From NCBI GenBank assembly GCA_031213475.1, contig JARUPZ010000016.1, forward strand, positions 8,634,270 to 8,698,269: 64,000 nucleotides of DNA, given 5' to 3'. Both the position numbers and the translations under genes were made by a program. The stretch comes from Nereocystis luetkeana (lineage: Eukaryota; Sar; Phaeophyceae; Laminariales; Laminariaceae). Below, piece by piece: positions 1 to 64,000 of this stretch (its first letter is position 1; each line of letters starts with the position of its first letter). The notes beneath the pieces were generated by a model. The model made no database searches. It was given only the letters and a program-made list of their open reading frames with translations, and was not told the DNA's origin.

Positions 1-77
1 GTGTGTTTTCTTGTCGGTGCGGAGCGGGACTCTTGTTGTGCCACAGGCGCCAAAGGGGGGAGGGGGGGGGGGGGGTG

Positions 78-330
78 TACTCATGTTACGCATGGTCGTA
101 GTCGTATGACCATGCGTAGACCCCACGCACACCCCTACAATGCCGGGAAGGGGCACGTTGTTATCGGATTTCCACCGACCGGGCAGGCATCGCTAGCTAT
201 ATATATAGCGCGAAGCGCGAAGCGAGGTATGTATTCGGCGAGTCGCCATGAAGAGTAAGCCGTATCCTACTGGGAGAACCGCCTGTGAGGCGGGCGTGCT
301 GGTGCCGGGTTTGCTGCGACCGTCGATTGA
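78..330 (+). repeat. Poly-G-associated repeat family P, copy 1
   Basis: It starts right after a G-run with GTACTCATGTTACGCATGG. It continues with a CGTAGTCGTATGACCAT core, ACAATGCC, a CACCGACCGGG block and GCGAGTCGC. Confidence 0.75.
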
Positions 331-340
331 CAACATCGGC

Positions 341-1689
341 CGCAACGTCGGGAATTTTGCCCGTAAAAGGGAAATGCCCGGCGAAATCCGTACTGCTATT
401 ATTAATAATATGTACCAGGTATGGTATACAAATATAGTTATGATAGTCCCCGCCAGGCGCAGCTCAGGCCTTTCTTTTTTGCGAATCTCTCCCGTCACCG
501 CCGATCATCTTCTCGCGTTGTTTCTCGACCGGGCCGCGTCCCGGTTAGTCTCGACCGAGCGCAGATCCGCTCGCGGGGCTTCCTTGAGGCCCGAGTCTGC
601 GTCGGGTTCTCCGTAATTTTGCGAGGCCTTTTCCTGCCCTGTCTGCGATTTTAATGCAAAGCCTTGCGACAAGAGCCATGTTTTTATCACGATTCCTTGG
701 GGTACGCGTTCTCCCGCCTTCGGTTCCTCGGGAGAGTGTCGGCCGCCCTGCCGGCGTCACCTTGGTTAGGGTGGGAACGACCTGTCTGTGTGGGTGGGTC
801 GTCGTGAGCTCGAGACCTACGAAACTTGTTACATGCCCGGCAAATAAATGCCTGCCGCCCAGATTTCGTTGCGACGACGTACATACGTACGTGCGTACGT
901 ATGATGTTCACGTAGGTTACGAACACATTTATTTGGTTGGTTGTTTTCACCGCAACCTACGAACGACTGCTGTGCTCGAGACCTACGCCCTTTTCCGCAC
1001 GCCAGCGGAATGCTTGCCACTCATTTTTTCGTTGCGATGGCGTATGCTCGTACACGTACGTATACACTATATCACGCACGAGTGCTCGTATGAATACTAC
1101 CTGGTATTTGTTTATTTTTCGACGAGTGACAAGAGACTGAAAACCAACGACTGCTGCGCGACGCTCGGGATAGAAACCACTTCATACGGCGGCTAATTCC
1201 AACGGTGCCGTCGAGGCGGGCTACGTGGCGCCCTAAATGTTGCTGCTGTTGCGAGGGAGAAACAGCTTTCCACACTACGTAACTGTTCTGTAGTTCCAAG
1301 CGGTTCTCCCCCCCAAGAGCGGGTGTGTTATCACAGAAACATCCCGCACTTATTTCCAAGTAGTTTGCCTCCCACAAACAAGTGCGTGCATTCGCAGAGC
1401 CATAGTAAACATGCGCGTAGCAGTCATAAACCAACCATTATGATAGACAGCGGGTTTTTGGTAGACGCTTCTTAGTTAGGGAGTGCTTAATTAAGGAGGG
1501 GAGTGATCGTTTTTTGGTGGATCGGATGGAGGGATGTTGGTTGTGGTAGTTTTCATGTGCGCCACATCGGTTTTGATTTGTCGTGTATATGACACTGCTT
1601 GCTGCGATTTTGTTCTGGACTGGAGAGTTATTCACTTTCTGGTTCCTTAGTCTTGTTTGGAACAACACTACTCAATGTCGGATGGTAAG
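341..1689. other. Intergenic, no gene recognised
   Basis: Contains a degenerate duplication of about 163 bp (GCTCGAGACCTACG at about 809 and 973, each followed by TTTCGTTGCGA and ACGTACG). A 180-residue open frame here has no recognisable domain. Confidence 0.6.
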
Positions 1690-1690
1690 C

Positions 1691-1729
<39 letters not shown>

Positions 1730-1869
1730 GACAAGCTGAAAGTTGGCACGGAAGGGAGGTAGACTTGGTGCATGGGTTTGTTTCCGAGGTTTTCTTCTTT
1801 CGGGAAAGTATGAGTGATCCATGTTGAAGATCATGCTGCACATTGTCAGATAGATGGCAAGAGGAATAA

Positions 1870-1926
<57 letters not shown>

Positions 1927-1984
1927 CAAAAACAACAACAACAACAAACAACAATAATAATACTAATAATAATACTAATAATAG

Positions 1985-2034
<50 letters not shown>

Positions 2035-2035
2035 G
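1690..2035. repeat. AAT microsatellites
   Basis: Three (AAT)n runs: about 1690-1729, 1866-1922 and 1950-2033. Confidence 0.95.
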
Positions 2036-2044
2036 TTTCACACC

Positions 2045-2340
2045 CCGGATAGACAGATCACGATCTATCTATCTATCTACTACAGTAGATCATCTACATC
2101 AGGTCCTCACCTACCTGCCGGTATGAGAGATTGCTGTGCGGGATCTCCAAACCCAGGAAATGCGTGTTCCGAACTGTAGACCATGCAGATTGTGCGGGTC
2201 TCACCCTGGCACATGAGCTAGATCATACAGACCATACAATATCGGGAGAGGCACTCACTGCTTGCTGTAGATCTGCCTTGAAATATCTAAAGCTATAGAT
2301 CAGCAGGTAACTGGGAATCGATGACCTGTGCGGTGTGAAC
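2045..2340. repeat. Dispersed repeat family D, copy 1
   Basis: Starts GGATAGACAGATCACGATCT; shares CCCAGGAA, ATGAGCTAGATCATACAG and CCTTGAAATATCTA blocks with the other D copies. Confidence 0.75.
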
Positions 2341-2870
2341 ATTCCCAACACCAATTCCAACTAGATGTCCCCCGTTACCATTCCAAGCATGTCCCCTGTA
2401 ACTACAGTATAGGTCCATTAATTTGCAGCGCAACACATCCCCCCACAATTTCCGAGTATTAACAGTTTGCTCCTCCCCCGCAAAACAGTGGGTGCATTGA
2501 TTTGCGACAGTTTTCCTTCACTGGTTCTTGCAAGCACTTTACGTACGTACTGTGTACACTACCTGGTACCTGGTAACTGCCCCCCGGAAAGTGGGTGGAT
2601 TTATTTTACAGAGCAACAGTTTTTCTTGCACGAATTCCAGCTTTTTCATTCATACTTCGTCGTCCCAGAGTTCGAGAGGGATTGATGAGTGGGTGCATTT
2701 ATTTTCGGAGCAGCAGAGGTTTCCCGACATTAATTCCGAGTACTTTGTTTGCCCCCCCCCGCCCCCTCCCACCCAAAAGCGGGTGGATTTATTTGCAGAG
2801 CATTAGTTTTCCCACAGCAGTAACTCCAAGCAGCATGTTCGACTCCCAAAAGCGTGGGAGAGCGTTTAGT
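2340..2870. repeat. Tandem repeats of about 100 bp related to the foldback family
   Basis: Four or five units share ATTCC.AGTA.TTTGCCCCC, then a GTGGGTGCATTTATTTGCAG-like block. A related unit lies at about 1280-1390. Confidence 0.65.
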
Positions 2871-2876
2871 TGCAGC

Positions 2877-3225
2877 CGGTCGCCCCGGTGGTGAAGTGGT
2901 TAATCTCGAATTCTACTTGTTTGAGTCCTGGGTTCGAGCCCCAGGTGGGTCGGACTTTGAGTTCATTTGCAAAAACAAAAATAAAAAAGGATTCAATTGT
3001 TGAGAGCGCCTTGCAGCGTGGGTGGGCACAATTCGATGCGAGTCGACGAGGGAAGAAAAGGCTGAAATCTTCTCGCGATAAAAATGAAGGCACGTACCGT
3101 AGCGGGAAGGGGGGAGAAGAGCCTGCTATGTGACCCCGGATCTGAGTTACGAGTTGGAAGGAGAGAGAGAAGAAGATATGCGAAGATAATAAATGGGATG
3201 AGCAAAAAAAAAAAAAAAAAAAAAA
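2877..3225 (+). mobile_element. tRNA-derived SINE, copy 1 (full length, poly-A tail)
   Basis: The head resembles a tRNA: A-box-like TGGTGAAGTGG near 2889 and B box GGGTTCGAGCC near 2931, in a T-arm with a 5-bp stem and TTCGAGC loop. A body follows, then an A-run at 3203-3224. The acceptor stem does not pair properly, so it is not a functional tRNA gene. Confidence 0.85.
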
Positions 3226-3700
3226 AGAGAAACGGTTTTCCCACAGTATGTCCCAAGTTCCCCCCCCCCCCCCCCCCCCCCCCGCCCCAAACGTTGGGTG
3301 CAGCAGTGCATGCAAGCTTATAGAGGGGGTAAGGCGAGACGTTCGATTTTTTGTGCGACATGACAAATCGAACGAGGCATAGGTGCAACATCGGGAGGGA
3401 GGGGGGACGGAGGGTATATAGCTGGCTATGCTAAATTCCATCAGGATTTTAGCCAACTGCAAGTTTCGGCTTAAAAAAAAAAGTCTTGGTATTTGCTTGA
3501 CCGCGGTTATTTGACCTCGGTTATTTGAACGTGGTTATTTGATGGTATTTTTTTCGTTCACCATCGTTGAAACATCCACGCTCAAAAAGCAAGTCACGCC
3601 CAAGCGCTCGCGGCGGTGGCTTCACGCACGTTGTCCGCCGCTGCCCAAGAAGTCTCGCGGTTCTGCTCGGTAAGGTCGGCGACAACTCGAACTCCGCGTC

Positions 3701-3702
<2 letters not shown>

Positions 3703-3749
<47 letters not shown>

Positions 3750-3795
3750 TATAATATATTTATATATAATATCATATATATACAATATATACCAG
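3703..3795. repeat. (TA)n microsatellite
   Basis: Alternating TA tract ending in a TACCAGGTA motif (3790-3798). Confidence 0.95.
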
Positions 3796-3799
3796 GTAT

Positions 3800-5429
3800 A
3801 TCATAGCGCGCGGCACGCCAGATGCGGTGGCTGGCGGCCGTAACCGAAGCAAGGTTCGACCATAAAAATGGACCAATTCATTAATTTATCGTCCAGTCCT
3901 TACCCCCCCCCCTTGATCGATGGCCCATCATCGACAATCGCTAAACGCACGTATGGTGCCAGGAGCAATATCGTCGCTCAAGCGCCCGTCAAAACGGGCG
4001 CCACTTACTTCCGCTTGCGAGCAATATACGGCAAGGAGCCACTTCCACTTACGAGCAATATACGGTAGTAGCTGTTCGGTCAAAAGCTCGTAAATACCAT
4101 GATACGCTCTGGCCAGCGCGGTCTGCATGTAGCGTGACCGACCGGTAGTCGGAGTATACATAACATACTTGCTATCTACCCAGAGTAGGTTGCAACGTGG
4201 AGCGGTTGTCCTCCTTCATCCCTCAGTCCCACGCACCGCACCGCTTCACTAAACACTACAACGAATTCCGCCTATACTTCGTATGTTCCTTTTTCCCCTC
4301 TCCGTCGAAACCACGACCAGCCCCCCCCCCCCCCATTATCCAGCCGAAAAAACAGTACTGCTGTTCACGAACCGGGTCAAAAATCTCGGGGTCGGGTCGC
4401 GTCGGGTCGGGTCACCTAATCCGACCCCTACCCAACCCGCAAGATTTTGAAGACCTCCTGACCCGAACCGCGGTTGGGGTAAAATGACGTCACGACCCGT
4501 CAACAGCCCTGAAACAGATAGGAAGTGACACCGTCACCTTGGATGACGTCACCAGGCATCCAGGGGCTTTCCACCGATAACAAAAACTCCTTTATTACAT
4601 GTAAAGAAATGAACTCATCAGATGACCGTAGGCACGATTTTATTCCTTTATTTACGTACGTACTGCCTACTACAAGGTACTACGTATTGCACTCGGAAGG
4701 CAAGAATAACAAAAAATAAAATCGTCTCGAGGCCAGTCCCCTGATTGAGTCAAGACAGAGTTCTCAATACTACCGTACTGAGTCTCTTGCTCCTTTCCCG
4801 GCCCTTCTTTCTACGATAACACTCGACCGAATTCATGTATGCTGTTTGAAAAACAGCAAATAGCTACGCCATGGCTGGGCACCACGTCAGTAGAACCTAT
4901 TAATAAAGGGTCTCTTCCTACCGCGAGACTTACGCCACCAGTAGAACCTACTGTGTTGTGCCTGCCATGTAATATTACGGCATAATCGCCCCTGGCCCCT
5001 ATTGGTTGAGCAATGGGCGATACCATACGTACCGCGCGAAAGTGCACATTTTTTGCTGGTATTGCTGTACCATAATACCGTCCGATCAAAAGCTCGCGAT
5101 GAGCGGCGGATCTTCGAACGATCGTGCAGGAAGCGCATATTACGCCATGCCACCAAACCTCACGGCTAAACATACCCCACACTAACCCCCAGTAGTTTGT
5201 CCCCCACAAACGTCGGTGCAGGCAGTGTCCTAAAGCGGTTAATGAAATTGCCTCAAGTACCGAAAAAAAACTCGAGATATCTCGAAACACTACTATTATT
5301 AGTACGCGACACGGCCTTTTCTTCTTCACGTTCCCAAAAAAATAATAAGATGGATCGATTGATTGATCGACTGATTGGCATTAACCTGCAGCCATTGAGT
5401 ACCACCTACCTACCTAGGACCTGTTTCAT
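3800..5429. other. Intergenic, no gene recognised
   Basis: No supported feature except a C-run (about 4321-4334), a GGGTC/GACCC-rich stretch (4375-4500) and two TGACGTCA sites. Confidence 0.55.
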
Positions 5430-5690
5430 AGGGTATTTACCCCAGCGGTACCCGGGTAACAAACCTGGATAGTGTGGTCATACCCGGGTAGTTACCCGGG
5501 TAGGTACCCGGGTACCTCCAGAGTATGTACCTAAGCACACCCTACCTACCTACCTACCTACCAAATGCGTTCTTTTAGAATATTTACTCTGGGGTACCCG
5601 GGTAGAAAAACGTGGGTATTGTGGTCATACCCGGGTAGGTACCTGGGTACCTCCAGAGTGTATACCTAAGTACACCCTTGCTAACTACCT
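5430..5690. repeat. Cluster of TACCCGGGTA palindromes
   Basis: The 10-bp palindrome TACCCGGGTA and close variants occur several times in two copies of a block of about 120 bp that ends GGGTACCTCCAGAGT and ACCTAAG.ACACCC. Confidence 0.8.
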
Positions 5691-7724
5691 ACCCATCTTA
5701 CGGAAAGGGACTGGCCAGACCTAATCTGCGCCACAGCACCCGCTCGGGTCTAGTTTTCACGGGTGTACATCTATTTCTGCGGGCAGCCGCGTTACATCCT
5801 CGCGCGTACCGCGAGATCAATCGCGACCCCAACTAAGCACAATCATCAAGGCACGAGAAAGAAGGGTACACCGTAGGAAAATGAACGCTTTTCATAGACC
5901 CAGCAACCGATAACCACCTCTTGATCGACCACGCCGTCCGCGAAAAATATCGCAGGCGTAATACGCAACATTCACAAACTGGCATGGTCAGTCACGGGAC
6001 ACAAAGAAACGGATATACGCCGAATGTGAACTCCTCAAAGCGCGCTATCCGTGTTCGTAAACATCGGAATTATACACAAACAAAACCAATAGCATGAAAA
6101 AAAAAAAACGTTCGGGCAAGGCACCGCACAACACACACGCTTCCGGAACACCCCCCTGGGCCCTTTCGAGTTGCACGCAGCGCATTTCTACCCCCGATCC
6201 AATTTTCAACTACAGCAGTACGTACGGTGTATCATACCAACGATTTAAAGCAGGCTGCAGTACGAGTAAAGCGATACACCTTCACAAAATGCACCCCGCG
6301 ATCCGAGGCCAAAACTACTAGGCGTGAGAGTGGACAAGTGTTCGCAAGTTACGCAGTCCGGGTTCTACTGGAAATGAGCTAATGTGACATCATCATCATC
6401 GTTTAAAAGCGATGTACGATTTGCATCAAGCAAGTAACCAGAAAGACCAGCAAGCCCGCAGGCCAGCAAGCCAGCAAGCAAGCAGGCCAGCAGGCAAGCC
6501 ACCAAGCAAGCAAGCACAGGCAAGCAAAGCAAAGCAAGAAATTACTATAACCATAACATAACAAACAAACAAAAAGGACACAAAACACCACAAAACACCA
6601 AAAACACCAAAACACCAAAACACCAAAGCGAGCGAAACTGACGGGACAGCGTTCTGCGTTTCGTACGCTATCCGTAACGTACAACCAACAGACAGCCCAG
6701 TAACAGCCAAAGGACAACCAAGAGATATTCAAGAGACACTCGAGATACGAAGAGACCAGCCGATACAGCTTCGAGAGCAAGCCAAGGGACATTCAACAAC
6801 CAGTCGAGGCGCATCCAACCAAACATCCAAGCCTCCCCTAAGCAAACCGCAAAAAAAAACATCGAAACCACAGCAGTGGGGCCAGCACACGCGGTGTTAG
6901 TGGGTGCCGAGCACATGTAGGTATGATACTTACGTACGCACCCAGGAAACACCCATGGAGCACACAAACAAACGCGTGCGCGCTTTATTTAAGAGTAACG
7001 GAGAACGAAACACCAATCAGCGCTCCCCCAAGCACGAAACAACAACCGACCGACCAACCAACAGAGAAACAGATACCGGAAGACACAAAAAACAACAAAC
7101 AATTCAATCCCATTACCACGGACTGCACAGACAAAAAACACAACACACACCCAACCATCTCCGGCGAAAAACATCACGCAGAACCCACACAACGTGTGCA
7201 TAGGTCGGTTGACGTTAATCTACACCGCACGGTATTTATTCGTGGGTGAGAAAAAAATGGGGGGAAAAAAATAAATCAAAATAAATCAAAATAGAAAGGA
7301 AAAAAAAAGCGCTCGCTCGAAAAACCTCCCCGAGCCAAGAGCCAAGAGCCAACCCCCCCCCTCCCCTGCACATCCCAATCATCCAACCAAGAACCACACC
7401 CTTCCCCTACACACCTCAATAATCCAACCTCCCCCCCGTCCATCCCATCCATCCAGCCAACCCTTCTGTCCGTCTGCTTGCGTCTCCGCGCTACGAGAGA
7501 GGCCATCCAAGCCCCTCGGTCCACTGGGGCTCCAGATAACGTCGAGAGAAAAATAACGCAAAACTGCTTATGGCACCACCAAAAGGCCAAAAACAGCACA
7601 CGTCGGACAAAGCACCATCTCCACTTAGATATTTTAGATCCTCTGTTTCCGCCGTTATGATATGCCGCGCAGCATCTGTATCGTGTATATAGATCCAACG
7701 CTCGGGAAACATGTGCTACAAAAA
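5691..7724. other. Intergenic, no gene recognised
   Basis: Low-complexity CAAGCAAGC and CACCAAAA stretches at 6420-6640 and A-rich DNA to about 7320. The open frames are biased by these repeats. Confidence 0.55.
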
Positions 7725-7860
7725 AAAAAAAGATCCACGCAGATCGTATGGGCCCCACCCGGCGGCACGATCTTCTGAAGATCATGCTGACCACAAGAGA
7801 TAAGGGATGTATCTGCCCTGAAAGATCTAGACAATTAAATGGAGATCTAATCTGACCCGT
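7725..7860. repeat. Dispersed repeat family D, truncated copy 2
   Basis: Shares the right-hand blocks (GATCATGCTGA, TATCTGCCCTGAAAGATCTA) only. Confidence 0.65.
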
Positions 7861-8184
7861 GCCTGCAATACAGCAGCCGACCAACTACTTTCACCACCAC
7901 CACCACCACCGCCATCACCCACCTTCTACCCCCAGCTTTTCTGCCTCAGCCGACGCTCCTTCTACTTCCCTCTGTTCCCACCATTCTGGAGCTCGGCTAA
8001 AACACGGACCAACGGAACGCGACCCGCTCCCTGCCTCACCCCACCCACCCATCATAATGCCCCCTCTTCCTCCGGGTGCACCATCAGTCGCTCTCCGAAC
8101 CCCCTCCCCTGCCCCCTGTACCCTCCCACCACCCCCTCCCCCAAATGCCCCCCACCCACCGCCTGCCCCCCCCCCCCCCCCCTC

Positions 8185-8295
8185 CCGCCGTCGGTGAAAA
8201 CCCGACGTGCGCCGTCCCGGCACTGCATGGATGCGAGGGTCTATGGTCATACGACTACGCCCATGCATGACATCGAGTACACCCCTCAATCCCTC
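8185..8295 (-). repeat. Family P, copy 2 (reverse, partial)
   Basis: Complement of the same core, flanked by C-runs. It lies just 3' of the ZNHIT2 stop. Confidence 0.72.
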
Positions 8296-8346
8296 CCCCC
8301 CGCCCCCCCCTTCCCCACCGCCTCCTCCTCCTCCTCCTCCTCCTCC

Positions 8347-8613
8347 TCAATCGCTCACCGAGGACCGCCTCACCGCTTTTGCCATGGCGGGCGCCGCCTG
8401 CGCACCGTGCGAGCGCGCCCAGAGCAAGAAATATCCCACGCGCTTCTCGACCTTTCCCAGCTCTCTCGCCGCTCTCCTCTGGCCCTTTTTGGCGTGGGCG
8501 TATCGAGCCGGATTGGAGGGGGCGAGGGTACGACCGGCAGCCTCGAACATGCCCCAGGCATCTTGGAACGCGCAGATCAGTTTACGGGGATCGCTGCACA
8601 CCAGAAGAACGTC
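8347..8613 (-). CDS. ZNHIT2: ZNHIT2 exon 3 (C-terminus)
   Basis: After the acceptor CTCACAG it reads DVLLVCSDPRKL, then a basic stretch and KVEKRVGYFLLWA, like the RKKCQFLLAW region of human ZNHIT2. It stops at TGA (8349-8347), directly followed by a (GAG)n tract on the gene strand. 88 residues. Confidence 0.88.
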   Translation of the reverse strand, partial: DVLLVCSDPRKLICAFQDAWGMFEAAGRTLAPSNPARYAHAKKGQRRAARELGKVEKRVGYFLLWARSHGAQAAPAMAKAVRRSSVSD

Positions 8614-11600
8614 CTGTGAGCGTCGACATGGGGGAGTGGGGGTGGGGGTGGGGGGTGGGGTGGGAGGTGGGGTACGGTGCGGGGAGGATGGATGGGGGTG
8701 GAAGTGGGGGGTACTCGATATAACGCATGGCCGTAGCCGTGTGACCATAGATAAGACTCTCGCATCCTTACAATGCCAGGACGGAACACGTCTGGTTTTC
8801 ACCGACCGGGAAGACATTGCTTGCACCAAGTGCGAAGCGCCGTGAGGTGTTCGGCGAGTCGCATGGAGGGTGAGCTGCATCCTCCTAAAACCCGCTTGCG
8901 AGGCGGGATTCCTTGCACCTGGATGACAGCTTTTAATGACTTCATTTATTTTCCGATGTGGCCACTTCCAGAGACGGCAATTGGGGTACACTCCATAACT
9001 GCTTCGTGGGTGCCTTACCATAAACACTACGTTATGCAACCATTATCCTTGTGCCGAGCAAAGGCTCCTCCCTCCTAACAATTTATCTACAACTCGATCG
9101 CCAGCTGTGACCGAACGCAAAAAACAAACAAAAAAAGGGAGGGGAGGGGGGGGCATCACGCAGAGGCACTTGAAAGGGGGGGGGGGATACCAGATAGACA
9201 ACCTACAAGCTAAACGGCGAGCGTTTCACTTATTCCATCTACACAGCCCACCCTTACCCCCGATCACATCCCAACCACACCCCAACCAGACCCCAATCCC
9301 TCTACTCCAACCCCTACTTCAACCCAACCCCAGCCTCTACCCCACTAACCTGCCGCAGCGATTCCGCGTAGCTTCTGAACCCCGCGCCCTCCCCTTCCAC
9401 TGCCCGCTCGACGCATTGCGCCAGTGCCTGCCCCACCGTGGCAGGCGTCGCCCTGTCCTTCAAAACCGGGGACGCTCCGACAAGGGCCAGAGACGCCCCC
9501 ACTGGGTCGGAGCACCAGCAGCCGTTGTACAGCCGCGCCGCGAGCACGTAGGCGTAGACAAGATCGACCGCGAGGGAAGGCAGGGCGGGGGAGGGCTTCA
9601 TCGCGCAGAGCGTCGAGAAGTCTGGCGCCATGCAGGCCTGGTTCTGCAGCGAGGCAAACGAGTGCCGCGTGCACTCCTCTTCCTCCCCCTTCGCCCTCTC
9701 CTTCTCCCCTCCCCCCTTCTCTTCAGTCTCCCTCCCGCCCTCCTCCTCCTCCTCCTTCTCCTCCTCCTCCTCCTTCTCCAAACCTTTTCTCTGGCCGTCA
9801 GAGTGGGCCACAGCACTTGCCACTGCAGCAATCACGCTAACACCTCCATTACCACGACCGCTACCCGTCGAGTCCAAGACCGGTTGTCTCCTTCGTCGCT
9901 GCTGCTGCTGCTGCTGGGGCTTCTGCTGCTTCTCCTCGCTCCTCTCCTCCGGTGTTGGCGGCTGCGTTAGCGAGCACGACGCCGGAGCGCCACCGTCGTC
10001 GCCAGCGAAACTCTTCCCCACAAAGCAGGGCGCGACAACCGCCGGCGGCAGGGAGTGCGTCGTACGCCCAGTCACCACCTCCTGCACCCCTCCAGACTGC
10101 TCCCACCACGGCTCCCACGGAACGATAAGCTTGCCAAGCCGCCCGCTGGCCAGCTCCCTCAAGAATCGACCCTTTTCCTCTTCCGTCAGGAGGTCAAGGG
10201 CCCCCTCGTCTCCAAGCATTGGTCCTACGTGCGTTGGCCCTCCGGTCATTGGTCCTTCCGGTGATAGCATTGGCCCTTCGGGGATTGGCCCTCCGATCGT
10301 CCGCTGTCCGAGCGTCGTCGACCCTCCACGCCTCGGCTCTCTGATCCGCGCCTGTCCTGCTCGCTTCTCTTTCCCCCCGGTCGGCTTCTGTCGCGATTCT
10401 TTCACCGTCGTTCGTCCTCCGGAATTTTCCACCACCTCCAAGCCACCGCCGCTGCCGGTGCCGCCGCCACTGCGGCGATCATCGGCACCGGCGTTGGCAA
10501 CAGTAACGGTGGCGGAGGCGTTTTTTGGGTCCGGGAGAGCGGGGTCCCGGGGAAGAACGCAGTGGTCGCGCTGCTCGTGCAGTTCGATGGACAAGGCCAA
10601 GGTCTCCAACCTTTTCTGGAGAACCACCTCCTGCTCACTATACCTTCCACCACCCTCTTCCTCCTCCTCCTCCTCCTGCCGGTACTGCAATCCACCTCTA
10701 ATTCCTCTGGCGGAGGCGGTGGTGGGGGGGGGGGTGGTGGGAAACTCGTCCTCTCGGAGGCTGGACCCCACGATGGTCGCCTCGTCCCCGGTGGTTTCGC
10801 AGGTCTTCCCATCGAGCCGGATGCGTCTCAGGAGTTCCGTCATGCTCGCGCGGCGTCCTTCCTTGCCCCCGCCCCGCCCGTCCTCCCCCTCTCTCAGCCG
10901 AGTTTCTCGCTCCACATGGTTGCGAAAAAACGCCTCGGTACATCCAGATCCGTGCGTCTTGTGCGTACCAACATAGTTGTATTCCGGTGTATTTGTATCG
11001 GTTGGCAGAGGGATTTCGGGGTTTCCGCATGTGATGGCGTGCGGTGTGCATCATCACGGACGTGGCGTGGGCAACAGGACGATAGGACGGAGAGAAGGGG
11101 GGGGGAAAGGGGGGGGCGAAAGGAGCGGGTTAGAGTTCTTGTTTTTTCTTCATGTTTGGAATGGAAGGTTTCCAAGAATGCACAGAGCAGGACCAACAAG
11201 TGCTTGCTTTTTTTCGACCCAGGGATACCCACAAGAGTTTTTTTTAGGAAACACGACTCGCCTGTGATACTAAAGCTGTGATTATGCAGCACAACGCATA
11301 CTGCCAAATGTTGCTTGCGCGCAGGACAAAAGGGTATTCCCCCGCGCGTGTCAAACAACGCCCTTGCATTGCGGTCCGTCTACTAAACCTACCAGAGCAT
11401 TTGCCGGTATCGTACACCAGCAGAGATCCTCGTACTGTAGTCCCTCCCGTGTACCAGGTGCAGCGCGGGCTGATTTGCGCGGCTGATCCTGCCGTCATCA
11501 ACACGCGTGGTCTTTCCTCCACGTACGCGCATGCAACAGCACTAATCTCGTCTTCTCATACTGCTGTACCTGTTATCTCTACCATGTCATACCAGCGTAG

Positions 11601-14600
11601 AATAAAATGCTACTGCTTTACACCAGGTACCAGGTATACAGTATACTCCGGAGAAAGTAACATCACTAAAAAGTGACTCGTGCTGATGTCGTGACGCGGA
11701 AGTTCAATGCTACAGCAGCCGCTGGACCACACACGTACCTGGTATCAGATGTATTTACACTTGCTTCATCCCGCACCTTGCACAGCGCGGCGGCAGAACC
11801 ATTTTTTCGTTTTTAATTTATAACCACTAGGCGCTAAAAACAGCGACCTTAACAAGGAGAAATGCGATTGTACAATATCACCGAAAACCAACCGCGAGTG
11901 CGAGCAGCACAGCATTCAGTATCATCACGTTATACTATTTGCTGCCGTGGAGACATCCCCTACCTCAACAAGCCTCCTTACGTTCCTTCGCTTGGCACGG
12001 TGCCGTAATCGTCATATACTTTCGACATTTTTTCCCTCAGAAAATTCCTGTGCGGTACCAGAGTACAGCAGTATCATAACACACCATACCCTCCCCAACA
12101 GGAAGAGGGTAAAGTCAAATATAAAATATATACCAGGTACATACGTAATACCTGATGTCCGTCCCCGGTGGCTTAGTAGGTGGTCCGCGTGCCTACTAAG
12201 ATCAATTTCGCGGGTTCAAGTCTCACCGAGAGCATACTCACAAGGACTTTTTCTTGAATGAAAATTGATCGGCGGAAAACGCGAAAGCGTGAGTTAGCTA
12301 CACTCGATGAAAATCGACGAGCAGTGGGAACGCTGAACCCTATGCGCGACAAAAAATAAAGGCACGCACCGGGGTGAGAACGGACGACACCTGTGACCAG
12401 GGCTTGTCCAGAAGAAGACCGCTGAGGGTAAAACCTCCTGCGAGTTAAGCTGGAAAAAGAAAGTGATGATTTGAAATTAAATAAAAAAATGGAAAACACG
12501 TACTGAGCGTCCAATTGTTAAGAGGTGCTCTATTAGGAGCAGGAATGGCTGTGCTCCGTCTCGAAAGGGACGCGTGGTCAATGGAAAATTACGAAAACAA
12601 GCAACAAATGAGTCGAAAGGGTCGCGTAGTATTGGTCAAACGACTTAACCCTTTTAGCACCGCAGTCCCGTTTTGGGTACAACCTACTTGAAATTGGAGT
12701 GGTTTGTCCCCAAAACGGGACTGCGGTCCTAAAGGGGCAAGCAACGAATGGGTGCGCGCCCCCCCCACACCCCCAACGTGCCGGTTCTCCCTGCCCATCG
12801 CGTATGGCGCCGCACTATCACCTTGCACGCCGCTCCCGCTATCAATCTACAGCAGTAGCAGTGATGATGTAAAAATGAGGAATTAGAGCGGACTGTCAAC
12901 CATTCGAAAAAACTCATGTCATCTTAGGTAAAGGCGGGCCACTTCGTACGCCAGTTGAAGTAGTGAGGGTCACGGTTTGAGAGAGGAGTGTGCCAAGCCT
13001 GGTTGACCTCTCTTAAACCTTTTAGAGCCGCAGTCCCGTTTTGTGGACCAAGCACTCAAATTCCAAGTACTTTGTCCCCAAAACGGGTCTGCAGTCCTAA
13101 AAGGGTTATACCCGAACTGATCTTCAACCGGAAATGCATGCTACGGGAGGGTTCCACCTGTTTTTTTCTGACGCTTCTCACTTGAAGAGCTCTACACTAA
13201 TAGCAAGTCATTTGTAAGTCACCCAAAAACTGACATTTGAGAAAAAAAACGAAAGTACAACCCGATGACAGCGGTAAATCACGAACAATACCGAAGTAAA
13301 AAAAAAAACAGAGGTATTCCGACGATATTGGGTTAAGGAGCTTGGTCGGTCAGAAATATTTGGCTCGGAAGGCAAAAAGTGCTACTACCCTAATCGTAGC
13401 AGGCGTCCGGAATGGGAAAAAAAGTAGGATGTACTGGTACAATAGCTTTTACCCGTAGCATGCCCGTGCCAAGCAGTTTCACCTGTTAAACCACTGCTTC
13501 GCTTAAACCGATGGCTCTTAAACCGCGACCTCCTGTAATATGCTGTACGCAGAATGTGCAGTACTGCTCTTAAACCGATAGCTCTTCAAACGTGACCCCT
13601 ACTACTACTATCACGGGGGACCATAGTGAATAGGACCTACGGCACACACAAAAACCTATATATTTCGCTATTTTTACTAACAAGATTTGGTCGTATTCAC
13701 TATGGTCGCCCGTCATACTGTAATATGCTTCGCATACACAGATTGGTGCAGTACTGCTCTTAAACCGGTATCAAGCTCTTAAACCGTGACACCCTAATGT
13801 GCTATTCACATCACAGTGGTGGTACCGCTCATCATGTATGTTACCACGGGGTTAATGAAGGTAGTGGCGTGTGAGAAAAGCATTACGGTACGTATATACT
13901 ACAACACCTTCAGGGAGTACCTGGCATATCGCAACTACCGCAGTTACCTTTTTTGGCATATTCTACCTTTTTTGGGTACTTTGGTAGGAAGCGAATTCGT
14001 TGCTGACAGGCAGTATTTTGTAGACCCCTCTAAAAGCTATATAATCCTACAACACCCCGTAGAAGTCGCCTTCGAAATGTCACTACTGCTGTTGTAGAAT
14101 CAGTACGAGCACACCAAGCTTGCACAGATGGATTTTGAGGATTTTTTCAATCTCACAAATTCGGCTCGTTCATAATTTTTTTCATCATACCTTTTACCTT
14201 CCCGCTTTCTACTGTACGTACATGTCACAGGTGTCGTCCCGTCTTCCCCCCGGTGGGGTCGGTCTAATAAGCCATGCCTTTCTTTCTACCGCGCAAACGC
14301 TTCAGCATTCCCACTCCGCGTTGGTTGTCATCGGACACACACATATGTGTGCGGAAGGCTGAACGAAATAAATCTGGGGTTAGTGTACGTAGCGATACCT
14401 TGATTCTCAAGTACGCAAGCATAGAAGCGCGATTACAGCAGGCAGGAGACACGTGGGGGATACGCTCGCGCATGATCTGTCGCAGAGTGGAGCCGCTCAT
14501 GATGTTCTGATGGTGTGTGAGGGAAACATTATGATGCGGAAGGCCAAACGACAACAATCTTCTGGGGCGTCTGGAGCGACGTATCGATTCTCAATATTGG

Positions 14601-17600
14601 AGGCGTGACTGGGTATAGGGGAAAAGGGAAGGGGATATATATATAATACAAGGCGCTTCGCTCAGAGGGCGGCCTACGCCGCCCGCTACGCTCGCTCTGG
14701 AAGAAAAAGTACATGTCGAATTACGCGAAGCGGACAGAAGGTCGATGATTGAACATACCCTGGTATATTTTTATGATTGTTGTATAGTTGCAAATTGGCG
14801 ACTTGATAATGCCAAGAGTCACATGCCGCACGTACTGGTACGTACATACCCCAGGTAGGGCACTGATTTTCTTCTTTCGATATGCTGTATAATATGTACC
14901 TGGTATGTACGCACGAGAAAGCACAGCATGGCACAGCGGCACAGCACTGCAAAAACTATGAAAACGAAACCGAAAAATTCGGAAAGAGAAAAAAATCCCC
15001 CCTGGAACACCTTGCACCAACCAGTCAAAGAAGAAAAAAAACAAAAAAAATGAACAGCAGAGCTTCTCTCTCTGCCTCGTACGCCGCCCGCCCCTCTCTC
15101 GACCAACTCGCCACCGATTCGGTCCGTGTAAAGCTTTCCTCCCTCTCTGTCACAGTGATCCCGGTTGCCCGCCCCGCGTGAAGCCCGGTGCTCACCGTGA
15201 CCCTCGTTCGCCAGCTTGACGATGTCGATGGTCACAGACGGGCGTTCGTCTCTTTGTATAGTTCAGCGTGGTCGCAAAAATAAGCACCGCTTGAATCTCA
15301 GCTTGCAATCCCGAACGTCCCTTATGGACTCGAACATACTCAGTCTAATTTTTCAGATGGATGCAAAACAGAGCCCATTCATGCTTCCCTTGTGTCTCGA
15401 GGCACACACGACGCCTAGCCACGTAAACCGCGACCGCACTCCTTGCAACCCCCCCTCTACCCGCCAGCATCCGCCGACACCCGCGACGGCGCCGGGCTTG
15501 CCCGCGTCACCGTGCTCCGACTACACACACGCTCTCGAAACGGAAGAAGAAAAAAGGGGAAAAAAACTGAAAGTGCAAAAGAAATTTCAACCTGCCGGTG
15601 AAAAAAAGCGAAAGAGAGCCTCCCAAACCGCTGAAAAAACAAAATCGACGTTTTCTTTTTCCGAGATTTTTTTTCTATTGTTCCGGGAAAAAAAGTGTGG
15701 CACGAGAAGCAAGCACGCGAAAAACGCAAAGAACGCGAAGAAAGCAAGGATCGTAGAAGCGACAAAAAACCGTGGGAGACTCGCTGAGCGTGAGGCAGGT
15801 ACTTATGATCAAGTGATTTTAGGAAAAGGGTAACTTTAAGTATGTGTATATATAAACATATATATATATATATGTATATGTATTCAAAGTGTTGATCCGT
15901 TTTACATGAGAATATATATATACGTATATGTATTCAAAGTGTTGATCCGTTTCACATTATGATTGGGGGTTATGGTGTAAATACCTGGTATGTGCGTACT
16001 GCTGTAGAGGCGTGTGAGGAAAGCACAGACGGGAGGCCCATATTTTGTGAACAATGTCGCTTTTTTTCGGCCCTCTGGCATACGGTGGTCAGTGGCAAAT
16101 GCAGCCAGTAGTGGGCAATCCAGCGGTATCCATGCGATCAATTATCGCTGCACACGGTGTAAATACCTGGTATGTGCCTACTGCAGTGGCGTGTGAGGAA
16201 AGCACAGACGGGAGGCCCAAATTTTGTGAACAATGACGCTTTTTTTCGGCCCTCTGGCATACGGTGGTCAGTGGCAAATGCAGCCAGTAGTGGGCAATCC
16301 AGCGGTATCCATGCGATCAACTACCGCTGCACATGGTGTAAATATGTACGTACTGCAGCGGCGTGTGAGGAAAGCACAGACGGGAGGCCCATATTTTGTG
16401 AACAATGTCGCATTTTGTCGGCCCTCAGGCATACGGTGGTCAGTGGCAAATGCAGCCGGTAGTGGGCAATCCAGCGGTATCCATGCGATCAATTACCGCT
16501 GCACAAAAGGCCCTTCAAAATCTTTCCGCCCTTATCGATATCAGCAGCAGTCAAGACGTCGAGGCTATATCTGACCCTTAGTAGGGCAAACTGCATTCAG
16601 TCCCGTTTTGGGGGCAAACCACTCAAATTCTAGGTAGATAGTTCCCAAAACGGGACTGCGGTCCTAAAAAGGGTTGACGAAGGTTTTGCTTTTTTAACTT
16701 TTACAAGTGGTACGGCCAGCGACACGACAGAAGCACTCTAACTCCGAGTAAAAATCAAGGAAAAACCTCCTATTAATAATAGTGCTGTATAATACTGCTG
16801 CAAGCTCATACAAGGGGGCTTCGCCGGCGGCCTAGTCAGGGTCGACAACGAAGCCGAGACCCGCAGACAACGAAAAATCACTCCAAACGACAGTTTACGA
16901 TGCCACCGGCCCGTTTAATATGTGCGAGCAGTCCCTCACGCCACATGATCAGTCGGAAACTAATGTTCGCGACCGAGCGGCAGGCAGGTCATATTTCGAC
17001 CACCACTACGGGGACGCTCAGGAGCCACCACTAGATTTCAGGAATTGCGTTTCAGGTTGGAGTGGGGGTTCAAGTCGTTGAGGTTACGTAGGATTAGGGT
17101 AATTGGTCTTATTTTTTATAAGTGCGGGTGTATAGGGCTGTGACAGACCTGCAGCGACGGGGGTTTGACGTGATTTACACCTGACCGGAGGTGAGGAGCT
17201 TCTCGCCACGAGAGACGCTGCGGCAGGGCCTCGCTGTCGTCTGGCGCTGGTCTGGGCTAGGGACCCGACTATTGACAATTCACCAGCAGTTGCGCACAGC
17301 CAGATTACACGAGAAAAACGTGAAGAGCCCAAAAACAGAATGCTGGCAAACACGCGTCCTATCACCGACAGGAAAAGGGGCCGCTCGATCAGGAATCAGG
17401 AAGCTTATCGACGGTCGGATTGAAAGATGAACGCCTTCTCAGGGGCCCAACGTCAAACAGAAGCCAATGCAGCCCTTTGAAGAGACGGACTAACCTAACT
17501 ATAAAAACAACGACAACAACAGCAACAAAAACAACATGTTACGAGCGTTTACCAGCAACCGGGTTATCCAAATACGAAGTACTAATGAGGAGTTTCATCG

Positions 17601-19089
17601 ATGGTCGGATTGGAATATGAACGCCTTCTTAGCGGACCAACGTCAAATAGAAGGCAATGCAGCCCTTTGAAAAAAGGGACTAACCTCGTAGCTCCGAAAA
17701 ACAAAACAAAAAAGCCGCCGACAATTTACGACAATTTGCCAACAACGGAATTATTCACATATTAATATATCCATCTATCTAAACGAGAGGGGCAGTTTAC
17801 TCCGTCCGCGAAACAATGACTCGTGCCCTCTTCGATGCTTTCTTTCGTTTTTTCTTCGTGCAATGTGAAGAAAAATTACTGAACGACCTCCAATGTTTTT
17901 CACGAGAAAACGAGAACTGCCATAGGCGCGAGCCTTAACATTCGTCGACGCCAGATGAGGGGAGGAACCCCGGTTCGACTCGACATCCATGGCACTTTTC
18001 CCTTTCTTGGAGGGTAGCGTGTACGCACGTAGGACACGCCAGGTATCGGTAAAGGATCGGCACGGACGAACCCACGAAACGACCATCAGCGATGATGGAG
18101 GTGAGCGTGTGTGTGCGGGGCACGCGCCTCGCATTCCTATCTGCGAGGACCTTTAACAATCTGGGAGAAGGGATCTTCAGGTTGGTAGGCTGTTCGGATG
18201 TTTTGGTTCCTGTTGGGATCAAGGCACGGGCGAAGACCCGACCCAACCCCTTACTCTAACCCTAACCCTAACCCTAACCCTAACCCTGACCCCAAACCGC
18301 AGCCGAAACGGGCCGAAACTCGCCATAAACGAGGCTACGCCGAGTTTGCACCGAACCAGGAAATTTCTCAGATGCCGACGACGATTCCGAAGTGCAGACC
18401 ACGCTACACATTTTTCAAGTAAAAAACATCCCTAAAGATCCCTTCTCCCAGACTGCTAAGCCTACTCCTATCTGCAGTGATCACTTGTCACGGGACAATG
18501 TCACAGCAGTACCGACGACAGCAAATAGTACCGACGAGAGCAATCAGTACCGACGGTAGCAATTAGTCAAGGAATATGGGTGACCACAGCACTCGTACAA
18601 TAAGATACAGATACCCACGATCTCGGCGAATGGTGGGACCTTCGCGGGGCAATAGTCATGCGACGGTTGGGTCGAGAACCTGGAACCCACATATATTCGT
18701 ATATACCTGGAACCCACATATATTCGTATATACCAGGTATACGTCTTTTCTTGCCCAAACGCAAGGTTTTTGGTTTTCTTTTTTCAATAAAAAACTAAAA
18801 AATGCACGTCAGCAACCGATCCGTCGACACTCAACTTTGCAAGGTGCGTGATAACCGTTCGCGCCTTTTCCATTCCCCCCCCCGCGTTTGACTACTGGCC
18901 GGTGACTCCCCTGGATGCTACCAGGGTCGACGAGACGACAATACTTAAAGGCTCGATTTTCAATTGATTTCGGCCAGTGCCATCTTGTGCACTGCAACAG
19001 CAGTTCGCACGTGAGGGCCGGGGTACACAAGACAATCGAAAGTTTGTTAAATCGTAGCAGGGATGAAACCACACTGGCAGTACCCGAAG

Positions 19090-19170
<81 letters not shown>

Positions 19171-22100
19171 GTTCTCACGTCAACTCATGTTCAAGACATT
19201 GAGTTCCATTACCTTGGACAAGACGGGATAAAAAAACTGGAGCGGAATAATACCCAGGGAAAAATACATAGTCGTATTAATAGTCAAATCAAGCAACAGA
19301 AAAAAAAGCCAGATACACATCATGGTTGAAACATATCAAACATCTCAAACAGGCAAAAGTACATAGAATCCTTGCACGATTTGCAACGACGGGTATAGGA
19401 TGAACGGTTTGATGTGAAGAGCACACACACGATTTGCAACCCAATCAAATGGGGCCACTTACCGAAAAAAAAAAAAAAAACGAAACGAAACGAAACGAGG
19501 TATCGAACCCTGAAGTACATGGGAGTACAGGGAATGTTATCCGTCGTACAGAATGCTGCGACTGCTGGCAACATAGACGGATGTTCTCCAGAGATACTGC
19601 CGGTACTCTCAAGTACTCCAGCTGCTCCCTCAACGTGGAGCAATTTGTATGTGCTGCTGTAGTACGAGGCGTATGTACCGTTCATTTTATTGCATACACC
19701 CGTACTCGTTGTGCAGATCAAATGTGCTGTATTAGTGGGCGGGGGGCGTACTAATTTGTTGCCTGCCTTTGACATTGACGACGCATCCCTTTCGAGAAGA
19801 GAAGGAGCGGGGACGGGGCGTACTCGTTTGTTCCTTGCCTTCGTCAATTGACCGTTGACCACGCATCCCTTTCGAGACGGAGCACCGTTCCTTCTCCTGA
19901 GAGAGACACCTCCAACATTTGGGCGCCCATTACGTTTTATGCATGTAATAAATAGAAACGTTTCGCTAACCTCATCCCCTTCCTGCTTCGAGTTGGGGGG
20001 GGTACTGCGGTACTGCACATTTTGACATATTTCAAAAAGGAATACCTACCCTCGGGTATCTAAAAAAGAAACGGCGAACCTGAAACTTCTCTCATCTGGT
20101 ATTCGTCAATGGTGCCGTAAAACAAGTTGGGTACAGCAGAAGCAACGATTTTCGCTATTTTGAAGAAACCAAAAAAAAAGGTCTAAAGAGGGGTCATCAT
20201 GTATCAGTCTGATCGTGAAAATAACTTTGCCTTGTATTTACGATCAGAATGTGTTCCACACGATCTTTATTTCCTATTTTAGCATATGATGTGAGGTCTG
20301 CACTCTGAAACCAAGACACTAAGCGCGGGAAGTGATCCATCCGACAGTGTATGTGGCGGATGGGGTCAAATGACCGTATCCGTCGATCCAGCGATGAGGG
20401 CAAACGCCCAAGCACGGCATCATTACAAGAATATTTATCTGAGAAACAAGAGCAGTAATAGAAGAAGGTTCCATGCGAGTACCAGATGCCCGGTATATTC
20501 TTGGTAGGTGTAAATGATACCACAGGTACGAGCATACCGGTAGCCTGCGGTCCCAGGTAGTTGTTCGAGTCTCAGCTTTGCAAGACGCTCGATATCCGTA
20601 CCATACGTCGGCCACGCATGTTCTTGTAATTTATACCTGGTATTTTTTTATCTCCGATTCATTTTTTTATTGATTGTTTGCATGCCTATATGTGTATGAT
20701 TGAGGGCCCACTGTCAATTTGTATGTGTGCTGATGATATACGATATAAACAGGGTACAGGCGGTAGGATATGCCACGCTCTCGTGATCTCATCTCTCTTC
20801 GCCAAATAGCCGCGCGCACTGTTCTGACAGTTGTTCGAATTCTACAACGCATACCGGTCATCTCGAACCCCACATTCCTGCGGAAAGCGGAAAAGTTGCA
20901 CGGCTGGCGGTACAGGGTACAGGCAGTAAAACATTGCCCGGTATATATATATATATATATATACAAGGCGCTTCGCTCCGCGGGCGGCCTACGCCGCCCG
21001 CTACGCTCGCTCAGGAAGGAAAAAAGTACATCAAATTATGCGAAGCGAACAGAGGTCCACGATTGAGTTTAGTGTTTTCAAGGATCGTAATTGCAAACCG
21101 GCGACTTGATAATGCCAAGAGTCCCGCCGGCATGCTTCAGGAAAAAACAGCTCCGACGTCAGCTTGGATGCCACATATACGCTTCGCGTCGCGGATGTCG
21201 TACGTACGTACATACCCCAGGTAGGGTACTACTGTCTGTACTTATTTTCTTCTTTCGATATGCTCTATGTCTGTACTGTATGTACGAAGAAAGCGAAAGC
21301 ACAGCACGGCACAGCAGCAAAAAGAATGAAAATGAAACCGAAAACTCGGAAAGGAAAAAAAATCCCCGTCCCCTCTCGTGTAATATTTTTCTGCCTGATT
21401 GGAACACCTTACACCCGGTCGAAAAGAAGAAAAGAAAAAATCGCACAGAAGAGCTTCTCTCTCAGCCTCGTACGCCGCCCGCCCCTCTCGCGACCACCTC
21501 GCTACCGATTCGGTCCGGGTAAAGCTTTTATCTAAAGCTTTTATCACTCTCTGCCACAATCAGCCCCGTCGCCCACCCCGCGTGAAGCCCGGTGCTCACC
21601 GTGGCCGTCGTTCGCCAGCTCGATAACGTTGGTGTTTAAACTGCACACCTCCCTATTTCAACTTCAGCGTGGTCGCAAAAATAAGCACCGCTTGAATATT
21701 ATCTTGCCCTCCCGCACCTTTATAAACTCGTACATACTCTATCAACAATCATAAATCGAAGCCAGATAAAGCCCGTTCATGCATCCCTCGTGTCTCGAGG
21801 CACACGCGACGCCTAGGCACGAAAGCGGCGACCGCGCTCCTTGCAACCCCCCCTCTACCCGCCAGCACCCGCTGGCACCCGCGACGGTGCCGGGTCCTCC
21901 CGCGATGCCGTGCTCGGAGAACACGCACGCACACGAAACGAAAGAAGAAAGGAAGAAATGACCGAGAAAACAAAGAACTGCTGGAAAGGTCCGGCAAGTA
22001 ATGAAAGGAGGCGGTTTGGAAGTGGGAGCTCTGAGAGGCCAGGGATGCACCAACCGAGCACGCTCAGGGGTTGTGATCTAAGTATGTAGTTCTATATATA

Positions 22101-25100
22101 TATATATATATGTGTGTACGTGGAGAGTGCAAGTGCCTGCCCTCGAGTGCACTTATGCTACCAATAGTGAACACATCGGACAGAAAATCTACAGATAGCC
22201 CATCTACAGATAGATCATTTAGGTCTTAACCTACCGATACGAATTCTAGCGCAGGATCTGCATGTTACAGATCCAACCCAAGAAACAAACGCTACTACTG
22301 TAGATCACGCAGAGTGTACGGCTCCCATCCGGCAACATGAGCTAGATCATACAGATCATACAGATCATACAGCTAGGAACATATCTGCCCTGAAATATCC
22401 ACTACTTGTAGATCATGAGTTGGGGATCGAAGTTCTGTCTGGTGTGCGCAAATATTATGAACTGACAACCCCGAGAGAACATACGCGAACAAGGACAGAA
22501 CGAAAGCCGCGCGGTCTTTAGAGCTGCACACAGGTTTTCGGGGGCAGCCTACTATAACAGCTCGGATAGACAGATCATGATCTATCTATGTAAATTAGGT
22601 CATCTAGAGCCTACCCTGCCGCTATGAGATGTTGACCAGGACCTGCACGGTACAGATCCTACCCAGGAAGCGTGTCCTACATTATGCAGCCCGGGAACAT
22701 GAGCTAGACCATACAGATCAGTAATAGACTATATATCTGATCTATCTCCCCTGAAATATCTACATCCAGTAGTGAATGATCTGTAGATGATATGCACGAG
22801 GTGTCAAATACTGAACTGAACTCAAGTACTTGGATAAACTTACTGGTAGTGTGGGCTGTCTTTTGCAGCAGCAGAGAAGCCCCCTTTTAGTACGAAGTAG
22901 AAGGAGATTTTTTTGGGGGGAAACTACTTGGTCATAAAAGAGTGGGATTATTTTGAGGACCTTTAACAATCTGGGAGAAGGGATCTTTAGGTTGGTAGGC
23001 TGTTCGGGTGTTTAGGTCCTGTTGGGATAAGGATACGGGCGAAGACCCAACCCCACCCCTGACTCTAACCCTAACCCTAACCCTAACCCTAACCCTGACC
23101 CCAAACCGCAGCCAAAACGGGCCAAAACTCGCCATAAACGCGGCTGCGCCGAGTTTGCATCGAACCAGGAAATTTCTCAGTTGCCAACGACGATTCCGAA
23201 GTGCAGACCACGCTACACATTTTTCAAGTAAAAAACATCCCTAAAAATCCCTTCTCCCAACCTGCTAAACCTACTCATTATTTTTGTAGTCCAAGAAAGG
23301 GTTAACTTAGCCCGTGTGCGACATCAGTCGGGAAACGTGACGAAGAAAATGTCAATCTGTACTGCTGTATCATATATACTACTACGGGGGACGTTAGTAA
23401 ATATCTGGTAGGACCTACGGTAAACACGAAAATCTATATATTTACCTATTTTCACTACTAATACCAATAGTTGGTCCTATTTACTATGCCCCCCCGTAAT
23501 ATTAATATGAGTCATATGGACAAAGAAGCGCTTTTTCAGCTCTTCGTTCCTTGGAAAACCAAGAAGAAAAAAAAGACTCCGCACGAGTGGCGCTTCGCGC
23601 TCGCGCGCCTCCATATTAAACATATACATCACCGGCCATGCGCTGAGCACGACAAAGCAGTGCAGGCTGCTTGCTGGGTTTCGGCAGGCGTCCCAACCAA
23701 ATAACGCAATAAAACTATTCATACCAGATACCAGGTACCAGGTATACAACACGCGCGGAAGAATACGGCAACATGTCATCTTACAGTATTAATTTTACGG
23801 GGGACCATAGTTAATACCAGGTAGGACCTATGGTATACATAAAAAACTATCTATTTAACCATTTTTACTCACAATATTTGGTCCTATTAACTATGGTCCC
23901 CCGTAAATAGTAGTATTGTCACTCGTACTCTAGGTTAGGCGACACCGGTCGTGCGAGTACAACAGCAGTGGTAGTTACTGGGTATTTTCTGGCATTTTAG
24001 TATTTTTTGTAGGATACGGTCCGTTGCTGCTGTATACCCACTCGGGCGGAATATCACGGCAACATGTAATTTTATTATTCCATTTGCCAAACGTCAAGCG
24101 TCGAGTCTTGAGCGTCAAAAGCGCCAACATTTTTCTCCTTTTAATTAGCTCTTGACTTGTTTTTCATTTTGTTTTCTTTGTTTCTTTTGATTTTCTCTCT
24201 TTCATAGAAAGTGTATACCTGGTATAGTGCCTGTCGTATCCAGTTTGATGACATGGCATTGTATTGTCTACCAGGGTACTCTGCATACTGCATAACAGCA
24301 GTGTATGATCTCTGTGGCGTAGTTTTGTGACCTGTGAGAACTTTGCACCTCTCTTCGGATTGAAGAACCGGCACGGACACTGGTTGTACTGGTTGTGCTG
24401 GATATCGACGGTTAGAAAGCACGGTTCAATGTGAAGAATACACGCCACCAAAATATTAGGTGCTGCTACTGCTGTGGTGCTGCTCCTGCTCCTGCTCAGC
24501 TGCATGAAAACATGCATAGCAGGAAGGGTCGTGCGGTTCGCATCTTGCGCAATGCTCGTCTTGAATTAATTTGGATACCGCTGTGGACATAAACGCCAAG
24601 AAACCAAGTACGGTGTGCCAGCAGTATCCTGCCAAAAATCCCTAACAATCTACTCTTAATTCTGCTGCACGTTGTACCCGCACGACCAGTGTCGGCTACC
24701 CGCAGCCCGAGTGTACAGCGGTGTGATACTGCTGGTACTGACGTCTCATCTGTTTTCGTGTGTTCATGTTCCGCCAGAGACATGGCGACACGATACACTG
24801 CTCATGTGAAACTACCACTACAGCCGTAGTGCTCCAGGACTTCTGCTGCTGTCGTTATACCTATACCTACGCCTACCGCAGTGGTTTCGGGCTACCATAT
24901 TACGTGTCTTGACGGATCGCCGCCTTCTCTTCTCAAGAGCGCGTGGGCGCCGGCGTCTCCTACGATACCCACGATGGCAGTGCCAATAAGGTCTACAACG
25001 TACATGGTATTTTATACCAGGTAGTTCTCTGTGTTGTGCATACTACCTGTAGTTGTTGCGTCCACAGGACAGACCTTGCATCTTTGTACACGACACTGGG

Positions 25101-26281
25101 TGTCCGGGATGTCGACGAGTATATTATAGAAAGCGAAGAACACACACATAGACACAAATCGATTTACAACCCAGTACCGAGAAGGGTTGACCTGCAAAAC
25201 AGCAGTCCGTGTCTACTATCAGCAAGCGGCAGGATAGGATAGTGAGTTTGTCCAAGTACGGGGTGGGGCGTCTTCAAAACCTCCCATCAAGCTTGAGGCC
25301 TGGAAAAACAGTGGGTACTCGTATGTACTTCGACTATTCAATACCAGGTAGGAAGGAAACGCGCAGACATCCCGTTCTTTTGAACATCATACAGGTAACA
25401 ATCACACCAGGTAGGTGTCAGAGTTACGTTCGTAGTGGGATAATTTTATGCTTCTGTGGCCCTTGGCGCGATCTTTGGTGGAAGAAGATTTTCGTACGTA
25501 TATGCGTACACGTGTGGAGTGGTCCAGGGACGGTGCGGTCAGAAAATGGAACCAAATGGGTCCGTAGGGTACAACTACTCGTACAGCAGCAGTAGCAGTA
25601 GGGGCAGTTGTACTGGTAACTGCTGTTGTTAAGTTGTTGCGCACCCACAGAGACGCAGCAGCAAAACAAGGTGCCCTCCCTCTTTTCCGACACCCATTGC
25701 AAAGCAGTCGCCCGAACGCGCAACCAAAACGATGCAGCGCTTCCTGCCGACTTGTTGCAATGGTCTGCCGTCGCCCCCGCCCCGCCCCCCTTGTAAATCA
25801 CATGACAACCAACCAAAAAGCAACAGATGTGACAACAAAAAGCCTCGTACTGCGGAAAGTTCGTACTGAAAAGATGCAGATGATGCTGTCGTATATATAC
25901 AGAGCTCGTTGTTGCACACAAACAACTGCTGCTGTGGTGCCTCACCTTGTAGCACTTGGAGGAGCAGTATCTGATGAGGCACCTGGGGCACGAGTAGTCT
26001 GCCGAAGCACGCGTGCACACCGAGCAAACTCTCCCGGCCGCCGCCTGCCGAGACCCTGACGAGCCTCCTCCTTCAGCGCGCACACCCCCCCCCCTGTCAC
26101 CAATGCCGGGGAAAATAATATTGACTTGGGCGCCGCCAATTGCTTGTTTCTCAGCTCGTGCTGTGCCAGTGCCCACCACGTCGAATTTCTTGACACGGCG
26201 AGATCCTGGCCTTGGCCTGACTGTCACCGGCGTGATTCCAATGGACGACCGCTGCCAGTCTGGCTGAGAGGAGCCCGTCAT
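8347..26281 (-). CDS. ZNHIT2: ZNHIT2, HIT zinc-finger protein (3 exons, complete)
   Basis: Exons 26281-25946, 10957-9350 and 8613-8347 join in phase 0 to give 736 residues. The HIT finger has Cys at about 86, 89, 98, 101, 106, 110, His114 and Cys118; its last His and Cys lie on exon 2. Residues about 367-397 (TEEEKGRFLRELASG, then PWEPWW) match the conserved central block. VDLVYAYVLAARLYNG and a C-terminal basic block ending in GYFLLWA match the ZNHIT2 C-terminal region. Introns are 14,988 bp (GT-AG, donor AAG/GTGAGG) and 736 bp (CAG/GTTAGT). ZNHIT2 is known to link the R2TP/HSP90 co-chaperone to U5 snRNP assembly. The protein is longer than the human one (about 400 residues) because of low-complexity Glu, Gln and Gly-Pro inserts. 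The ATG at 26281 is the first in-frame ATG before the finger; an upstream in-frame extension has no ATG. The gene diverges from rsmG. Confidence 0.92.
8614..9349 (-). other. ZNHIT2 intron 2, 736 bp
   Basis: GT-AG intron. It contains a GT-rich minisatellite (about 8628-8712) and the best copy of the poly-G-associated dispersed repeat (8705-8915). Confidence 0.85.
8705..8915 (+). repeat. Family P, copy 3, in ZNHIT2 intron 2
   Basis: The most complete copy besides copy 1, preceded by a G-rich tract. Confidence 0.75.
9350..10957 (-). CDS. ZNHIT2: ZNHIT2 exon 2 (finger end, linker, central conserved block)
   Basis: It opens THGSGCTEAFFRNHV after an acceptor AG at 10959-10958, completing the HIT finger as in CYRTHGTC of the human protein. 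It is 536 codons long and carries poly-Glu and poly-Gln tracts and a Gly-Pro-Met/Ile repeat at about residues 331-360. It ends LRQ at a CAG/GTTAGT donor. The (TCC)n and (CTG)n tracts on the plus strand are codons for these low-complexity runs. Long open frames on the opposite strand are shadows of this exon. Confidence 0.92.
12157..12497 (+). mobile_element. tRNA-derived SINE, copy 2
   Basis: A-box-like TGGCTTAGTAGG and B box GGGTTCAAGTCTC in the head. The body shares blocks with copy 1 (GGCACG.ACCG, TGTGACC, GAGTTA) and ends A-rich. It is a related subfamily. Confidence 0.8.
12545..12620 (-). repeat. Short repeat family Q, copy 1
   Basis: CCGTCTCGAAAGGGACGCGT then GGTCAATGG; complement of the motif seen twice at 19735-19885 and again at 31125-31195. 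Confidence 0.65.
12646..12738. repeat. Foldback element (family B), copy 1
   Basis: About 95 bp, nearly palindromic. Arms are of type CCCTTTTAG..CCGCAGTCCCGTTTTGGG, with CCCAAAACGGGACTGCGG on the other side. Confidence 0.85.
13013..13107. repeat. Foldback element (family B), copy 2
   Basis: Same palindromic arms as copy 1, centred on a CAAATTCCAAGTACTTTG spacer. Confidence 0.85.
13500..13800. repeat. CTCTTAAACCG duplication around a MITE
   Basis: GTGCAGTACTGCTCTTAAACC occurs in near-identical context on both sides of MITE copy 1 (about 13557 and 13746), with several CTCTTAAACCG motifs. Confidence 0.7.
13611..13715. mobile_element. TA MITE (family A), copy 1
   Basis: Terminal inverted repeats TCACGGGGGACCATAG and its complement, flanked by TA on both sides; orientation with AGGACCTACGG first. 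It lies within duplicated CTCTTAAACCG-rich DNA. Confidence 0.88.
14640..15850. repeat. 1.1-kb dispersed element, copy 1
   Basis: It begins ACAAGGCGCTTCGCTC and ends before an AT microsatellite. It matches 20955-22090 in blocks. On the minus strand both copies share a reading EYVRV(H/Y)KG then IQAVLIFATTL, then a (V/E)KLAN(E/D)GHG-like segment followed by GGTGAGC, which looks like an exon end with donor. Confidence 0.75.
15960..16510. repeat. Tandem array of three units of about 175 bp
   Basis: The marker AAGCACAGAC lies at 16021, 16200 and 16372, giving periods of 179 and 172. The 7-bp difference is exactly CCTGGTA, present in the first two units and absent in the third. Confidence 0.92.
16572..16675. 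repeat. Foldback element (family B), copy 3
   Basis: TCCCGTTTTGGGGGCAAAC on the left and CCCAAAACGGGACTGCGG on the right. It directly follows a 175-bp tandem array. Confidence 0.82.
17406..17690. repeat. 191-bp tandem duplication
   Basis: The block TCGACGGTCGGATTGAAAG at about 17407 is repeated in diverged form at about 17598, each followed by ATGAACGCCTTCT and GCAATGCAGCCCTTTGAA. Confidence 0.85.
18145..18467. mobile_element. hAT-like MITE with telomere-type repeats, copy 1
   Basis: 323 bp with imperfect terminal inverted repeats of about 37 bp, starting GAGGACC and ending CCTACTC. It is flanked by an exact 8-bp duplication CTATCTGC (18137-18144 and 18468-18475). A CCCTAA array of about five units lies near 18253-18285. 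Confidence 0.9.
19089..19169. repeat. (GTT)n microsatellite
   Basis: About 26 uninterrupted GTT units in ZNHIT2 intron 1. Confidence 0.97.
19735..19885 (+). repeat. Short repeat family Q, two tandem copies
   Basis: Two units containing GGGCGTACT, TTTGTT, TTGAC and CGCATCCCTTTCGAGA, about 75 bp each. Confidence 0.65.
19886..20954. other. ZNHIT2 intron 1 segment without recognised repeat
   Basis: I see no gene or repeat copy here apart from one TACCTGGTA at 20634. Confidence 0.5.
20955..22090. repeat. 1.1-kb dispersed element, copy 2
   Basis: Same order of blocks as copy 1, also between AT microsatellites. The minus-strand coding-like segments are preserved but no complete gene is present; broken frames suggest a captured or decayed gene fragment. 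Confidence 0.75.
22165..22455. repeat. Dispersed repeat family D, copy 3
   Basis: Same block order, with GATCATACA triplicated. It is adjacent to copy 4. Confidence 0.75.
22560..22805. repeat. Dispersed repeat family D, copy 4
   Basis: Starts GGATAGACAGATCATGATCT and shares CCTACCCAGGAAGCGTGTCC with copy 5. Confidence 0.75.
22955..23276. mobile_element. hAT-like MITE with telomere-type repeats, copy 2
   Basis: 322 bp, about 90% identical to copy 1 by eye, in the same orientation. It is flanked by an exact 8-bp duplication ATTATTTT (22947-22954 and 23277-23284). The internal CCCTAA array lies near 23065-23097. Confidence 0.9.
23382..23499. mobile_element. TA MITE (family A), copy 2
   Basis: Same family and orientation as copy 1. 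Its left arm carries 7 extra bases, TCTGGTA, relative to its own right arm. Confidence 0.88.
23795..23906. mobile_element. TA MITE (family A), copy 3
   Basis: Nearly perfect inverted repeats. The left arm has 7 extra bases, CCAGGTA, after TTAATA, which are absent from the right arm. Confidence 0.9.
23907..25945. other. ZNHIT2 intron 1 segment near exon 1
   Basis: No gene recognised; it contains TACCWGGTA at 24216, 25015 and 25342. Confidence 0.5.
25946..26281 (-). CDS. ZNHIT2: ZNHIT2 exon 1 (first six zinc ligands)
   Basis: It encodes 112 residues starting MTGSSQPDW and ending at CSSKCYK. The motif CSVCTRASADYSCPRC gives four zinc ligands and RYCSSKC the next two. The donor GTGAGG follows directly after the AAG codon (phase 0), so the final His and Cys of the finger must come from exon 2. 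Confidence 0.92.
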
Positions 26282-26522
26282 AGTCTGATGGCTGTGGTGA
26301 ACAGAATTCGCTGCTGATATTAGGGCTTGTGGCGTTGTGTTGTTGTGCGGTGTCGGCTTGCGCGCAGGGCGCGGGTTTGGGTTTGAGGGCAATAATTAGT
26401 TGCCCTGTAAAGAGACGCCCCGGCTGTGATGTGGAACTCCTCGACTACGTTGGTTGGCATCAAAACTACAAAACTACGGTCTGCGTGTCGGCTGTGGTGG
26501 ACGTCTCCACAGCCTCGACACC
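26282..26522. promoter_or_regulatory. Divergent promoter between ZNHIT2 and rsmG
   Basis: Only 241 bp separate the two start codons, so both promoters and both 5' UTRs lie here. No TATA box is obvious. A 25-bp inverted repeat at 26490-26514 (arms GGCTGTGG and CCACAGCC around GACGTC) lies just before the rsmG ATG and could be a hairpin or a palindromic factor site. Promoter function is inferred from gene layout only. Confidence 0.6.
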
Positions 26523-27453
26523 ATGCGGGCACGAGACGCATTAGTGGTGGCTTTGCTTTCTTGCGGTGGAGACGTCCCCACTAGCACGTCGTTCTTGTTC
26601 TCTCCTCCAAGCTGGACGGCAGCATCAGCAACAACAAGTCGGGGCTACCACACCAACAGCAGCTACCCATGCCAAAGAACTGCCTCCACACGTCCAGGCT
26701 TATGTTGCGGAAGACACCACGCACGGCTTCGGTCCAGGCTCCCGCACAGCAGAGCGTTCGACGAAGAAGCCGTGCAGCATTACGCTGACGGTGATCTCGA
26801 AAGACTCTCACGCAGCGAGCTCCAGGCGCTGTGCAAGGAGCTCGGTGTGCGAGCGGTTGGGAAGACGTCTGAGCTCTTGACGAGACTGCAACATCACCAT
26901 CAACATCAAGAACATGCGCAGCAGCAGTCCTTGGCAGAAGCTTCCTTCCCCTCCTCCTCCTCCTTCCCCATCGACGACCATGCCCCAGCAACGACACTGG
27001 TCGGCGACAGCAGTCGTGCGGGGCCCACTACCACCACGCTTGACGATGTCCTAAGCACACCTGATCGTCGTTCCTCCGCTACTACGACTACTTCTGCCGA
27101 CCTGGAATCCACACCAACAACGACAACAACAACCGCGGCAGCCATGTCAGCATCATCGCCCTTATCACTTGACGGAGAAGCTTTGATGGATCGGCCGCTG
27201 GTGGCAGGTGGCGAGGACGACGAGAACGCAGAAGCAATCATCCCCGATTTTCTGCTGGATGGGATGCGACCGGCGTTTGAGGAGCTTTCCGACGATCAGT
27301 GGGAGCAAGTGGGGATGCTGGGGGAGCTGTTGACGGAGTGGAACGGGAGGGTAAACCTCATCTCCAGGAAGGATATCGCCAACGTTTTGCCGCGACACGT
27401 GATCCCGTGCCTTGCCATGGCCAAGGCTCTGAACCTCCAAGACGGCGTAGACG
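26523..27453 (+). CDS. rsmG: rsmG exon 1
   Basis: 310 codons plus one base: presequence, SAP-like motif, Thr/Ser-rich linker and the N-terminal RsmG helices. The donor is GACG/GTGAGA (phase 1). Confidence 0.9.
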
Positions 27454-29457
27454 GTGAGAGATGGAAAGGGGGTGTTTGGCCCCGTTCGGCGGCCAACGTT
27501 GATCGCTGTGCGGCCGCGCGGGTCTCTCTCTCTCTCTCTCTCTCTCACCACCAACAGGCCGTTTTTATTATTTTATTTTATTTCTTTCTCATCCCATTTA
27601 TTATCTTCGCCCATCTTCTTCTTCTCTCTCTCCTTCCAACTCGTAACGCAGATCCGGGGTCACATAGCAGGCTCTTCTCCCCCCTTCCCGCTACGGTCAT
27701 ACGACCGCGCGTATCCACCGCCATGGGTTCGAAACGCGACTTCCGTTTTTTTACAGCATCCGCCTACTCGTAGTCCAACAACCTTGCGCACGTCCCAATT
27801 TTTTGGGCAACCTACTCAACATGAAAATGGAAGAATTGAAGCAGTGGTTTTAATCCCTCTAGCACTGCATGCCCATTTTGGGAAATAAAATACTTGGAAA
27901 TACTGTACGTGGAGTCATATTTGGGTTTCTGTTCAACAGTGCAGCACTAAAAGAGTTATGGGCTGAAACGAACATGCCCAAAACCCGCCCGCCCCGATGC
28001 CACCCCTCTGCTACTTCCGCGACCTTATCTCGAAAATAGTATTGGATGTGGGAACGGGGGGCGGGTTGCCAGGGCTCCCCCTGGCGATCTTCTACCCGAA
28101 GGTGCAGTTCACTCTTGTTGATGGCACGGGGAAGAAGATTAAGGCTGTGCAGGACATGGCGCTCCGTTTGGGTCTCGACAATGTGCGGGCGTTTCACGTC
28201 CGGGCGGAAGAGGTGAGGGAGGGCGTGATCTCGGCCGTTGTGCGAAAGAGGAAATAAACCACCCCCTCGTCCGTTGCCTGAGCCCCTATTTGTGCCGGTG
28301 GTAACGGTTGCAACCGTTGTGTATTTTGTTTACGGTGTGACGTCATTGTTTTTTCGTTTGTCGATCGCAACGTTTGTAACGGTTGCAAGGTTTTTGTTAC
28401 GGCTGCGAAGGTCGGTTGCATCGTTATAACGTTTGCATGGCTTGGTATCGGTTCCAACGGCTACATCAGGTGTAACGGTTGCAAATTTTGTAACGGCTGT
28501 AACGGTTCTACCAGCTGCCACAGATCATGCGTCCATTTATTGCAATGGCGCATACTCGCTGCTATTTCGGAGAGAGGCAAACCATACGTGATGTACGGGA
28601 GTTACCTACGTCCACACATTTTTCAATATTTTCTTTCTGTTTTTTTGTTGGCTTTAGCTCCTATTCGTACTTTGTTTTTGTTCCTGATATTATTCGCTTG
28701 CAAATGATACGGGATGGTACACCAGGGCTCGTTATTACCGTTCCCTTGCGTGCTGGTACTGCGCCTATCATTCGATACTTGATTTCTTCCTCCATCAAGA
28801 CGCTTTATCGTTTAGCCTGTTTTGGGACCACTTACGAGATTTTTCAGGGAAATGAGCTAATAATATGAGAATACCATCATCATCAATGCCGCGTGATAAC
28901 CGTCATCATCGTTTGGCATCCTGTCATTACAGTTCCGTCATTTTGATGTTCATATGGCATATCCATTCATCAAACGCCCGCCGTTGTTGCCCGCTCAGGT
29001 CCACGAGTCGTTCGATTTCGTCATGGGCCGGGCGGTGACCGCTCTCCCCAAATTTGTCGGTTTCATTGACAAAAATTTGAAACGCAACCCACCCAGCAGC
29101 TCGCCCGCTGCCCAAGCGGAAGCCGGCGCAGCCAGCGACACCGGCAGCACAAGGGGTAGTAGCGATGGGGGGGGGAGGAGTGGAGACAGAGAAAAAGGCA
29201 TCCACCTGAAACGAGGGCTCTTGTACATGAGAGGGGAGGTGACCGCGGAGGAGTTAGCGGAGCTAGGGGCACAGCCTTCAACGGTCATCCCACTCCAACG
29301 GGACTTTGTAAGAGGTCCCGGCGGCGAGGAGGGGCCGGAGGGTAGGGAAGTGGGGGCTAGGGATAGGGGCTACTCATCCGTGTTTCATTTCACGTCGGAG
29401 GCTATCTGGAATAGAATGCCCGTGGCCGCCAGCTCGAGCGCCAGGGAGCAAGAATGA
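26523..29457 (+). CDS. rsmG: Organellar-type 16S rRNA m7G methyltransferase RsmG with SAP-like N-terminal motif (3 exons)
   Basis: Exons 26523-27453, 28040-28212 and 28999-29457 give 520 residues. The SAM-binding motif [18 protein letters not shown] (311-327), is restored across intron 1 (phase 1); FTLVD (334-338) and [13 protein letters not shown] (373-385) follow, the latter across intron 2 (phase 0). The RsmG N-terminal helix region is [16 protein letters not shown] (269-284). RsmG (GidB) N7-methylates G527 (E. coli numbering) of 16S rRNA. Residues 1-75 are rich in Arg, Ser and Thr with few acids, as in an organelle presequence; plastid or mitochondrion cannot be decided. Residues 95-122 ([16 protein letters not shown] and onward) resemble a SAP or Rho-N helix-extension-helix motif, unusual for RsmG. 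The ATG at 26523 is the first in-frame ATG. The C-terminal part has a Gly/Ser-rich insert. Confidence 0.93.
27583..27690 (-). mobile_element. SINE fragment, 5'-truncated, in rsmG intron 1
   Basis: About 105 bp almost identical to the complement of the 3' part of SINE copy 1 (about 3098-3203). The tRNA head is missing. Confidence 0.85.
27849..27958. repeat. Foldback element (family B), copy 4, in rsmG intron 1
   Basis: A diverged copy: TAATCCCTCTAGCACTGCAT on the left, GTGCAGCACTAAAAGAGTTA on the right. Confidence 0.7.
28040..28212 (+). CDS. rsmG: rsmG exon 2 (SAM-binding core)
   Basis: It starts after AAAATAG, completes a Val codon and encodes [10 protein letters not shown]. It ends HVRAEE at donor GAG/GTGAGG (phase 0). 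Confidence 0.92.
28213..28998 (+). other. rsmG intron 2 with degenerate GTAACGGTTGCAA repeats
   Basis: 786-bp GT-AG intron. From about 28296 to 28512 it consists of irregular repeats of a GTAACGGTTGCAA/CGTTTGTAACGG motif; the rest shows nothing recognisable. Confidence 0.8.
28999..29457 (+). CDS. rsmG: rsmG exon 3 (C-terminal catalytic part)
   Basis: It starts after CCGCTCAG with [19 protein letters not shown], which fits the RsmG FD-V-RA-A-L block, and ends at TGA 29455-29457. Confidence 0.92.
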   Translation, partial: VHESFDFVMGRAVTALPKFVGFIDKNLKRNPPSSSPAAQAEAGAASDTGSTRGSSDGGGRSGDREKGIHLKRGLLYMRGEVTAEELAELGAQPSTVIPLQRDFVRGPGGEEGPEGREVGARDRGYSSVFHFTSEAIWNRMPVAASSSAREQE

Positions 29458-30949
29458 CGAGAGATGAGTTTTTGTAGTTCAGCTGGTAGCTGGTAATCAG
29501 TTTGCCGACAGTAATTGCCGGCGTGAACTCCGAGTTTTTTTTAGCGGTGCTATTTCTTGGTACTCGTACGAGTAGAGCGTATGAGCTCTTTTCGTACATG
29601 AAAAGGTGAAGGAGACAAACACGGGTGTTGTGTTGATACGTCGCGGTAGGGCAACTGTGAGGGAGTAGTTGAGGGGGAAAGTGCGAGGTTGGGAGCTTCT
29701 GTCATCTAACACGCGCGCACTCTTTTCGTTATTGTCTGGTAGACACCTTTTGGGGGGCTTAGCCCCTCTAAAGGAATAGTAATATTTACAGATTGTGCAC
29801 CCTGGCCATCCGGCATTTTTCGCGGCTTTGAGCGAAGCACCAGCTGATTTTTGCTAGGATCGTCAGGGGGGTTACGGGGTGCGAGGGTCATTCCGAGTAC
29901 TTAGCTCTGCAGTACACCACAAGCTTGTCTCGGTTTTGCAAGTGCGGAAGCCTATAGGGTGTCCGCACCTATCATTAGTTATACTTCGGTGTACGGAAAT
30001 GTGTGGCGAATTCATTTTCATCTCGAATACCGAAAACTATGACGATAGGGCTTGATTTCAGTACGGACAACTAAACTCTCAATTAAGGACGCAGATAATC
30101 TACCACATAGCTCACACGGAAAATTTACAAATGCGCCGGGTGTGAGTTCCACAACACTACAGGGTATGTAAGTATACTCCTTCGAACGGACTTCCGGTAC
30201 CAAACTTATCATCCCCTAACCCAGTAGCGCCGGCCGAAGTCGGTACGCGTGGCCGACAGCGCAATGGGTTAAGCTTTGTTTTAAGTCCGGTTTCGCCTCT
30301 GACATTCCAAAAAGTGTAACAAGCAGAGTATCTACAGCCAGCCCAGGAACCGCGGCATTGATAAAGCAATCCCGTTCTCCGTTGAAACAACAATTCGGTT
30401 GCCTCCTTCCAATCGCCGCCCCCTGGCTCACTCCTGCGTGCTTCAATTCACGAAAAATCACACGTGGTGCCTACCTGACGGATGGTCAGCTCCTCGGGTC
30501 TCGAGTTGCAACAACGGGCTCAGCGGAACGCGAACCCGAGTACACAGGGGGGGGAAACAACCTCCACAAAATAGTCCACACCCCGGCATTCAACCATCTA
30601 GGCATTGCGAAACCTAAGAGGTACCTTGTACATAAGACACCCGGCCAAATTATCGTTGGGGCAAGGCACAGACAACCACGAACACCGGAGTCTACACCAA
30701 AGCGTCGAAGCAATTGGAAATCAATAGGTGTGCGAAGCGCGCCCAAAATATCGTATGGACATGATCCCCAACCCTTCGACTGTGAGGCGAATCAAGCGAG
30801 CGTTTCGTCCTTCACCTTTCGCGTTGCTCGCTGTGTACGCATGAATGGCATGCTAAAGCGGGTCCAGCTACGAATTATTTGAGCCAAACAAGCCCCACCC
30901 ATCCATATGCAAGTCTGTCTTGCAATGGCCTCCTGGTGGGATGTAGCTC
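29458..30949. other. Gap between convergent rsmG and TFIP11
   Basis: Unique-looking DNA. A plus-strand open frame at 30358-30882 (174 codons, no ATG at its start) has balanced composition but no domain I recognise. It could be a decayed element or chance. Confidence 0.4.
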
Positions 30950-31115
30950 ATCCTTCATGCAACTATCTCAACACCTCTCGGCGCTTCTTTCGCTTGGTGC
31001 AAGCAGTGTCTGCCTAATCGGTGACAACCCGACATGCTCCGTCTCAGCATTGTAGGAATGCGAGGGTCTATGGTCATACGACTACTGCCATGCCTGACAT
31101 GAGTACCCCCCCCTC
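30950..31115 (-). repeat. Family P, copy 4 (reverse)
   Basis: GGTCTATGGTCATACGACTA core followed by a C-run; between rsmG and TFIP11. Confidence 0.72.
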
Positions 31116-31124
31116 CCCTCCGTT

Positions 31125-31195
31125 TCAAAAGGGATGCATGGTCAATAGTCAAATGACGAACGCAAGCAATGAGCGAGTACGCCCCTCGCCCCCCG
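31125..31195 (-). repeat. Short repeat family Q, copy 4
   Basis: CCGTTTCAAAAGGGATGCAT, then GGTCAATAGTCAAATGACG and GCGAGTACGCCCC. Confidence 0.62.
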
Positions 31196-31221
31196 CCAAA
31201 GCTATTTGTAATCCCAAGAAG

Positions 31222-31440
31222 CTAATCAAGCCCGCCGAACGAACTCGAACCGCCCCCATTTCTTTGAGCGGCGCCCCCAGCCCCCCCAGACGCAGCACCA
31301 CCAGCGGCGGCAGGTCTGTTTCCCGTGAGAGCCAAGAGATCGTCAAGACCGACGGGAGACCAAAGCCCGGAACCCTTGGGGGTCTCGGTAAAGGCGACAC
31401 TTTGGTCTAGGTAGACGGAGATACCACCAAAGGCGTAGAT
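31222..31440 (-). CDS. TFIP11: TFIP11 exon n (C-terminus)
   Basis: After CGTCACCAG it reads IYAFGGISVYLDQSVAF, then GLWSPVGLDDLLALTG, and a Gly/Ala-rich tail ending FGGLD with TAG at 31224-31222. It corresponds to the last residues of human TFIP11 (LYTFGRIVIYID...WVPTSLQSLID). Confidence 0.95.
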   Translation of the reverse strand: MYAFGGISVYLDQSVAFTETPKGSGLWSPVGLDDLLALTGNRPAAAGGAASGGAGGAAQRNGGGSSSFGGLD

Positions 31441-34400
31441 CTGGTGACGATTCAGCGCGCGCAGAATGAGAAGGAGGTTGGTTGGGCGGGGGGGGGGGGG
31501 GGGGCGGGGGGGGGGGCGGTGCAGTTTGTTGTGACGGGCGGGTGATAGGTAACGGGGCGACGCTTTGGTTTCTTTTCTCGGGGCGGTGACAGCGGGAAGT
31601 GGTGGGCGATGGACGGTTCGTGCTGCGATCACCTGTGATTGTCGATATCGACGCCAATGCTGATGCCGCGGCATGGCATGCCGTAATACGACTGCCGTGT
31701 GGCATGGTCTGACTGCCGTGACATAACATTACTAACCGAGATATCGACATCATCGCCGTGACATGACACGACATGGCTGCCTTGATGGCATGGTATGACT
31801 GCCGTGCAAATGTGATTGCCGCAACATGGCATGGCCTGACTACCGCCACATGACATGATTGCCGCGACATGACGTGATTGCCGTGACATGACATGTCCCG
31901 ACTGCGGTGACACGAAACGAAGTGACTGCTGTGACATGGCGCGACATGACTGCCGTGACATGACACGGCATGATAGCGGTAACATGACACGATCTGACTG
32001 CCGTGACATGGAATGACTGCCATGACATGGTATGGCATGACTACGGTGACGTGATACGACTGCCGTGACATGACATGGTGAGACGTGACAAGCCACCAAA
32101 CGCGGTGGTTGTAGATGACGCGCAATCGAAATAAATAAAAAAACTGCAGAACATGGGGTGTCGGCCCTGGTGTATTTTCCTATAATCGAGTGGAGGACAC
32201 CAAATGCACAACACTGAAAAATCAAAGCAGCAACACCTGCAATATGCAGCAGCAGGAGCTGCTGCTGCAGCAGCAGCAATCTGCAGCAACAGAAGCAACC
32301 TGCGGCAACAGAAGCAACCTGCGGCAGAACCAGCACGCTGCGGCAGCACAAGCACAGCCGGAAGCTCCAGCTCCAGAAATATGCAGCAGTACCAGCAGCC
32401 GCAGCAGTAGCGATATGCAAGCAAAAGCAACAGCAGCACCAGCAGCATAGGGCTGCAGATGCAGTGACACGCGCACCGCCCAGGGTAGCACTACTGTTGA
32501 AGCGGAGCCCATCTCCGACTCGAGACGGCACCACCCGTCCCGAACACTACGGACACCCTTGGTGCCCACGCCGGACGTTACCGCGAGATACCGCCACACC
32601 GTTACCATTCCCTGAACATCCCTGCACCTGATCGTCGGCCAGGCGATGCGAGCCGTACTAACGGGAGGGGTTGCATTTTCAAGACCAAACTTTTCTGAGG
32701 GAAGTTTACCACTCATTCGACACACTGGTTGAGGGTCACTGTGTACGATACGAAAAAATCTAACCCCAACCCAAGCCCATCAGAACCCACCAACCATTGG
32801 TTAGCATTTTCCCTTTTTGTCTCGTACACAATGTGCTTTAACCGTAGTGTCGAATATGTAGTGAATTGCTGTACTAACATTTCTCGCTGAAGGAGCTCCT
32901 CGGCTACGGAGCAACATTTTTTTTATCCGATGTTTGTACACATGAAAAAATAAATAACGCCTAGATACCCGGCCAAAGGGATTTTAATTGTGCGTCGGGC
33001 TTAGCTTACGACGTTTCGCGAATCCGGTTGTAGGGTGAGGGATACAGTTCTTCAAGCGAGTAGCCTCGGAAACTTTAGGTGGTTACCCTTACCATATAGC
33101 TGCAGCACGCGTCTAAAACAGTGGGTACCCCGATTTAACCCTTTGAGGGTAAGCTGCAGCCCCGTTTTGGGGACAAACTACTTGCAATTTAACTGGTTGG
33201 TCCCCAAAAACGGGACTGCATTTTGCCCTAAAAGGGTCAAGAGAGGGCACGCGAAGATGGTAGTACAGTGAAGAGAGGCCAAATCGGCTGGACCTGCATA
33301 AACTACAGCTATATGTTCTCCACTGTACAATAAGAGAACACCAGCTATTAAGATAGATGTTTTCGGCCCGTATCGCACCCCACCTCTCTTAAGTCGGAGT
33401 ACTCACTGTGTCTATGAAGCAAGCAAGGGGCGGCTTAGAATGCAGCTCAGCTAGCCGCAATATTCGAGTGGAGTGGAAGCAAAGCTGTCACGAACTGTGG
33501 TCAACACGTGCATCGTTGAACAATGATCCTTTTTTTACCGATCTCCTTTTCCGACCGTTGAACGATCGCAACTAACGATTGCATTTAACAAAATCCTTTT
33601 TGTCAATCTTTGAACGATCCTTTTTAAACCATCCCTTTTGTATGATCGTTGAGCCATCGTTTGTGACGATCGTTGAACGATCCTTTTTTACATTCGTAGA
33701 ACGATTCTTTTCACCGATCACTTTTTCCGATCGTTGAACGATCCTTTTTAACGATCATTTTTTCTGATCGTTGAACGATCATTTTCAACGATCCCTTTGT
33801 TCATGATAGTTGAACGATCCTTTTTGAAGATCGCTCTTTACGATCGTTGATTAATTCTTTTCAACGATCGCTTTTTACGATCGTTGAACAATCCTTTTAA
33901 ACGATCATTTTTCATGATCGTTGAACGATCCTTTAATTCCGATCATTGAGCGATCCTTTTTAACGAACCCTTTTAACGATCGTTGAACGATCCTTTTGAA
34001 CGATCCTTTTTTAGGATCGTTGAACGATCCTTTTTACCGATCCTTTTTGCCGATCGTTGAACGATTGTTTTGAACGATCCTTTTTTCCGATCGTTGAACG
34101 ATCCTCTTGACGATCCTTCTTTATGGTCGTTGAACGATCCGTTTAAACGATCCTTTTTTCCGATCGTTGAACGATCGTTTTGAACGATCTTTTTTCCGAT
34201 CGTTGAACGATCCTTTTTAACGATCCTTTTCCATGATCGTTGAACGATCGTTGAAAACGATCCCTTTTTCCGATCGTTGAACGATCCTTTTCAACGATCC
34301 TTTCTAAACGATCCTTTTTTAGGATCGTTGAACAATCTTTTTCAACGATCCCTTTTTCCGATCGTTGAACAATCGTTTTAAACGATCCTCTTTTCCGATC

Positions 34401-37400
34401 GTTAACCGATCCTTTTAACGATCCTTTTTTATGGTCGTCGAACGATCCGTTTTAACGATCCTTTTTTCCGATCGTTGAACGATCGTTTTAAACGATCCTT
34501 TTTTCCGATCGTTAAACGATCCTTTTTAACGATCCTTTTTCATGATCGTTGAACGATCGTTTTCAACGATCCTTTTTTCCGATCGTTGAACGATCCCTTT
34601 TCACGATCCTTTTTCATGATCGTTGAACGATCGTTTTTAACGATCCCTTTTTCCGATCGTTGAACGATCCTTTTTAACGATCCTTTTTCATGATCGTTGA
34701 ACGATCCTTTTTAACGATCCTTTTTCATGATCGTTGCACGATCCTTTCGAACGATCCTTTTCAACGATCGTTGAACGATCCTTTCAACGATCCTTTTCAA
34801 TGATCGTTGAACGACCCTTTCAACGATCCTTTTTCACGTTGAACGATCCCTTTTAACGATCAATTTTCATGATCGTTGAACGATCGTTTTTACCGATCCC
34901 TTTTTCCGATCGTTGAACGATCCTTTTTAACGATCCTTTTTCATGATCGTTGAACGATCCTTTTTAACGATCCTTTTTCATGATCGTTGAACGATCCTTT
35001 CGAACGATCTTTTTCAACGATCGTTGAACGATCCTTTCAACGATCTTTTTCAATGATCGTTGAACGACCCTTTCAACGATCCTTTTTCATGATCGTTGAA
35101 CGATCCTTTTTAACGATCCTTTTTTCCGATCGTTGAACGATCCTTTTTGACAATCCTTTCTTATGATCGTTAAACGATCCTTTAAAACCATCTTTTTTCC
35201 GATCGTTGAACGATCCTTTTGAAGGATCCTCTTTTATGATCGTAAAACGATCGTTTTAAACGATCCTTTTGCCGATCGTTAAACGACCCTTTTTGTGATC
35301 GTTGAACGATCCTTTTAAACGATCCTTTTTTATGATCGTTGAACAATCCTTTTAAACAATCGTTTTTTCCGATCGTTGAACGATCCTTTAAAACGATCCT
35401 TTTTTATGATCGTTGAACGATCGTTTTAAACGATACTTCTTACGATCGTTGAACGATCCTTTCAAACGATCCTTTTTAAACGATCCTTTTTTAGGATCGT
35501 TGAACGATCCTTTTTAACGATCCTTTTTTCCGATCGTTGAACGATCGTTTTAAACGATCCTTTTCTCCGATCGTTAAACGATCCTTTTTCATGATCGTTG
35601 AACGATCGTTTTAAACGATCCTTTTTTCCGATCGTTGAACGATCGTGTTGAACGATCTTTTTTCCGATCGTTAAACGATCCCTTTTAACGATCCTTTGTC
35701 ATGATCGTTGAACGATCGTTTAAAACGACCCCTTTTTCCGATCGTTGAACGATCCTTTTGAACGATCCTTTCTAAACGATCCTTTTTGAGGATCGTTGAA
35801 CGATCCTTTTTAACGATTCTTTTTTCCGATCGTTAAACAATCGTTTTAAACGATCCTGTTTTCCGATCGTTGAACGATCATCGATCCGTTTTAACGATCC
35901 TTTTTTCCGATCGTTGAACGATCGTTTTGAACGATCTTTTTTCCGATCGTTGAACGATCCTTTTTAACGATCCTTTTTTATGATCGTTGAACGATCGTTT
36001 AAAACGATCCTTTTTCCGATCGTTGCACGATCCCTTTTGTGATCGTTGAACGATCCTTTTTAACGATACCTTTTTCCGATCGTTGAACGATCTTTTTTAA
36101 CGATACTTTTTCATTATCGTTGAACGGTCCTTTTAACGATCCTTTTTATGGTCGTTGAACAATCCGTTTTAACGATCCTTTTTGGTGATCGTTGAACGAT
36201 CGTTTTAAACGATCCTTTTCTCCGATCGTTAAACGATCCCTTTTAACGATCCTTTTTCATGATCGTTGAACGATCGTTTTCAACGATGCTTTATCCGATC
36301 GTTGAACGATCCCTTTTCACGATCCTCTTTCATGATCGTTGAACGATCGTTTTGAACGATCCCTTTTTCCGATCGTTTAACGATCCTTTTTAACGATCCT
36401 TTTTCATGATCGTTGAACGATCCGTTTTAACGATCCTTTTTCATGATCGTTGAACGATCCTTTCGAACAATCCTTTTCAACGATCGTTGAACGATCCTTT
36501 TCACCGATCGTTGAACGATCCTTTCAACGATCCTTTTCAATGATCGTTGAACGACCCTTTCAACGATCCTTTTTCATGATCGTTGAACAATTCTTTTAAA
36601 CCATCTTTTTTCCGATCGTTGAACGATCCTCTTTGACAATCCTTTCTCATGATCGTTAAACGATCCTTTAAAACCATCTTTTTTCCGATCGTTGAACGAT
36701 CCTTTTTAACGATCCTTTTTTATGATCGTTAAACGATCGTTTACAACGATCCTTTTTCCGATCGTTAAACGATCCTTTTAAAACGATCCTTTTTCATTAC
36801 GTTGAACGGTCCTTTTAACGATCCTTTTGATGGTCGTTGAACAATCCGTTTTGACGATCCTTTTTGGTGATCGTTGAACGATCGTTTTAAACAATCCTTT
36901 TCTCCGATCGTTAAACGATCCCTTTTAACGATCCTTTTTCATGATCGTTGAACGATCGTTTTAAACGATCCTTTTTTCCGATCGTTGAACGATCCTTTTG
37001 ACGATCCTTTTTCATGAACGTCGAACAATCGTTTAAAACGATCCCTTTTTCCGATCGTTGAACGATCCTTTTGAACGATCCTTTCTAAACGATCCTTTTT
37101 GAGGATCGTTGAACGATCCTTTTTAACGATTCTTTTTTCCGATCGTTAAACGATCGTTTTAAACGATCCTTTTTTCCGATCGTTGAACGATCATCGATCC
37201 GTTTAAAGGATCTTTTTTTTCGATCGTTGAACGATCGTTTTAAACGATCCTTTTCCCGATCGTTAAACGATCCTTTTTGTGATCGTTGAACGATCCTTTT
37301 TAACGATCCCTTTTTCCGATCGTTGAACGATCCTTTTAAAACGATCCTTTTTCATTATCGTTGAACGGTCCTTTTAACGATCCTTTTTATGGTCGTTGAA

Positions 37401-40400
37401 CAATCCGTTTTAACGATCCTTTTTGGTCATCGTTGAACGATAGTTGTAAACGATCCTTTTCTCCGATCGTTAAACAGTCCCTTTTAACGATCCTTTTTCA
37501 TGATCGTTGAACGATCGTTTTAAACGATCCTTTTTTCTGATCGTTGAACGATCCTTTTGACGATCCTTTTTCATGAACGTCGAACGATCGTTTAAAACGA
37601 TCCCCTTTTCCGATCGTTGAACGATCCTTTTTAATGATCGTTCAACGATCGTTTTGAACGATCCTTCTTACGATCGTTGAACGATCCTTTCGAACGATTC
37701 TTTTGAACGATCCTTTTTAAGGATCGTTAAACGATCCTTTCAAACGGTCCTTTTTTTCGATCGTTGAACGATCGTTTTAAACGATCCTATTTTCCGATCG
37801 TTGAACGATCCCTTTGAACAATCCTTTTTCATGATCGTTAAATGATCGTTTTCAACGATCTTTTTTTCCGATCGTTGAACGATCCTTTTTAACGATCCTT
37901 TTTCATGATCGTTGAACGATCCTTTTTAACGATCCTCTTTCATGATCGTTGAACGATCCTTTCGAACGATCCTTTTCAACGATCGTTGAACAATCCGTTT
38001 GAATGATCCTTTTCAATGATCGTTTAACGACCCTTTCAACGATCCTTTTTCTTGATCGTTGAACGATCCTTTTTAACAATCCTTTTTTCCGATCGTTGAA
38101 CGATCCTTTTTGACAATCCTTTCTTGATTGTTAAACGATCCTTTTCAACCATCTTTTTTCCGATTGTTGAACGATCCTTTTTAACGATCTTTTTTCATGA
38201 TCGTTGAACGATCGTTTAAACGATCCCTTTTTCCGATCGTTGAACGATCCTTTTAAACGATCATTTTTTATGATCGTTGAACGATCGTTTTGAACGATCC
38301 TTCTTACGATCGTTGAACGATCCTTTCAACGATCCTTTTTCATGATCGTTGAACAATCCTTTTAAACAATCTTTTTCCCGATCGTTAAACGATCCTTTTA
38401 AATGATCCTGCTGAACGATCCTTTTTGATGATCGTTGAACGATCCTTTTTAACAATCCTTTTTGATGATCGTTGAACGATCCTTTTTGACGATCCTTTGT
38501 TCCGATCGTTAAACGATCCTTCATGAACGATCCTTTTTGAGGATCGTTGAACGATCCTTTTAGAAGATCCTTTTTCCGATCGTTGAACGATCGTTTTAAA
38601 CGATCATTTTTTCCAATCGTTGAACGATCGTGTTGAACGATATTTTTTCGGATCGTTAAACGATCCTTTTTCATGATATCGTTGAACGATCGTTTAAAAC
38701 GATCCCTTTTTCCGATCGTTGAACGATCCTTTTGAACGATCCTTTCTAAACGATCCTTTTTGAGGATCGTTGAACGATCCTTTTTAACGATCCTTTTTTC
38801 CGATCGTTAAACGATCGTTTTAAACGATCCCTTTTTCCCATCGTTGAACGATCATCTATCCGTTTTAACGATCCTTTTTACCGATTGTTGAACGATCGTT
38901 TTGAACGATCTTTTTTCCGATCGTTAAACGATCCTTTTTAACGATCCCTTTTCATGATCGTTGAACGATCGTTTGAAACGATCCTTTTCCCGATCGTTGA
39001 ACGATCGTTTTTTCCGATCGTTGAACGATCCTTTTCAACGATCCTTTTTTCCGATCCTTTTTTCCGATCGTTTAAAACGATCCTTTTTTCCGATCTTTCA
39101 AACGATTATTTTTAAACGATCCTTTTTAGGATCGTTGAACGATCCTTTCAAACGATCCTTTTTTTCGATCGTTGAACGATCCCTTTTAACGATCCTTTCT
39201 AAACGATCCTTTTTTAGGATCGTTGAACGATCCTTTTCGAAGATCCTTTTTTCCGATCGTTGAACGATCGTTTCGAACGATCCTTTTTCCGATCGTTGAA
39301 CGATCCTTTAACCGATCCTTTTTTATGGTCGTTGAACAATCCGTTTTAACGATCCTTTTTTCCGATCGTTGAACGATCGTTGAAAACGATCCTTTTTTCT
39401 GATTGTTAAACGATCCTTCTGACCGATCCTTTTCATGATCGTTGAACGATCGTTGAAAACGATTCTTATTTCCGATCGTTGAACAATCCTTTTTGACGAT
39501 CCTTTTTCATGATCGTTGAACAAACGTTTCAGACGATCCTTTTTCCGATCGTTGAACAATCATTTTGAACGATCCTTTTTAACGATCCTTTCCGTTTATG
39601 ATCGTTGAACGATCCTTCATGACGATCCTTTGTTCCGATCGTTAAACGATCCTTTTCAACGATCCCATTCTATGATCGTCGAACGATCCTTCAAGACGAT
39701 CGTCTTTTCCGATCGTTGAACGATCCTTTTAGACGATTCTTTTTTTATGATCGTTGAATCGTTTTGAACGATCCTTTTTCCAATCGTTGAACGATCCTTT
39801 CAAACGATCCTTTCGAAACGATCCTTTTTGAGGATCGTTGAACGATCCTTTTTAACGATCCTTTTTAACGATCCTTTTAAACGATCCTTTTTTCCGATCG
39901 TTAAACGATCCTTTTTAACTATCCTTTTTCATGATCGTTGAACGATCGTTTAAAACGATCCCTTTTTCCGATCGTTGAACGATCCTTTTTAAATCCTTTT
40001 CAACGATCCTTCCTAAACGATCCTTTTTTAGGATCGTTGAACGATCCTTTTCAACGATCCTTAGTTCCGATCGTTGAACGATCGTTTGAAACAATCCTTT
40101 TCTCCGATCGTTGAACGATCCTTTAAACGATCCTTTTTCATGGTCGTTGAACGATCCGTTTCATCAATCCTTTCTTCCGATCGTTAAACGATCCTTTTTA
40201 CCGATCCTATTTCATGATCGTTGAACGATCTTTTTTAACGATCCTTTTTCATGATCGTTGAACGATCGTTTTGAACGATCCTTTTCAACGATCGTTGAAC
40301 GATCCTTTGAACGATCCTTTTTCGTGATCGTTGAACGATCCTTTTTAACCATCCTTTTTGCCGATCGTTGGTCATTTAACGATCCGTTTTAACGATCCTT

Positions 40401-43400
40401 TTTTCCGATCGTTGAACGATCGTTTTAAACGATCCTTTTTTCCGATCGTTAAACGATCCTTCTGAACGATCCTTTTTCATGATCGTTGAACGATCGTTTA
40501 AAACGATCCTTATTTCCGATCGTTGAACGATCCCTTTTCCGTTTTAACGATCCCTTTTTCCGATCGTTGAATGATCCTTTTTAATGATCCTTTTTTATAA
40601 TCGTTGAACGATCCTTTTCAACGATCCTTTTCAACGATCGTTGAACGATCCTTGTAACGATCCTTTTTTCTGATCGTTGAACATGATCGTCAAACGATCC
40701 TTTTAACAATCCTTTTTCAGGATCGTTCAACAATCCTTTTTTATGATCGTCGAACGATCCTTTTAAGGATCCTTTTTCATTATAAACAATCGTTGAACGA
40801 TCCTTTTTAACGATCCCTTTTTATGATCGTTGAACGATCCTTTTTAACGATCCTTAGTTCCGATCGTTAAACGATCCTTTTTAACGATCCCTTTTTATGA
40901 TCGTTGAACGATCCTTTTTAACGATCTCTTTTCATGATCGTTGAACGATCCTTTTAAACGATTCTTTTTCCCGATCGTTGAACGATCCTTCTAAACGATC
41001 CTTTTTCCGATCGTTGAACGATTCTTTTTAACGATGCTTTTTTCCGATCGTTGAACGATCCTTTTTAACGATCCTTTTTTCCGATCGTTGAACGATCGTT
41101 TTAAACGATCCTTTTTTCCGATCGTTAAACGATCCTTTTTAACTATCCTTTTTCATGATCGTTGAACGATCGTTTAAAACGATCCCTTTTTCCGATCGTT
41201 GAACGATCCTTTTTAAATCCTTTTCAACGATCCTTCCTAAACGATCCTTTTTTAGGATCGTTGAACGATCCTTTTCAACGATCCTTAGTTCCGATCGTTG
41301 AACGATCGTTTTAAACAATCCTTTTTTCCGATCGTTGAACGATCCTTTTAACGAACTTTTTTCATGGTCGTTGAACGATCCGTTTTATCAATCCTTTCTT
41401 CCGATCGTTAAACGATCCTTTTTACCGATCCTATTTCATGATCGTTGAACGATCTTTTTTAACGATCCTTTTTCATGATCGTTGAACGATCCTTTTCAAC
41501 GATCCTTTTCAACGATCGTTGGTCGTTTAACGATCCGTTTCAACGATCCTTTTTTCCGATCGTTGAACGATCGTTTTAAACGATCCTTTTTTCCGATCGT
41601 TAAACGATCCTTCTGAACGATCCTTTTTCATGATCGTTGAACGATCGTTTAAAACGATCCTTATTTCCGATCGTTGAACGATCCCTTTTCCGTTTTAACG
41701 ATCCCTTTTTCCGATCGTTGAATGATCCTTTTTGACGATCCTTTTTTATAATCGTTGAACGATCCTTTTCAACGATCCTTTTCAACGATCGTTGAACGAT
41801 CCTTGTAACGATCCTTTTTTCTGATCGTTGAACATGATCGTCGAACGATCCTTTTTAACGATTTTTTTTTAGGATCGTTCAACAATCCTTTTTTATGATC
41901 GTCGAACGATCCTTTTAAGGATCCTTTTTCATTATAAACAATCGTTGAACGATCCTTTTTAACGATCCCTTTTTATGATCGTTGAACGATCCTTTTTAAC
42001 GATCCTTAGTTCCGATCGTTAAACGATCCTTTTTAACGATCCCTTTTTATGATCGTTGAACGATCCTTTTTAACGATCCCTTTTTATGATCGTTGAACGA
42101 TCCTTTTTAACGATTCTTTTTTCCGATCGTTGAACGATCCTTCTAAACGATCCTTTTTGTGATCGTTGAACGATCCTTTTTAACGATGCTTTTTTCCGAT
42201 CGTTGAACGATTCTTTTCAACGATGCTTTTTTCCGATCGTTGAACGATCCTTTTTAACGATCCTTTTTTCCGATCGTTGAACGATCGTTTTAAACGATCC
42301 TTTTTTCCGATCGTTAAACGATCCTTTTTAACTATCCTTTTTCATGATCGTTGAACGATCGTTTAAAACGATCCCTTTTTCCGATCGTTGAACGATCCTT
42401 TTTAAATCCCTTTCAACGATCCTTCCTAAACGATCCTTTTTTAGGATCGTTGAACGATCCTTTTCAACGATCCTTAGTTCCGATCGTTGAACGATCGTTT
42501 TAAACAATCCTTTTTTCCGATCGTTGAACGATCCTTTTAACTAACTTTTTTCATGGTCGTTGAACGATCCGTTTTATCAATCCTTTCTTCCGATCGTTAA
42601 ACGATCCTTTTTACCGATCCTATTTCATGATCGTTGAACGATCTTTTTTAACGATCCTTTTTCATGATCGTTGAACGATCCTTTTCAACGATCCTTTTCA
42701 ACGATTGTTGGTCGTTTAACGATCCGTTTTAACGATCCTTTTTTCCGATCGTTGAACGATCGTTTTAAACGATCCTTTTTTCCGATCGTTAAACGATCCT
42801 TCTGAACGATCCTTTTTCATGATCGTTGAACGATCGTTTAAAACGATCCTTATTTCCGATCGTTGAACGATCCCTTTTCCGTTTTAACGATCCCTTTTTC
42901 CGATCGTTGAATGATCCTTTTTAACGATCCTTTTTTATAATCGTTGAACGATCCTTTTCAACGATCCTTTTCAACGATCGTTGAACGATCCTTGTAACGA
43001 TCCTTTTTTCTGATCGTTGAACATGATCGTCGAACGATCCTTTTTAACGATCCTTTTTTAGGATCGTTCAACAATCCTTTTTTATGATCGTCGAACGATC
43101 CTTTTAAGGATCCTTTTTCATTATAAACAATCGTTGAACGTTCCTTTTTAACGATCCATTTTTATGATCGTTGAACGATCCTTTTTAACGATCCTTACTT
43201 CCGATCGTTAAACGATCCTTCTTAATGATCCCTTTTTATGATCGTTGAACGATCCTTTTTAACGTTTTTTTTTCATGATCGTTGAACGATCCTTTTAAAC
43301 GATTATTTTTTCCGATCGTTGAACGATCCTTCTAAACGATCCTTTTTGTGATCGTTGAACGATCCTTTTTAACGATGCTTTTTTCCGATCGTTGAACGAT

Positions 43401-46400
43401 TCTTTTCAACGATGCTTTTTTCCGATCGTTGAACGATCCTTTTTAACGATCCTTTTTTATGATCGTTGAACGATCGTTTTAAACGATCCTTTTTTCCGAT
43501 CGTTAAACGATCTTTCTTAACTATCCTTTTTCATGATCGTTGAACGATCGTTTAAAACGATCCCTTTTTCCGATCGTTGAACGATCCTTTTTAAATCCCT
43601 TTCAACGATCCTTCCTAAACGATCCTTAGTTCCGATCGTTGAACGATCGTTTTAAACAATCCTTTTTTCCGATCGTTGAACGATCCTTTTAACTAACTTT
43701 TTTCATGGTCGTTGAACGATCCGTTTTATCAATCCTTTCTTCCGATCGTTAAACGATCCTTTTTACCGATCCTATTTCATGATCGTTGAACGATCTTTTT
43801 TAACGATCCTTTTTCATGATCGTTGAACGATCCTTTTCAACGATCCTTTTCAACGATTGTTGGTCGTTTAACGATCCGTTTTAACGATCCTTTTTTCCGA
43901 TCGTTGAACGATCGTTTTAAACGATCCTTTTTTCCGATCGTTAAACGATCCTTCTGAACGATCCTTTTTCATGATCGTTGAACGATCGTTTAAAACGATC
44001 CTTATTTCCGATCGTTGAACGATCCCTTTTCCGTTTTAACGATCCCTTTTTCCGATCGTTGAATGATCCTTTTTAACGATCCTTTTTTATAATCGTTGAA
44101 CGATCCTTTTCAACGATCCTTTTCAACGATCGTTGAACGATCCTTGTAACGATCCTTTTTTCTGATCGTTGAACATGATCGTCGAACGATCCTTTTTAAC
44201 GATCCTTTTTTAGGATCGTTCAACAATCCTTTTTTATGATCGTCGAACGATCCTTTTAAGGATCCTTTTTCATTATAAACAATCGTTGAACGTTCCTTTT
44301 TAACGATCCATTTTTATGATCGTTGAACGATCCTTTTTAACGATCCTTAGTTCCGATCGTTAAACGATCCTTCTTAATGATCCCTTTTTATGATCGTTGA
44401 ACGATCCTTTTTAACGTTTTTTTTTCATGATCGTTGAACGATCCTTTTTAACGATTATTTTTTCCGATCGTTGAACGATCCTTCTAAACGATCCTTTTTG
44501 TGATCGTTGAACGATCCTTTTTAACGATGCTTTTTTCCGATCGTTGAACGATTCTTTTCAACGATGCTTTTTTCCGATCGTTGAACGATCCTTTTTAACG
44601 ATCCTTTTTTATGATCGTTGAACGATCGTTTTAAACGATCCTTTTTTCCGATCGTTAAACGATCTTTCTTAACTATCCTTTTTCATGATCGTTGAACGAT
44701 CGTTTAAAACGATCCCTTTTTCCGATCGTTGAACGATCCTTTTTAAATCCCTTTCAACGATCCTTCCTAAACGATCCTTAGTTCCGATCGTTGAACGATC
44801 GTTTTAAACAATCCTTTTTTCCGATCGTTGAACGATCCTTTTAACGAACTTTTTTCACGGTCGTTGAACGATCCGTTTTATCAATCCTTTCTTCCGATCG
44901 TTAAACGATCCTTTTTACCGATCCTATTTCATGATCGTTGAACGATCTTTTTTAACGATCCTTTTTCATGATCGTTGAACGATCCTTTTCAACGATCCTT
45001 TTCAACGATCGTTGGTCGTTTAACGATCCGTTTTAACGATCCTTTTTTCCGATCGTTGAACGATCGTTTTAAACGATCCTTCTGAACGATCGTTAAACGA
45101 TCCTTCTGAACGATCCTTTTTCATGATCGTTGAACGATCGTTTAAAACGATCCTTATTTCCGATCGTTGAACGATCCCTTTTCCGTTTTAACGATCCCTT
45201 TTTCCGATCGTTGAATGATCCTTTTTGACGATCCTTTTTTATAATCGTTGAACGATCCTTTTCAACGATCCTTTTCAACGATCGTTGAACGATCCTTTTA
45301 ACGATCCTTTTTTCTGATCGTTGAACATGATCGTCGAACGATCCTTTTTAACGATCCTTTTTTAGGATCGTTCAACAATCCTTTTTTATGATCGTCGAAC
45401 GATCCTTTTATGGATCCTTTTTCATTATAAACGATCGTTGAACGATCCTTTTTAACGATCCTTTATTATGATCGTTGAACGATCCTTTTTAACGATCCTT
45501 AGTTCCGATCGTTAAACGATCCTTTTTAACGATCCCTTTTTATGATCGTTGAACGATCCTTTTTAACGTTTTTTTTTCATGATCGTTGAACGATCCTTTT
45601 AAACGATTCTTTTTTCCGATCGTTGAACGATCCTTCTAAACGATCCTTTTTGTGATCGTTGAACGATCCTTTTTAACGATGCTTTTTTCCGATCGTTGAA
45701 CGATTATTTTCAACGATGCTTTTTTCCGATCGTTGAACGATCCTTTTTAACGATCCTTTTTTATGATCGTTGAACGATCCTTTTTAACGATCCTTAGTTC
45801 CGATCGTTAAACGATCCTTTTTAACGATCCCTTTTTATGATCGTTGAACGATCCTTTTTAACGATATTTTTTCATGATCGTTGAACGATCCTTTTAAACG
45901 ATATTTTTATGATCGCTGCTGTCAATATTATACCAGGTACTCGTACCTAATATTATACCAGGTACACGTACCTACGGCAGAACGCGTTTTTTTTTTGCTT
46001 ATTTTAATCCTCCAGCGGACCCGTAAATAAAGTACAGTATACCTTGAAAGCTTCTTAGAGCTACACCCGGGTTTTCGGGGACTATCTACTATTACGGAGG
46101 ACCCTAGTTAATAGGACCAAATATTGTTAGTAAAAATGGTTGAATATATAGGTTCTTGTGTGTACCGTAGGTCCTGTTAACTATGGTCCCCGTAATACTT
46201 CGAGTTAGTGTCGGATAGGCTTAGCGGTGGTGAAAAAAAGGTCAAGCTCACGACACTTCCACTTACGTGTCAAATTCTTCTTTTTTCTCGTGGCTCATGT
46301 TTCGGCGCACCCCCTACAGCGAGTAAAATTACAACTGCTAGCAGTAGCACAGAACGCGGTTTGCTTGCTGTACGTGCGAAGGTGTGTTGACATCGCGGCG

Positions 46401-49400
46401 GAATCCGCTTTTTTTTTTCGTTTCCACAGTCACGAGTGTTGAGAACTGCCTCGAACACGCTATCGAAATTACAGCAGCTACCAAAGCCCACGTTTCCGGC
46501 AACGATCGATGGGAGGGGCGAAGCCAGCTTGTGCGACGCACTTCTCGAACAGCGGGCTCCCACCTTGAAAATATCGTAGGATCCACTACCGTGAAAAAAA
46601 AGGTAACAGGACCATCGTAGAAGCCTTAAAAAATATAGACACAAATATCGTACAGAGTAGATGTCATCAGGAACGAGCTTGAGAGCGTCGTACAGTAGAA
46701 CCCACAGTAAAAACGAGCTTAAGAACACAGAAGAGGCCATGAAAATAAACACACCCATGTTCGAGGGTCAAAGTACTTGGAGATCAGAGTAGGACCATTT
46801 TCGCAGTAGTAAAACCGTTAAGAACGTCGTGGAGGCCCTCAAATATCGGCCTTTAGCATGTCCAAGAAGCCCAAAAAAAAACGATAAAAAATATACCAGG
46901 CACTTGTATATGCTTTTTTACCTTTTAATTTCAGCAATGCCAAATCCATACTATTCCAAGTAGTTTGCCCCCAAAAACGTGGATGTAGTTAAAAAGGGGT
47001 TACGCAACATCGCAAAGTTCAGCATTAAATCGACCTGTAGGGTTAGGGTGCCGTGGAAGCCATTAAAAAAAAAAAATGATCCTGGCGGCCGTAAAAAAAC
47101 GGCCTTAACCCCTTCTGGACCGCAGCCCCGTTTTGGGAACAAACTACTTAAAATTTTGAATGGTTCATCCCCATAGCGGGACTGCGGTTCTAAAAGGGTT
47201 AGTCCTTTTTTTTACTGCACCCACATTTTGAGAACAAAACTACTTAAAAAATATTATTGGGGCGTTTCTGGCAGCCGTACACTACACACCATGTTTTTAC
47301 TATTACTAAGATAAATAAGTGAAATGAGTGAAAAAAATATCCCACGCTTATTTCAAGTGTTATTTCCCCAAAACCGTGGGTGAAGTTGTAAGGGGAGATT
47401 TGATTGGCCCTTCCACGTACTGATGCGAAAACACTACGTTGCTCTCTGTGTACGTGCAGTAGTTTCAAGTAAGTTTGCCCCAAAAAACTGGTTGCAGTTC
47501 TATAGGTTATACTTCGTATACATCTCTGTACCTGGTACACGAGCATATAGAAATGACTATGAACTCGTATGGAGTGGACGGTCGCTACCTGAGCCCTTCG
47601 GTAGACATTTAGGTACTCGTAGCCATCAACTATGAGTCGCGAGCACCAGAGTTTTTCGGAGGAATAACTTTTCATTTTCACTTCCCGGGAATAGCTTCAA
47701 CAGGACTGTCAGGTTTGTTGGCTTTTTGCTACAAGTACGTACAGCAGCAGCTTGCAGATGTATTTTTCTCTCTGCTTGTTGAGAACCAAGCTTTTGTGCG
47801 GTCTAGCTTTTGCTAACATTTTTTGCCCGCGGGAAAGACCCGGCGAACACCTCTCTCCGCCTTCGGGGAGTGGCTACCTACCCTGCTGTTTTTCCCGGAA
47901 TATGGGCGCCCGCCGCAAGTAGCTGTGGTCGCCTGTCATCAAGAACATGGCATGGACAGTTCGCAGCTAGACCGCTACTGCAGCTGCGGGTGCGGATGCA
48001 GTATATGATCCACACCGCACTAATACAGTGTATTAGTTGGTGAGAAGGATTGCTCGCTGATGTAGTCTATACCTGGTATAACTTTTTATATGCCGTATTA
48101 GTAGTGAACAATTATATCTAAAAAGCAAGCACGCACCATGGGTGGGTACGTAGACTGAATACTGCTGTATTTTTGGCTCCACACATCTACGTATACATAT
48201 TCCGAAGAGGAGTCTTGTGAGCCATAAAACAGAGTTTTGAGCGCGAAAAAAACTCGCCTGCTTCCCCTCGTGTTGTCGGCCGGGCTTCGGCAAGAACATC
48301 ACCCCGTTTGCCTCGGCAAACGCCTCCACGACATCGCGGAAGCTCGCCGTGATCGGCCCCGTCCCGACCCCGCCCCCCGCCGCCGCCGCTCCAGCCCTAA
48401 GGTGCTGCTGCTGCAACTGCTGCTGCTGGAGCTTCTGCTGGTGCAGCGTGGCCGCTTCCATCCTTCTTCGCTCGACCACGCGTATGTAGTCCATCTGCTC
48501 GCTGGCGCCCGCCGGCAGGGGCACACCTTGCTGCTGGTGGTCTTGCATCACCTTTGAAGGCCAAGCACGAAGGAGGGGGAAACGGGGACGGGAGGGAGGG
48601 GGGGGGGGGGGGTGTACTCAATATGATGCGTGCCCGTAGTCGTACGACTATAGACCCTCGCATCCCTACAAGGGGCTCGGGTGAAGGGTTTGCAAGCGTT
48701 AATGATTCGGAGGAAACAGAGGAACGAAGGCGGAGGAACTTGAGACGGGGGGGGGGGGGACGGGACGGGACGGCACGGGACGGGGGAGGTTGCAAGCATT
48801 CGTGGTAACAGCCAGCAATCGAAAAGGGGGAAATTGAGACAAGGAGGGGGGGGGGGTTGCAAGCGTTCATGATTCGGAGGGAATGACCACCTGTAGCGAT
48901 GGCTGCAATCGTCCGATGTGACCCTGTTTATAGCGTGCTAACCAAAAATGGCGGAGAGGTGCCGTTTGTCGGAAGTCAACCTGCGCGATTGATCAGTGCA
49001 AAACCTGTCGGCAGTGAATTCACCGATACTTTCGTCTGTCAGCACGCCTCTCCCGAATCGCGGGATCTATGACATTGCCACTCGTTCGTAACCATCGTCA
49101 GCATTAGTCACCACCAAAAACCATCGTCATCATCCCCAATCATCACCAATCGCCATCAGTCGATCACCAAAACTGCACCAAGCATGATCATCACCATCCA
49201 TCACCAATACCACGTGCATCATCACCATAACCCTAACCCTAACCGCCAACGATCACCGACCACCAACGATCACCGACCACCAACGATCACCGACCATAAC
49301 CGATCACCACCAACAACTTACCGACCACTCAGTAAGCACCACCAATCACCACCAACCACCACTCCCCAACACCATTCGCAACCATCAACCACAGGTACAT

Positions 49401-52311
49401 ACCTGATCCATCAGCGTAAGCGCCGCGCTGAACTGCGCCATGACCCTAGGGTCCGATCTCAAAACCTCAGGAAAACGGTCCTTCCACCCTTGGTACCACA
49501 ATGCAACCTGCGTCGGCCGAAAAAACGCACAAAAGTCATCGACAAAAGCAATGGTAAACCAATAGGAGGAGGGAGGGAAGGAGGGAGGGAGGGAGGGAGG
49601 GAGGGAGGGCGGGAGGGAGGGAGGGAGGGAGAGAGGGGACTGAGTGAGGGAGCGACTGTGGACAAGGGGACAGGGAAATATTACCTGGAACACTACTACT
49701 GTATTGTCCCTCGTTTGGTTTCACACGCCACTTATCAGTAACACGCGCTGCGGACTACCGCGACTTCGCCGCATGTCTAGATAGTAGCTTGCGGTGAATA
49801 TTAGTCCTAAACATAAAAAGTAAATGTCATGCTTGGTCAACCACGTCAAGTCACCATTTAGCGGAACGAAACCACCTTGAACATAAACAAAAACGGCGAC
49901 CGCTAGTCATGATGCGCCGCCGACAACATCATCAGTTACTTGAACGAAACAACGCTCGAAAAGACGACAAAAGCAAGCAAGCGGCCGAAAGGTGCATGCC
50001 GATCCTACGGTGAGCGCAACGCTCAACTACTCCGCACAAAACCCGCGAACAACTCCACCCCCAACAAAAATAATCAACCAACACATCCAAGTAGAGTAGC
50101 AAGTTCATCACAAAGGTTTCACGGAGGCTTTTTCCGAATTGTGATCCCACGGATTTTGTCTTTTCAACAGATTGTTATCATCGTTTTTCAACGGATTTAC
50201 TGTTTCAAGAGATGACACTCGTTTTTTTGTTGATTGCTCGTCAATTGATTATTTTTTTAACCCAAGTATTTTCAACGTATTTCGTTCCCCAACGTTTTAT
50301 TTGTTCAATGGCCTTTTAGCTTTTTTCAACCGATTTTTGTATTTCCGAAGGCACAAAACGAGAATACAGACCCATTTCTACATCATACCATACGTAGATT
50401 CACCTCGGCATAGTCCGCGGTGTGGCTGAGCCATCGATGGAGCACCGTGAGCCACTTCGGGAAGAACTCCACGTCCAGGATGCTCGTCATGTAAAGAGGC
50501 GGTATCAGGTCGGCCCACATCATGAGCATGTTGAAAGGCGCCATGTCCTGTTGCCATCACAACAAGTCACGGCAGTTAATGGGAGGAGGCGGTAAGCGGA
50601 ATGGGGAGACGATAGCAGCAGACGCGCTGAAGGAAAACAGGGGGGTAAGAGACCTCAAACCAAGACACGCCCTCCCCCCCCCCCCATACAAGAATAACCA
50701 ATAAAGGCAATTCTAAGACACGCCCACGCGCTGCACCCTACCCCTCCTCTCAAAACAAACCAAACGCCACCCCAAGACACGCCCTCGCCCCCCACCCCCC
50801 TCCCCCCCCGGTCCGCTCCCCACCCCCCTCCAAACATCGGACATGACCGCGACCGCCTGGGGGGTGGGTCACGTCACTTCAAATGCAGCGCGCTACGACA
50901 AACCACGTCATGATGTACATGTCCTGGCGCACACGACATCCCGACACCCCGACACCGCCCTCCTGCGCACCTGATTGGAAGGGTTGATCACGAGGGTCTT
51001 CCTCAGACCCGCGACCAGTTTGGGGGCGATACACTTGTCCAGTAACGCTTCCATACTGCGGTAGTCGAACACGTTTTTCCACGGCGAAAGCATTACGTAC
51101 GCGGTGGCGTCGCTGGGGTCCCAGTGGACAAGGGCGGCCGCCAGTTTTCGCCTGATTTCGGGGAAAACGCCTGATTACGAAAAAAACGCGGCGGAATAAA
51201 CGGACGGGTGAACGAACGTCCGTGGGTGGCGGGTGGCAGCGTCGGCGAGGTAACACAAAACGAAGACAAAAACAAGAGTTACGCATTGTTTAGTTTTAAT
51301 AAAACGAAAACAAAAAAAATAAAGCGCGTTGGGAAGGAAATAAAATAGAAGAAAGAGGGGGTTGGACGCTTCGCCGTAAGGGTCAGCCACTCACGAGAGT
51401 CTGTATAGTTGAGCTTGGCTGGCTTCGTTCGTGTCATAACCCTGCAGTATTTCGAGGCGTTCCTACTGTATGTGGGCTGGTATTTGCGTGGGTTGTCCCA
51501 AGTCTACCCAATGGCATCCAGCACACCAACAGTGGTGACCGTACTGATTCTTCTGCCTAGAATACATACCGTGGCACACTTCATATGGTTACCAGACAGC
51601 GAGGAAGAGAAAATATGCATCGCGCATTGAAGAAGATTGGAAAGCGTCGCCAAACGTACTGGGTACAAAATAACGTACAGTACATGTTTGGTTCAATTTT
51701 TGGTTTTTACTGGTATAAACAGTGCGCGGGTTTGGCCTCGCAAGGGTTTCCTAAGAGTCTTTTTCTAGAGAGGGAGGCCGGAATGGGCGGAGACCGGCGG
51801 CCAGTTACCCTTTCGTGTCTCCTTCGCCAAGAGCGAGTGTCGGGTACGCGAACAACAACGGACGCAGCGAATACCAAGGACCAGGCGTTTCGTGTGCTAC
51901 AGTAGCCCCCGGTTGCAGTTGACAAACGAAACCACCCCTTCTACGAAGCCAAGCATGAGCGCGCCCGCGAAACTGCAGCAGACACAAGGATGGCCGTATC
52001 AATCCATTGCAGTGTCACTAGTAGACCTCCCGCTTTGCCGTGCGACCGATCCAGGCACACCGCCATGAAACTAGCCCACAACCACTGCAATCGATCGACA
52101 CCCTGGAACTCACCAGCGACGCGAGATCCGAGGAGCGGCAGCCAGGGGTGGACCCAAGTGTGGATGAGGATGGTGTCGGTTCGTGGGTCCCACTCCGTGA
52201 CTCCCCTCGTCAGCTTGGGCAATATGGCCTGGCCAGTCACAAGTCGACGGGTGTACGAGAGACGTCGGGCATTTGGTTGATGGTATAGGATTGCTGTTGC
52301 TGTAGTAGTGG

Positions 52312-52348
<37 letters not shown>

Positions 52349-55300
52349 GCTTGTTGTTGTTGTTGTTGTTGTTGGCGCTGTTGTTGTTGCGTTGTTGTTG
52401 TCACTACTACTGTTAATAGTGTTGTTCTCAAAGCAACTCGTCATAATCTATTGACACTCCGTGATCACGAGAAAAATGCTCTAAAATATCTGGAGTGGAA
52501 GAGTGAAGCAAAAATCAGGAAAAACAAAAAACAAAGAGTGGAGAGACGTTTCGCATTTTGCTGGACGAATGAGCGCACACAGCCAACGGCAGGAGGTGGT
52601 GGGAGCTCATGCTTACCTTCGGAGCGCGAGAGACAAAATCAGTTCAGACAAAAGAAGCCGCCCCCCTCCCTTCCAAGCAAGAATTACTTCTTATCCATGC
52701 GCACGCGTTGAACGTCTGCTCTTGAGACGGCCAACAGGTCGACCGAGCCCGGTCAATAACAAAAACCACTCACAAAAAAAATACCACACGTACATGGTAC
52801 ATGCTCCCGTACACATGCACATGTATACACAAGCACACGCACACACATTAACGTGTACGAAGTGCACCATAAAAATACACGCATACGCACAAGCCCACGA
52901 GCCCAGAATACACGCAGAAACGTAATATTATACACATACACACATGTGCAAAAAGCGTACGCACACATTCGAATAAAATTAAAATGGCGTGTACTACTGT
53001 GACCGGCTTGAGATTCTCCGCAGATTTCGAAGGGAGCGCTACCCGATACCGTTACCGATATCGCTACCGTTTCCGTTACCGGTAACATTAAAGTTACCGC
53101 TACCGTTATCGTTACCGTCATCGTTACCGTTACAGTTGCCGTTATTGCTACGTACCGATATCGCTATCGTAACCGTGACCATTGTCGCCACCGTTACCGA
53201 TACCGTCACCGCTATCGTTTCCGTCGTCGTCGCAGTTACCGTTAACACTATGCCGCTGCCATCATCATTGAACATGTCGCTATCGCTACCGTTATCGTTA
53301 CCGCAATTGCCACAGTTGCCGTTACCGCTATTGTCGCCGTTACCGTCATCATTACCGCTACCGTTATCGTTACCGTTATCGTCATAGTTATCGTCATCGT
53401 TACAGTTACCTTCATCGCTATCATTATCGTCACCGTTACCGTTACCGCTACTGATACCGTTACCGTTACCGTCATCGTTACCGTTATAATTACCTTTATC
53501 GCTACCATTACCGTCACCATTACCGTTCTCGTCAAAGCTACCGCTACCGTTACCGCTACTATTACCGTTACCCTTATCGTCACCGTTACGTACCGCCGCC
53601 AAAACGGCCAAAACACACACGAGAAAAACACTTAAAGAACAGAAAGACAAAGGTCGGTGATAGGGATTATTTTTTTAAAGGCGTTTCACCTGCATGAGCA
53701 GCGACTGAACGATCTCGTCCCCGACACCCGCCGACACCAGCGCCTCCGCGAGGGTCAAGGCTGGGGTAGGGTCTTTCACTTCCCACTCGTTTACAAGGGC
53801 CGAACGCACGGCAGGCAGCACCAGGTCGTTCGCAAGGAACTCAAATGCCGCCTGAAAAAAGCACGTGAAAAAACCCGTGAAATAGTGACGATGCGAGAAA
53901 AAAGGTGAAGAATGTGTGGAGCAATAGTGAAATGTGTGTGAAAACAAAAATGTGGAAACACGTGTGTGAGATGTAGCAAAAAAATGAGCACACAATATGT
54001 TGATATACCGGTACATACCTGGCACTCTGCTTCATCACACACCCGTAACAATGAGAAAAAACGGTACCTCGTCCGATCGACACAAGTGGAGGAAACTCGA
54101 AGAGCGTCAAGACACAACCGGGCACAGGCAACGGGAAATACTGCGAAATTTATCCGAGGCCAACTTCAAGTGGTTTGTCTCCAAAAGCGTGGTCGAAGTT
54201 CTGAACGGGTTGACCAGCCGTCGGGGTGCAGACAGGTAAAGATCAGGGAGATCAGGGGCGTGGGGAGGTTTTTCTTGGAAAAATATAATTACGGCCATAC
54301 ATAGACTACAGCAGCACTACTGTCGACTACAGCCGTGCAGCAAACTCAAAGAACGAAGCTATCAAAGGCAAAAACAGAAGATATTGGTTGGGGGGACGGG
54401 AGGGCGGAAAGGGGCCACATACATAGCCTTTACATTCCTTTTTTTCACGCCGCCGACCCCGCCCGTTGGTTCGCACGAGGGTGAACAAACAGCAGAGACG
54501 CAAACAGGAAAAACTAACGCGTGCTCAAACCGGCCTCTTGCTCTTATGACGAGATTGCCAACTTGTCGAGATATTTTTAGATACTAATGGCGCTGAACGG
54601 GCGGGGACGGGTGGGCTGGGAGGCGGGGCCGCGGGGGGGTATGGCGTGCTCGGGAGCATTATGACGAGTACTGGATCACATCGTGTTCCGGTGGAAACAC
54701 TTCCTGCCCTCTGCTTGCGCGGCCGCCGCCGCCGCTCCCCTCCGGACGAAAAAACATTGTGTTTTTATTTTTTTTAGAAATACGAAAATTCTGGGGTTGA
54801 TAGAACAGAGAGAGAGAAAGAGTGTTGCAGACAGCAGTGTTGTACTCAACGTATATAGCGTGGCATCGGAAGGCTCAACAAGGGACGAGGTGCAAGCTTA
54901 AAACCCCTTTCAGTGCTGCAGCTCCGTTTTGGGGGAAAATCTACGTTCCATTTGAGTGCCTTGTCCCCAACACGGGACTGACTGCAGTCTGCCCTCGAAG
55001 GGCTTTTGTGGATGCCTCGAGCTACTCTCTTACTGCTGTGTATTTGTACTCGTATAATGCTCTGCCTGTGCGCGCTCGGAGAGGGTCGTTCGGAGGATGA
55101 GAGCCGAGAGGGTTTTGGTCCTCGTCGCGACCAACACAACTTGGGCGGGGGGCGAGGACGGGGGATGGCGGCGGGATTATCACGAATCCCGCATAGGGTC
55201 AGTTATATTCTGCGAGAAGCCTGATGAGAAAACGCACCGAAGTCGACGTCCGAGCGGCAGAGGGCAAGTGCCGGGGGAGGGAATCGGAGGGCCGGCGTTT

Positions 55301-57823
55301 CGTGACGACGTTTATCGGGCGTGACACTGCAAGCGGGGATGAAAAAAACCCATCACCCCTCCCCGCAAAAAAAAGGACGAAACAGCTTCAAACAACCCGA
55401 AGCGCCAAGCAACTATTACGGGGGACCATAGTTAATAGGACCAAATATTGTTAGCAAAAATAGCGGAATATATAGGTTTTTGTGTGTACCTTAGGTTCTA
55501 TTTAATATGGTCCCCCGTAATATTAATAACTCCAAAGCTAAAAGCTAAAGGCACCCAAAAACAAACTAAAAGCATCAAATCAACCCAACACCATCGAATC
55601 ACTAAAAACTAACCAAAACATCCTTAAAAAAATTGACTGCCGGCGGGAGTGGAGGGGGGGGGGGGCTCACCTGCCCCTCCCAGCGTCTCGCCCTTCCTTC
55701 ACCCTCGACCGCATCGGAAGTGTCCGTGAGCACCTCCTTCCAGGAGGCGAGAAGGATCGCCGGCTCGGTCGGCGCCTGCAAGGTGAACCAAAAGGTGCAA
55801 CAGAGGAGACGAAACCGAAACTCAACGGTGTTTACGCGACAAAAAAAACATAACTACGTACTTGAAAAATAAAGAAGGAAAAAATTGGAGTCGTACATAG
55901 TAAAAGCAAAAAAAAAACATTGCGACATCTCGTGTTTAGTGCGTCAAACTTCCCGTGTGTTGTGTGTTGTGCCTTTGTGTAATGTGTGTTGCGTTCCACC
56001 TCAAACGGCTCGTTGTACTCATCACAGAGACCAACCCTATTATTAATAGTAGCCCAGGCCGAGTGCCGAGTAACGACGAATCGAGTGCAGATACTGGAGA
56101 ATCGTCGCAAGCAACACTGCGGCGGTGGGAGTGCTTGCTGTCGTTGCTCGGCTTGGAGAGCTCTCGCCCAGTTTCTTCAAACATCTAGCGCTCGGGCATG
56201 TTGGGTTATTTGTGGACACCGACGGTGTTTTACATAGCGTATAGCGAAACGTGTGTGGGGGGGGGGGGGTTCTTGTCTGAATTCGGGAGACGAAATACCA
56301 CCCTGTTCGGAAAGGAAAGGACAGTATGGGGTTTCAACAACAATACCGAAACGGCCTTACAACGCCGGGCAGGGTGTACAAACTCCCATGGGCACAAACG
56401 ACGTTCTGCAGAGAAAATAACTGAGAATAGAAAAAACAAGAAGCAGGAGGGCAGCGAGTATTGAGAGGCCAAACTGTTTCACACGTCGGAGGCATCACGG
56501 CCTACACCAGTAGCTCATCTAGATCCTGACCTGCTGCTACGATAATTGTGGATGATCTGTAGAGTACATATCCTACCCAGGAAGCGTGTCTTAGACCATG
56601 CAGGTGATAGGATCTGTGCAGTACAGATCCTACCCAGGAAGCGTGTCCTAGATCATGCAGATTAGACGGCTCCCACCCGGAAACACGAGCGAATAGACAG
56701 TGTAGATCATGCTGATCAGGGGATATATCTATCTGCCCTGAGAGATCTAGATCATCAAGTGATAATCAATCATCTGTAGATGATCGGTCTGAGGGGTGAG
56801 CTACTTCAAGAAAAAAAACATCACGGGGGACAATAGTAAACAGGACCAAGTATTGTGAATAAAAATAGGCAAACACATACCTGGTAGGTTTTGTGTGTAG
56901 GTCCTATTTACTATTAATATGGTCCCCCGTGATGGTAAAGGTGCGTCGGGTACTGGGGTAGAGAGGCAGGACGGGGGGAACCGGAGGTGGGAACAAAACG
57001 GTGCTTACTTCTTCGCGCGAGTAACGGCATGCTGCCGCAGCCGTTGATGTAGCCGCTGCTGTAGCCGTCCCCCGGCTGGAGGCGTGCTTCATGGCCTGAT
57101 GTGTATCGTACAGTCCTCTGTTATACCAGATACGGTAGTGCAGCTTTGTGCTGTACTACTGCTGTCGTTTTGGACTTATCTACTACTGTTTCGTACCGTA
57201 CTACTGCTGTACCAGGTATATGTTAGACTACCAACTGCTGTTGTGTTCGTACGCGTTCTGCTCTTGTACATTGTACTTGCACCCAAGCGATTTTTTTTAC
57301 TACGGTAGTGACTGCGGTGGCATTGTATTAACATTATTCTGACGCTGTATCACTCGATTGCACTGACTGCGCTGCGCTGTACTGCTGTACTGCATGGTGC
57401 CATCTGGGCAACTTTGCGTGTCTGTATGCTCCAGTGCCTGCCTTTGGTATTTTCTTTCCCCCCCGCCCGTGATTATCGCTTTTTTGTCCCTTCTTTTTTT
57501 TTCATTTTTCTTTCATTCCCGTTTGTACCTCTTTGTGTCTTTGTTAGTATGGTCCGTTTTGCCTTTTTTTTTGCGTTTTGCTATCTGCGTCTGTTTTAGT
57601 TTTGTTTTTGTTTTTCTTTTGCTTAGCTTTATCTTCTTTTTTTTAGGTTTTTGTCTGCTATTAATAGTCTCCTTTTTGCTTCCCTGGTGTCCGCAGTGGT
57701 GGAGTGCGTATGCTTGTTTTTTGTTTTTTGCCTCTGTATTTACTTGAGGTATTTCTTCCACTCCAGAGTTATTGGGGCCTGTCCTGCGACCACGGACTGC
57801 ATTGAATTGTGAGTTAATGTGAG

Positions 57824-57873
<50 letters not shown>

Positions 57874-60800
57874 CTGCACCTGCAACGGGCTCCAGCCGGC
57901 GAGCGACCTCTTGATGACGGGAGCAGCCATGGCGGGCACGAGCTGCGCCAGACCAAACACCGCGTACTCCTCGGGGAAACGCTGCCTCAGAGTGCGGAAA
58001 GCCTGAAATAAAACGCAGTCAGATATGGCAGCAACATATAACGAGCGAGCAAGCGAGCAAGCGAGCAAGCAAGCGAGCAAGCAAGCAAAGCAAGCAAACA
58101 AGCGAACAAAACACGCAAAACATCCAAAACAACCAAAACAAAACAAACACACAAACAGCACGTGGGGGAGGGGGGGGGGGGGGGGGGGGGCGAAGCGTCG
58201 AACTTAATCGGAACCGCGAGCTTGCAAGCTTTCAGCTACAGCAGGATGCATTTTCTTGCATCCTCTCATTCGATATCGCAACTCTCCTCGAACGACACGC
58301 GCCACGACTAGATCCGCCCGGTTTCGGCAAAAGGCTGTACCTGGTACAGAATTACCTTGGCGCAGCCTCGACACAATGGTTGAACATACCGTAAAGACGC
58401 GTTGATTTGATTGAGTTCGCAAAGCAGGGGTGGGTGGTGCTACGATCATCGTCTTTCAGCGCTCGATTTATCCAAAACCGCAAGGTCACCAACACCGAAA
58501 AGGGTGTTTTTCGGAAATGTCATGGTCTCGAGAGAGCCTTCCAAACAAAAATATAAAGTTCGACTTTCTTATTGATAGCACCCTTACCTACCGTACCGTT
58601 AATGAGAGAAAGCAAGCGCTCAAAAAAACGACCGCACCCCAGTGCGCGAGTAGAGTATGCTCGAGTTTAAGCACCTGACACGTGGTGCGACTGGGGCAAC
58701 GTAGTATATTAATAGTGCTATTATTACGGGGGACCATAGTAAATAGGACCAATAATTGTTACTAAAAATATGTAAATATATAGGTTTTTGTGTAGACCAT
58801 AGGTCCTATTAACAATGGTCCCCCGTAATAGTAGGTCAACCAAAAAACTGGTTTTAATGGTATATATGTACCCGAGCAAAACTTCCACGGCCTAGTGTAG
58901 ATTCAATAGGGTGTCTGCGAAAAATGGTTGCAAACCAATTTGGTCGGGTTTTTAGTAGTCTGGTTCCTACCTTGGAGCAAAACCCCACCCACGGGAAAAA
59001 AAAAATCTCGCCGGGACGGGACGGAACCACGGTACCAATGCGACGACGGTTTCTACCGTCCCGTCCCGCTGTTACCGTCAATACCGTCCTGCCAAGAGAC
59101 CATGAAATATAATCCTAAATGAATCCCGTGGGAAAAAAGTCACCACAGTGACGCTTTCAACTCTTTCAGTGCTGCAGTGCACAGGCACACCCATTTGACT
59201 CCAATTCCAAGTAAGTTGCGCGAGAAACGGGAGTGCAGTCCAGCCCTAAAGGGGATAACCTAATTATTCCCGGGTTGGGTTAACGTCGTGGGTTGGTTAG
59301 CAAAACGCAGCGAATTTCTGACTGGCTAGGGCCTCCTTCGGATTTTCCTGTTCAACCAATCACCTCCTCATGTTTGTTGGTTTCACATGTGGTGTTCTAC
59401 ATAACCGAACCAAATCGGATTATCGCAAACACCCCAAGAACGAAAAATATCATCTAGAAAAACTGGGGATTTTCTCAATTGAGGAGCCCCGTCAATCAGA
59501 AACATTGCCTCACAAGGCAAAAAAGCGCTACCCCTAATTGCAATCCCTGACGTACCACGCGTCCCCTAGCCCCTTTATCCCCAACCGCCTGATACCAGGT
59601 GTATTTGTCGGAAAACTCTATGAGAATGTGATGACGATTTGTGTGTACTGTCTGCATCAACCATTTAGCTGTCTGCATCAACCATTTAGTCGAAGCCGGA
59701 CCAAGCTCTCACCTTGAGGACGTTATCCGCCGTGACTGCACCGGGATCCTTGACCACCTTGTCATGAACCCGGAACAGAATGGTTTCCACCTGAAGAAGG
59801 TCGTTTACGCCGCACACAAACACAAACACAAAAAAAAGAAGAAAAACCGCCAACAAGGGGTCGGGGGACATGTCTCAAAAACACTGTCCGCCGTGAAAGC
59901 ATCGGGGCCGTTCGCCACCTTGTCATGAAACCTTAACATGCATCGTTTCCACCTATCTGAAGGAGGCCAGTTCATGTCGCCCATAGAAAACCACAACGAG
60001 AAACGCAAACAAGGGGTCAGGGGATAAAGGTAAAATATAATAACACCGCCGCCGAAGGTTTCCCCATTACAGCGAACGACAACAAGCAGAGGCGAGGTAT
60101 CTCTGCATTTTTGCACAGGCTTTTTACCTACACCCAACAACAGTAACAAACCATGAACGAAGGAGATAGGGGATACATAGGAAGTGGCACCGCAGCCGAG
60201 CGTGTCACCGTCACCACAAAACCGGAATAGGGAGGTGCGAGGCATATCGACAAAATTTCCACCTGAAGGCCTGAAAGAAGCCAACATCGCCGTGCGCAAA
60301 AAAATGACACAAAAACACACCAGTCTCGAGCATACACCCGTTTCGAGCACGGGAAAAAAAAAAAAACAATAGGTACGGCGACGATGCACTTCTCATCGCT
60401 ATCCTCCCTACTCTAGTTGTTGTCTCTACTACTGTCTCTACTATTACGGGGGGGGCTACTAAATAGGACCTACCACTGTATACAAAAAAAAACTCTATAT
60501 TTTGCTATTTTTACTGACTATATTTGGTCCTATTTACTATGGCCCCCCGCAATACTGTCTTCAATGCTGTCTCTACTACTAGCTTCACTACTGCCTTCAT
60601 GACTTGTCTTCCCTATTGTCCGTACCGCTTTCTTCACCACTAGCCCCCGTTCTTGCCGTCAGCAAATACTCCCTTTTTTAGTCGGCAACGCTCTCTTCTG
60701 GTGGCCCCGCTGCAAGGCGTCGCTTGGGTGGTACTGTCTTCGCTATTGCCTGCAGCAATACCTCAACATTGCTGGGATGCACGGTTCCGATGCCCCCGCC

Positions 60801-61201
60801 GCAAGGCTTCGTTTTGGGCGGGCCGGCTACTCCTAAAAAAAATCGGGGACTATTGCAGAGGGCCACCGATCCGAGCAACACCTACTGCGTGTGAAAAAAG
60901 CGGGGGCTAATGCTCAGTGCTACAGGTTCACCCGACACCTACGGCGTAAAAAAAACGGGAAGTAGTGTTCAGTGCTCCCGGTTCATGTGACACTCACGCT
61001 TTCCAGCCTAGACAGCCGCTCCCCTGACGCGTCGACCTTCTCCTTCAAGTCCGCGGCATCCTTTTTTAGAGCCGAGGCCCTGTCCTTCTCGGCCTCTCTC
61101 CGACGGTGTAACGTCTGACAACAGTAGTAGAGGCAATAGCAATATAAGTCGCAGTAGCAACGGTAGCAGTGGCGGTAGCAGTACTACAGGGTAGTAGTCG
61201 T

Positions 61202-61240
<39 letters not shown>

Positions 61241-61260
61241 TAGTATTATAGCAGTAGTAT

Positions 61261-61323
<63 letters not shown>

Positions 61324-61339
61324 CAGCAGTAGTAGTTGC

Positions 61340-61400
<61 letters not shown>

Positions 61401-64000
61401 CTAGCAGCAGTGGTAGTAGCGGTAGTAATAGTGGTAGTGGCAGCAGGAGACAAAAAAAGCAGTAGCATACAAGGTTCCCCTTCGGGGTTACGGTTTACTT
61501 GAAATCCCGGAGGCGTCGTAAGCTTAAAGGGGAGTACACAGCTATTAATAGCAGGCGTTCGTTTCTCGGACCAGCTATTAATAGTCGTGCGTACCAGGTA
61601 TACAGCCACCGGGCAAGCACGAAGAACATAAAAAAAAGCTCTTGAAAGCTAAAAAAAACGAAGAAGCTACGACGTACCCAGCAAGTAACCGGACAAGGTA
61701 CACCGACCGACCAGCCCAGACGAGCCCATAGCTACAGTAGTCCAATACAGGAGTTGTACAATAGCAGCAGCATCGACGTGTCAGGGGCCAACAGGAGGAG
61801 TGGTCGTAGCGAGCAAAAGTAGAATAAGCACGCAACATCGCGACAGCGAGCAAACACGGCCGCAACACGAGAAACTACCGAGGTAATACAGTAAAACATG
61901 AAAATATCGCGCGAGTAAATCAGTGAACACGTACAGTATGCTCGCCTGTATTTCCGTCTCCGCCAGGCCCACCATGAGACCGACGTTGTGCAGCAGCTCC
62001 TGTCCCAGCTTTGGAGAGGCCCCGTCCCCCACCCCTACCGCCAAGGGAGCGAGGTCGTCCATGCTGCTCACGAGCTTAGCCTTCGCACGAACAGACAAGA
62101 GATGGGGGGGGGGGGGGGAGAAAAAGGAACGGCCGCGAAATAAAGTGTCGACATCTTCGTGTGAACATCAAGAGTAACATCAACAGCAACATTCAACAAG
62201 AGCGTAGCGAAAAAAAACAAGAAGCGAAAACATTACCGGCAAGTGACAGCACTGAATTAGCGACAATACCAACAGCCAATGCCTGCATCACGGCCACCAC
62301 CATCACCAACAACAGTGGCAAAGATAATGCCTCCTTTCCCGAAAGAGGGGGACGGGGGAGGGGAAGGAAGGAAGTGAGAGCAACATCACAACAAAAAACG
62401 CCCTCAGCATGCATCAACGCCGCAACGGCTCCTCCTCCTCCTTCTCCTCCTCCTCCTCCCCCTCCCCCTCCTCCTCCTCCTTCCCCTCTTTCTCTTCTTC
62501 CTCGTCTTCCTCTTTCTCCTCCTCCTCGTTCGCTCGCCTGGCCAGCCGACCCTCCTTTTATCAACAGGCATACAAGCCAAGTTGCACGCGATCGTTTTCC
62601 GACGTTGCAAGTGTTGTTGTTGTTGTTTTCCCCTAGCCGCCACCAAAGATATGTCGCAAGCGATCTGTTTGGAGCCGTTACCCGCACAGGGGTCGGCGAA
62701 GTCCTCGGTTTATACCTGAGGGCCACGCATGTCGACGATGATTTGCTTTGGGGGGGGCTTGGCCTCCCCCTTCTCCGCCGCGTCCTCCTCCTGACTCTTG
62801 AGCAACTCTTCCGGCGTTACGAACCTGCAACACAAACGAAACCGAGGTCAATTGAGCACTCGATCAGTCACAAAGTTGATCAACCAATCGAGCGAGCAAG
62901 CGGGCAATAATCGAACCAACCGACCAGCCAACAAGCCAGCTAATGAATCAATGAGCCAGTTCATCATTGAATCAATCAATCAATCAATCAATCATACATT
63001 GACCAACCAACCCGACACCAGTCAACTGACCGACGGTTTCACGCGAGAAAAACTAACACAACAACAGTGCCAACACCACCACCACCAAAACCCCCACCAA
63101 CACCAACACTAACACCAACACCAAAACCAACACCAACACCAACACCAACACCAACACAACAACCCGTCAAAGCGGGATCTACCATTGCTGCCTGCGCCTA
63201 TTCAGCTTCTAGCTGCAGGAGCGTTACGTGCGCGCGCCGTTCATTGCAAAAATGCGTGCCGTACGCCGGCGTTGCGGAAGCATTGAAACCGCCGCGCGCG
63301 CACGCGGAGGCAGAGCGGGAGAATTTTCCGCGCACTTTCTCAAACCACAATGAGACAAAAGAAAACGCCTCGAGAGCGGAGTCCCCTCATTAATTCACTC
63401 TTTAGTAGTGCAAAAACGATACCCCTCTAATTTCAAGTAATTGCTTTCGAAACCGTCGGAAAGGGTTGGAGCGCAAGAGGTAAGAAAAGCCCGCGTGCAG
63501 CAGACCAGTGAAGTTTCCGGGCACTTTCTCAAGAGCAACCATCTCGGTAGCCAACCTCTTTAAGCTATAAACGCACTCGTAAATAAAAGCACACCCGCCC
63601 GCCTTTCACTTAACGGCGGCGCCAAGCGTAACTTATTATTGCACCGCGTTCACCTCACGGTGCTGCCAAACGTAACTCACTGAACCGCGTTCACTACACG
63701 AATGCGCCAAACGTAACCGAGTGCACCGCTATCACTTCACGGTGCCGCCAAACGTTACCGATTGCACCATTGCACCGCTTTCACTTCGCGGTAACGCCAA
63801 ACGCAACCGATCGCACCGCATTCGCTGCACGGCGGCGCCAAATGTAACGATTGCACCGCGTTCACTCCACGGTGGGGCTAAATGCCAAATGTGATCGATT
63901 GCACCGCACCTCTTTCTCTTCCTTCCCGCGGCACCCTTCCTCCACAGTCCCTTGTCAGCCATCTGCTCTTCCTTTGACTTAGGCCCTCGTCCCCTAGATA
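31222..64000 (-). CDS. TFIP11: TFIP11/Ntr1-family spliceosome-disassembly factor (14 exons visible, 5' end outside window)
   Basis: Fourteen exons (listed separately) join in frame to about 664 residues that align end to end with the C-terminal three quarters of TFIP11. Landmarks in order are a VTPEELLKS segment; QELLHNVGLMVGLAETEI; a coiled-coil exon; the GCFC-type helical region with FPEEYAVFGLAQLVPAM, LIHTWVHPWLPLL and VHWDPSDATAYVMLSPWK; FFPKWLTVLHRWLS; LWYQGWKDRFP; and the terminal block FLPKPGRQHEGKQ/IYAFGGISVYLD. TFIP11 (yeast Ntr1/Spp382) activates the DHX15/Prp43 helicase to take apart intron-lariat spliceosomes in the nucleus. The N-terminal G-patch that binds the helicase would lie upstream of the window. 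Two introns use GC donors (after 61946 and after 48258). The last intron is 16,817 bp and holds a satellite array. The gene converges on rsmG. Confidence 0.95.
31660..32090. repeat. CATGACTGCCGTGACATGACA-type minisatellite
   Basis: Irregular repeats built from TGCCGTGACATGA and GGCATGA, in the last TFIP11 intron. Confidence 0.85.
32225..32450. repeat. CAG-rich low-complexity DNA
   Basis: CAGCAGCAG runs mixed with GCAACAGAAGCAACCTGC. Gln, Ser and Ala open frames here are intronic and have no match. Confidence 0.8.
33135..33238. repeat. Foldback element (family B), copy 5
   Basis: Good palindromic arms, just left of the satellite in the last TFIP11 intron. Confidence 0.85.
33510..45918. repeat. 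12.4-kb satellite array of GATCGTTGAACGATC units
   Basis: The array is made of degenerate units of about 37 bp in which the palindrome GATCGTTGAACGATC alternates with a T-rich spacer of type CTTTTTAACGATCC. The left part (33.5-39.9 kb) is diverged. The right part is organised in higher-order repeats. No recognisable gene lies inside; minus-strand open frames encode only Lys/Asp/Arg-rich repeats of the unit. Confidence 0.97.
39917..45918. repeat. Higher-order repeat zone of the satellite (about 1.15-1.22 kb period, about 5 copies)
   Basis: The marker AACTATCC occurs at 39917, 41141, 42330, 43519 and 44671 (spacings 1224, 1189, 1189, 1152). The marker CATTATAAAC occurs at 40779, 41930, 43119, 44271 and 45423 (1151, 1189, 1152, 1152). 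Copies are near-identical, so this zone was amplified recently. Confidence 0.95.
46092..46195. mobile_element. TA MITE (family A), copy 4
   Basis: Inverse orientation to copies 1-3, TA-flanked. It lies in the last TFIP11 intron just beyond the satellite. Confidence 0.88.
47105..47200. repeat. Foldback element (family B), copy 6
   Basis: Good arms; half copies flank it at about 46950-47000 and 47206-47250. Confidence 0.85.
48258..48551 (-). CDS. TFIP11: TFIP11 exon m (GC donor)
   Basis: 98 codons, from VMQDHQQQG through a poly-Gln tract and ITASFRDVVEAFAEANGVMF to GRQHEGKQ. It must stop at HEGKQ, because the family continues with (L/I)Y(T/A)FG, which is found only on exon n. The donor is therefore CAG/GCGAGT, a GC donor. 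Confidence 0.93.
48598..48690 (+). repeat. Family P, copy 5 (partial)
   Basis: G-run, then GTACTCAATATGATGCG and CCCTCGCATCCCTACAA. It is in TFIP11 intron l-m, close to exon m. Confidence 0.72.
49403..49507 (-). CDS. TFIP11: TFIP11 exon l
   Basis: 35 codons, VALWYQGWKDRFPEVL to LTLMDQ, matching human KWYLGWKSMFS. Acceptor CGCAG, donor CAG/GTATGT. A GGGA microsatellite lies upstream of it in the intron. Confidence 0.95.
49565..49635. repeat. (GGGA)n microsatellite with G-quadruplex potential
   Basis: About 15 GGGA units upstream of exon l. The G-rich strand is the template strand of TFIP11. Confidence 0.95.
50404..50547 (-). CDS. TFIP11: TFIP11 exon k
   Basis: 48 codons, DMAPFNMLMMWADLIPPLYM through FFPKWLTVLHRWL to DYAE. 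Acceptor CAACAG, donor GAG/GTGAAT. Confidence 0.95.
50971..51170 (-). CDS. TFIP11: TFIP11 exon j
   Basis: Two bases plus 66 codons, VFPEIRRKLAAALVHWDPSD through SPWKNVFDYRSMEALL to INPSNQ, aligned without gaps to the human protein. Donor CAG/GTGCGC. Confidence 0.95.
52114..52228 (-). CDS. TFIP11: TFIP11 exon i
   Basis: 38 codons plus one base. It carries the family hallmark TEWDPRTDTILIHTWVHPWL. Acceptor GGCCAG, donor GCTG/GTGAGT (phase 1). Confidence 0.95.
52310..52400. repeat. (GTT)n microsatellite
   Basis: Interrupted GTT tract upstream of exon i in the TFIP11 intron; CAA on the gene strand. Confidence 0.95.
53040..53595. repeat. Degenerate (CCGTTA)n hexamer array in TFIP11 intron h-i
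   Basis: About 550 bp of variants of CCGTTA, CCGTCATCG and CCGCTA with a 6-bp period. Open frames of Asn/Gly/Asp on the minus strand and Thr/Val/Leu on others follow from the period and are not genes. Confidence 0.9.
53690..53851 (-). CDS. TFIP11: TFIP11 exon h
   Basis: 54 codons, AAFEFLANDLVLPAVRSAL to IVQSLLMQ, matching AFHRLIWEVWMPFVRNIV of the human protein. Acceptor TTTTTTCAG, donor CAG/GTGAAA. Confidence 0.93.
54898..55013. repeat. Foldback element (family B), copy 7
   Basis: Diverged arms with CTGCAGCTCCGTTTTGGGG on the left and CAACACGGGACTGACTGCAG on the right. Confidence 0.78.
55416..55520. mobile_element. TA MITE (family A), copy 5
   Basis: TA-flanked copy with TTACGGGGGACCATAGTT termini, in TFIP11 intron g-h. 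TATTAATA follows directly on the right. Confidence 0.9.
55671..55775 (-). CDS. TFIP11: TFIP11 exon g
   Basis: 35 codons, APTEPAILLASWKEVL to RRWEGQ, matching the human GTEIISKWKSLL segment. Acceptor TTGCAG, donor CAG/GTGAGC. Confidence 0.92.
56495..56800. repeat. Dispersed repeat family D, copy 5
   Basis: In TFIP11 intron f-g; the block CCTACCCAGGAAGCGTGTC is duplicated within it. Confidence 0.75.
56821..56932. mobile_element. TA MITE (family A), copy 6
   Basis: In TFIP11 intron f-g. It carries TACCTGGTA where other copies have a plain TA, and 6 extra bases TTAATA in its right arm. Confidence 0.88.
57826..57873. repeat. (CAA)n microsatellite
   Basis: CAA units beginning seven bases past the donor of TFIP11 exon f. 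Confidence 0.95.
57880..58002 (-). CDS. TFIP11: TFIP11 exon f
   Basis: 41 codons, AFRTLRQRFPEEYAVFGLA to LAGWSPLQ, matching the human segment IFETLQDKYYEEYRM...EWDPL. Acceptor TTTCAG, donor CAG/GTGCAG; a (CAA)n microsatellite follows the donor. Confidence 0.93.
58724..58828. mobile_element. TA MITE (family A), copy 7
   Basis: TA-flanked copy in TFIP11 intron e-f, close to the family consensus. Confidence 0.9.
59156..59255. repeat. Foldback element (family B), copy 8
   Basis: A strongly diverged copy with the shared spacer CAATTCCAAGTAAGTTG. Confidence 0.65.
59713..59790 (-). CDS. TFIP11: TFIP11 exon e
   Basis: 26 codons, VETILFRVHDKVVK to TADNVLK, between TTCTTCAG and AAG/GTGAGA. Degraded copies of this exon lie just upstream in the gene (59880-59965 and about 60190-60290). 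Confidence 0.9.
59880..60290 (-). pseudogene. Degraded duplicate copies of TFIP11 exon e
   Basis: At 59880-59965 the minus strand reads a close copy of exon e (RFHDKVANGPDAFTADSVF in one frame). It has an extra base after the acceptor, causing a stop, and a lost donor. At about 60190-60290 a more decayed copy keeps TTCAGGTGGAAA and part of the body. The unit of about 150-160 bp ends in a GGGGTCGGGGGA-like motif. Confidence 0.7.
60444..60552. mobile_element. TA MITE (family A), copy 8
   Basis: TA-flanked copy in TFIP11 intron d-e, with a shortened left arm. Confidence 0.85.
60998..61114 (-). CDS. TFIP11: TFIP11 exon d (coiled coil)
   Basis: 39 codons, TLHRRREAEKDRASALKKDA to LSRLES. Charged heptad-like sequence corresponding to the coiled coil before the GCFC region. 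Donor AGC/GTGAGT. Confidence 0.88.
61196..61430. repeat. (GTA)n microsatellite
   Basis: About 230 bp of GTA units with few interruptions, in TFIP11 intron c-d. Confidence 0.97.
61946..62080 (-). CDS. TFIP11: TFIP11 exon c (GC donor)
   Basis: 45 codons, AKLVSSMDDLAP to LAETEIQ. With the GC donor (CAG/GCGAGC) the join to exon d has the same length as human TEQEIIQNDRQLQYERD. A GT donor nine bases further on (TAC/GTGTTC) would add three residues and is the alternative. Confidence 0.85.
62716..62824 (-). CDS. TFIP11: TFIP11 exon b
   Basis: After TTGCAG it reads FVTPEELLKSQEED and ends KQIIVDMRGPQ at CAG/GTATAA, matching the TVEEL...VIDMTG region of human TFIP11. Confidence 0.92.
63612..63909. 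repeat. About 49-bp minisatellite abutting a TFIP11 donor site
   Basis: About six units of type CGCCAAACGTAACCGA, TTGCACCGC and TTCACTTCACGG. The final unit ends at GCACCGCAC, which is the intron's donor GTGCGGTGC on the gene strand. Confidence 0.85.
63910..64000 (-). CDS. TFIP11: TFIP11 exon a (partial at window edge)
   Basis: The frame ends KGLWRKGAAGRKRKR in phase 2 at donor AGAG/GTGCGG. This fits the basic stretch before the (Y/F)xTxEEL segment of the family. The exon continues past the window edge. Confidence 0.85.

Follow-up and report, generated by a model that had tools for sequence, protein, structure and literature searches.

The Tc1 element of C. elegans, which inserts at TA, leaves a TA-flanked palindromic footprint made up of two bases from each of its ends. 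Across the Tc1/mariner elements, overhangs of 2–3 nt (PMC3878927) and footprints of 2–4 bp (PMC7913693) have been described. In Sleeping Beauty the first cut falls 3 nt inside the element and the overhangs are 3 nt long (PMC7827188), and the footprint is given as C(A/T)GTA in Table 1 of PMC3878927; derived from those 3-nt overhangs, the A/T position would represent one mismatch between the two overhangs. Footprints of 0–4 bp are reported for Passer (PMC9976928), excision sites of Hsmar2 are often mixed (PMC3770610), and rice excision sites often carry deletions, with 8 of 94 described as perfect (PMC4423477). At sites vacated by Stowaway MITEs and Osmar5 in grasses, TA is found together with 1–4 bp of the TIR, and repeated insertion at one TA has been recorded (PMC1925063). 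Among the brown algae, Ectocarpus contains 17 families of Mariner-Tc1 elements with 11,912 copies, and the words footprint and excision are absent from the main text of the paper that reports them (PMC12477816).

The sequence analyzed here is a 64,000-nucleotide stretch from the brown alga Nereocystis luetkeana (the window), across which the odd palindrome TACCWGGTA is scattered at about 0.52 per kb, or roughly one per two thousand bases. This word resembles the Sleeping Beauty and Frog Prince footprint TA-C(A/T)G-TA in having TA on both sides, in being a short odd palindrome and in its A/T centre, and differs from it in having a core of 5 bp (CCWGG) as opposed to 3 bp and a brown alga as host. 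The same rule that would give the Sleeping Beauty footprint, applied to 5-nt overhangs CCAGG and CCTGG, would give CC(A/T)GGTA. The scar of Tc1 in C. elegans is an even palindrome without a mismatch, whereas TACCWGGTA is odd. The footprints of grass Stowaway elements and Osmar5, as described in PMC1925063, are asymmetric and variable, whereas TACCWGGTA is uniform and palindromic. With Ectocarpus the window shares a host group rich in Tc1/mariner elements and MITEs (PMC12477816). From sequence evidence, we consider that TACCWGGTA is very probably an excision footprint of the Tc1/mariner type whose core is unusually long. The footprint class is already known; the unusual parts are the 5-bp core, the density and a parent element that was not found in the window. 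Literature searches on footprints, mariner elements and brown algae listed no paper on the motif, and the listed papers that contain either 9-mer deal, by title, with other subjects; this is no proof of absence in print.

Abundance and form of TACCWGGTA

A pattern search of the window found exactly 27 copies of TACCWGGTA, every one of them starting where the original prediction had placed it. Chance would give 0.51 copies according to a second-order Markov model fitted to the 51,680 bases that lie outside the satellite, the original prediction having put the figure at about 0.5 for equal base use, and 100 dinucleotide-preserving shuffles of the window gave a mean of 0.20 with a standard deviation of 0.45 and a maximum of 2. 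When the satellite is left out and 9-base odd palindromes occurring four or more times are ranked, TACCWGGTA comes first by both count and ratio, the runner-up having a count of 6. It is also at the top of the TA-N5-TA words found four or more times once perfect short repeats have been masked, with 27 copies against 0.51 expected. The motif is sharp, in that words with one mismatch number 20 against 10.9 expected, and the centre base of TACCNGGTA is A in 14 copies, T in 13, and C or G in none. The motif is real and greatly exceeds chance, and its copies lie clear of the satellite and do not make up one long repeat.

Because the copies starting at 2560 and 2567 overlap, as do those at 23729 and 23736, the 27 copies make up 25 loci. 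Single footprints of the form TA-CCAGG-TA were found by pattern search at 413–421, 12131–12139, 18731–18739, 25015–25023, 25342–25350, 57210–57218 and 61592–61600, with another bordering an AT microsatellite at 3790–3798, and those of the form TA-CCTGG-TA at 1098–1106, 11736–11744, 20634–20642, 24216–24224, 47529–47537, 48070–48078 and 58338–58346. Two further footprints, at 45931–45939 and 45956–45964, occupy units 1 and 2 of a 25-bp duplication. Three stretches of about 8 kb are without any locus, and clustering was not significant in several tests against random placement on the TA sites of the window (P from 0.10 to 0.79).

The satellite spans 12 kb (33676–45915) and consists of AACGATCCTTTTT / AACGATCGTT units with periods of 37 and 74 bp. 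As had been predicted, it is free of TACCWGGTA (about 33.6–45.9 kb), the copies at 45931 and 45956 lying just outside, and it was rejected as a source of the motif. The accompanying statement that no copy lies in an exon is upheld for the recognized coding stretches at 25427–26395 and 26430–27770, which contain zero copies, and reaches further than the present exon map, which is partial. The first of these ORF stretches has a zf-HIT match above the Pfam cut-off. The second has SAP and partial GidB (rsmG) matches, both below the Pfam curated cut-offs, and a protein search with part of it, which scored the 7993 candidates with the most words in common, gave 15 proteins, the best 60% identical; all seven of these 15 that are named by organism are from brown algae (five from Ectocarpus, one each from Scytosiphon and Hapterophycus), which places the host among the brown algae. 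Scans of the window for Rfam families and tRNAs gave no match. Interstitial telomere-like CCCTAA arrays are found at 18248–18292 and 23044–23101.

Presence and absence of the motif at TA

A MITE family of about 110 bp, with a TIR like TTACGGGGGACCATAG / TTACGGGGGACCATAGT, has eight copies in the window when matches of at least 80 bases are considered (13609–13717, 23380–23501, 23791–23906, 46089–46197, 55413–55524, 56820–56933, 58722–58830 and 60442–60554). Their ends read TTACGGGGG or near, and by eye five of the eight copies have TA on both sides. Three copies served as empty-site references: 13609–13717 on the minus strand, with a TIR like TTACGGGGGACCATAG, 55413–55524 on the plus strand, which is followed by TATTAATA, and 58722–58830 on the plus strand. 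One copy carries a footprint at 23815–23823, and at the equivalent position a second copy has the decayed form TATCTGGTA (23402–23410), which has lost the motif at one base and is also a 7-bp difference at TA relative to sister copies; the remaining six copies have plain TA in five cases and CA in one. Another MITE copy has its footprint at a different TA of the element (56878–56886), where comparison with the sister at 58.7 kb gives a clean 7-bp gap in that single pairwise alignment, the gap being split in some others. In a 179-bp array, copies 1 and 2 read AAATACCTGGTATGT, with footprints at 15982–15990 and 16164–16172, and copy 3 reads AAATATGT, with plain TA at 16343–16344 where the other two have TACCTGGTA.

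Sister repeats spanning both flanks were thus available within the window for five of the 27 exact sites, after matches near the site itself and matches not spanning the site had been dropped. Four of these sites (15982, 16164, 23815 and 56878) have a plain-TA sister, the difference falling at a TA target and being bounded by TA at either end, and the fifth (14897–14905) has TACTGTA in its sister, at 21274, and no plain TA. The other 22 sites are without an informative sister in the window, nine of them having only short matches of 14–29 bases that are driven by the motif or by AT-rich flanks. A variant scar, TA-CCCTGG-TA at 14756–14765, is missing from a diverged sister repeat near 21.0 kb in an alignment that is ambiguous by 1–2 bases.

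Comparison of the window with itself, with the satellite masked and an E-value threshold of 1e-6, produced 88 alignments containing 245 gaps, among which gaps of 5, 6, 7 and 8 bp numbered 15, 16, 13 and 2, respectively. Eleven of the thirteen 7-bp gaps correspond to a piece of the motif at TA, namely CCAGGTA (4), CCTGGTA (1), TACCTGG (2) and the decayed TCTGGTA (4), and the other two lie in a tandem array near 63.7 kb. The tally is per alignment, and these 11 gaps represent five positions (23815, 15982, 16164, 56878 and 23402) and perhaps four events. The 7-bp difference at TA is most simply read as a gain of the longer form, since most copies of the MITE have the plain state and those with the motif carry it at more than one TA of that element.

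Tandem units with a period of 7 occur at three places. Two footprints share a common TA at 2560–2575 (starts 2560 and 2567), a mutated unit CACCAGG precedes the exact footprint at 11628 (11621–11636), and three units, TACCAGA, TACCAGG and TACCAGG, followed by TA, make up 23722–23744 (exact sites 23729 and 23736), the first unit being decayed in the latter two tandems. These arrangements would fit re-insertion at the TA of an old scar; simple tandem duplication also fits, because the centre base is identical across the units within every tandem.

The flanks of the loci were evaluated by collapsing all 25 to TA and comparing them with the 2786 background TAs at eight outward positions, with uncorrected P values given per position. 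T was found at position +1 in 30 of 50 flanks against 13.9 expected (chi-square P 2e-6), A at +2 in 26 of 50 against 12.8 (P 1e-4), and T at +6 in 27 of 50 against 12.0 (P 4e-6); when 16164 and 45956, which are duplicated loci, are left out, the counts at +1, +2 and +6 are 27, 24 and 26 of 46. The collapsed sites therefore favour TATATA-like flanks, an AT-rich palindromic target that resembles the palindromic ATATATAT preference described for Sleeping Beauty and ZB (PMC7913693). Beyond this preference the sites have, by eye, no common flanks, which argues that the copies do not all belong to one long repeat.

A probable excision footprint and its alternatives

The original prediction held that no feature type explains the motif. 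That view can be replaced, as the TA ends, the centre restricted to A or T, the flanks, the period-7 tandems and, above all, the plain-TA sisters fit an excision footprint. The parent would be a cut-and-paste DNA transposon that inserts at TA and moves in the manner of Tc1/mariner elements, with a transposase presumably of that type. Its insertion would duplicate the TA. On excision the transposase would cut one strand at the tip of the element and the other 5 nt inside, and both broken ends would carry 3' overhangs CCAGG or CCTGG, given a TIR that starts with CCWGG. In the annealed overhangs a central A:A or T:T mismatch would be flanked on either side by two C:G pairs, and end-joining would seal the ends; because repair of the mismatch would give A or T with equal chance, TA-CC(A/T)GG-TA would arise in about equal A and T numbers. 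The period-7 tandems would arise when the element re-inserted at the TA of an earlier scar and then excised again. Since the process would be cut-and-paste, a low-copy element could leave many more scars than copies.

The letters CC-W-GG pair except at the centre, and from this we infer the cleavage. Judged by the letters of the CCWGGTA scar, the overhang would be 5 nt instead of 2–3 nt. All 27 copies have a 5-bp core, as the pattern itself requires, as against the 2–3-nt overhangs and 2–4-bp footprints described for Tc1/mariner elements, and for this reason we speak of a parent that works like these elements and not of a canonical member. The transposase so predicted, with 5-nt overhangs and ends CCWGG, goes beyond the range of 2–3 nt published in PMC3878927, which counts against the footprint interpretation. 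Published excision sites are also often heterogeneous or accompanied by deletions, whereas the scars of the window are very uniform; the four base pairs formed by the annealed overhangs could explain this uniformity. It further speaks against a footprint that a plain-TA sister is available for only 4 of the 27 sites, with TACTGTA in the sister of 14897 and the clean gap at 56878 confined to one pairwise alignment, and that no element with CCWGG ends was found within the window.

The search for such an element covered pairs of TA + CCWGG ends within the window, one mismatch being allowed, and gave no convincing TIR pair among the 2742 pairs formed by 112 left and 126 right ends when 20 bases were compared. 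The three best pairs match at 15 of 20 positions, and two of the three join footprints to each other. None of the inverted repeats inspected (the 25 longest out of 175 pairs and the 25 longest out of 101) starts with CCWGG, and they are mostly MITEs and low-complexity sequence. Free TACCWGG ends, with no TA after them, are not in clear excess in the window (17 against about 13.5 expected), and no transposase was recognized among the 10 of its ORF stretches that were compared with Pfam.

A different chemistry within the same footprint class would be that of a canonical mariner element whose overhangs are 3 nt long and whose ends read CCA or CCT, in which overlap of the last base followed by gap filling would give CC-W-GG without a 5-nt stagger. 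The letters left behind would be identical, and the TIR of the insect mariner Mos1, which begins with CCAGG, can be counted in favour of this chemistry. Overhangs of 2–3 nt are moreover the described state (PMC3878927). Such an element is nevertheless predicted to leave a mixture with TACCATA/TATGGTA, and this 3-bp form (CCA/TGG) is not in clear excess in the window (TACCATA, 9 against 6.4 expected); a lone A:A mismatch would in addition give no pairing, so that the uniformity of the scars is hard to explain, and we regard the 3-nt chemistry as unlikely. It is very unlikely that the motif is a very short palindromic repeat dispersed by its own spread, or the hallmark of a longer repeat family: there are indeed many copies, some of them within MITEs and one array, but flanks shared beyond the TATATA-like preference were not seen by eye, and the MITE has the motif at different TAs and is mostly without it.

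A site for a transcription factor or other protein, bound as a dimer to a palindrome under selection in non-coding DNA, would account for the palindromic form, the AT-rich flanks and the zero copies in recognized coding stretches. We find this scarcely probable at all in view of the precise 7-bp presence or absence at TA inside unrelated repeats and of the sharpness of the motif, near-matches standing at 20 against 10.9 while exact copies stand at 27 against 0.51, which is not a degenerate enrichment. The probability that the motif is due to chance, or is a by-product of microsatellites or composition, is practically nil even though AT repeats are plentiful in the window, as none of the 100 shuffles reached 27 and masking of perfect short repeats left 27 copies against 0.51; for this window, chance, composition and microsatellites are refuted by the shuffles and the repeat-masked count.

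Under the preferred reading as an excision footprint, scar loci occupy about 1% of the TA sites in the window (25 loci, 2786 TA dinucleotides). We tentatively raise the possibility of a brown-algal lineage of TA-inserting transposases, so far undescribed, whose cut lies 5 nt inside its ends and which has been active enough to account for this fraction. If true, a genome of the size of that of Ectocarpus (200 Mb; PMC12477816) would contain about 100,000 scars, a figure that is arithmetic and not measurement, the scars would outnumber surviving elements many times, and transposon history would be readable from scars alone. Because cut-and-paste elements erase themselves on leaving, their earlier activity is usually estimated from the copies that survive; the scars here would record past jumping at an unusually high density. 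A uniform scar that can be counted as a short word would provide a direct tally of excisions, target choice and repair, with the age of a scar readable by its decay, for example in TATCTGGTA. Ectocarpus is without cytosine methylation (PMC12477816), which bears on how a brown alga would have tolerated such activity.

A second algal sequence and other repeats

A scan of genome contigs with the MITE pattern matched a single contig, JALZWD010000061.1, which is titled as a Flavimaricola MAG and of which 8000 of 12,215 bases were analyzed. Bases 1 to about 3.6 kb (1–3650, the boundary being set by eye) resemble brown-alga nuclear DNA and the rest is by eye bacterial coding DNA, so the contig looks chimeric, with an algal start and a bacterial remainder. 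MITEs and other dispersed repeats of the contig match the window up to base 3048. Its algal part contains three copies of TACCWGGTA, the last at 3589, and the bacterial part covered contains none; the copy at 2762 is a 7-bp difference in a MITE, in the opposite arm. Three MITE copies and one partial copy are present, and TATTAATA occurs three times in the algal part. As the motif recurs in algal DNA of this contig, it is no peculiarity of the window. Scans of viral contigs for two repeat patterns gave no match.

The word TATTAATA is itself enriched in the window, with 13 occurrences against 0.26–0.30 expected (400, 4898, 16771, 17760, 19275, 23500, 55521, 56041, 56912, 57659, 58707, 61543 and 61576). 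If the MITE with TTACGGGGG ends left a Tc1-like scar that kept two bases of either end, the result would be TA-TT-AA-TA, and TATTAATA resembles the scar of Tc1 in C. elegans in kind. At 56912–56919 it lies in a MITE copy whose 13.6 kb sister is without TTAATA, this being the one sister comparison in which TTAATA is an extra piece. A further round at the central TA would be expected to yield TATTATTAATAATA, a word that is found at one place each in the window and the chimeric contig. It is possible that TATTAATA is a scar of the eight-copy MITE; because TAA microsatellites are common in the window, this case is weaker than that of TACCWGGTA.

Several other words were counted in the window. The Tc1-type TACCGGTA is not clearly enriched (3 against 1.0 expected), whereas TACCAGTA (5 against 1.6) and TACCAGGGTA/TACCCTGGTA (2 against 0.15) are slightly enriched and could be imprecise scars. 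TACWGTA is found at 19 sites (for example 11433, 21274 and 51464), where about 7 are expected, and, by analogy with the Sleeping Beauty footprint, which has the same form, it possibly represents a third family. The palindromic, TA-flanked TACCCGGGTA occurs six times, all in one place, as a local tandem at 5449–5637. Another palindromic repeat family, about 90 bp long (CCCTTTTAG..CCGCAGTCCCGTTTTGGGG), is dispersed in the window, with copies at 12646–12736 and 13018–13108 and near 16.6, 33.1–33.2, 47.1 and 54.9 kb, and is also present at bases 2949–3054 of the chimeric contig.
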